From a virus, in the IMG/VR virus record IMGVR_UViG_3300045135_002898, positions 1-27,732 of that record: a stretch of DNA of 27,732 bases; one strand, written 5' to 3'. Shown here piece after piece: positions 1 through 27,732 of this stretch (positions are counted from its first letter, which is position 1; every line of letters begins with the position of its first letter). Below the pieces are notes generated by a model, which was not told where the DNA came from, made no database searches, and was given only the letters and a program-made list of their open reading frames with translations. A program made the position numbers and the translations under genes.

Positions 1-1
1 A

Positions 2-295
2 TTTGAGCCAAACTCTTCGTCTATAATGGCCATAGATAGAAACGGTCAGTTGCCGGTGAACACCGCTCTGACTGGTCGCAAACGAAGTGGTCAGCGCGCC
101 TATTCTATTGAGAAGGTTAGCTGCATCATGAATGGCGCACCAAACGCGTATGTCGGCAATGTTCGAGATGTGGCATTTTTTGGGTATGGGATCACAGGAC
201 AACGCCTGTCCTCCGCTTCTGGTGTCGTTGGTCATCTGATCGGCGAAGAAGTGGATGTGGACAACGAAGCAATCATTCTTTTTAGAAATGCATAG
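2..295 (+). CDS. Virion-type hypothetical protein, probably 5'-truncated by the window edge
   Basis: The reading frame is open from base 2, with an internal ATG at 26 that would give 89 residues. No Shine-Dalgarno sequence precedes that ATG, whereas almost every other gene here has one, so the true start is probably upstream of the window. The protein is small, glycine/valine rich and has no recognised domain. Its last residues (ILFRNA) match the end of the next gene's product (LLFRNA), which suggests both belong to one family of tail-surface or fibre-associated proteins. Function is inferred from position and this shared end only. Confidence 0.6.
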   Translation, partial: FEPNSSSIMAIDRNGQLPVNTALTGRKRSGQRAYSIEKVSCIMNGAPNAYVGNVRDVAFFGYGITGQRLSSASGVVGHLIGEEVDVDNEAIILFRNA

Positions 296-305
296 GAAGT
301 AGACG

Positions 306-1283
306 ATGGCTCTCCCTACAGTTCAATGGCGCTATGTCGGATCTTCGGCGTACACAAACACCGTCGACTCCGCCCTTGATGCGATTTACACAATCGGCAC
401 GGCCGGGACGTATAACGATGGGTCAACTCGAACTCCGGGGAGTGGTCAGGCAGCCACATGGAGTCGATACCAAGACACCGGTACTACAGAAGCCGTATAC
501 GCAACACCAGCAACATCAACCGCGTTGAGCGTGAAGTGGATTCTTGCCGGAGCCTCAACTACGCACGGCCCGACGATGGCAAGTCCGGACTCATGGGTAA
601 ACAACATGTTGATGGCCAGCATCAACAAAAATTCAGGCAATTTTAATGCGTGGGACGACGCCTCACCCTTCACCAGTGGCGACTTCTTTGGCTACTGGCG
701 CGTCTGGCCGACCTCCGCGAACGCGGGTAGCGTCCACATGTTTGAGTGCGAAGAAGCAGTCATGCTCTTCTTTGTCCGGGCCTCTGATGGGACCGTTCGC
801 TACTGCTGTCTTGGCGCCTTCATCAATCCATTCTCAGCGGATTCTGCCGATTCTGAAAGTGACGAGCGCGTGTATGGCGTGTCCACTAACGGCGGCGGCG
901 GCAACCTTTCCTCCCTCTCCGGCCAATCGACCCAGAATTACGCTTGGATGGGGAATACAGGCACAAACGGGCAGGCCCATACCGGAATCTTCGATCCTGG
1001 CGCAAGCACCATCATGAGCATTCAACGAAACACAGAGCTTGGAGCCGCCAACACTGCTTCTCATCTATTGAATAGCGGCAGCTATCTTTATACTAAAAAC
1101 AACATCTTGATATGCGAAGACGGCCCACCAGACTACGCGGTGGGTGTACTCCGGGAGATGGGCACATTCGGGAGCGCGACGGTGGGCCAGGTATTGTCCG
1201 ACGGTGTAAATGACATCGCTTATTGCATCAGCACAAACGGCAACTCCGCTAGTGATGCGGGTCTATTGTTTAGGAACGCCTGA
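306..1283 (+). CDS. Putative virion structural protein (tail/fibre-like)
   Basis: A 325-residue protein with AGGAAG about six bases before the ATG. It is rich in Gly, Ser, Thr, Asn and aromatic residues, with few charged residues and no long hydrophobic segment, the composition typical of beta-rich phage surface proteins. No specific family is recognised. Its C-terminus LLFRNA repeats the end of the preceding protein. It sits between that gene and two very small genes and overlaps the next start by one base (TGATG), implying one transcript. A fibre, baseplate or capsid-surface role is possible; none is shown directly. Confidence 0.75.
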   Translation: MALPTVQWRYVGSSAYTNTVDSALDAIYTIGTAGTYNDGSTRTPGSGQAATWSRYQDTGTTEAVYATPATSTALSVKWILAGASTTHGPTMASPDSWVNNMLMASINKNSGNFNAWDDASPFTSGDFFGYWRVWPTSANAGSVHMFECEEAVMLFFVRASDGTVRYCCLGAFINPFSADSADSESDERVYGVSTNGGGGNLSSLSGQSTQNYAWMGNTGTNGQAHTGIFDPGASTIMSIQRNTELGAANTASHLLNSGSYLYTKNNILICEDGPPDYAVGVLREMGTFGSATVGQVLSDGVNDIAYCISTNGNSASDAGLLFRNA

Positions 1284-1447
1284 TGTATACCGTGACTGTG
1301 ATTAGAAAAAAGAATGAGTTTCAAACAGAGATGCTCTTTATGAAAGAAGGACAATCTCTTCCTGATTTGATTTCCGAGGCGTTGGAGTGGCGAGAAACAA
1401 ACGCACCAAAAGCCACGGTTAAATACTCTCTGAATCCGGGGATATAA
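1283..1447 (+). CDS. Small hypothetical protein (54 aa)
   Basis: A 54-codon frame starts at the ATG that shares a base with the previous stop codon (TGATG). AGGA, seven bases upstream, serves as the ribosome site. The protein begins MYTVTVIRKKNEF and looks like a compact alternating strand/helix protein. It exactly fills the gap between 1283 and the next start at 1449, which is the main reason to accept it. No family is recognised. Confidence 0.6.
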   Translation: MYTVTVIRKKNEFQTEMLFMKEGQSLPDLISEALEWRETNAPKATVKYSLNPGI

Positions 1448-1448
1448 A

Positions 1449-1652
1449 ATGGAAGCTGTAGTCAATTGGGTTCAGGCAATGCAAGACGACGGGTATGTCT
1501 ACACCGAGCTGCGCGTTAATGAGCCTTGGGCAGCTGCTCTGCGTGATGCAGGACATGATGCAGCCAAGATTGGCCCCGCACACACTGGAAACGAGTCACT
1601 GATTGAGTTCGTCACAGCAAGCGGCAGCTATTTCGCTACCCTTTCTCACTGA
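1449..1652 (+). CDS. Small hypothetical protein (67 aa)
   Basis: A 67-residue acidic protein with GGGGAT six bases before the ATG, starting one base after the preceding stop. It has no recognised domain or transmembrane segment. Its end overlaps the end of the convergent minus-strand gene by 17 bases. It is probably the last gene of the left virion-protein block. Confidence 0.6.
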   Translation: MEAVVNWVQAMQDDGYVYTELRVNEPWAAALRDAGHDAAKIGPAHTGNESLIEFVTASGSYFATLSH

Positions 1653-2040
1653 CTGGGCGGGTTCCTTTCCATTTCTTCTGCTGATCCTTTAGCTCTTCCA
1701 TGTCGGTCTTTTGTCGTCGACCCCACCAGCAGATCGTAATCTTTCCCTGCACGGGAACCTCTTTACCGGACGTCAAGTAGTAAGAGGTACCTGGTGGCAG
1801 GGGTTCGTATTTGGACTCCACAGAAACCTTTTCGAGTCGATCCCGAATCCAATCTCTTGAGAACTTGCGCAGGATTGCATCCGTCTTGTCTCCGGGGTTC
1901 GGTTCCACCACCGGAATCTGTAGGATATGCATGTCTTGTTCTTTGTCGCGAATGCTTTCGCTGAGGACACGACCCCCACTGAGTTTGTGTAGAGTATAGA
2001 CAAGAGGATCAGTATCGATGTCTGGGACTGTTGAAATCAT
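1636..2040 (-). CDS. Hypothetical protein overlapping the terminase start head-to-head
   Basis: The start at 2040 is chosen because the minus strand reads AGAAGGAG five bases before this ATG; the longer version starting at 2067 has no such site. The 134-residue product is charged, with a basic Trp/Lys-rich C-terminal region (WWGRRQKTD followed by KDQQKKWKG), and could bind nucleic acid. It fills a stretch with no plus-strand gene. It overlaps the start of the divergent terminase gene by 23 bases and the end of the convergent 67-residue gene by 17. No family is recognised and no copy of the shared minus-strand promoter lies upstream. Confidence 0.65.
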   Translation of the reverse strand: MISTVPDIDTDPLVYTLHKLSGGRVLSESIRDKEQDMHILQIPVVEPNPGDKTDAILRKFSRDWIRDRLEKVSVESKYEPLPPGTSYYLTSGKEVPVQGKITICWWGRRQKTDMEELKDQQKKWKGTRPVSEKG

Positions 2041-3685
2041 TGAAGCTCCTTCTGAGGCTGTTCTCACTCCGTATGAGTTTACGGAGTTTGCTATTCAGCA
2101 CAAGGGCAAGCCCATCACCCTGTCCCGAAGACCCTGGTTGGATGATGTGTACAACTCCCCGGTGAGCTATCGTCAGTCTGACGAGCTCAAGCGCAAGATT
2201 CTTCTCATCTTTGGTCGGCAGTGTGAGAAGTCAACCACGATCGGGAACACCTTCATCTCGCTGTCCAACTTGATTCCTTATCTGCGACTACTGTACATCA
2301 CAGCCTCCAACACGCAGATGCGAGAGTTCAGTGATGAACGCCTTCGCGCGGTGATTGCAGACTCCCCCGTGCTGAAGCAACTGACTGGACATGAGATCCG
2401 CGGCGGAAGAGAAACACAGAATGTCCAGACAAAGAGATGGCTCAATCAATCAAAGATTGTTCTTCGATCTGTCTACAGAGATGCTGACCGCGTTCGTGGT
2501 ATCTCCGCCGACGTTCTTGGCGTAGACGAGCTGCAGGACATCCTTACAGACAACCTGCCCGTCATTGAAGAAACCTTGTTCCACTGCGAGCAGCCGCAGG
2601 GACCAGTATCAATCTACGCAGGCACTCCAAAGACCTTTGACAATCCGCTGGAGTACTACTGGAGAAAGTACTCGTCGCGAAATGAGTGGATGACCAAATG
2701 CGACGGATGCAACTTCTGGAACATCATTGAAGAGGAGAACATCTCCCCTACTGGTTTGATCTGTAGAAAATGCACCAAGCCGATCAATCCAGCAGATGGA
2801 AAAGCACAGTGGGTTCGGTGGGGAGCTGCTGACGCGGAGTGGGAAGGCTTTCGTCTTCCACAGCCTGTGGTTCCCTACGCGTATTACGATCGACCTGAGA
2901 TGTTTGCCCTCAAGTGGCAAGGGCTACTGGCAAAGCAGAAGCGGTATCCAAGACCAAGATTCTACAACGAGGTCATGGCCAGGTCGTACGATGCTGGAAC
3001 CAAACCGGTGACAGAAGAAGAGATCCGGAAGTGCTGTGATCCAGACCTTCACTTCATTACAGATCCATACACCAATCAGACAGGTGGCTCTCCGACATGG
3101 GCAGGGATTGACTGGGGTAGTGGGGAGAAGTCTTTTACAGTCCTGTCTCTCTGGCAGTATTCTTCCGGTGGCGCCTTTACTTGCATCTTCGCAAAAAAAT
3201 ACGAAGGGCTTGAATCCGATCCGGACTATTCAATACAAGACATTATCAAGATCTGTAAGATTCAGACCGTGACTCGCATTGGCGCGGACTGGGGATTTGG
3301 ATTCTATAGCAATGACATCCTAAAGAAAGCCTTTGGGCTTCAGCGGTTGATGCTGTACCAGCACGCTGGAAGCCAAAAAGAAAAGGTGAGCTGGGACAAG
3401 AATGCAATGAAGTTCACGACCCATCGGTCGCGAGTACTTCAAGATGTCTTCACTTTGATCAAAAGAAAACAGATGAAGTTCCCCACTTGGACGGAAGCTG
3501 AACCCTTCATCGCAGACATCCTTGCGGTCTACTCCGAGTACTCCGAACACCGCCGCGAGATCATCTTTGATCATCCAGCATCTTCACCGGACGACTTCTT
3601 ACATACCGCCTGCTATGCGCTTTTGGTCAGTCAGTTCGATCATCGCAGACCAGACCTACAGTCCCCCGGTATGAGACTGGTGTAA
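2018..3685 (+). CDS. terL: Terminase large subunit, GpA-like (DNA-packaging ATPase/nuclease)
   Basis: The 555-residue packaging motor translocates phage DNA into the prohead and cuts it. Visible parts, in order, are a Walker A-like loop GRQCEKSTT (66-74); a Walker B strand ending in Asp170-Glu171 (VLGVDELQD); a coupling motif YAGTP (200-204); a four-cysteine zinc knuckle (C228, C231, C249, C252) as in GpA-type terminases; and an RNase H-like nuclease with Asp365 (GIDWG), Asp424 (GADWG) and an acidic pair 525-526 in PDDFLHTA. The length is normal for the family. GAGG lies ten bases before the ATG. No small-subunit candidate or portal is adjacent, which is unusual. Confidence 0.95.
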   Translation: MSGTVEIIEAPSEAVLTPYEFTEFAIQHKGKPITLSRRPWLDDVYNSPVSYRQSDELKRKILLIFGRQCEKSTTIGNTFISLSNLIPYLRLLYITASNTQMREFSDERLRAVIADSPVLKQLTGHEIRGGRETQNVQTKRWLNQSKIVLRSVYRDADRVRGISADVLGVDELQDILTDNLPVIEETLFHCEQPQGPVSIYAGTPKTFDNPLEYYWRKYSSRNEWMTKCDGCNFWNIIEEENISPTGLICRKCTKPINPADGKAQWVRWGAADAEWEGFRLPQPVVPYAYYDRPEMFALKWQGLLAKQKRYPRPRFYNEVMARSYDAGTKPVTEEEIRKCCDPDLHFITDPYTNQTGGSPTWAGIDWGSGEKSFTVLSLWQYSSGGAFTCIFAKKYEGLESDPDYSIQDIIKICKIQTVTRIGADWGFGFYSNDILKKAFGLQRLMLYQHAGSQKEKVSWDKNAMKFTTHRSRVLQDVFTLIKRKQMKFPTWTEAEPFIADILAVYSEYSEHRREIIFDHPASSPDDFLHTACYALLVSQFDHRRPDLQSPGMRLV

Positions 3686-3730
3686 AAAAGGGGAGACTTA
3701 TACGACCCTCCGAAGAGGGTCGATGCTCCC
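3684..3730 (-). terminator. Rho-independent terminator of the minus-strand gene 3754-4185
   Basis: Read on the minus strand, an 8-bp stem CGACCCTC/GAGGGTCG closes a UUCG tetraloop (3703-3722). An outer stem GGGAG/CTCCC (3726-3730 with 3691-3695) is followed directly by C and six T. The gene's stop codon is about 24 bases upstream. On the plus strand there is no T-run, so it should not end the terminase transcript in the same way. Confidence 0.7.
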
Positions 3731-3753
3731 GACGCTCATCGAGGAAGTTCAGA

Positions 3754-4185
3754 CTATGTCTGCGCTTCTTCGATGAGGTGCTCCGCGATTTCAATTTCAC
3801 CTGGGTGGAGCGCCCAGGTTGCCTCGGCGATCTCTCCGTAGAGAGCGCCGGGAACGACGAGCATCTCTGCGCGTTTTGACCCGAAAACCTTCCGGATCTT
3901 ACGGAAGGCCTTCTCAGCCTGCTCGGTCAAGATGTTGTCTTCAGATTTCCAAAAGTAATCTGTGTTCCGGCGCCCGTAAACGCGGCACACCGGAACGGAC
4001 AGCTTACCGTACTCCGTATCCACCACAGCTTCGAGAGAGATCCCCTCCCCACCGCCGTGGTTTTGGTATCGGGCGATACCGGTTTTAACCAACCCTTTTA
4101 CTTTAACTGCACCCTTAGAGTAGTGGGTGGAGTACGAGTACCACCCTCCCTCCGGGTTGGGATGGACCCATAGGGTCATATCCAT
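3754..4185 (-). CDS. Hypothetical protein of a minus-strand cassette (143 aa)
   Basis: The start at 4185 (MDMTLWVHP) is preferred over 4215 because AAAGGAG stands five bases before it. The protein has a Trp/Tyr/Gly-rich, probably beta-structured N-terminal half and a helical C-terminal half ending EHLIEEAQT. No family is recognised. It is a single-gene unit: the shared promoter signature lies at 4236-4267 and a terminator just after the stop, all opposite to the surrounding late genes. That arrangement suggests an accessory (moron-type) gene rather than a structural one. Confidence 0.75.
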   Translation of the reverse strand: MDMTLWVHPNPEGGWYSYSTHYSKGAVKVKGLVKTGIARYQNHGGGEGISLEAVVDTEYGKLSVPVCRVYGRRNTDYFWKSEDNILTEQAEKAFRKIRKVFGSKRAEMLVVPGALYGEIAEATWALHPGEIEIAEHLIEEAQT

Positions 4186-4235
4186 ATCTTCTCCTTTTGA
4201 AGGTTCCGCCGACATGGCGTATTTCCCTTCATTCT

Positions 4236-4267
4236 TCTTATGCGTATATAAAGACGCCTATTTTCAC
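4236..4267 (-). promoter_or_regulatory. Shared minus-strand promoter, copy B
   Basis: The minus strand reads GTGAAAA (4267-4261), an 18-base spacer, then CATAAGA (4242-4236). The same two blocks at 17-18 base spacing occur upstream of four other minus-strand units in this window. The start codon it serves lies at 4185. The first transcribed bases include GAAGGGAAATACGCC, matching the other copies. Confidence 0.65.
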
Positions 4268-4278
4268 TCTGCGCGGAC

Positions 4279-4334
4279 AAAAAAAGATCTACCAATACGC
4301 TCCCTGTAGGCGGGAGCAGATATTGATAGATCTT
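4279..4334 (-). terminator. Rho-independent terminator of the minus-strand gene 4370-4939
   Basis: On the minus strand a 14-bp outer stem (4334-4321 with 4297-4284, one G-T pair) encloses a 6-bp stem GCTCCC/GGGAGC and is followed by a run of seven T that begins within the stem end. It lies 36 bases after the stop codon and just before promoter copy B, insulating the two units. Confidence 0.85.
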
Positions 4335-4369
4335 CGTCGGGACTTACCTGATTGGTCAGTGCCCGAATA

Positions 4370-4939
4370 TCAGTATGCTGCGATGGGGGTCACGCCACCC
4401 ATCTCACTGCCCTCGACGGGGGTGATTGTTGTTGACCCTGCAAAGTACTTGACCGCATAGAACACGCCAGCCACCACGAGAATGATGCCCGTGGCGATGA
4501 CTGCAGCTTTCAAGGCCTTCTTGAGCGTGACTCCTGTGTTGGTCTTCATCCCCATATTCACCTGAGACACGTATCCACCGAGCAGTTGTGACAGCCCGTC
4601 CCGCTCCCATCGAGCCTTCTCGGCGCGCATTTGCGCGACCTGAATGGCTGCGGCAGCCTCGAATGAGCGAACCTCTTCATCAAACTTCATTCGCGCAGCG
4701 GCGCGGTCGAGTCCGAAGGAAGGGAAGGCCACCTCGGCTGCTCGGGTGGAAGCGGAAACGATTTTGGACAGAGAATCTGCCGAACTATCGATTCCGTCGG
4801 CCAGGCCGTCTGCAAACACTGCGAGAGCTTCAAGCCCACCCGTGATCGAGAATCCACCACTGCCGTTGGGAGTTGCTCCGCTGTTGCGGAGCAGATCGTT
4901 GAAAGCGGAATCGGACATGGTTGCTGTTGCTGTACTCAT
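4370..4939 (-). CDS. Putative single-pass membrane protein (189 aa)
   Basis: The ATG at 4939 has GGAG ten bases upstream. Residues 1-60 are Ser/Ala/Gly rich, residues 80-120 form a charged, Ala-rich helix that could be a coiled coil, and residues 145-167 (AAVIATGIILVVAGVF and following) are a clear transmembrane segment with Lys residues on its N-terminal side. A tail of about 22 residues follows. No family is recognised. Size and topology allow a holin- or superinfection-type membrane role, but nothing specific supports it. It is alone between promoter copy C and its own terminator. Confidence 0.75.
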   Translation of the reverse strand: MSTATATMSDSAFNDLLRNSGATPNGSGGFSITGGLEALAVFADGLADGIDSSADSLSKIVSASTRAAEVAFPSFGLDRAAARMKFDEEVRSFEAAAAIQVAQMRAEKARWERDGLSQLLGGYVSQVNMGMKTNTGVTLKKALKAAVIATGIILVVAGVFYAVKYFAGSTTITPVEGSEMGGVTPIAAY

Positions 4940-4970
4940 GGTACTTACTCTCCTCTCTTGTTGATGAGGA

Positions 4971-5000
4971 ACCGGAATACTTCACTATTGAAGATCCGGT
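4971..5000 (-). promoter_or_regulatory. Hairpin in the 5' leader of the membrane-protein gene
   Basis: ACCGGA (4971-4976) pairs with TCCGGT (4995-5000), and an inner CTTCA/TGAAG stem encloses a 4-base loop. It lies between promoter copy C and the ribosome site at about 4950-4955. It may stabilise the transcript or control translation; that role is inferred. Confidence 0.45.
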
Positions 5001-5015
5001 ATTTCTCCTCAAAAC

Positions 5016-5046
5016 TCTTATGTACCGATACAGCTCAGATTTTCAC
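5016..5046 (-). promoter_or_regulatory. Shared minus-strand promoter, copy C
   Basis: The minus strand reads GTGAAAA (5046-5040), a 17-base spacer, then CATAAGA (5022-5016). It starts only three bases beyond the stop codon of the 5049-5747 gene and drives the membrane-protein gene at 4939. The following leader reads TGAGGAGAAATACC, aligned without gaps to copy B. Confidence 0.65.
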
Positions 5047-5048
5047 TT

Positions 5049-5747
5049 TTAAGCGCACTTGTCCTCGATATACTTGAGGATAAACGCATCCAATGCGCCG
5101 GGTTGGACGTCCAGCCGTCGTCTAAGGGCTGCAGCATCCGCGCTGGGTAGATCTCGCTTTACTTTAGAGGACACATAGATCATTCCGAGGAATCTATTCT
5201 TTGCCCGCACAAGTCTATCGTGTAGCGCCCCCAGACCTTTCTCTGGGAAGTCTGGCTTCTCTTCAATGAAGACAATCATCCGGTCTACAGTCTCAAGGAG
5301 TGGCGACCACGCCTTTGTGCCTTTGTGGAGACAGAGCTTCTTGATGTCTTCCTCACACAAACCCATGACGAGGTCTGCCAGCTCGGAAATGGTTGGAGTC
5401 TGCCAAGCTGGGCGCGAGAGCAAATCAATTGATCTCTGATGAAGCAGGAGCAGTTCTGCGTCAGTCATTGGCGGTCGCTTTGCGCCAAACCCCATGCCGA
5501 GCTTTACGATCTCCATACTCTGTTCAATAGCTTCTATTCTATTGACTAAATCTCTAAACTCGTCGCGGGTTGGGATGATGCTTCGCTTTTCAGAATCATA
5601 TAGAACTTCTACATCTTCCTGCGGTATATAAACCTTGCCGCGATGCATGATCTTGCGAACCTTTCCTTCAACCAAATAATTTGTTATTTGCCTGACAGTG
5701 ACACCTAAGATTCGCGCAGCTTCTTTTTTGGTGTAAAATCCTTCCAT
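5049..5747 (-). CDS. MerR/excisionase-type helix-turn-helix protein
   Basis: The start at 5747 is chosen because GGAG lies six bases upstream and the recognisable domain begins right there; the longer frame to 5957 would run into the divergent gene. Residues 4-51 match the winged helix-turn-helix of MerR/excisionase-like proteins: FYTKKEAARILGVTVRQI, a recognition helix, a wing around RGKVYIPQ and then EDVEVLYD. Residues 58-83 look coiled-coil. The remaining 150 residues are helical and unrecognised. A DNA-binding, probably regulatory role is likely from the family. It lacks the shared promoter signature and could regulate those promoters, which is inference. Confidence 0.8.
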   Translation of the reverse strand: MEGFYTKKEAARILGVTVRQITNYLVEGKVRKIMHRGKVYIPQEDVEVLYDSEKRSIIPTRDEFRDLVNRIEAIEQSMEIVKLGMGFGAKRPPMTDAELLLLHQRSIDLLSRPAWQTPTISELADLVMGLCEEDIKKLCLHKGTKAWSPLLETVDRMIVFIEEKPDFPEKGLGALHDRLVRAKNRFLGMIYVSSKVKRDLPSADAAALRRRLDVQPGALDAFILKYIEDKCA

Positions 5748-5766
5748 CTCATTCTCCGGTGGGAAC

Positions 5767-6609
5767 ATGGATCTCGAAAAACTCGCTTCTTCTCCTCGAA
5801 AGAATAACTCCTCTGAGCACCTGCAGCTTTTGGCTCGACGCGCCGTCGGTCGATTTCTGTCGAAGGAATCCGACAATCTGACCAGCGCAGTATCCGAGTC
5901 TATCAAAGGCGAAGGTCTGAACAAGGAGCAGATGCGGCGAGTTGCTGAGATGGCCAACCAAGCGGCGTGGAAAGAAACCTTCTCGGAAGATCGTCAAGTC
6001 AACTTTGCTCCAGCCGACCAGGTTGCGGTGATTGAGAGCTTCTCAGAAAAAGCAGAAGAAGTCCGACCCACAAACTCAGATTACATGTCAGGTCCCCCGG
6101 TGGAGAAAGTAGAAGTCGATCTCCATGAGGCTTTTGGCATTCAGCCAGACAATGAAGCCTACCCTGACTTCAACCCCAAGCAGGAAGCTCAGGAGGTCAC
6201 CGAGAAGGCTGCCTCCGCACGAGACCTGACCCGCCACACGCTGGATCGAATCGAGCGCGAGCTGCCAGAGCGTGCGCAGGACTTCTTCCACCAAGTCAAG
6301 CAAGCACACTTGATGGAAGGACACGCACTCACCAAGATTGCAAAGGCTGTTGCCGAAGTCACAGATTCCAGCTTTGCCACCTATTCGATGCGGGCGGCCG
6401 CGGAAGAATTGGTTCAGCAGGGGATTCGACCCAGCCTGAAAAAAGAAAAGCTGGCCGCAGCAGAAGATCTTCTAATCAATACAGATCACGATCTTATTAG
6501 ATCCGCAGTTCTGTTTGAGAAAGTTGCCAAAGCAGTTGTCCATGCACGAAAACGACATCAGATCGCAGAAGCCGCCTACACCAACTCTCTGAATGCCTTG
6601 CGAGGTTGA
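5767..6609 (+). CDS. Putative head-associated protein with repeated K-x-A motifs
   Basis: A 280-residue, mostly helical, charged protein. It starts 19 bases from the divergent regulator gene, with GGTGGG before the ATG. It begins MDLEKLASS, and EKAAS, TKIAK and EKVAK recur inside. This short motif is shared by many proteins of this module. It is the first gene of the plus-strand head operon, in a position where a portal would be expected, but its length and sequence do not fit a portal. An internal virion or scaffold-like role is a guess from context. Confidence 0.75.
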   Translation: MDLEKLASSPRKNNSSEHLQLLARRAVGRFLSKESDNLTSAVSESIKGEGLNKEQMRRVAEMANQAAWKETFSEDRQVNFAPADQVAVIESFSEKAEEVRPTNSDYMSGPPVEKVEVDLHEAFGIQPDNEAYPDFNPKQEAQEVTEKAASARDLTRHTLDRIERELPERAQDFFHQVKQAHLMEGHALTKIAKAVAEVTDSSFATYSMRAAAEELVQQGIRPSLKKEKLAAAEDLLINTDHDLIRSAVLFEKVAKAVVHARKRHQIAEAAYTNSLNALRG

Positions 6610-6612
6610 TTC

Positions 6613-7554
6613 ATGATTGGTGCTGCTGCAAGAGGACTGCTCAGTCTCGGTGCTCGAGGTACTCGTGCTTACGGGCAGATGTTTGGTGGTGCCCTGCGCC
6701 AGCAAGCTGCAGGTCCGGGCGGCCCTACCGGTAAGGTACTCGGTGGGCTGATGACCGCATCTCTTATCCCCATGACTTTGAGTCCCATTCCTGGAGCCAG
6801 GCAGGCTTTGCAGGCCGTTGGTGTGCCGGAGTTTCTTACACCAAAACTCGTCGAACGTGGAGCCACCGGGACCTACTTCCAGCAATCTCGACGGCTTGCA
6901 GATCAAGTTGCTCGCGCACGTCAGACGCCTCGCATGTCAAATGTAGGTCCGACCAACTACGGCCTTGGAGAGAGAAATATGCCCCGCAATTTAGATTCTT
7001 ATGGGATGCCAAAGAATGCATTTGGCCAGTCCGCTGAGGACATCCGTGCTGCCCACGAGCTGCGCACCAAGCTGGCTTCCATTCAAATGAACATTAGCCC
7101 TTCGCAGCTGGCGCTCCTGACGGCAGGGGCTGCTGCGGGGACCGCTATTGCTGACAAGCTGCTCGGCGGAGCATTGAACAAACTTGAAGGCGCCCGCCGC
7201 AACATGCGGAAACAAACCTCAGAAAAACACACGATGGGAATCCTTAGTCGCGTCAATCCGATGGTTGCCGAAGATCCCCAAACCCGTGCGAGGGCAAGAA
7301 CCCTGTACGGCATCGTTCACCGCAACTCTCCCTACATTGCAAAAGAGCCTGTTGTTGCCGCATCTGTGATCAACACCATGCTTAATTCTCCAACAGATCT
7401 CCCCACTGTGGACCAGTTCCAACAGATGGCCAAGCTCCAAAAAGAAACTGAAAGTTCTCGTGAGCGCTCCCCCTTTAGTAATCAAGACACCAGACTCTCC
7501 GCTCCCCGAAGAGATGACTTGGTGAGGGCAGTCTACGGAGACCTCAATGCATAG
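6613..7554 (+). CDS. Hypothetical head-module protein (313 aa)
   Basis: Starts three bases after the previous stop, with GAGG upstream. The N-terminal 60 residues are rich in Gly, Ala and Arg; a hydrophobic Ala/Gly stretch lies around residues 155-180 (LALLTAGAAAGTAIAD). The C-terminal third is charged. TKLAS, one of the recurring K-x-A motifs, occurs just before the hydrophobic stretch. The end overlaps the protease start by eight bases, implying coupled expression. No family is recognised; an internal or membrane-contacting virion protein is possible. Confidence 0.7.
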   Translation: MIGAAARGLLSLGARGTRAYGQMFGGALRQQAAGPGGPTGKVLGGLMTASLIPMTLSPIPGARQALQAVGVPEFLTPKLVERGATGTYFQQSRRLADQVARARQTPRMSNVGPTNYGLGERNMPRNLDSYGMPKNAFGQSAEDIRAAHELRTKLASIQMNISPSQLALLTAGAAAGTAIADKLLGGALNKLEGARRNMRKQTSEKHTMGILSRVNPMVAEDPQTRARARTLYGIVHRNSPYIAKEPVVAASVINTMLNSPTDLPTVDQFQQMAKLQKETESSRERSPFSNQDTRLSAPRRDDLVRAVYGDLNA

Positions 7555-9106
7555 CAAAACCATTCATTTCAATACCCACAATGATCTGGGTCAGTGCTTC
7601 GCTGAAGCGATTGATATTTCTCGGCGTAGCGGCGGTGGGTTTGAAAAGATTGCTGGCGAGCTGCACCCCGTGCTGCAACGCTTCATGTCTGATCTTCGGC
7701 CTGATCCCAGATACCAGTATGTCTTGATGACTCCAATGGGGGCATATGAGTACTGGGGGATGAATGTCAACGGAGACGTCTTCCCGGAAGTCTCTCTGGG
7801 ATTTGATCCGGACTGTGATGATCCTGTCCAGGTTGCCAAAGAGCTCGAAGCTCGTTTTTTGGCGCCGTTCGGAAAGTCTCTGCCCACGATGCCGGATCGT
7901 CTGTTTGGTCACAAGACCTTCATGGATGCCCTTCGGTATCGACATCACGTGAACAAGAATCCTGAGATCGCTTACGGAGACATCGTCTGCGTGGTGTTCA
8001 ACAAGGCCATGAAGCGCGTCGAGCTCATCTCCAGACACGATCGGGAAAAAGCAAAACGCGTCGGCGCAGATGACATCATCAGAGATCTCGATGAAGGAAA
8101 GCCAAGACAAATCTCAATGGGCTGCAAAGTCCCATTTGATGTTTGTACGATCTGCGGACACATCTCTCGCACTTCAATGGATTACTGCAGCCACCTCAAG
8201 ACTGGCATGGGGACTGTCCGCGAAGATGGAAAGATCATTGGTGCCGTAAACTTCTTCCCACGCTTCTTTGATCTTTCTGATGTTTTCATTCCAGCCGCCA
8301 AAGAGTCTGGTGTGATCATGAAGGTGGCATCTGCCCGCGGAATCAATGCACACTCCAGCAAAACAGCTGGCATCAAGACATCTACGATTACCAAACGATT
8401 CTTGCCCAATGCGGTCTCCGAAGAACTGATTCGACGCATGAGCCAGAGAGAGATGCCTCTGCCCACATCGCTAATGAATAGGTTCAAAATTGGTCCGCTG
8501 TTGTCCACGATGGCTTTGAATGGCATTGTTGCTCGGCCGCGTGAGTTTCAATACGGAATGCTCCGAGCAATGGGCAAGCCGCAGATGGCCTCTCGGCTGC
8601 ATGCTGCTAGACAGGTGTTTGCGCCGTCTAGTGCGCCTGTGACCAAGAGAATCGTTATCATCTCAAGTGGTGACTTCTCACCGCGAATAGCCCGAGCACT
8701 TTCTTCGATAATCCCGCATCGGTCGGGATTTCACCCACATCTCCCAGATAGAATCCTCAGAATGAGAATGGCTCCACCACCAATCATTGAGAAAGTTTCT
8801 CATGTACACGGTGATGACCTATTGGATAAAATAGCCTCGCTGTACTCACAGTATCGGGATTCGGTTAAGTCCTTACCCAATGAGCTTTCAGTCGCAGTAG
8901 AACAGCACCCACAGATCTACAGAGAAAACTTCTTCGGCAATACCCTCTCAAACTCCATGTCTAAGCTGGCGCAAAAACAACAAGATGGAGTAATCTCTAG
9001 CTCGCTCTATATGTGGAACGTATATAGAGATGACGTTAGGGCTTTGCCTGTGCCCTGGGAGACCTCCTCATACTCACTGTCTTCGTCCTTAATTGGACCC
9101 GCTTAG
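7547..9106 (+). CDS. Prohead maturation protease (S78/HK97-like) with zinc knuckle and long C-terminal extension
   Basis: The 519-residue protein has GGAG five bases before its ATG. Residues 60-260 resemble prohead proteases of large phages: NGDVFP (75-80), a His-rich segment HHVNK (133-137) and ISMGC (189-193), whose Ser190 matches the S-[I/M]-G nucleophile motif of the S78 family. Immediately after comes a putative zinc knuckle (C200, C203, C214, H216). A C-terminal extension of about 250 residues is unrecognised. The K-x-A motif appears at FEKIAG (32-37), MKVAS (258-262), SKTAG, LDKIAS and SKLAQ, so self-processing is plausible. The family assignment is from motif memory; the catalytic residues are candidates. 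Confidence 0.8.
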   Translation: MHSKTIHFNTHNDLGQCFAEAIDISRRSGGGFEKIAGELHPVLQRFMSDLRPDPRYQYVLMTPMGAYEYWGMNVNGDVFPEVSLGFDPDCDDPVQVAKELEARFLAPFGKSLPTMPDRLFGHKTFMDALRYRHHVNKNPEIAYGDIVCVVFNKAMKRVELISRHDREKAKRVGADDIIRDLDEGKPRQISMGCKVPFDVCTICGHISRTSMDYCSHLKTGMGTVREDGKIIGAVNFFPRFFDLSDVFIPAAKESGVIMKVASARGINAHSSKTAGIKTSTITKRFLPNAVSEELIRRMSQREMPLPTSLMNRFKIGPLLSTMALNGIVARPREFQYGMLRAMGKPQMASRLHAARQVFAPSSAPVTKRIVIISSGDFSPRIARALSSIIPHRSGFHPHLPDRILRMRMAPPPIIEKVSHVHGDDLLDKIASLYSQYRDSVKSLPNELSVAVEQHPQIYRENFFGNTLSNSMSKLAQKQQDGVISSSLYMWNVYRDDVRALPVPWETSSYSLSSSLIGPA

Positions 9107-9119
9107 CGAGAGGAACACC

Positions 9120-9548
9120 ATGAACATGAACCAGCTTTTGGATTCGATTTACGCAAATGAGTCTGACGATGTCGGCTTGGAAAAAGCCGCTGAGCAGGCT
9201 TTCGTTGGCGCATTCGATACCAATGAAACCAACCCCCTCGACTCCATGTCTCTGGAGGAGCTGATGAAGCTCGCCAGCGACCTGACCACAGAAGATTCCG
9301 TTGAGGAAGCTCCAGTGGAAGAAGAAGTCGTGGAAGAAGAAGTTCTCGAAGAGAATGTTGATCAGGACGAGCTCAACAAGACCGCCGCTGCCATGCTCGG
9401 TGGTAAGATGATGGCTCACTCCCTGATCCACGAGTTCAGCTTGATCAAAGAAGCTGTCGCAAACGGCATCTGCCGCGTGTGTAAGCAGGTCGAGATGGAC
9501 GTCGAAGGCTCTTCTGTCTGCAGCGCATGCTTGTCTGAGGAGGGATGA
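9120..9548 (+). CDS. Acidic head-module protein with C-terminal zinc ribbon
   Basis: The start at 9120 (AGAGGA six bases upstream) is preferred over 9093, which lies inside the protease gene. The 142-residue protein begins MNMNQLLDSIY and has GLEKAA at 20-24, then a strongly acidic Glu/Val stretch (57-85), and a segment GGKMMAH (94-100) that resembles parts of the 13409 and 14139 genes. It ends with a four-cysteine zinc ribbon (C118, C121, C134, C137). It follows the protease, so a scaffold or internal head role is plausible but unproven. Confidence 0.75.
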   Translation: MNMNQLLDSIYANESDDVGLEKAAEQAFVGAFDTNETNPLDSMSLEELMKLASDLTTEDSVEEAPVEEEVVEEEVLEENVDQDELNKTAAAMLGGKMMAHSLIHEFSLIKEAVANGICRVCKQVEMDVEGSSVCSACLSEEG

Positions 9549-10267
9549 TGTCCACACTGAATGATCTGATCATTTCTGCCATCAATGGTGCAGAAGTTGA
9601 TGAGCGGGAATCCCTCGCTGATCTGACTCCTGTCATTGAAAAGACCGCATCTGCTCGTCAGGTTGATGGAGACAACATCGAAAAGATTGCTGCCGCCCTC
9701 GAGTGGTATGCAACCACCGGTGTTGAGGCTTTCGTCGAGCTCGACAAGAAGGCATCTGCACCCAACCTGTCTGAAATCCAGCGTCGCATTGAGGACGGCA
9801 GCTCCTTGACGCAGGCTGTGGCACAGACTCACCCCACGCTCCCTGCCGCCTCCCGTGCAGAGATCGTTTCGACCCTCTCCGAGAAGGTCGCAATGTCCTC
9901 TTACAAGAAGGTGCAGCCTTCCAGCGAAAAGGCACAAGCCTCCAGCGAAAGTGACGAGAGCATCATGAAGGGCGAGCAGCCCGATCCCCGTGATCCTGAT
10001 GCCACTCACCACCCTGCATTGGCTTCCAACGAAGCTGCCATGAACTACACCAAGGCAGAAAAGTCGAAGCACACCAGTGGTTCTCTCCAGAGAATCCTGA
10101 ATGCAAAGCCCTTCGCTGACTCTGGGCTGAAGCAGACCTTCAAGGCTGCTCAGAAGCCTGGTCTGGATCCGAACATCCATGCAAAGACTGCTTCGGATAA
10201 GCAACAGGTTCTTGACCAGATCAAGGCCGCAATTGCCAAGAAATTGGCACAGCAGATCCAGGAGTAA
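9548..10267 (+). CDS. Lys/Ala-rich scaffold-like head protein
   Basis: Either of two tandem ATGs (9545, 9548) could start it; 9548 is preferred because AGGAGG then has a usable spacing and the start overlaps the previous stop by one base. The 239-residue product is highly charged and helical with a Ser/Pro-rich, probably disordered middle. It holds an unusual density of K-x-A motifs: EKTAS, EKIAA, DKKAS, EKVAM, AKTAS. The position between protease and capsid, the composition and the many repeats fit a processed scaffold or core protein; the role is inferred. Confidence 0.7.
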   Translation: MSTLNDLIISAINGAEVDERESLADLTPVIEKTASARQVDGDNIEKIAAALEWYATTGVEAFVELDKKASAPNLSEIQRRIEDGSSLTQAVAQTHPTLPAASRAEIVSTLSEKVAMSSYKKVQPSSEKAQASSESDESIMKGEQPDPRDPDATHHPALASNEAAMNYTKAEKSKHTSGSLQRILNAKPFADSGLKQTFKAAQKPGLDPNIHAKTASDKQQVLDQIKAAIAKKLAQQIQE

Positions 10268-10270
10268 ACA

Positions 10271-10630
10271 ATGCATAAGACAGCTTCAGCAGAGGTAAAC
10301 GACACGCTTATCAAGGCGGCGTCTGCCCTCAGAGAACAGCAAGCAGAACTTGAGTACCTGCGCAATGAACTTGCGCGTAGAGACAGAGAACAGCAAGCAG
10401 AAAAGATCGCCAGTCAGGCTGTTGATCGTGGGATCATGGAGGCTGACGAAGCGAGCGAGTACGCCCAAAGCCTTGCCGAGGGCAACGAGAACTTGGACAT
10501 GGTTGAAAACTTCATCAGCCGGACCGTGGCAGGCGTGCCTCTCGGTTCGTCTCTGCAGAAAACTGCATCCGTGTCAGGCGCATCCGGCGATGATGTTCTG
10601 ACCAACTTCCTCATCACAAGCGATTTTTAG
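10271..10630 (+). CDS. Small coiled-coil scaffold-like protein
   Basis: A 119-residue protein starting MHKTASAEV. Residues 12-48 form a strongly predicted coiled coil (REQQAELEYLRNELARRDRE). Further K-x-A motifs follow: IKAAS, EKIAS and QKTAS. It starts four bases after the previous stop, with GGAG upstream. It lies directly before the decoration-like and capsid genes, a normal place for a scaffold. No sequence family is recognised. Confidence 0.7.
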   Translation: MHKTASAEVNDTLIKAASALREQQAELEYLRNELARRDREQQAEKIASQAVDRGIMEADEASEYAQSLAEGNENLDMVENFISRTVAGVPLGSSLQKTASVSGASGDDVLTNFLITSDF

Positions 10631-10641
10631 GAGATACTAAA

Positions 10642-11079
10642 ATGGCGCTTACACTCTTGAGCCCTCTGAACAACATTTATCGTCGGGACGTGTCGATCAA
10701 CACCGGTACTTTGAGCGTTGATCCCACAAATGCCAACTGTGTCATCGCAGGCCAGTGGGTCACCCTCGACACCAACGGCTTGGCAACCGACCCTACATCC
10801 GCCACCGCCCTGTCCTATCAGGTCTTCTCGGAAAAAGGCGACTACTCTGCGCAGGCTCTGGGCAAGGTCACCATCCTCAACAGCTTCGACTACATTGCGG
10901 AGACCGACCACATCGTTGCCACTTCGATTGTGGCAGGTTCCCAGCTGATGGTGGACGGTGATGGTAAACTCTTGCTTGCCACCACTGGTTCAAACAACTT
11001 CGTAGTCGCAATTGCGCTCGCTGCTCCTTCCAACGGAGTGTTGAAGTACCAGCGCATTTCCCCCTTCCTCCTCGCCTGA
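10642..11079 (+). CDS. Putative capsid decoration/stabilisation protein
   Basis: A 145-residue, low-charge, probably all-beta protein (LLSPLNNIYRRDVSINTGTL; SFDYIAETDHIVATSI). It stands immediately before the major capsid gene and shares with it a nearly identical translation-start region, TTTAGGAGAT then ACTAAA before the ATG, as expected for two highly expressed virion proteins. Small beta proteins in this slot are usually head decoration proteins, but no signature identifies it, so the role rests on position and composition. Confidence 0.6.
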   Translation: MALTLLSPLNNIYRRDVSINTGTLSVDPTNANCVIAGQWVTLDTNGLATDPTSATALSYQVFSEKGDYSAQALGKVTILNSFDYIAETDHIVATSIVAGSQLMVDGDGKLLLATTGSNNFVVAIALAAPSNGVLKYQRISPFLLA

Positions 11080-11104
11080 TAAACCCCTTTAGGAGATTAC
11101 TAAA

Positions 11105-12196
11105 ATGGCTGATACCAGTACATTGAACCAGATCTTCTCTGCTCATCTGGACTCTCCAGAGGGCAAGGAAAAGCTTGCACAGGTCGCTCAGGCTTATGTC
11201 CGCGACAAGCTGCGCGAGAACTCTTTCGCTCGCAAGATTCTGCCCCCCTCTGTCGTGACCAAGGCTGACCTGCAGGTCTCCGTCAACCACGACACGATGG
11301 TCTTTATTGACGAGATCGAGCCCAACAGCAAGGCCGTTTCGATGACCTTCCGTGGCCAGCCCAGCGCTCGCTACATCCAAGGTCAGCGTTACGAGATCGC
11401 CATGCACACCATCTCCTCCGAGCGGTTTGAGAAGACCGAGCAGGAGCTGCTGGCCTACCGCATGCCGATCACCAAGATCATCGAAGACAATGCAGTCAAG
11501 GATATTCAGGAGATTGAGGACCATCGGTTCATCACTCACTGCCGCGCTGCTGTTGCTCAGACTGGTCTGAAGACCACTGGTGAGCAGGCTACCGATGACA
11601 TCGCTGCCAACGGCTCCGGCACCAACTTCGAAGGTGTCCTCCAGCGCAACGACTTGGTCAACCTCTTCAAGCTGCTCGATGGTACCCGCCGTCGCTGCGC
11701 CAAGGTTCTGATGAACGAGGTGAACTGGGACGACTGCCTGACTTGGACCATCGAAGACTTCGGTGACACTGTCCAGGGCAAGGTTGCTGTTGATGGCTAC
11801 ACCTACGACAAGATCATGGGCCGCATGATCGTCCGTACCGTGAAGACCGACATCCTCAAGCAGGGTGACGTCTACGCCTTCACCGCTCCTGAGTTCCTCG
11901 GCAAGTTCCTCGTCCTGAACAACACCAAGTTCTACATCGACAAGGTGGCGAACCTGATCATGTTCCAGGCTTATGAGGACATCGGCATCGGTCTCGGTAA
12001 CATCGCTTCTATCGCCAAGCTGGTTCTCTACAACCGCTCTGCTGATAAGTCCGTTGTTGCTGAGGAAAGTGTTGGTGGCGCTGAGTTGATCGATCAGTCC
12101 GCTGGCAACACCGGTACTGCTCTGTCGTCGAACACCACTGGCATCTTCAACGAAGCCAGCAGCGGCAACACCTACCCCCAAGTCGACCAGTTCTGA
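11105..12196 (+). CDS. Major capsid protein, HK97-fold type
   Basis: The 363-residue protein forms the shell lattice. It starts with a helical arm (residues 1-40, EGKEKLAQVAQAYVRDKLRE), followed by a beta-hairpin/E-loop-like region rich in charged residues (VFIDEIEPNSKAVSMTFRG). The C-terminal half has segments typical of HK97-fold capsids (KVLMNEVNWDD, VYAFTAPEFLGKFLVLN). Length, place after protease, scaffold and decoration-like genes, very strong ribosome site and strongly biased codon use (C-ending codons) all agree. No K-x-A tag lies at the N-terminus itself. Confidence 0.85.
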   Translation: MADTSTLNQIFSAHLDSPEGKEKLAQVAQAYVRDKLRENSFARKILPPSVVTKADLQVSVNHDTMVFIDEIEPNSKAVSMTFRGQPSARYIQGQRYEIAMHTISSERFEKTEQELLAYRMPITKIIEDNAVKDIQEIEDHRFITHCRAAVAQTGLKTTGEQATDDIAANGSGTNFEGVLQRNDLVNLFKLLDGTRRRCAKVLMNEVNWDDCLTWTIEDFGDTVQGKVAVDGYTYDKIMGRMIVRTVKTDILKQGDVYAFTAPEFLGKFLVLNNTKFYIDKVANLIMFQAYEDIGIGLGNIASIAKLVLYNRSADKSVVAEESVGGAELIDQSAGNTGTALSSNTTGIFNEASSGNTYPQVDQF

Positions 12197-12207
12197 TCGA
12201 GTGAGAC

Positions 12208-12702
12208 ATGGCCAAGTATCTAATCAAAAATACAGACGAATATCGGTTGATTTGGGCAGGCCGCTTGCGGTTCCGTCCCGGTCAGCAGATGTGGGTCAAA
12301 GACGTGGATCTTGGCCTTGTCCAAAAACACATCGACGCTGGCACATTTTCCGTGCTGCAGGCGTTGGGGGTTGAAGAAACTGCACCCTCGCCTGCTCTTC
12401 CTTCAGCTCTTTCCTCTGGGCCGGAACCTGCACCTGAACCTGAACCCGTGCTCGAACCAGAGCCGGAGCCAGAACCAGAGCCGGAACCGGAAGCACTCCC
12501 TGAGCCGGAGGTTGTCTCGGAAGCACACACCGAGGCAGCCTCTGAGGAAGAACAGGTGGGGGCGTCTTACACCGAAAGTGAACTCAAGGCGATGGTCTTG
12601 GCCGAGCTTCGGCCGTTGGCTGACAGTCTTGGAATCTCACACTCCGGCGTGAGAAAAGCAGACTTGATTGCACTCATTCTCTCCGCGACAGCTGGTGAAT
12701 AG
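12208..12702 (+). CDS. Pro-Glu-repeat protein with C-terminal HeH/SAP-like domain
   Basis: A 164-residue protein in three parts: residues 1-55, a small globular domain (IWAGRLRFRPGQQMWV); residues 70-102, an extended Pro-Glu repeat; residues 120-160, a helix-extended-helix or Rho-N-like fold (ELKAMVLAELRPLADSLGI followed by RKADLIALIL). Such C-terminal domains bind nucleic acid or protein in other phage and bacterial proteins. The rigid Pro-Glu linker resembles a spacer between two anchored domains. It follows the capsid gene by 11 bases. A head-surface or head-completion role is inferred only from context. Confidence 0.75.
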   Translation: MAKYLIKNTDEYRLIWAGRLRFRPGQQMWVKDVDLGLVQKHIDAGTFSVLQALGVEETAPSPALPSALSSGPEPAPEPEPVLEPEPEPEPEPEPEALPEPEVVSEAHTEAASEEEQVGASYTESELKAMVLAELRPLADSLGISHSGVRKADLIALILSATAGE

Positions 12703-12703
12703 A

Positions 12704-12889
12704 ATGCCACTCAAGAGTAAGAAAGCCACCACTTATTGTGTTTGCGGACACTTGCTCATGCCTGGCGAGAGCGTAAACGTCTCTGAGGAAAAACTTGGGG
12801 ATTGGGAACGCAAACTTCAGGCGTCTGGTAAACTGCGGATTTTTAAAACTTCCCGCCCTGGCATTGTCCAGGTACTTCATGTGGTCTAA
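12704..12889 (+). CDS. Small hypothetical head-module protein (61 aa)
   Basis: The start at 12704 (MPLKSKK), just after the previous stop codon, is chosen rather than 12668, which lies inside the upstream gene; the ribosome site is weak, so coupling to the previous gene is likely. It contains CVCG near the N-terminus, without a second Cys pair. Nothing else is recognised. The stop codon abuts the next ATG (TAAATG). Confidence 0.6.
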   Translation: MPLKSKKATTYCVCGHLLMPGESVNVSEEKLGDWERKLQASGKLRIFKTSRPGIVQVLHVV

Positions 12890-13378
12890 ATGGGCATCTC
12901 TGTAGCTAGCACCAATCCCGCCGTTCTGGATTTGGAAAACTTCAAATCTGAGGTGCGAGGCTACATGAGAGATGTTCCAGAGCTGAATCGACTCATCGTA
13001 GGAGAGGAAAGCTCAGACCGGATGATTCAGTACTGCGTGTTTCTCGCGTTGGATGATTGGAATACCACCCCGCCTTTGGCGTCAAATACGGTATCCGACT
13101 TTCCATCGCGAGTTATTTTGCTTCAACTGACTGTCATCCATCTTTTGACCTCAGTGGCGATATTGAAATCAAGAAACAGATTCGTATACAATGATGGCGG
13201 ATTCACAGTACAGACAGAAGAACAAGATGGGGCGTACCTTCAAATGGCTGCCCTGCTACGCTCACAAGTAGACCCAAAGATCATGAGACTCAAAGTCGCC
13301 CTAAACATCGCTGGCGGTTATGGCGCAGGCCTTCCGTCAGAGTACAGCTGGATAAATAGCTGGTACGGAATGTCTTAA
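12890..13378 (+). CDS. Putative head-completion / connector protein
   Basis: A 162-residue protein starting immediately after the previous stop. It is mostly helical with an inner hydrophobic helix (RVILLQLTVIHLLTSVAIL), a loop NDGGFTV, and an end rich in aromatic residues (YSWINSWYGMS). Helical proteins of this length downstream of the capsid gene are commonly head-tail adaptors that bind the portal ring. No family motif allows certainty; the role is inferred from order and fold-like features. Confidence 0.55.
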   Translation: MGISVASTNPAVLDLENFKSEVRGYMRDVPELNRLIVGEESSDRMIQYCVFLALDDWNTTPPLASNTVSDFPSRVILLQLTVIHLLTSVAILKSRNRFVYNDGGFTVQTEEQDGAYLQMAALLRSQVDPKIMRLKVALNIAGGYGAGLPSEYSWINSWYGMS

Positions 13379-13408
13379 TCCGATACCAAAACTTTCATGG
13401 AGAATCAA

Positions 13409-14122
13409 ATGAACCCCACACTTGCAGCCCTTTATGGCACTGGTATGGACAAGGTCGCTTCCGAAGAGGAAGGCGAGTTCGATCTGTCCGAGCTTTCTGA
13501 CGAAGAACTCATGATGCTGCTCGACGTTGGCGAAGCCGATCACGTCGAAGCCGACGAAGAGGACACCCTCAGCAAGATGGCTTCCCAAGGCGATCTCGAG
13601 TACTGGGATATGGCTGGCCGCATCATGGCTCATGCCTACACCGACGAGATGGACAAGGTTGCTGGTACTGAGGAAATTGAGCCTCTGTACTTTGACCTGA
13701 ACGAGCTCGACGCTGACGACCTGTACACGTTGGCAATGGAGAAGGAAGCCGGCATGCGTAGCATGATGAGCGGAATGAGCGGGATGGCCAACAAGGCTGG
13801 TGCTCGCATGCGTAGCATGATGCCCCGACGTCGCGCCCCCGCTGCTCCAGCCGCTGCCCCAGCTGCTCCTTCTGCTGCTCCCGCCGCAAGCGAAGCGATG
13901 GAAGAACTGACTGAGGCCGCCACCAAGGCAGCCAAGGGCGGCTCCCTCAAGGCTACTGGCGTCAAGTTCAAGGCCATGACTTCTCGCATTCCTCGCTTCG
14001 GTCCTCGCATTGAAGCCATGAGCGACGTGAATGCTGGAAAGGTTGCTGTCGGTCTTGCTGGCGGAACCGGTCTCGCCACGGTGGGTACTGGCGCTTACGC
14101 TATGCGTCGTCGGCGCAGCTGA
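13409..14122 (+). CDS. Acidic K-x-A-tagged head protein with Ala/Pro linker and hydrophobic C-terminus
   Basis: The start at 13409 is chosen because GGAG lies six bases upstream; the ATG at 13397 has no site. The 237-residue protein begins MNPTLAALYGTGMDKVAS, almost the same opening as the 14139 gene. It continues with an acidic region, SKMAS, AGRIMAHAYTDEMDKVAG (69-86), Met-rich and Ala/Pro-rich linkers, and a hydrophobic Gly-rich segment (209-230) before a terminal RRRRS. The abrupt change from acidic to basic along the chain and the repeated tag suggest processing during head maturation, which is inference. Confidence 0.75.
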   Translation: MNPTLAALYGTGMDKVASEEEGEFDLSELSDEELMMLLDVGEADHVEADEEDTLSKMASQGDLEYWDMAGRIMAHAYTDEMDKVAGTEEIEPLYFDLNELDADDLYTLAMEKEAGMRSMMSGMSGMANKAGARMRSMMPRRRAPAAPAAAPAAPSAAPAASEAMEELTEAATKAAKGGSLKATGVKFKAMTSRIPRFGPRIEAMSDVNAGKVAVGLAGGTGLATVGTGAYAMRRRRS

Positions 14123-14138
14123 TCAACAGGAGGTTGTC

Positions 14139-14498
14139 ATGGATGAACTGCTTGCAGGAGTCTACGGAACTGGTGGTTTCGAAAAGACTGCGTCTGAAGG
14201 CGGTCCGACCACTTTGCTTGAAATTGCACAGCTCTTTGCTTCTGAAGCAGTAGAGGATGGCGATCTCGAAAAAGTGGCCAGTGCCCGGGATGAAATCTTG
14301 GAGCACCTGCTGTCTTTCGATCAAGCTGGTCGAGCAATCGCTCAGCACGAGTTCACCAAGATGGAGAAGATGGCCTTTGCTGGCGATACTTCTGCCATTG
14401 AGGCGTTCTTTGCTGATGTCGAAGCTGATGTCGAAGAGCCGCAGCACGACGACGTCCAAAGTGCTGTCCTTGCTGAGATTGAAAGACGTCTCGGCTGA
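14139..14498 (+). CDS. Small acidic K-x-A-tagged protein, paralogue of the preceding gene
   Basis: CAGGAGGT five bases before the ATG at 14139 fixes the start. The 119-residue protein begins MDELLAGVYGTGGFEKTAS, matching the opening of the 13409 product, and contains DLEKVAS (43-48) and AGRAIAQHEF (63-72), matching AGRIMAHAY there. It is acidic and helical with no zinc site. It ends the head operon: a strong terminator follows after 26 bases. Function is unknown; a shared ancestry with the 13409 and probably the 9120 genes is visible. Confidence 0.75.
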   Translation: MDELLAGVYGTGGFEKTASEGGPTTLLEIAQLFASEAVEDGDLEKVASARDEILEHLLSFDQAGRAIAQHEFTKMEKMAFAGDTSAIEAFFADVEADVEEPQHDDVQSAVLAEIERRLG

Positions 14499-14524
14499 TT
14501 GACGCACGTTTCGGGTATGTTGCT

Positions 14525-14557
14525 GGGGCAGGGACGGTTTGATCCCTGCCCCTTTTT
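14525..14557 (+). terminator. Rho-independent terminator ending the head operon
   Basis: A perfect 10-bp stem GGGGCAGGGA/TCCCTGCCCC with an 8-base loop is followed by five T. It lies between the 14139 gene and the connector gene at 14576. Only 19 bases separate it from that start, leaving no room for an obvious promoter, so partial read-through into the tail genes is likely. Confidence 0.9.
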
Positions 14558-14575
14558 CGTAACTGGAGAGCCAAG

Positions 14576-15508
14576 GTGATTGTCGCAAAGAACATCCGCT
14601 TGTTTACTCTGAACCGAGACTCCATCACGGTCTCTTGGGACATTGATAATACGACTGAAGATCTTGCTGACTACACAATCTATGTATTGCGCTCCCAGTT
14701 TGATGCGGGTCCCTACGAGGTTGTATCTCCGGGAATTGCTGCATCATCCTCGGATACTTTTGTAGATACCGGGGTAAACCTACTTTCTAAATATAGACTT
14801 TATCATTACCGCGTACGGGTTTCTTTTGTCTCCGGTAGTAAGGTCACATCTACAGATTATGGAAATGCCCCAATAGAGAAGGTGCTTGCTGGTGAGAATC
14901 CGGGATCAGTCATTCTCGAAGCACTCCCAGACTTAGAAGCACTCGAGGCAATTAGAAGATTCGACCTGGTCGCAAAAGAATACATCGGTCGCAAAGTACT
15001 TGCTCTCTCAAGAAAGACGACAGGAACCAGATGTACTGTCTGCTGGGATGCCTTGAAAAGAAGAAAGACAAGATCGGATTGTCGAAACTGTTTTAATACA
15101 GGTGTGGTCGGTGGGTACTTTGCCCCACAACAGACCTATGCGGTGAAGCCGCCAACCAATGTCGCCTCCCAGCTGTCCGGCATCTTCGAGCTGGAAGTGC
15201 ATGACTGCATCATGTGGATCTCTTCTATGCCCCGACTCAAGCCCAGAGACTTGATTGTCGATGCAGAAAACAAGCGCTGGCGGGTGGTTGCTGTCCGTCG
15301 GTCGGAAAAACTGTGGGCATTGACCAGGCAGACCATTCAGATGAGAGAGATCAGCAAAGACCAAGCTGAGTTCCACATTCCCTTGAGTTCTTGGGATGTA
15401 AATCGGCTATCCTCGTCACCACTTAGACAATTCATCCGCGCAAGTGATATTGATAGCTTCAGAAGAGCTGAGCAAGAGATCGGTCAGGTCTACGGGGACG
15501 GTACATGA
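14576..15508 (+). CDS. Putative neck/connector protein with fibronectin-like and zinc-knuckle domains
   Basis: A 310-residue protein with a GTG start and GGAG about eight bases upstream. Residues 1-95 look like a fibronectin type III beta-sandwich (SITVSWDIDN, YRLYHYRVRVSFV). Residues 153-172 are a four-cysteine zinc knuckle (C153, C156, C169, C172). The C-terminal half is beta-rich (DCIMWISS, RWRVVAVRRS). It lies between the head terminator and the tail terminator-like gene and overlaps the latter by four bases. A head-tail joining role fits the position; the domain calls are by eye. Confidence 0.65.
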   Translation: MIVAKNIRLFTLNRDSITVSWDIDNTTEDLADYTIYVLRSQFDAGPYEVVSPGIAASSSDTFVDTGVNLLSKYRLYHYRVRVSFVSGSKVTSTDYGNAPIEKVLAGENPGSVILEALPDLEALEAIRRFDLVAKEYIGRKVLALSRKTTGTRCTVCWDALKRRKTRSDCRNCFNTGVVGGYFAPQQTYAVKPPTNVASQLSGIFELEVHDCIMWISSMPRLKPRDLIVDAENKRWRVVAVRRSEKLWALTRQTIQMREISKDQAEFHIPLSSWDVNRLSSSPLRQFIRASDIDSFRRAEQEIGQVYGDGT

Positions 15509-16287
15509 GCAGAGCTGATGACATCGCGGCAAGAGATGTTCTTGTATTGCAAGCAAATCCCCGTACAGGGAACTGGTTGTCCGATACAAAAGACATCCTG
15601 CTGAGATTTCTACAGGAATACTTTGCTCTGCAGACGCCCGGGGAAGGGATGTTTCACTTCTCCCGCGGCAATATCTCTGGCAATCTCGGTCCTACCGATG
15701 AAGAGAATACTGAAGTCATCATTACAGATGCAGGATCTCTCGGTACCGAAGCTGTTGAGAAGCGCCCCGCAATCATCTTGTCCCGTGGTCCGTTTGCGTA
15801 TGCAAATACCGCGTTGGACAACTTCTTGACCCAGGCGGAAGACGCAGAAAAAAGAACACATACAGATCTACTTCTTGGATCTTTTGTGATCAATTGCGTC
15901 TCTCGCAACGGCCTTGAGGCCGAGAAACTTGCCCTCATGGTAGGGAAAGCCATTAGAATTCACAGAAGAAGAATACAGCTCGCAGGATTCTTTCAAATTG
16001 GTCAGAGAATTAGAATCGGGTCAGAGACCGGCGCAAATCAACTTGTGAGTGGAGATTCAGAAGAAGACTTTATCTCCGTCGCGGTCACATTCCCGGTATA
16101 CTACCAAGAGACCTTTTCTGTTGAAACCACGGCGTCCGCTCTGGCAAAAATAACCGCCACAATATATTCTGTAGCAAAGAAGTTCGATGGCTCTTTACTG
16201 GTACCCGACTCCTACAATGAAGATGGAACCATCAATCCCTCTTCAGATGGAGTTGTAGTCAGTAGCTGGACTGTCGCATCCTCTTAG
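15505..16287 (+). CDS. Putative tail terminator / tail completion protein
   Basis: A 260-residue protein whose ATG overlaps the previous stop (ATGA). It alternates strands and helices, with a long inner region (TDLLLGSFVINCVSRNGLEAEKLAL) typical of proteins that cap the tail tube: strand, helix with AEKLA, then strands. It is placed directly before the sheath gene, where the tail terminator normally sits in contractile-tail modules. The identification is from order and secondary-structure pattern, not from a diagnostic motif. Confidence 0.6.
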   Translation: MSRADDIAARDVLVLQANPRTGNWLSDTKDILLRFLQEYFALQTPGEGMFHFSRGNISGNLGPTDEENTEVIITDAGSLGTEAVEKRPAIILSRGPFAYANTALDNFLTQAEDAEKRTHTDLLLGSFVINCVSRNGLEAEKLALMVGKAIRIHRRRIQLAGFFQIGQRIRIGSETGANQLVSGDSEEDFISVAVTFPVYYQETFSVETTASALAKITATIYSVAKKFDGSLLVPDSYNEDGTINPSSDGVVVSSWTVASS

Positions 16288-16298
16288 GAGAGCAAATC

Positions 16299-19200
16299 AT
16301 GGCATCCATCAAGCGTCCCGGTGTTGAGGTTACTCAGGAGAATGTAACCGCTGTCACCGCAACCACGACCCCCAACCTCGCAACCGTCCTGGTCGGCCCC
16401 TGTTTCCAGATCGTTGATGCCTTCGACGATGCTGGCGCCGTCCAGTCTGAAGCGCTGGCTGGTACCTACCAAGATGGCAAGGGCACGATTGCATACGCCC
16501 TGCCCAGCTTGAAGACGGGTGCAACGGTTGACTCTGACTCGATCCGGGTCTTCCGCGTCGATGGTGCTGGCACCTCCACCGAGCTGCGTGACTCCGACAA
16601 CGAAGAAACCATCGTTTCTGGAACCAGCGGCGACTACAGCCAGTCCGGGGGCACATTCACGGATACGGCTGCAGGTTTTGTGGCCAGCGGTGTCACAAAG
16701 GGTGACTTTGTTCGTGTGACTTATCAAGGTGAAGTGATCGACATCGAGATCACCGGAACAGTGTCTTCTGCGACAGTCTTGACCGTTGACACTCCGATTA
16801 CCTACACGGGCACACTCACATTCGCCACCTACTCGATCGTCCGCAACCCTCCGCAGTTTGTGTACAAGTCCGCTGCAGAGCAGGCCGACGTTGAGTTCCC
16901 GTTGTCTTCCTCCCCGGAGACCAACTACCTGCATGTCGCCATCAAGTCCACCGCGGCTTCTGCCCTGACGGGGGCAAGCGGTGATGGCTTCAAGATGCAG
17001 TTGAAGGAAACCGATCCTGACTACAGCATCACCTACGCCGCAACAGGTACTGGTGTAATTACAGCTACAGGCATCGGTACAGATCTTACGTCTCAGGGGC
17101 TCGCTGTGGGGCCTCTCTCCGACACAAGTGGTGTTGGAAGTGCGGTTGTCTTCTCCCACGCAACCGCAGTTTTGGGGTCAAATACAACTTCTGGAAATAC
17201 GCTGGAAGGTATTGTTGATGCCGATACTGTTGTTCTTGACGTCCATCTTGGTGCCGCAATCACTTCATCGTCTGAGGTAGTTGTTGGTAAGATGCTGGCG
17301 GACACGGTGGGTGATGGGTCTTCTACCACCTACACACAGTCATCCAAAACGCTTGTGTTCCCATCGGCTCACGGGATTCCAAACCCGCCAGGAGACAACA
17401 CCTTTGTACTTCTGGTAAAGGGCGGTTCTGGGACCGGGTCCGGTAACGACGGCCTCTATAAGGTCGCGAGCTACAGCTCAGCTACCGCAGTGATTCTTGA
17501 CGGAACTACAAACCCCGGCGCCGACATGACAGTCGCTTCGGACGGCAAAATCCAGTCGTTTATCGGCTCGGATCTTACCTCTGTGTCATCCGATGGTGAG
17601 TCTGGTACTCTGGGCACAGTCTACGACTACTCTACCAGTTCGACTCTGGGTACGGTTTTGAGTGGCGCTACCGGCAAGTCTATTGTCTTTGGCTCGGATG
17701 CCATGGCCTCCGCAGCCTACCAAGCCATCAACACTGTTTCCGGACGAGTCATTACCCTCACCGGAAACCTGGGCTCTCCCGCAGCTGGTACCGCGGTGAC
17801 AAACGGTGCATCTGGGAAACAAGCCCTTGCAGTCGAGACCACCGCAACGACGAACTTCGTTGAGCCCTCTGGCTCCAGCGTCACTTACCAGATTGAGCTT
17901 CCACGCACCGACGGTCAATCAATCGTTGCAATCGCAACGCTGGCTTCGGACTTGGATGGGGACAGCACTTTCTCCGCAAACTTCGATGCAACCGCGAACG
18001 GAAGCGGCAACGTCACCTACGCTGAGGTCACCACGGTAGACTTCGACGGCGGTGTGGATGCAGACAACATCCTTGTTGATGAAGACCTGATTGGTTCGAC
18101 GACTGCCACCCACAGCATCTACGTCAGCTACAAGGCTCTCCGCGTTGATGTCTCCGACCAAGCCAGCAGCCCTGCTCTGGTTGAGATCAACACCACCACA
18201 GATGTGACCAACCTGCTTGGCAAGATCTCGACGGACAACCCGCTGGCTCTTGCTGCCTACTTCGCAACGCTCCAGTCCCCCTCGACCACTGTGAAGTGCT
18301 TGGGTGTGAGCGCTACAAGTACCGCAGAGCCTGCCGGAACCACTGCTGCCTACTCCAGCGCCCTCACCTACCTCGAAGGTCAGGACGTGTACTCTCTGGC
18401 CTGTCTGAGCACTGATCCTGCAATCCAAGCACTGTTCGAGACCCATGTGACCAGCATGTCGGCCGCAGAGAACAAGAGTGAGAGAATTGCTTTTGTTAGC
18501 CAAGACATGCCTTCCTACACCCCAGCTACGTTGTTGAGCTCGGGGACGGCTGGCAATACTGGTGCATCCTTCAGCAGTGACTACACGTTCACCACAAACG
18601 TCGACTTCTCCTTGAATGCGACCCTCACCACAGTGTTGGCTGACACCGCAAGTGATGACTTGATCCTTGTTGTGACTGCGCGCTCTTCAGTCACGAAGGC
18701 TCCGACCGCCGCGAATGGTGTTCTTCCCATCAAGTATGGTATTCGAGTAGACAAGGCTTCCTCGAGCGCTGCTTCTGACCGCACCACTCTCGTGCTGAAC
18801 TCCACAGACGTAGCCGCTGCGCTGGTTCTTGATTCCACTTGGACAAGCATGGTCGACGTCACCTGGTCACTGTTCCAGATGGGTAGCGCCCTCAGCACCA
18901 CCGCGCAGAAGGCCACCGCTGTTGCAGATCTGGGATCGCAGTTTGAAAACAAGCGCGTGTTCTTGGTCTGGCCGGACAGTGCAAATGCTTCGATTTCAGG
19001 ATCTGCCACGGTGGTTGGTGGTGAGTACCTTGCCGCTGCTTGGGCAGCAAAGGTCGGATTCGAGAAGCCTGAGCAGGCCTTCACCAACACCACGCTGACC
19101 GGATTCAGTAGCCTGAGCAACTCGAACACGCTGTTCTCCCGCTCGCAGCTGGACGCCATCGCTGGTGGCGGTGTCTGGATCACTGTCCAGAACACACCCT

Positions 19201-19538
19201 CCTCCGCTCTGAGTTGCAGACACCAGCTGTCCACGCTGGTTGACACAATCCAGAACAGAGAGCTGTCGATCACCAAGACGGTTGACCATGTTGCCAAGCG
19301 TCTCCGCGCAGTCCTCGAGCCCAAGATTGGTTCTTTCCGAATCACACAATCTTATCTGGATTCTCTGGGTGTGATTGTTGAAGGCGAGCTGCGAAACTTC
19401 GTGGAAACTGGTGTGCTCACTTCTGGAAAGGTCAACTTTGTGGAAGTGGATGATGTGGATGCTGATACAGTGAATATCCAAGTGATCATCACCGTTCCGT
19501 TCCCGGCCAACTACATCGCCCTGACCCTGCAGTTCTGA
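16299..19538 (+). CDS. Tail sheath protein (contractile tail)
   Basis: The 1079-residue protein forms the contractile sheath. The N-terminus (ASIKRPGVEVTQEN) is the characteristic RPG[V/I]-type sheath opening. The C-terminal 100 residues (HQLSTLVDTIQNRELSITKT through VPFPANYIALTLQF) match the conserved sheath core. TAGGAG stands before the ATG. The protein is long for the family because of large beta-rich, Thr/Ser/Gly-rich inserts between residues about 60 and 650. Nucleotides about 17040-17560 use less biased codons than the flanks, which suggests a later insertion. It defines the phage as a myovirus. Confidence 0.9.
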   Translation: MASIKRPGVEVTQENVTAVTATTTPNLATVLVGPCFQIVDAFDDAGAVQSEALAGTYQDGKGTIAYALPSLKTGATVDSDSIRVFRVDGAGTSTELRDSDNEETIVSGTSGDYSQSGGTFTDTAAGFVASGVTKGDFVRVTYQGEVIDIEITGTVSSATVLTVDTPITYTGTLTFATYSIVRNPPQFVYKSAAEQADVEFPLSSSPETNYLHVAIKSTAASALTGASGDGFKMQLKETDPDYSITYAATGTGVITATGIGTDLTSQGLAVGPLSDTSGVGSAVVFSHATAVLGSNTTSGNTLEGIVDADTVVLDVHLGAAITSSSEVVVGKMLADTVGDGSSTTYTQSSKTLVFPSAHGIPNPPGDNTFVLLVKGGSGTGSGNDGLYKVASYSSATAVILDGTTNPGADMTVASDGKIQSFIGSDLTSVSSDGESGTLGTVYDYSTSSTLGTVLSGATGKSIVFGSDAMASAAYQAINTVSGRVITLTGNLGSPAAGTAVTNGASGKQALAVETTATTNFVEPSGSSVTYQIELPRTDGQSIVAIATLASDLDGDSTFSANFDATANGSGNVTYAEVTTVDFDGGVDADNILVDEDLIGSTTATHSIYVSYKALRVDVSDQASSPALVEINTTTDVTNLLGKISTDNPLALAAYFATLQSPSTTVKCLGVSATSTAEPAGTTAAYSSALTYLEGQDVYSLACLSTDPAIQALFETHVTSMSAAENKSERIAFVSQDMPSYTPATLLSSGTAGNTGASFSSDYTFTTNVDFSLNATLTTVLADTASDDLILVVTARSSVTKAPTAANGVLPIKYGIRVDKASSSAASDRTTLVLNSTDVAAALVLDSTWTSMVDVTWSLFQMGSALSTTAQKATAVADLGSQFENKRVFLVWPDSANASISGSATVVGGEYLAAAWAAKVGFEKPEQAFTNTTLTGFSSLSNSNTLFSRSQLDAIAGGGVWITVQNTPSSALSCRHQLSTLVDTIQNRELSITKTVDHVAKRLRAVLEPKIGSFRITQSYLDSLGVIVEGELRNFVETGVLTSGKVNFVEVDDVDADTVNIQVIITVPFPANYIALTLQF

Positions 19539-19542
19539 TTAA

Positions 19543-20445
19543 ATGAAATACTTCGCTCAAAGCATGACCAAGATCGCTCAGGATGGACTGGTTTCCAGTC
19601 CGTCTCCAGCGCAGGTCTATGCTGCGAGGAAGGCGGATGAGCAGTATCGGCAGGACATAAAGAAGGGGTCACCGTCGGGGTATGCGAATGCCGTGGCGGG
19701 GGCAATCATGGTTCCCTTGATTACTCCCGCGCTGTTTAGCTTGCCCTCGATCACTCCTGACAAGATCTCGAAGCACATCAATACGGTTTACGTTGCCGAG
19801 GCCATCAAGCACCGCTTTCCCGGTTTTGGTGACGACGCCAATCATGTGGCTGCCGCGATCGTTAACTCTTCTTTCGACAATCCAATCACACGAGATGTGA
19901 CGGGTAAGATCGTAAAGATGAAGTTTGACATTGCCCATGCCATCTCGATGAACGGCGCACCTGGTGTCGACAAGCAGCGTGGTCAGCGCATTGTGGCTGA
20001 TGCAGATCGTGAGATCAAAAAACTGCTCCCTCCGGGATCTGGAAAAACCCCAAGAGAGCGGTTTGATTTGTTCGATTTCCACATGAAGCAAAGTGTCCTT
20101 CAAGGAAGACCTGCTACTTATCAGGGCATGCTTCAGAACAAGACCATCTTCATGCCAGAGCTCGTCCCCGGGTTCAACTCAGATTACGCAATGGCGCTTA
20201 CGGAGATGGGCAAAGACTTCTATAAGCGGCGGACAGGGAAAGAGTTGACGTCAAATGCGGCGGCAATCAAGTTGATTGCGAAGGCTGCAGGCAACTCCCT
20301 GAAGGCTGGTGTGCCTCTTGCGTTGCTTGCTGGTGGTTTTGCTGCGGCGAGGCACCACAAGTCGACCAAAGGCATTAGAGACTTTCAACGAGGGCAGCGG
20401 CCTGCGCAACAAGACCCGGCTGCAATATGGGGAAACAATGATTGA
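19543..20445 (+). CDS. K-x-A-tagged hypothetical tail-module protein (300 aa)
   Basis: Starts four bases after the sheath stop and has no clear ribosome site, so it probably depends on sheath translation. It begins MKYFAQSMTKIAQDG, with the shared K-I-A tag at 10-12. Hydrophobic stretches lie at 47-70 (YANAVAGAIMVPLITPALF) and near residues 255-270 (AGVPLALLAGGFAAA). The rest is charged. It sits between sheath and tube genes, where conventional tail modules have no gene. No family is recognised. Confidence 0.7.
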   Translation: MKYFAQSMTKIAQDGLVSSPSPAQVYAARKADEQYRQDIKKGSPSGYANAVAGAIMVPLITPALFSLPSITPDKISKHINTVYVAEAIKHRFPGFGDDANHVAAAIVNSSFDNPITRDVTGKIVKMKFDIAHAISMNGAPGVDKQRGQRIVADADREIKKLLPPGSGKTPRERFDLFDFHMKQSVLQGRPATYQGMLQNKTIFMPELVPGFNSDYAMALTEMGKDFYKRRTGKELTSNAAAIKLIAKAAGNSLKAGVPLALLAGGFAAARHHKSTKGIRDFQRGQRPAQQDPAAIWGNND

Positions 20446-20854
20446 TATCATTCATGACTCGTTCATGTCCGAGTTGAGAAAGATCGCCAACGAAGGACAA
20501 ACCACTGCACTTGAAACGCAATCTTCCGATGTTTCATCAAAAGGAGAGATTTCTCCCGCGGTGAAAAACATCTTCGGCATGAAAGAACTCACCAGAATCA
20601 GACAAGAGAAAGACGAAAAAGGAAACCCAGGGAACTCCGCTCATGGATCTCCCGTAATCAGCACACAAGAAGCAGCACAGAAGCTCCACGATGTCGGTAA
20701 GCAGGAAGGCTACCGAGTTGCCGCCAGAGAAGGCGTGCAGCATGCCGCAGCGGTCGGAAAGAAATCATTTGAGCGTGGGTACCAGTCTGCCGCACGACAA
20801 GGTGTTGAGCTCGCTGCCCAGTCCTACATGAAAGGCCGAAACGCCAATACCTGA
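20438..20854 (+). CDS. K-x-A-tagged small protein (138 aa)
   Basis: The start at 20438 is chosen because GGGGA lies five bases upstream and the peptide MIDIIHDSFMSELRKIA closely matches the opening of the 23886 gene; the longer frame lies inside the previous gene. Overlap with that gene is eight bases. The rest of the protein is hydrophilic, with Ala/Gly/Gln-rich helical repeats near the end (GYRVAAREG; GYQSAARQG). These repeats are imperfect copies about 24 residues apart. Function is unknown. Confidence 0.7.
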   Translation: MIDIIHDSFMSELRKIANEGQTTALETQSSDVSSKGEISPAVKNIFGMKELTRIRQEKDEKGNPGNSAHGSPVISTQEAAQKLHDVGKQEGYRVAAREGVQHAAAVGKKSFERGYQSAARQGVELAAQSYMKGRNANT

Positions 20855-20870
20855 ATAGGGAGATTTAAAC

Positions 20871-21632
20871 ATGGCTACAACAGCTGATTGGGACTTCTTC
20901 AACAGAAATGTACAGTCTGGTCTCTTGGAAGGCCGCTACCTGAATGCTGCGTTTACCATGATTGCTGCTGGTCCTCCTCGACTGTCGGCCATCAGTGGTG
21001 CAGACCCAACCGCCGATGGCACCTCGATCGCTTTTCCGATCGGCGTCATCCAGAACTTTAACGTTGGCCAGAGCTCTCAGGTTCTTCGCCTGTTCGAGAT
21101 TGGTTCTGAGCGCAGCTACTTCATTCGTGGCCGTACGATGGGCACACTGGGTCTGGGTCGCGTGATGTACCACGGACCTTCCTTGCTGCGTGTTCTGTAT
21201 GCCTACGTCAACGGTGAACTGGTCAATGGTCAGACGATTGAAGCCCTGTACGAAGGAGCCTCTGATCAGACCGCGTCGCTGAACACCAACTCCACGACCG
21301 GAAACGCCAAAGGCAATCGGTACAACACCAACCCCGGTAATGAGAACATCTGGCTGGATCTGGCTTCTGATGTCTTCTCTCAGCCGATTGGTCTGATGAT
21401 GCTCATGAGAGACAGCAACAACGACACCGTTGGGGCTTTCTACTTCGAGTACTGCCAGATTACAAACCACGGATTTGCCGCCGATTCCGGTGGGACGATC
21501 TTGTCAGAAAACGCCAGCATCATGTTTGAGAGAGCAGTCCCAATCTCCAGCGTGGATGTGGTGGGTCTGATCAGCAGCTCTGATTCGATCTCTGACATCA
21601 TCAACGGCGACGCGATTGGCTCTGCGAGCTGA
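20871..21632 (+). CDS. Putative tail tube protein
   Basis: A 253-residue, low-Lys, beta-rich protein (FPIGVIQNFNVGQSSQVLRL; ERSYFIRGRTMGTLGLGRV) with GGGAG before the ATG. It is the usual length for tube proteins of large contractile-tail phages and lies downstream of the sheath gene. It is strongly biased to C-ending codons like the capsid and sheath genes, indicating a highly expressed virion component. A terminator follows after 50 bases. No K-x-A tag is present. The identity rests on order, fold-like pattern and expression signs. Confidence 0.65.
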   Translation: MATTADWDFFNRNVQSGLLEGRYLNAAFTMIAAGPPRLSAISGADPTADGTSIAFPIGVIQNFNVGQSSQVLRLFEIGSERSYFIRGRTMGTLGLGRVMYHGPSLLRVLYAYVNGELVNGQTIEALYEGASDQTASLNTNSTTGNAKGNRYNTNPGNENIWLDLASDVFSQPIGLMMLMRDSNNDTVGAFYFEYCQITNHGFAADSGGTILSENASIMFERAVPISSVDVVGLISSSDSISDIINGDAIGSAS

Positions 21633-21996
21633 TTGACGCTGTATCTTCTGCTTGGAGAGAGTCCTCTTTGGGCTCTTCCACTAAATCCCCTTGCGAAGGC
21701 TTGGGGATTTTTCTTTTCCGCAGTATTGAAAAGTCTGTGGACATCTTCCATGCGCCAGCTCGGTCACCGATTAAGACGTACATCTTTGCGAGCAATGGCG
21801 ATCCATCTACAAATGGCAAGAAGTCCTGCCAACCGTTGTAGGGTGGAAGCGTAGCAAAAAAAGAGCGCAAGGTATTCTCATTGAACTTCACTGCGGACAA
21901 ATCTAAATCCACAGTAAATCCCGGAAAGATTTCTACTTCCTCACGCTCCAGACAACCTGGTAGAGCCAGGTAGTCTTCTGGGTAGAAGAGCTTCAA
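21601..21996 (-). CDS. Hypothetical protein of a minus-strand cassette (131 aa)
   Basis: A TTG start at 21996 overlaps the stop codon of the ribbon-helix-helix gene (TTGA), with GGAGG just upstream, so translation is coupled. The acidic protein (MKLFYPEDYLALPGCLE...) has a hydrophilic Ser/Gln-rich end and no recognised family. Its 3' end overlaps the end of the convergent tube gene by 32 bases and carries, on the opposite strand, that gene's terminator. It is the last gene of the unit driven by promoter copy A. Confidence 0.65.
   Translation of the reverse strand: MKLFYPEDYLALPGCLEREEVEIFPGFTVDLDLSAVKFNENTLRSFFATLPPYNGWQDFLPFVDGSPLLAKMYVLIGDRAGAWKMSTDFSILRKRKIPKPSQGDLVEEPKEDSLQAEDTASISSQSQSRRR
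21683..21718 (+). terminator. Rho-independent terminator after the tail-tube gene
   Basis: AAATCCCC (21683-21690) pairs with GGGGATTT (21703-21710); the tail reads TTTCTTTT within and after the stem. It ends plus-strand transcription 50 bases after the tube stop codon. The same bases encode residues near the C-terminus of the convergent minus-strand gene 21601-21996. Confidence 0.75.
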
Positions 21997-22151
21997 CTCC
22001 CCTCCATTGCCTTCCAGAAGGCAACCAACGACTCAAACATCAGTGCGTTGGTTACTTCATCTTCGTCTTTACTCTGTCTCTTGAGCTCTTCTTTTTTTCT
22101 CTCCCAGAAAGCGTACAGGCTTTCCGGGAGCTTCACTGTGATCTGTTTCAT
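21993..22151 (-). CDS. Ribbon-helix-helix (CopG/Arc-like) small DNA-binding protein
   Basis: A 52-residue frame starting MKQITVKLPESLYAFWERK. A short N-terminal strand with alternating residues followed by two helices (about 10-27 and 32-50) is the pattern of ribbon-helix-helix repressors, which bind DNA as dimers through the strand. AAGGA is almost directly against the ATG, so re-initiation after the upstream gene (stop 12 bases away) is likely. It overlaps the next start by four bases. It may autoregulate this unit; targets are unknown. Confidence 0.65.
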   Translation of the reverse strand: MKQITVKLPESLYAFWERKKEELKRQSKDEDEVTNALMFESLVAFWKAMEGS

Positions 22152-22163
22152 TCCTTCTTGATA

Positions 22164-22517
22164 TCACAAGAAGACTTTGATTGCCTCAATCGTCTCGTCG
22201 ATCCCTCCAGCCTCAAGCTGAAAGGTTCTGCCATTCTCAAGCACCGAAATCTTCCCATCCTGAATGGCGAATGGTTTCTTTGCCAAGAACATTTGCAGAA
22301 GCAGTACGGCTAGCTCCTGCGCACTTGATGCACTCATAAGGTCTTGGGTCGTTTTTACACCAGCAGGCGCCACATCGCGCTCTGAGAGCGGCTGGAGGTA
22401 GTCAACTACCCCGTGGGTAGAAAAGTACACCTTGACGGCCATGGCCGAGGTGGACACAACGATACCATTGTCTGATCCGTCGCGGACAGACTGGCCGGGC
22501 AAGAACAATGCACTCAT
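22164..22517 (-). CDS. Hypothetical protein, first gene of a minus-strand cassette (117 aa)
   Basis: AAGGAG eight bases before the ATG at 22517. The first 35 residues (FLPGQSVRDGSDNGIVVSTS then VKVYFSTHGVVDYL) resemble a small SH3-like beta-barrel; the remainder is helix then strands. No family is recognised. It is the first gene after promoter copy A and is followed by the ribbon-helix-helix gene and a TTG-started gene on the same strand. Confidence 0.65.
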   Translation of the reverse strand: MSALFLPGQSVRDGSDNGIVVSTSAMAVKVYFSTHGVVDYLQPLSERDVAPAGVKTTQDLMSASSAQELAVLLLQMFLAKKPFAIQDGKISVLENGRTFQLEAGGIDETIEAIKVFL

Positions 22518-22554
22518 GTTGTTTCTCCTTTGTATGAGTGGTTGCGGTCGATTA

Positions 22555-22585
22555 TCTTATGCAAACTGAGAAACAGTTTTTTCAC
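22555..22585 (-). promoter_or_regulatory. Shared minus-strand promoter, copy A
   Basis: The minus strand reads GTGAAAA (22585-22579), a 17-base spacer, then CATAAGA (22561-22555). The leader that follows (CGACCGCAACCAC) aligns without gaps to copy E. It serves the three minus-strand genes from 22517 down to 21601. The GTGAAAA block lies right beside the ribosome site of the divergent plus-strand chaperone gene. Confidence 0.65.
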
Positions 22586-22594
22586 GGAGAGAAG

Positions 22595-23440
22595 ATGTCG
22601 AGCTACAGAAGCAAGCTTTCAGAAGGGATTCACAGAGGTATCGGAGCCGGAGTACAGCAGAACCAACAAGCGATGGGTGTTCAAGATCCTGCGCTTGCAG
22701 CAAAGCTGGCAGCCCTGCCACCGGGCGAGCTCCAGAAGGCACTTGAGCAGATTGAGCGAAAGGACGCAGAAGCCGCTGAGCTCCGCGCCGAGCTTGAGGC
22801 CATGGTTGCTGCAGGCAAGTGGGAAGCACCGAAACCTCTCGAAGTGGCCTCTTTCGAAGAGATGGCTGAGTGGAAAGCCGCCTACGACAAAGCCGAGATC
22901 GAGCGGCAAGAGAAGCAAGATCTGGAAAATTCGGATCTAATGTCTCTGTCTATCGGTATGGATCATCCGCTCTACAATCCAATCGCTGACACTGCGCGGA
23001 GACTCCGCATCGAAAAAACTGTCAGTGAGATGGACTTTGATGAGATGGTCTTCCGCGGTCATTGCGATCAAGAGATCCGTATTCGAAAGAACTTCGTTGT
23101 TGTTTTTCGTACACTGACCACACAGCACGGTCTCTGGCTGGAGATCATGCTCTCAAATGCGCCCCGGTCTTCTGAGCAGCATCTGCGCCACTGGTTCTCC
23201 CTGCTGCAGGTTGCGGCCTCCGTGCAGACAATCAATGAGAAGAACATCGGCGCAGATCTGTCGAAATTCTCGAAAGAAGCGCATCGAGAAGACTTCATCA
23301 AGGCTGTTGAGGCCAAGATGGAAGCGCTTGGAAGAATGCCTTCTGCAATCACGGATGACTTGATTGTGAACTACACCTGGTTCAGTGGTCGAGTCCGTCG
23401 GATGCTGTCGGATGACATAAACGAAAAAGTGGGAAACTGA
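22595..23440 (+). CDS. Tail assembly chaperone, short (G-type) product
   Basis: The start at 22595 (MSSYRSKL) has GGAGA four bases upstream; the longer start at 22538 has none. The 281-residue product has a helical, coiled-coil N-terminal third (residues 45-70, EQIERKDAEAAELRAELEAM) and a helical C-terminal region. It is read in the zero frame to a stop at 23438-23440, immediately after the slip sequence GGGAAAC, and the -1 frame continues into the next open frame. This arrangement and the place after the tube gene match tail assembly chaperone pairs (lambda G/GT type). The primary sequence itself was not recognised. Confidence 0.7.
   Translation: MSSYRSKLSEGIHRGIGAGVQQNQQAMGVQDPALAAKLAALPPGELQKALEQIERKDAEAAELRAELEAMVAAGKWEAPKPLEVASFEEMAEWKAAYDKAEIERQEKQDLENSDLMSLSIGMDHPLYNPIADTARRLRIEKTVSEMDFDEMVFRGHCDQEIRIRKNFVVVFRTLTTQHGLWLEIMLSNAPRSSEQHLRHWFSLLQVAASVQTINEKNIGADLSKFSKEAHREDFIKAVEAKMEALGRMPSAITDDLIVNYTWFSGRVRRMLSDDINEKVGN
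23431..23437 (+). promoter_or_regulatory. -1 programmed ribosomal frameshift site
   Basis: The heptamer G GGA AAC is in the correct phase (GTG GGA AAC TGA) and has the X-XXY-YYZ form; lambda uses GGGAAAG. The two frames overlap only from 23416 to 23440, and the heptamer falls inside that short window, directly before the zero-frame stop. Downstream, GCTCAG (23451-23456) pairs with CTGAGC (23468-23473), and a GCCC/GGGC pairing (23447-23450, 23459-23462) could make a pseudoknot-like stimulator. Confidence 0.75.
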
Positions 23441-23889
23441 TCGAGCGCCCGCTCAGTTGGGCACGGGCTGAGCTTTTGTATGAAAGACTAAGTGGGCGCG
23501 AAGACATCAATCCACTTCAAGAAAGACTCTTGATTTTGGTACACATTCGAAAAAGAAAGATCCGTCTCAAAGAGATGGAGATTGTGGCAATTGCAGGAAT
23601 CCGAGCAGAGAACAAAGATTCTCTTATTGGATTGCTGGAGTCCTACAGGGACATGCTGTTTCCCGGATTGTCCGAGGTTGATCGCGGACCCACAGAAGAA
23701 GAAAAAGCAAAGAAGGCGCTCGCAGAAGAAAGTCAAAAAGTCTACCTTGTTAAGCCATATGATAAGGTCACTGATGAAGTCTGGAAGGAGATGGCAGAGA
23801 AGGGCGGTGATGCCGCATTCATTGCTCATCGAGAGCTGAGAGAACGTCAACGATTTAAATCCCGACTCACAAACAAGGGTAAAAAATGA
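23437..23889 (+). CDS. Frameshift-only extension of the tail assembly chaperone (T-type)
   Basis: The -1 frame after the slip site adds 150 residues (LIERPLSWARAELLYERL...), giving a 431-residue fusion with the 22595 product. The only independent start is a TTG at 23476 (137 residues) with no ribosome site, so expression by frameshift is more likely. The region is basic and helical (LVHIRKRKIRLKEMEIVAI), with a charged C-terminus ending KGKK. In known phages such extensions contact the tape measure or tube during assembly; here that is inferred from the arrangement. Confidence 0.7.
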   Translation: MIERPLSWARAELLYERLSGREDINPLQERLLILVHIRKRKIRLKEMEIVAIAGIRAENKDSLIGLLESYRDMLFPGLSEVDRGPTEEEKAKKALAEESQKVYLVKPYDKVTDEVWKEMAEKGGDAAFIAHRELRERQRFKSRLTNKGKK

Positions 23890-24119
23890 TTGAAGAGATT
23901 ATCCAGCAAGCGTTTGAGGACGAGCTGCACAAGATCGCACAGTCTGTCGGGATCTACAGCACCAAGACCCCCACACCAAAGATGCCTGGTCCAATGAAAA
24001 AAAGACCGACATCGATGGGGTTCAAGCCCCCCAAATCAATGTCGGTCACGCCCGCGGCGCCACCGCCGCCGACACCCATGAAGATTCCGGGTGCGGCAGC
24101 GGGGCCGGACTACCTCTAG
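23886..24119 (+). CDS. K-x-A-tagged small Pro-rich protein (77 aa)
   Basis: The ATG overlaps the previous stop (ATGA). The protein opens MIEEIIQQAFEDELHKIAQS, closely matching the 20438 product, then becomes a Pro/Lys/Met-rich tail (PPPPTPMKIPGAAAG) that is probably disordered. A helical tag followed by a disordered tail suggests that the tag is the functional part. Its 3' half carries, on the opposite strand, the terminator of the convergent minus-strand gene. No family is recognised. Confidence 0.7.
   Translation: MIEEIIQQAFEDELHKIAQSVGIYSTKTPTPKMPGPMKKRPTSMGFKPPKSMSVTPAAPPPPTPMKIPGAAAGPDYL
23997..24047 (-). terminator. Rho-independent terminator of the minus-strand gene 24116-24664
   Basis: On the minus strand GACCGACAT pairs with ATGTCGGTC (24047-24039 with 24012-24004), an inner G/C stem extends the hairpin, and seven T follow (24003-23997). 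It lies entirely inside the coding region of the convergent plus-strand gene 23886-24119. Confidence 0.8.
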
Positions 24120-24664
24120 CGCCGGGTGGCGCGGAGGAATCCGTACAAAGCTAACATCTTCGCCGTGGTGTTGAGGATTACAGTCGTGTTCTGAACAGCA
24201 CGGTTGAATGACGCAAGGCGATCGCGTGGTTGGACGTCGTATTTCTTAGCCATCTCAATGGCCTCGGAAACTGTGTCCTCTCCAAACGCATCTTCCAGCG
24301 CAAGTTTGCGCCGGAGGTCCCCGCTCTGGAAAGCCAGCGCCAGTTCAATTTGCTGGGCTTTGGTCAAGCTCACCACTGTGACTTCCATTTTACTCTCTTT
24401 CATCTCGACCTCCTTGTTTGTTTCTTTTGTTTCTGCTTCCACGAATGCTCTCAGCTTGGAGACTTCGTCCCCATCGACTCCGAGAGACTCGAGGCCCGCC
24501 AGAACGATCTTGAAACGATCTCTGGCTTGATCTTCCAGACCACCATCAATGAGGGCGATGCCTTCTTCCGCAGCGTCAATCAGAGGTTTTATCTCTGGCT
24601 TGAATGCCACGTAGGGTTTGGCTTTGTTGATCAAAGATTGAATGTTTTCGGTGTCAATCTCCAT
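24116..24664 (-). CDS. Hypothetical helical protein of a minus-strand cassette (182 aa)
   Basis: The start at 24664 is fixed by AGGAGGT five bases upstream; the longer frame to 24712 runs into the leader. The protein is helical and acidic (MEIDTENIQSLINKAKPYV..., ALIDGGLEDQARDRFKIVL), with a basic end (YGFLRATRR) that includes a modest hydrophobic stretch. No family is recognised. It is alone in its unit between promoter copy D and a terminator and overlaps the end of the convergent Pro-rich gene by four bases. Confidence 0.75.
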   Translation of the reverse strand: MEIDTENIQSLINKAKPYVAFKPEIKPLIDAAEEGIALIDGGLEDQARDRFKIVLAGLESLGVDGDEVSKLRAFVEAETKETNKEVEMKESKMEVTVVSLTKAQQIELALAFQSGDLRRKLALEDAFGEDTVSEAIEMAKKYDVQPRDRLASFNRAVQNTTVILNTTAKMLALYGFLRATRR

Positions 24665-24702
24665 CTCTACCTCCTGTAATAGGCGTGATTGCCCATCAAT
24701 AG

Positions 24703-24734
24703 TCTTATGCACCCAAACGCTATGATTTTTTCAT
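24703..24734 (-). promoter_or_regulatory. Shared minus-strand promoter, copy D
   Basis: The minus strand reads ATGAAAA (24734-24728; one mismatch to GTGAAAA), an 18-base spacer, then CATAAGA (24709-24703). The leader TGATGGGCAATCACGCC follows and folds as ATGGGC/GCCTAT around an AATCAC loop, just before the ribosome site of the 24664 gene. It sits right after the terminator of the unit to its right. Confidence 0.6.
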
Positions 24735-24750
24735 ATTGGGCATAGGAGGT

Positions 24751-24806
24751 AAAAAATAAGCCCAGGAGCACCTCCCACACCAGTAGGTGCAGGAGGCCTC
24801 CGGGCT
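24751..24806 (-). terminator. Rho-independent terminator of the minus-strand unit 24805-25075
   Basis: On the minus strand AGCCC/GGGCT, GGAG/CTCC and GCACCT/AGGTGC pair in nested order across 24806-24759, followed by TTATTTTTT. The hairpin begins inside the stop codon of the 24805 gene, leaving no untranslated tail. Confidence 0.8.
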
Positions 24807-24963
24807 ATCGTGGGCGGTAAACCAGGACGAGTTCTTCTGGTTTATGCCACCCCTCACCATCAGTGAGCTTGACTCTTACCTTTCCATTTGGATGGACGGC
24901 GGTGACCCGTCCGGAGTGGCCTGAGTAGACCACCTCCACAATGTCACCCCTTTTTGGCTTCAT
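24805..24963 (-). CDS. Small SH3/KOW-like protein (52 aa)
   Basis: The start at 24963 (MKPKRGDIVEVVYSGHSGRV) is preferred over the GTG at 25035 because AGGAG lies ten bases upstream and the small barrel begins there. The sequence alternates short strands around Gly residues, as in KOW/SH3-like proteins that bind RNA or protein (GRVTAVHPNGKVRVKLTDGE). It overlaps the end of the upstream small membrane-protein gene by 20 bases in another frame. Function is not known. Confidence 0.65.
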   Translation of the reverse strand: MKPKRGDIVEVVYSGHSGRVTAVHPNGKVRVKLTDGEGWHKPEELVLVYRPR

Positions 24964-25075
24964 AGACTGCCGCTCCTGCAATAAAGACCAAGACTGGCCA
25001 AAAGTTGTAGGAGATCTTGAGTAGTACTTGGCCACTCAAGATGAGCGCTTCAAGTGCCGTGAGTTCGAGTTCCAT
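24944..25075 (-). CDS. Very small membrane protein (43 aa)
   Basis: AAGGAGGT stands about five bases before an ATG at 25075, one of the best ribosome sites in the window. The frame encodes MELELTALEALILSGQ followed by a hydrophobic helix (ISYNFWPVLVFIAGAAVY) and EAKKG at the end. A single transmembrane segment with a basic tail fits a small inner-membrane protein. It is the first gene behind promoter copy E. Function cannot be assigned; single-span phage proteins of this size can be host-takeover or lysis-related. Confidence 0.7.
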   Translation of the reverse strand: MELELTALEALILSGQVLLKISYNFWPVLVFIAGAAVYEAKKG

Positions 25076-25241
25076 CGCTACCTCCTTGTGAAGGCGTAGT
25101 TGCCTTCACTTCTCTTATGGAGGTATTTGCTTGTGCTTTTTCACTTTCCGCGATGGATTCAGCCAGGTCGGGATCAAACCCTTGATTGATGAGAGATTCA
25201 ACCCGTTTGCGAAACTTGTGTTCAATGATTTCTTTTCTCAT
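25050..25241 (-). CDS. Hypothetical small protein, last gene of the right-hand operon (63 aa)
   Basis: The start at 25241 overlaps the previous stop (ATGA), with GGAGGT upstream. The N-terminal 38 residues are helical and charged (MRKEIIEHKFRKRVESLINQ); the tail is Ser/Thr/Gly rich. The coding region runs across promoter copy E and ends inside the following gene's start, so the last third may be of little functional weight. No family is recognised. Confidence 0.6.
   Translation of the reverse strand: MRKEIIEHKFRKRVESLINQGFDPDLAESIAESEKAQANTSIREVKATTPSQGGSDGTRTHGT
25113..25144 (-). promoter_or_regulatory. Shared minus-strand promoter, copy E
   Basis: The minus strand reads GTGAAAA (25144-25138), an 18-base spacer, then CATAAGA (25119-25113). 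The leader forms a perfect hairpin GTGAAGGC/GCCTTCAC around AACTAC, immediately before AGGAGG of the 25075 gene. The promoter lies inside the coding region of the 25050-25241 gene. Confidence 0.65.
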
Positions 25242-25558
25242 TTGAGCACCTCCGTATCTGGTATTCCGTCGCGGTGAGTGTGTATGTTTCCCTTTGTAAA
25301 GAAGAAGCCTTCTTTCCAGAAATAGTGACAGCACTCACAGTGGTACGTCACCTCGTAGCCACCGCCGCGATATCCGTGCTTTTCTGAAGCCTTTGGTTCT
25401 ACAGGTTGCGCAACAGTCCCGTAGTTTCGTTCAAAGTTCGTGAACTCATATCGACGCACTTCATTGGTGTCGTTTTCATTGTAGAGCACATCGAGCTTGT
25501 AGAAGTGAATGTAGTCTTCGCCACATTCAGGACAGCGTAGTTTTGATCGAACCTTCAT
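25238..25558 (-). CDS. Small zinc-ribbon-like protein (106 aa)
   Basis: The start at 25558 (MKVRSKLRCPECGEDY) overlaps the previous stop (ATGA) with GGAGG ten bases upstream. Two cysteine pairs, CPECG near residue 9 and CECC near residue 79, with His residues nearby, make a probable zinc site. The middle is Tyr/Arg/Asn-rich. No family is recognised; small phage zinc ribbons often act on host transcription or translation, which is only a general possibility here. Confidence 0.7.
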   Translation of the reverse strand: MKVRSKLRCPECGEDYIHFYKLDVLYNENDTNEVRRYEFTNFERNYGTVAQPVEPKASEKHGYRGGGYEVTYHCECCHYFWKEGFFFTKGNIHTHRDGIPDTEVLK

Positions 25559-25788
25559 CGTCGTGCATCCTCCAGATTGCCGCGTTTTATTCGCGACAAT
25601 GCGGCTTGCGCCTCCTCTCTGGTTTTGAAATACCCGGTCTCTCTGCTGTATGGGATTCCACACTCACCGCAAGCTGTGCCCACGTAGTAGGCGTAGGTGC
25701 GCATTACATCGAGATTGAGTTTTGTACTTTCACAGATGTCGCACGGCCTTGGCTGTGCGCCCGAAAGCATTGTTTCACCCTTCAACAT
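25555..25788 (-). CDS. Small zinc-finger-like protein (77 aa)
   Basis: The start at 25788 (MLKGETML) has GAGGAGG six bases upstream; a second Met at residue 7 is possible. CDIC (16-19) and CGEC (40-43) form a likely zinc knuckle. The end (AQAALSRIKRGNLEDARR) is helical and basic. The first bases belong to a 38-bp repeat that also begins the 14-codon frame at 26167. The gene overlaps its neighbours on both sides. Confidence 0.65.
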   Translation of the reverse strand: MLKGETMLSGAQPRPCDICESTKLNLDVMRTYAYYVGTACGECGIPYSRETGYFKTREEAQAALSRIKRGNLEDARR

Positions 25789-25801
25789 TTTCCGCCTCCT
25801 C
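25764..25801. repeat. 38-bp direct repeat at a gene junction, copy 1
   Basis: 36 of 38 bases are identical to copy 2 at 26143-26180. On the minus strand it encodes the end of one gene (EEAENVEG, stop) and, in another frame, the start of the next (MLKGETML), so it contains the ribosome site, start and stop of a junction. Confidence 0.8.
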
Positions 25802-26119
25802 TCTGTGAAAGGTTACGTACTCTTCATAGGAATCCAGACACAAAGCCCGAACATCGTCGATGACGCTCCCGGACGTGAAGGGCGACTCAAAGCCGACCTC
25901 CCAGTCAGACCCATCCCATGCGATGCATCCTGCCCCAACAGCCTTGACGGTCGTCTGGGGGTCGTAGTCGTTCAGCCCCTTACTATGGTAGTACAGCCGG
26001 GTGCCATCCATGAGCACCAGCCAGACGTGCTCAAGGTTGTATTTGTCAATGGCTCGAAGAGCATCGTGCAATGGACTAATGCCAATGTGGTCGCAGAAGT
26101 CTGCGATAGTCTTTTCCAT
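25775..26119 (-). CDS. Hypothetical acidic protein (114 aa)
   Basis: AAGGAG seven bases before the ATG at 26119. The protein has a helical N-terminus (MEKTIADFCDHIGISPLHDA), a beta-rich middle (EHVWLVLMDGTRLYYHSKGL) and an acidic end EEAENVEG. The same ending (EEAKNVEG) occurs in the gene at 26154, through the shared junction repeat. No family is recognised. Confidence 0.7.
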   Translation of the reverse strand: MEKTIADFCDHIGISPLHDALRAIDKYNLEHVWLVLMDGTRLYYHSKGLNDYDPQTTVKAVGAGCIAWDGSDWEVGFESPFTSGSVIDDVRALCLDSYEEYVTFHREEAENVEG

Positions 26120-26122
26120 GAT

Positions 26123-26167
26123 CTACTCCTTCCCGCTGTACAAAAGCATTGTTTCACCCTTCAACAT
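26123..26167 (-). other. 14-codon frame (MLKGETMLLYSGKE), remnant or leader peptide
   Basis: It begins at the second copy of the junction repeat with the same start and ribosome site as the 25788 gene (MLKGETML), then diverges and stops after 14 codons, three bases before the next gene. It could be a decayed copy of that gene left by a local duplication, or a short leader coupling two genes. There is no direct evidence that it is translated. Confidence 0.35.
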
Positions 26168-26180
26168 TTTTTGCCTCCTC
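26143..26180. repeat. 38-bp direct repeat at a gene junction, copy 2
   Basis: The two mismatches to copy 1 fall next to GCCTCCTC at 26171-26172. It spans the stop of the 26154 gene and the start of the 14-codon frame. Confidence 0.8.
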
Positions 26181-26450
26181 AAGAATGGAGTCTATGATTC
26201 GACCATTCCATTCCACCATGAGGTTGATGAAGGGTGTCTTTAGCTCACCTCGTTTGTATCGAACTCGCTTGCCCTCATCGTCATAGACTTCGAAATAGCC
26301 ACACTCAGGGTAGCTGTCGTCGTCTTCATCGCAGAACAAGTCATCCCGGATTTGATTGATTGCGTAGTCTGTACCGTTCTTGAGACGCATGTCCCACGCA
26401 TTATCGAACGCGGCGGACAGGGCGGCTTTCAGGTACTCTGTTTTGTTCAT
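26154..26450 (-). CDS. Hypothetical acidic protein (98 aa)
   Basis: The start at 26450 (MNKTEYLKAALSAAF) is preferred to 26468 because AAGGAG lies eight bases upstream. The N-terminal half is helical (ALSAAFDNAWDMRLKNG), followed by an acidic loop DEDDDSYPE, a short beta region (GYFEVYDDEGKRVRYKRG) and a helical end in EEAKNVEG. No family is recognised. Confidence 0.7.
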   Translation of the reverse strand: MNKTEYLKAALSAAFDNAWDMRLKNGTDYAINQIRDDLFCDEDDDSYPECGYFEVYDDEGKRVRYKRGELKTPFINLMVEWNGRIIDSILEEAKNVEG

Positions 26451-26535
26451 TCTCTTTCTCCTTCTCATGGTTGTTCTTTCTGATGTTTCTGGTCACAACT
26501 TGAATCTTGCGACCACCGACCTTGATGCTGCTCAC
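26401..26535 (-). CDS. Possible small basic protein (44 aa, GTG start)
   Basis: A GTG overlaps the previous stop as GTGA, the same 4-base arrangement as most junctions in this operon. The frame (SSIKVGGRKIQVVTRNIRKN, then a charged tail) fills an otherwise empty 84-base gap but runs 50 bases into the next gene. It is strongly basic, suggesting nucleic acid contact. The ribosome site is weak, so the call is tentative. Confidence 0.45.
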   Translation of the reverse strand: MSSIKVGGRKIQVVTRNIRKNNHEKEKENEQNRVPESRPVRRVR

Positions 26536-26768
26536 ATCTTCCACAGCGCCCCCTTGTCGATGGCTTCCACGATTGAAGTTTTGGCCGCCAGCTGACTATC
26601 GGTAGAGAGGTTCTGCTCAGATTCATCAATGTAGTTGAGCACCCACCAGCCGGGGTTCTCCCACAGGATGAGCTTGGAGCTGCGGAAGCCTCCAAACTGA
26701 ATGAAGCACTCCAAGGAGTGCTCCGATGATTCTTGCTTCAGCTGCTCGAGACTTTTTATTTTCTTCAT
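26532..26768 (-). CDS. Hypothetical protein (78 aa)
   Basis: The start at 26768 (MKKIKSLEQLKQES) overlaps the previous stop (ATGA), with GGAGGTGG upstream. The remainder alternates strands with a Trp-rich centre (ILWENPGWWVLNYIDES) and a helical end. It is compact and probably globular; no family is recognised. Confidence 0.7.
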   Translation of the reverse strand: MKKIKSLEQLKQESSEHSLECFIQFGGFRSSKLILWENPGWWVLNYIDESEQNLSTDSQLAAKTSIVEAIDKGALWKM

Positions 26769-27001
26769 TTGTCCACCTCCACTGTGCGCCAAGCGCACAT
26801 GCAGTTCGGGAGACCACAGGAGGCACCATAAACCTTGTAGCGCTTGCCCGACTTGTGGTCTTTGACTGTCCCTTTGAGCCCCGCTCCTCTGCCCTTCATT
26901 TGTAGACGTTGGGCATCCTCCTCTTTCAACCAGATCTCTGTATTTGGATCTTTGTTGTCGATGAACGCCCACCGTGAAACCAACCCCTCTGGTATGCTCA
27001 T
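26765..27001 (-). CDS. Hypothetical protein (78 aa)
   Basis: The start at 27001 (MSIPEGLVSRWAFIDNKD) overlaps the previous stop (ATGA), with AAGGAG eight bases upstream. The N-terminal 30 residues are beta-like with Trp; the middle is basic (GTVKDHKSGKRYKVYG); three Cys near the end (CGLPNCMC) may bind metal. No family is recognised. Confidence 0.65.
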   Translation of the reverse strand: MSIPEGLVSRWAFIDNKDPNTEIWLKEEDAQRLQMKGRGAGLKGTVKDHKSGKRYKVYGASCGLPNCMCAWRTVEVDK

Positions 27002-27243
27002 TCTGATTCTCCTTTTGGTTTGTAGGATATTGGTTTTTGCGCTGGCGCAGAGAACCTCCAATACCCCTTGCTGTCTCTGCTCATGAATCTGTTGTCTATT
27101 GGATGTACTGAATACATCCGGTGATCGTGTTTCCCATCGTCCGGAATACACTTCCCGTCGGACAAGAGAAGGTCGCCATTCGCAGTCTTCTGGAAAGACA
27201 AGACCTCTTTGCCATTGAATCCGATAAAGTATGGTCCCCTCAT
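26998..27243 (-). CDS. Hypothetical protein (81 aa)
   Basis: The start at 27243 (MRGPYFIGFNGKEVLSF) overlaps the previous stop (ATGA). The protein is small, beta-rich, with His/Asp-rich centre (DDGKHDHRMYSVHP) and a basic end. The longer frame to 27315 lies inside the upstream gene. No family is recognised. Confidence 0.65.
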   Translation of the reverse strand: MRGPYFIGFNGKEVLSFQKTANGDLLLSDGKCIPDDGKHDHRMYSVHPIDNRFMSRDSKGYWRFSAPAQKPISYKPKGESE

Positions 27244-27506
27244 TCTACCCACCCGCACACCACACAGTGGCGGTCCTCCATCTGCATGTCTGGTGGTGTA
27301 TCTGGATATTTGCATCGCTTGTTTTGTTTCTCACAGGGGCTTTCCAAGTTGTGCTCGATGTACTCTGGTTTCTTGACCAGCTCGTATTCGAGATTGCCCA
27401 CTTGCTCCCAAAACTCTTCCGTCATGTCGTTCCCTTTGCTGTCTTTTACGGCACCTATGAACTCTCGTATCCAAGCCACGAAGGACTTCACCTCTTCTCT
27501 ACTCAC
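27240..27506 (-). CDS. Hypothetical protein with C-terminal Cys motif (88 aa)
   Basis: A GTG start at 27506 has GAGGAGG about eight bases upstream. The first 55 residues are helical (SREEVKSFVAWIREFIGAV); the end holds CEKQNKRC and CVVC, four Cys that could form a zinc site. It overlaps the upstream partial gene by eight bases. No family is recognised. Confidence 0.65.
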   Translation of the reverse strand: MSREEVKSFVAWIREFIGAVKDSKGNDMTEEFWEQVGNLEYELVKKPEYIEHNLESPCEKQNKRCKYPDTPPDMQMEDRHCVVCGWVE

Positions 27507-27732
27507 GACTTTTCCTCCTCGTCGGGTATCCTGTTTTCATTGATCCTCCGTTTTCTTTGCACCACCTGGCACACAAAGAACGGAGGTATAGTGGGTGCTT
27601 GTCCCACTGGACTTTCTCGGCAATCAACGGCCAAGAGAGTCCTTCTGTGTTTCGAATGGAGATGGCTTTTAAGATGAGCATCCCCAACTCATCTGTCGGG
27701 CGGCAGTTTTTTACTCGATGGGTAGATTTGTA
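27499..27732 (-). CDS. Partial gene at the right edge, helix-turn-helix-like C-terminal part
   Basis: The frame is open to the window end, so the start lies outside; the TTG at 27687 has no clear ribosome site. The visible 77 residues (DELGMLILKAISIRNTEG, WPLIAEKVQWDKHPLYL, SLCARW) form three short helices like a small DNA-binding domain of helix-turn-helix type. The identification is by pattern only. It is the most upstream visible gene of the right-hand operon. Confidence 0.6.
   Translation of the reverse strand, partial: YKSTHRVKNCRPTDELGMLILKAISIRNTEGLSWPLIAEKVQWDKHPLYLRSLCARWCKENGGSMKTGYPTRRKSRE

Follow-up and report, generated by a model that had tools for sequence, protein, structure and literature searches.

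A Lys-x-Ala motif in the head proteins of a large environmental phage family: a candidate cleavage signal and capsid-targeting tag

In a large family of ~190-kb environmental phages, a short motif centered on Lys-x-Ala (hydrophobic-x-Lys-x-Ala) recurs in head proteins much more often than expected by chance. We consider it quite probable that this motif is the cleavage signal of a T4-like maturation protease and that, in a longer N-terminal version, it also serves as a modular capsid-targeting tag for cargo proteins. The motif was analyzed in a 27,732-nucleotide stretch of viral DNA (IMG/VR record IMGVR_UViG_3300045135_002898, positions 1 to 27,732; the window, hereafter) and in relatives.

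Recurrence in core-like and scaffold-like proteins

Across 23 plus-strand proteins, an unbiased scan of every gapped triplet ranked K..AS first, with 18 occurrences against 2.7 expected. The pattern [LMIF][EDSQ]K.A[SANGQ] was found at 15 sites in the window compared to 0.5 in within-protein shuffles (maximum of 4 in 300 shuffles), which is the enrichment over shuffled sequence that the original prediction had anticipated. With the last position of the pattern widened to [SANGQE], a site was present in the first 40 aa of 11 of the 26 plus-strand proteins and in none of the 19 encoded by the minus strand (Fisher p = 7.6e-4), and sites at any position numbered 31 and 0, respectively. Because the sites are limited to plus-strand proteins and exceed those of the shuffles, richness in Lys and Ala is not the cause of the recurrence. 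The full motif in the window reads [LMIF]-[ED]-K-x-A-[SAG]. An element acting at the DNA or RNA level was also ruled out, as codon use within the tag equals the genome background, and selection therefore works on the protein. All eight proteins first listed as carrying K-x-A near their start were found in place and with the sequences described, while three more N-terminal carriers had been overlooked, namely the 9545 product (IEKTAS, K33), the protease (FEKIAG, K34), and the major capsid protein (KEKLAQ, K23). The core-like and scaffold-like carriers are as follows (a slash marks the putative cut):

5767..6609, plus strand: core-like protein, N-terminal LEKLA/S (nt 5773-5790), several internal K-x-A sites
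9120..9548, plus strand: core-like protein, N-terminal LEKAA/E (nt 9177-9194)
9545..10267, plus strand: scaffold-like protein, site cluster including IEKTA/S (nt 9635-9652)
10271..10630, plus strand: scaffold-like protein, MHKTA/S (nt 10271-10288), AEKIA/S (nt 10397-10414), LQKTA/S (nt 10553-10570)
13409..14122, plus strand: core-like protein, N-terminus of the YGTG type, MNPTLAALYGTGMDKVA/S (motif nt 13445-13462), with further sites inside
14139..14498, plus strand: core-like protein, N-terminus of the YGTG type, MDELLAGVYGTGGFEKTA/S (motif nt 14178-14195)

In relatives, five of these families retain the N-terminal K-x-A, which non-carrier families do not conserve: it was present in 57/59 homologues of the 5767 product (within the first 45 aa), 18/19 of 9120, 29/30 of 10271, 26/27 of 13409, and 6/6 of 14139. 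Past residue 45, observed sites exceeded those expected in the 5767 family (123 vs 10.6), as well as in the 9120 (7 vs 0.3), 9545 (11 vs 1.7), 10271 (19 vs 1.3), 13409 (16 vs 1.5), and 14139 (7 vs 0.2) families. Such internal enrichment, about 10-fold over expectation, was confined to core-like families and bears out the earlier claim that internal copies are dense in scaffold-like proteins.

Sites in the predicted protease and in the major capsid protein

7547..9106, plus strand: head maturation protease, 519 aa, fold match to T4 gp21 and herpesvirus proteases (AlphaFold model)
7667-8329, plus strand: predicted protease catalytic domain (~residues 41-261), followed by a helical C-terminal extension
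7640..7657, plus strand: protease site 1, FEKIA/G, directly before the catalytic domain
8315..8332, plus strand: protease site 2, IMKVA/S, at the catalytic domain's end
8354..8371, plus strand: extra protease site, SSKTA/G, in a disordered linker 3' of the catalytic domain
8957..8974, plus strand: protease site MSKLA/Q, in a low-confidence loop of the C-terminal extension
11105..12196, plus strand: major capsid protein (phrog_2522), conserved N-terminal KEKLA/Q (nt 11165-11182)

Based on its AlphaFold model (pLDDT 85), the protease is predicted to belong to the T4 gp21/herpesvirus assemblin fold, with a moderate match: structure comparison of residues 50-249 to T4 gp21 (5jbl_C) gave Z 9.6 over 131 aa at 2.8 A, and herpesvirus proteases gave Z 6-8.3, the best unrelated matches being at ~6. 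Foldseek alone returned no significant protease match for the model, no sequence-level match to solved proteases was obtained, and the sole sequence match to a named head-protease family was weak (E 0.21). S190 and H134, putative catalytic residues, are invariant in 59 homologues. Bacterial genomes yielded a single relative of the protease, on a contig that had been binned into a deltaproteobacterial MAG.

In the same model, the sites are predicted to flank the catalytic domain within disordered linkers. At site 1, K34 was seen in 59/59 homologues, Ala in 54/59 with Ser in the remaining 5, F, L or M at P5 in 56/59, and S, G or A at P1' in 54/59; the adjoining residues 29-32 have pLDDT <50. At site 2, Lys and Ala were found in 45/59 and 44/59 homologues, respectively, and a disordered stretch (264-287) comes right after it, while the loop carrying MSKLA/Q has pLDDT <50 at residues 470-480. 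The 11105 product matched the phrog_2522 major head protein with an E of 8.9e-15, and its site is well conserved (K23 in 42/45 and A25 in 41/45 homologues), here inside a predicted helix (18-39) and not in a linker. The phage G capsid protein (structure 6wkk) has no N-terminal K-x-A, and its structure is uninformative for this site.

Two classes of site and the candidate cargo

The motif is of two kinds: core proteins hold dense internal sites, and single-site cargo carries a stricter tag at its N-terminus. Ala, Ser or Gly follows the motif's Ala (P1') at 55% of internal sites and 34% of N-terminal tags, compared to a background of 25% and to 28% and 26% at R-x-A and E-x-A control sites, and at YGTG-type N-termini the value rises to 71%. 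The original prediction had proposed a single signal, either a protease site or a capsid-loading tag; its core idea is still the best-supported reading on the grounds of enrichment and conservation, but its one-signal form does not hold, given two classes with different P1' statistics. Across 3,417 proteins of relatives, only K-x-A showed an N-terminal excess, while the R-x-A and E-x-A controls did not.

The tag [AS]-F-x-D-E-L-x-K-I-A was found at the N-terminus (first ~20 aa) of 129 proteins, which fall into 93 clusters unrelated downstream of the tag. The upstream residues F, D, E, and L are strongly fixed, conservation ends abruptly at Ala, in part because the search pattern imposes it, and the residue that follows is weakly constrained. 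The tag is likely an amphipathic N-terminal helix. Tagged proteins include SNF2 helicases, an acetyltransferase/glyoxalase, MazG-like proteins, amidases, and many unknowns; three relatives carry the tag on their SNF2 helicase, but the homologue of this helicase in Salmonella phage Arash begins at the domain itself. A short N-terminal peptide common to unrelated proteins is the pattern seen in capsid targeting, and the bearers listed here are putative head cargo:

20438..20854, plus strand: candidate cargo, 138 aa, tag MIDIIHDSFMSELRKIA (nt 20438-20488)
23886..24119, plus strand: candidate cargo, 77 aa, Pro-rich tail, tag MIEEIIQQAFEDELHKIA (nt 23886-23939)
19543..20445, plus strand: tagged 300-aa protein encoded between the genes for sheath and tube, MTKIA/Q (nt 19564-19581), no homologues among fetched relatives

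The 20438 and 23886 products (MIDIIHDSFMSELRKIAN and MIEEIIQQAFEDELHKIAQ, respectively) do share I-I-x3-F-x2-E-L-x-K-I-A, and the latter has the Pro-rich C-terminal tail attributed to one carrier. Further sites within tagged cargo, whose depletion might follow in vivo cutting, were not depleted (15 vs 11.8 expected). The suggestion that the motif is not limited to heads found no support, as the motif is absent from sheath and tube and rare or absent in the remaining conserved families of the tail region; for sheath and tube, both conserved families, a tail-protein signal is ruled out. The tail-region carriers are lineage-specific proteins with no homologues among the fetched relatives, and two of them occupy the slot between sheath and tube genes, where two relatives have other tagged proteins.

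An IMG/VR scan that was not seeded by relatives placed 53 of 84 matches in the first 30 aa. The protease was present in 29/37 records with N-terminal tags against 2/31 control records, whose contigs were shorter, and in all 16 N-terminal-tag records of at least 100 kb, although common descent of one clade could also cause this link. In Salmonella phage Arash, N-terminal sites were found in 6/59 structural proteins vs 0/150 others (p = 4e-4), and sites at any position in 13/59 vs 5/150 (p = 6e-5), where "structural" follows the record's annotation, whose method is unstated and which says nothing on head location. Candidate sites in Arash include LVKEA/GAAMS in the capsid protein, MTKQA/SAVD in the scaffold-like gp223, and LTKQA/AAAE in the protease. 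Phage G, a more distant relative, still has LVKTAA, LEKVAS, and LLKIAS toward the ends of its protease, but no K-x-A enrichment was seen in Rhodococcus E3 or Gordonia Pupper, and no clear specificity switch was found when co-variation of protease and sites was followed across these three phages.

Proposed mechanism, alternatives, and implications

In the mechanism that we propose, the motif would be the recognition and cleavage signal of a head protease of the T4-gp21/assemblin type, with the consensus hydrophobic-[ED]-Lys-x-Ala/small. Core and scaffold proteins, as well as the protease linkers, with their many copies, would be cut up during prohead maturation, and the linker cuts would free the catalytic domain of both its N-terminal segment and its C-terminal extension. 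The longer N-terminal version would bring unrelated proteins into the prohead, much as the capsid-targeting sequences (CTS) of T4 internal proteins such as IPIII and of P1 DarB do, and would probably be removed there by a cut after Ala. That the sites are cut, and at exactly which bond, and that tagged proteins are packaged and delivered to the host are steps that we infer. At somewhat better than even chances, we would go further and suggest that the family, whose members are mostly uncultured, runs a modular delivery system, in which a ~15-residue N-terminal address loads fast-changing, unrelated enzymes into the head and a Lys-x-Ala protease removes this address, so that the injected set might be read from sequence.

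Herpesvirus assemblins, whose UL26-type protease domain resembles our predicted model, cut Ala-Ser bonds and are not known to require Lys at the third position, and we know of no multi-protein N-terminal cargo tag in that system. Autoproteolysis frees assemblin of its scaffold part (PMC4498786). In T4, similarly to what is proposed here, head cargo proteins that are otherwise unrelated share a short N-terminal peptide, the CTS, one short cleavage motif is found in core, cargo, capsid protein, and protease, and core proteins are cut into many pieces (PMC9026906). Known T4-type proteases, however, cut after Glu and not Ala (PMC9026906, PMC10052503), at L/I-x-E in T4, whereas the motif enriched here ends in Ala with Lys third position back, and its tag (F-x-D-E-L-x-K-I-A) sits on dozens of unrelated proteins clade-wide. 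The phiKZ and SPN3US prohead proteases (gp175 and gp245) also mature many head proteins at a short motif, with N-terminal propeptides that in SPN3US are mostly long (111-254 aa, with 20 and 24 aa also occurring), auto-cleave a C-terminal propeptide, and favor Ser after the cut, but their sites end in Glu (S/A-x-E or A-x-E) and not in Ala (PMC10052503). In P1, whose Dar proteins counter host restriction, the N-terminal 30 residues of DarB suffice for sending a reporter to the head, the signal being shown on DarB (PMC9024508); SNF2-type helicases are among the proteins tagged here, the likeness to P1 being one of arrangement and not of sequence. A search of the open literature for the tag letters found nothing relevant, and Lys-x-Ala specificity is not described for phages in the literature searched.

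A possible but clearly less probable alternative is that the N-terminal tag is a docking peptide that binds core or capsid and stays uncut, with cleavage limited to internal and protease-flanking K-x-A sites. The near-background P1' of the tag compared to internal and YGTG-type sites, its fixed F, D, E, and L, and the separability of targeting and processing residues in the T4 CTS (PMC9026906) argue for docking, whereas the tag retains the very K-x-A of cleavage-like sites and its conservation halts at Ala, even though the latter is partly an effect of the search pattern. It seems unlikely that the motif is an assembly contact only, such as a helix bound by capsid protein or scaffold, unrelated to proteolysis. 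The helical setting of the capsid-protein copy would fit, as would the spacing of F, L, I, and A in the tag, which would share one helix face, but sites flank the protease domain in predicted disordered linkers with an invariant Lys, a small residue follows Ala at internal sites, and the same-fold assemblins cut at Ala-Ser. More doubtful still is that the tag directs proteins not to the capsid but to a component of the host, be it the membrane, a protease or some other factor; the likely amphipathic helix and a cargo that includes enzymes that might act in the host would agree with it, yet the tag is nearly restricted to records with this head protease, and core proteins, protease, and capsid protein share the motif. 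Lastly, although several core-like proteins are rich in Lys, Ala, and Glu and some carriers share a YGTG pattern at N-termini that may in part be paralogous, coiled-coil composition or duplicated genes are hardly a credible cause, as chance and composition are ruled out by composition-preserving shuffles and the R-x-A and E-x-A controls, and the 93 clusters show no similarity past the tag.

If the cleavage and targeting reading is true, the proteins that a large group of uncultured phages packages in the head, and probably injects, could be listed from sequence only, and it would become possible to test directly which early proteins these phages inject for host takeover. A T4-fold head protease with Ala/small instead of Glu specificity would stand nearer to herpesvirus proteases and inform the evolution of this protease family, and the tag would provide a short and clean address by which proteins could be loaded into phage heads.

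Conservation of the K-x-A motif in proteins of the virion module

The plus-strand virion module of this 27,732-base IMG/VR virus record includes the genes below; window genes are named here by their start positions.

Principal genes of the window virion module
2018, plus strand, terminase
7547, plus strand, protease
11105, plus strand, major capsid protein
16299, plus strand, tail sheath
20871, plus strand, likely tail tube (the name rests on its place after the sheath)

The sheath (16299-19538) is unusually long at 1079 aa, and of the known sheath families the best match spans its C-terminal part only; in the 12208-12702 protein, a Rho_N/SAP-like domain comes after a stretch of Pro-Glu repeats.

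The original prediction, that a K-x-A tag recurs near the start of many of these proteins, listed eight carriers, all of which were found as described. When all gapped residue triplets in the 23 plus-strand window proteins were counted without bias, K..AS ranked first (18 observed vs 2.7 expected), bearing out the proposed enrichment, and the fuller form [LMIF][EDSQ]K.A[SANGQ] was observed 15 times vs 0.5 expected. No site with a final [SANGQE] was found in the 19 minus-strand window proteins. Searches with the protease and capsid protein returned well over 100 IMG/VR loci, contigs of 184-198 kb among them, together with Salmonella phage Arash, three Vibrio phages and, as a distant match, Bacillus phage G. 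A simple script called 3,417 proteins in these loci, and in this set hydrophobic-x-K-[ILVTM]-A was commoner than in block shuffles at every position, with the strongest excess within the first 35 residues. Many of the loci are homologous, so that such counts are not independent and cluster-based counts are safer. In the same proteins, R-x-A controls showed no excess over block shuffles, and E-x-A controls an excess in one bin only.

The carrier families also keep K-x-A within their first 45 residues in relatives: 57/59 homologues of 5767, 18/19 of 9120, 29/30 of 10271, 26/27 of 13409 and 6/6 of 14139. It never occurs there in homologues of 10642, 12890, 16299 or 20871, and rarely in those of 14576 (2/35) and 15505 (3/27), a clean separation of carrier from non-carrier families. 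Further in, sites are about tenfold enriched in core-like families (123 vs 10.6 expected in the 5767 family), and at or below expectation in other structural families. Another recurring family, encoded some way from the main cluster of head genes, combines V-x-[FI]-D-F-Y-D-D in the N-terminus with several K-x-A sites.

Members of the V-x-[FI]-D-F-Y-D-D family in genomes of relatives
G009:C1:119282-120988
G012:C1:110049-111632
G014:C1:57920-59017
G010:C1:59792-61630

In the Arash record, N-terminal sites occur in 6 of the 59 compared proteins labelled structural (or tail, capsid, portal and similar) vs 0 of 150 others (Fisher 4e-4), and any site in 13/59 vs 5/150 (Fisher 6e-5), both p-values being nominal because several motif variants were tested; for the stricter K-x-A-S variant taken by itself, the association with structural labels was not significant. 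Several of the site-bearing, structural-labelled genes are located well away from the structural cluster, which suggests that the labels may derive from virion proteomics. Arash gp225 (149568-150170) has six K-x-A sites and lacks a structural label, the pattern that a digested and expelled scaffold should show. A large Arash protein annotated as RNA polymerase beta subunit (130093-134670) begins MPKSAS, and its counterpart in Vibrio phage D69 (L205:3289-7872) begins MPKKAS, a hint that these may be head-packaged polymerases.

The head protease and its candidate sites

At internal and YGTG-type sites, Ala, Ser or Gly follows the conserved Ala in 55% and 71% of cases, respectively (background 25%), as would be expected of a scissile bond. 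The evidence points to cleavage after Ala, whereas the T4, phiKZ and SPN3US proteases cut after Glu. No description of the motif was found in the openly accessible papers searched.

The protease itself carries such sites. Across 59 homologues, K34 is invariant, Ala stands at position 36 in 54 and is replaced by Ser in the other 5, position 32 is Phe, Leu or Met in 56 and position 37 is Ser, Gly or Ala in 54, although the surrounding stretch is otherwise rich in gaps and replacements. About three quarters of the homologues also keep a second site, at 257-262. In the AlphaFold model (pLDDT 85) both sites border the catalytic domain, residues 29-32 and 264-287 are disordered, and further sites at 272 and 473 fall in disordered or low-confidence loops. 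The K-x-A at 428 was not counted as a site, because it is embedded in a helix and homologues do not conserve its Ala. The modelled catalytic domain matches T4 gp21 (5jbl, Z 9.6) and herpesvirus proteases (Z up to 8.3), a likeness that we grade as moderate, since plain Foldseek with the protease gave no significant match, yet above unrelated rows. The site arrangement recalls how herpesvirus assemblin is freed from its scaffold part (PMC4498786) and how SPN3US gp245 trims its own C-terminus (PMC10052503).

Several relatives carry inteins in the head-protease gene.

Intein-bearing head-protease genes in loci of relatives (Hint and LAGLIDADG matches)
L134:2806-6825
L088:4046-6910
L061:9935-12730

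In two of these, L088 and L061, the Hint match starts around residues 183-189, probably near the position equivalent to the window protease's invariant Ser190, so splicing may be needed before these proteases act.

The N-terminal tag and its candidate cargo

A stricter form, F-x-D-E-L-x-K-I-A with a preceding Ala or Ser, stands at the N-terminus of otherwise unrelated proteins. In relatives, 56 matches start in the first 20 residues vs 0.3 expected from shuffles in the first 40, and an IMG/VR DNA scan that was not seeded with relatives placed 53/84 matches in the first 30 residues. Merging the two sets gives 129 tagged proteins, which form 93 clusters that show no similarity outside the tag, the scan set including a few evident chance matches (e.g. 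a transketolase-like protein and FEDEF paralogues). The conserved stretch extends from about residue -4 through the Ala and then ends. Codons within the tag follow the genome background, so that selection acts on the protein.

The protease profile matches 29/37 records with N-terminal tags, and 16/16 of those of at least 100 kb, vs 2/31 controls (most with internal matches, four with N-terminal matches judged chance). Both matching controls also look like clade members. The control contigs are shorter, which somewhat inflates the contrast. Linkage within one clade is not by itself proof that tag and protease interact. After the tag's Ala, the preference for Ala, Ser or Gly is weak (34%, background 25%), and for this reason we take the tag to be primarily an address, which is probably, but not certainly, trimmed. 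The T4 targeting sequence has a similar two-part logic, its targeting residues being separable from its processing residues (PMC9026906), and the first 30 residues of P1 DarB direct a reporter to the head (PMC9024508).

Some tagged proteins match Pfam families, among them SNF2 helicases (loci L240 and L257) and a glyoxalase-GNAT acetyltransferase fusion (L317); the matches to MazG (L274), to a zinc peptidase (L322) and to a C92/NlpC-type amidase are weaker. The L240 helicase has F-x-D-E-L-E-K in common with its 57%-identical relative G009:155704, the latter having K-E-A in place of K-I-A, whereas a 38%-identical Arash protein starts directly at the helicase domain. In the window, the genes of two tagged proteins, 19543 and 20438, lie between those of sheath and tube; neither has homologues in the fetched relatives, two of which have other tagged proteins in this same slot, so that a place for exchangeable cargo fits better than a tail function.

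Follow-up and report, generated by a model that had tools for sequence, protein, structure and literature searches.

The window analyzed here, the whole 27,732-base stretch of one metagenomic virus record, very probably holds a tail assembly chaperone gene, from a large contractile-tailed phage, that is decoded by programmed -1 ribosomal frameshifting. Two results support the frameshift, which the preliminary description of this DNA had put forward and which the present analysis upholds: an in-phase slip site is present at every one of 11 distinct junctions, and protein conservation changes frame at the slip heptamer itself. How might two proteins be produced from such a gene? The majority of ribosomes would stop at TGA 23438, giving a G-like protein of 281 amino acids, and a minority would slip back one base on GGA AAC, re-pairing on GGG AAA, with a stem 7 nt downstream aiding the slip. 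The slipped ribosomes would continue to 23889 and produce a GT-like fusion of 431 amino acids. In the lambda model, as set out in passages of PMC5009743, the short product forms a coat on the tape-measure protein, rare frameshifted molecules bring a tube-recruiting domain, and both forms later leave. By analogy, the short form in the window would serve to coat a tape-measure protein and the extension to recruit tail-tube subunits, the ratio of the two forms being set by the frequency of slippage.

The zero frame lies on the + strand (22595..23440) and comprises 281 codons from ATG 22595 to TGA 23438-23440, preceded by a GGAG ribosome-binding-like site, read in the sequence at 22586..22589, 5 nt before the ATG. 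Its 3' end reads GTG GGA AAC TGA, and the heptamer G-GGA-AAC (23431..23437, + strand) is in phase directly before the stop codon. A preceding TGA at 23413 and a stop at 23887-23889 delimit the -1 frame, which stays open over 23416-23889, and the two frames overlap by 25 nt (23416..23440, + strand) that include the heptamer. After the slip, the -1 extension (23437..23889, + strand), a putative T-like domain, adds 150 amino acids starting with L-I-E-R-P-L-S-W-A-R-A-E-L-L-Y, for a predicted fusion of 431 residues. In the -1 frame, nothing resembling a start codon occurs before TTG 23476 (137 amino acids), which is downstream of the first conserved block; the first ATG is 53 codons in, and the list of starts for the window contains none before the conserved -1-frame block. 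The frames, the phase of the heptamer, the 25-base overlap, and the lack of a good start in the -1 frame had all been described previously, and every coordinate was reproduced on the sequence. The 281-residue upstream protein consists of a conserved, chaperone-like core (approximately residues 148-273) and an N-terminal extension (approximately 1-130) that is mostly helical and shows little conservation.

Queries with the terminase and tail-tube proteins retrieved 13 related virus records, and the upstream protein matched three of them: G001 and G002, identical over the junction sequence compared, and G013. Most of the other ten records end before the corresponding region, judged from their contig ranges, and the 110,689-base record G011 possesses the tail-tube gene and has no match to the chaperone gene. 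An alignment of three fused proteins led, among viral contigs, to nine loci (25 pattern matches, nine relatives), and a rescan returned the same contigs. For eight of these loci, as for the window, the sequence was inspected one base at a time; the remaining locus, L031, corresponds to the G002 region, whose junction was read as L016. The upstream protein alone recovered nothing in a scan for close relatives, and there was no match by tblastn to phage records or in a scan of bacterial and archaeal genomes.

In nine of nine sequences (the window, L029, L030, and L032-L037), an in-phase heptamer is found 0 or 1 codon before the zero-frame stop. Three are GGGAAAC, four GGGAAAT, and two AAAAAAC. 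The cultured phages Arash and D69 bring the total to 11 of 11 distinct junctions, which are related by descent and so are not independent trials, and in each of the 11 the A-site codon is asparagine AAC/AAT or phenylalanine TTC, never AAG. The letters of the heptamer change, yet the slip rule holds, as selection for slippage predicts. Loss of the heptamer in relatives that retain both frames had been named as evidence that would count against slippage; the slip site is kept in all such relatives that were read. Across the junction, the fused proteins align as (L/V)(G/K)N-(L/W)-(L/I)...-WA(R/Q)A(E/N)(L/V)LY, with the W, A, A, L, and Y just past the junction invariant in all nine viral sequences. 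The -1-frame residues before the heptamer are unrelated among sequences, and conservation begins at the heptamer itself. The close pair L035 and L036 differ at 10 of 423 nt in the -1 extension, seven of the 10 falling on third codon positions in the -1 frame, and at 72 of 828 nt in the upstream zero frame. This pattern of substitution indicates protein-level selection on the -1 frame from the slip onward, within this one pair.

The heptamer alone proves little. As a string, GGGAAAC is not rare, occurring six times in the window against 3.4 expected. In-phase X_XXY_YYZ sites (Y = A or T), by contrast, are rare: away from the junction they occur at one of 2651 zero-frame codon positions in nine genes of the family, and at four of 5743 codons in the other genes of the window. 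One of these four is itself GGGAAAC, at 20430-20436 near the 3' end of the gene at 19543-20445, and it was considered as a second frameshift site. There, however, the -1 frame reaches a stop after a single codon; the site is therefore likely a coincidence, and it serves as a reminder of what a heptamer by itself is worth.

Downstream of the slip site, a structure that may stimulate slippage is predicted at 23445..23499 (+ strand), 7 nt after the heptamer: a 9-bp stem with an inner arm, in which GCGCCCGCT (23445-23453) pairs with AGTGGGCGC (23491-23499). When the window is folded with 45 nt, the signal is weak (z -0.31); it appears at 70-75 nt, and with 70 nt the z-score is -2.51, a value equalled or undercut by one of 27 control windows taken from that gene. 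The same 70-nt folding gave z-scores of -3.04 in Arash (0 of 20 controls as low), -3.83 in D69 (0 of 19), -2.65 in L035 (1 of 27), -1.36 to -1.50 in L033, L034, and L030, -0.89 in L032, and -0.79 in L037. In the closest relative, L029, no unusual downstream folding was detected (z -0.06; 16 of 27 controls as low). Ten of the eleven junctions were folded, L036 being omitted as a near copy of L035, and folding is stronger than the control mean in nine of the ten, in four of these only mildly. The preliminary description had pointed to complementary 6-mers at 23451-23456 and 23468-23473. They are indeed complementary, but they do not pair in the predicted minimum-energy structure; the 6-bp hairpin is therefore probably not the stimulator, and the prediction favors the 9-bp stem (23445-23453/23491-23499) as the probable stimulatory element.

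The core profile matched Salmonella phage Arash at a point 1.7 kb from the start of its genome (E 0.0036) and did not find Vibrio phage D69, whose counterpart of Arash gp2 is 43.5% identical to it over the matched part. In Arash as in D69, the last bases of the upstream gene are AAA-TTT-C and then TAA, with AAATTTC in phase, and in both the -1 frame continues past the slip with a W-A...R block. Aligned against the family with hhalign, D69 scored E 1.6e-4 in the upstream part and E 0.006 in the extension; the corresponding probabilities are only 50% and 6%, so the link rests on sequence, gene order, and slip site taken together. On these grounds Arash gp2/gp3 and D69 gp2/gp3 are probable homologues of the window pair. 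Proteins of D181 and D148 match the D69 extension at 100% identity at the protein level. In both Arash and D69 the two halves were deposited as separate hypothetical proteins, and directly after the pair is an ORF of 1,097 (Arash) or 1,045 (D69) residues. The Arash virion proteome table (PMC10585845, section 16) lists gp4, for which 1,952 spectra were counted, but neither gp2 nor gp3; the main text of that article contains no mention of "frameshift", "chaperone", or "tape measure". Length, position, and presence in the virion suggest that Arash gp4 is the tape measure, the high spectral count not itself being an argument for this. None of the libraries searched names Arash gp4, and in ten of ten related records no match to this tape-measure-like protein was found.

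Is the upstream protein a tail assembly chaperone? The AlphaFold2 model obtained with nine upstream proteins has a mean pLDDT of 76, with most of residues 131-270 exceeding 80 and residues 1-29 falling under 50. After structural re-alignment, the best match is YqbN (3klu; Z 7.1, 89 residues aligned, 3.3 A), a member of a phage chaperone family, followed by the HK97 tail assembly chaperone (2ob9; Z 6.5, 91 residues aligned, 3.5 A), both over approximately residues 148-273. Z values below 8 can reflect a common arrangement, as the tool itself warns, and the fold match therefore counts as support and not as proof. Foldseek places 2ob9 first among PDB entries, at a nonsignificant E of 0.93, and an annotated chaperone of Rhodococcus phage Finch fifth in BFVD (E 0.011). 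The consecutively numbered gp181 and gp182 of Bacillus phage G (BFVD G3MBP8 and G3MBP7) both match the upstream model, with a TM score of 0.77 when normalized to gp181; judged from these models, they might themselves be a chaperone pair. The model of the -1 extension has a pLDDT of 69, and a fold search with it gave no match. A Pfam hit of the extension to Cas2 (E 0.042-0.069) is below the family cut-off and was taken as chance.

No chaperone family was matched in Pfam and PHROG searches, hhalign comparison with lambda G and HK97 gp13 gave nothing significant, and a sequence profile gave nothing meaningful against the PDB. Tail chaperones have low mutual similarity, according to PMC5009743, and a sequence match is not strictly required. 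The chaperone label given in the preliminary description thus stands on fold, synteny, and the Arash virion table, and not on sequence homology to any named chaperone; it is well supported, if indirectly.

The evidence from the junctions bears on two rival explanations. An assembly or sequencing error, by which one gene appears broken, would be conceivable for a window that is a single metagenomic virus record, but other contigs, as well as the genomes of isolates, change frame in the same way at the same place, which refutes it and leaves it a negligible probability. It is also very improbable that there are two separate genes, the downstream one using its own start at TTG 23476 and the heptamer being incidental. 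A 137-residue ORF from this TTG does exist, two separate proteins are annotated in the deposited Arash and D69 records, and T4-like phages reportedly use a mechanism other than frameshifting (Vladimirov et al. 2022, title). However, the invariant W-A-x-A-x-x-L-Y block begins just after the slip and so precedes TTG 23476, and the heptamer is retained at all 11 distinct junctions.

A third explanation accepts the frameshift and gives the two forms to another structural or assembly factor, such as a baseplate-hub assembly protein. It is unlikely, although several observations are in its favor. Besides the absence of a sequence match to chaperone families, no recognizable tape-measure gene follows the pair in the window or in its nearest relatives G001 and G002; in G013 (loci L017 and L021) the gene is approximately 147 kb from the tail-tube gene along the record, unlike the order in the window; and a T4-like baseplate hub assembly protein is among the weak BFVD matches. 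Against it, chaperones are the best fold matches, the pair in Arash and D69 directly precedes a long ORF, which in Arash encodes a protein present in virions, and the pair itself is missing from the Arash virion table. A frameshifted tail chaperone is thus the reading that we prefer.

The window has PHROG matches to a terminase, a major head protein, and a tail sheath, the last of which is long (16299-19538, 1079 amino acids), its best-scoring sheath-family match being limited to residues 902-1078. Upstream of the chaperone pair, the gene at 20871-21632 is probably tail-tube-like, since it follows the sheath and matches an Arash structural protein. Other features of the window can be noted in passing. 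Midway along the protein encoded at 12208-12702 is a repeat of proline and glutamate (EPEPEPEP). The adjacent proteins encoded at 13397-14122 and 14136-14498 have a common type of start, LxxxYGTGxxxKxASE, which suggests a duplication of small proteins. A motif (D/E)-K-(I/V/L/T/A)-A, or a near variant, is shared by virion-module proteins that are otherwise unrelated, encoded by many + strand genes of the window (e.g., those at 5767, 7547, 9093, 9545, 13397, 14136, 20438, and 23886), often within the first 50 residues, as in FMSELRKIA and AFEDELHKIA. Similar N-termini occur in L024, L025, and L037. The motif might act as a signal for targeting or processing.

The decoding mechanism is already known, and the family is new to Pfam and PHROGs as searched; the literature covered on frameshifted tail chaperones and on Arash, which included few subscription papers, contained no description of it. 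Tentatively, the pair could be viewed as a separate lineage of frameshifted chaperones that is invisible to the databases and common to diverse large contractile-tailed phages, including Arash and the Vibrio D69 group. In this lineage more than one replacement of the heptamer would have occurred (GGGAAAC/T, AAAAAAC, AAATTTC), always with avoidance of a lysine codon (AAG/AAA) in the A site, and the window branch would have gained a long helical extension at the N terminus, with its own tail or baseplate role. For two proteins filed as separate hypotheticals in Arash and in D69, the analysis provides a likely function and a decoding mechanism, and it extends the conserved frameshifting of tail genes to a group that sequence libraries have missed. 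The natural heptamer swaps within one gene family constitute a ready set for studying how slip rate is tuned for tail assembly.

How does the window pair compare with known systems? T4 gp26 and gp51, proposed as the tail chaperones of T4, are, like the window pair, assembly proteins of a large contractile-tailed phage. Genes 26 and 51 of T4 are on opposite strands, and therefore no frameshift can join them, and no profile similarity to the window pair was detected with single T4 sequences, a comparison of low sensitivity. HK97 gp13 resembles the window core in that 2ob9 is one of its two best solved structures, and a -1 frameshift product is annotated in HK97, where a simple X_XXY_YYZ scan of the stretch found no site. 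It has no sequence similarity to the window protein, which possesses approximately 130 extra N-terminal residues. Lambda G and GT, like the window gene, comprise a short and an extended form, and the lambda slip site GGGAAAG, with which the preliminary description had compared the window, was recovered by the same heptamer scan. The lambda pair precedes the tape-measure gene, as the Arash and D69 pairs precede a tape-measure-like gene, whereas no adjacent tape-measure gene is recognized in the window. There is no detectable sequence similarity between lambda G and the window gene; G is 140 amino acids long, the window protein approximately twice that at 281, and the lambda A-site codon is AAG, compared with AAC/AAT or TTC in the window family. 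Arash gp2/gp3 and D69 gp2/gp3 adjoin the terminase gene, unlike the window pair, and their upstream proteins are shorter (185 and 171 amino acids), without the long N-terminal extension, but like the window they have an in-phase slip site, in their case AAATTTC, followed by a -1 extension.
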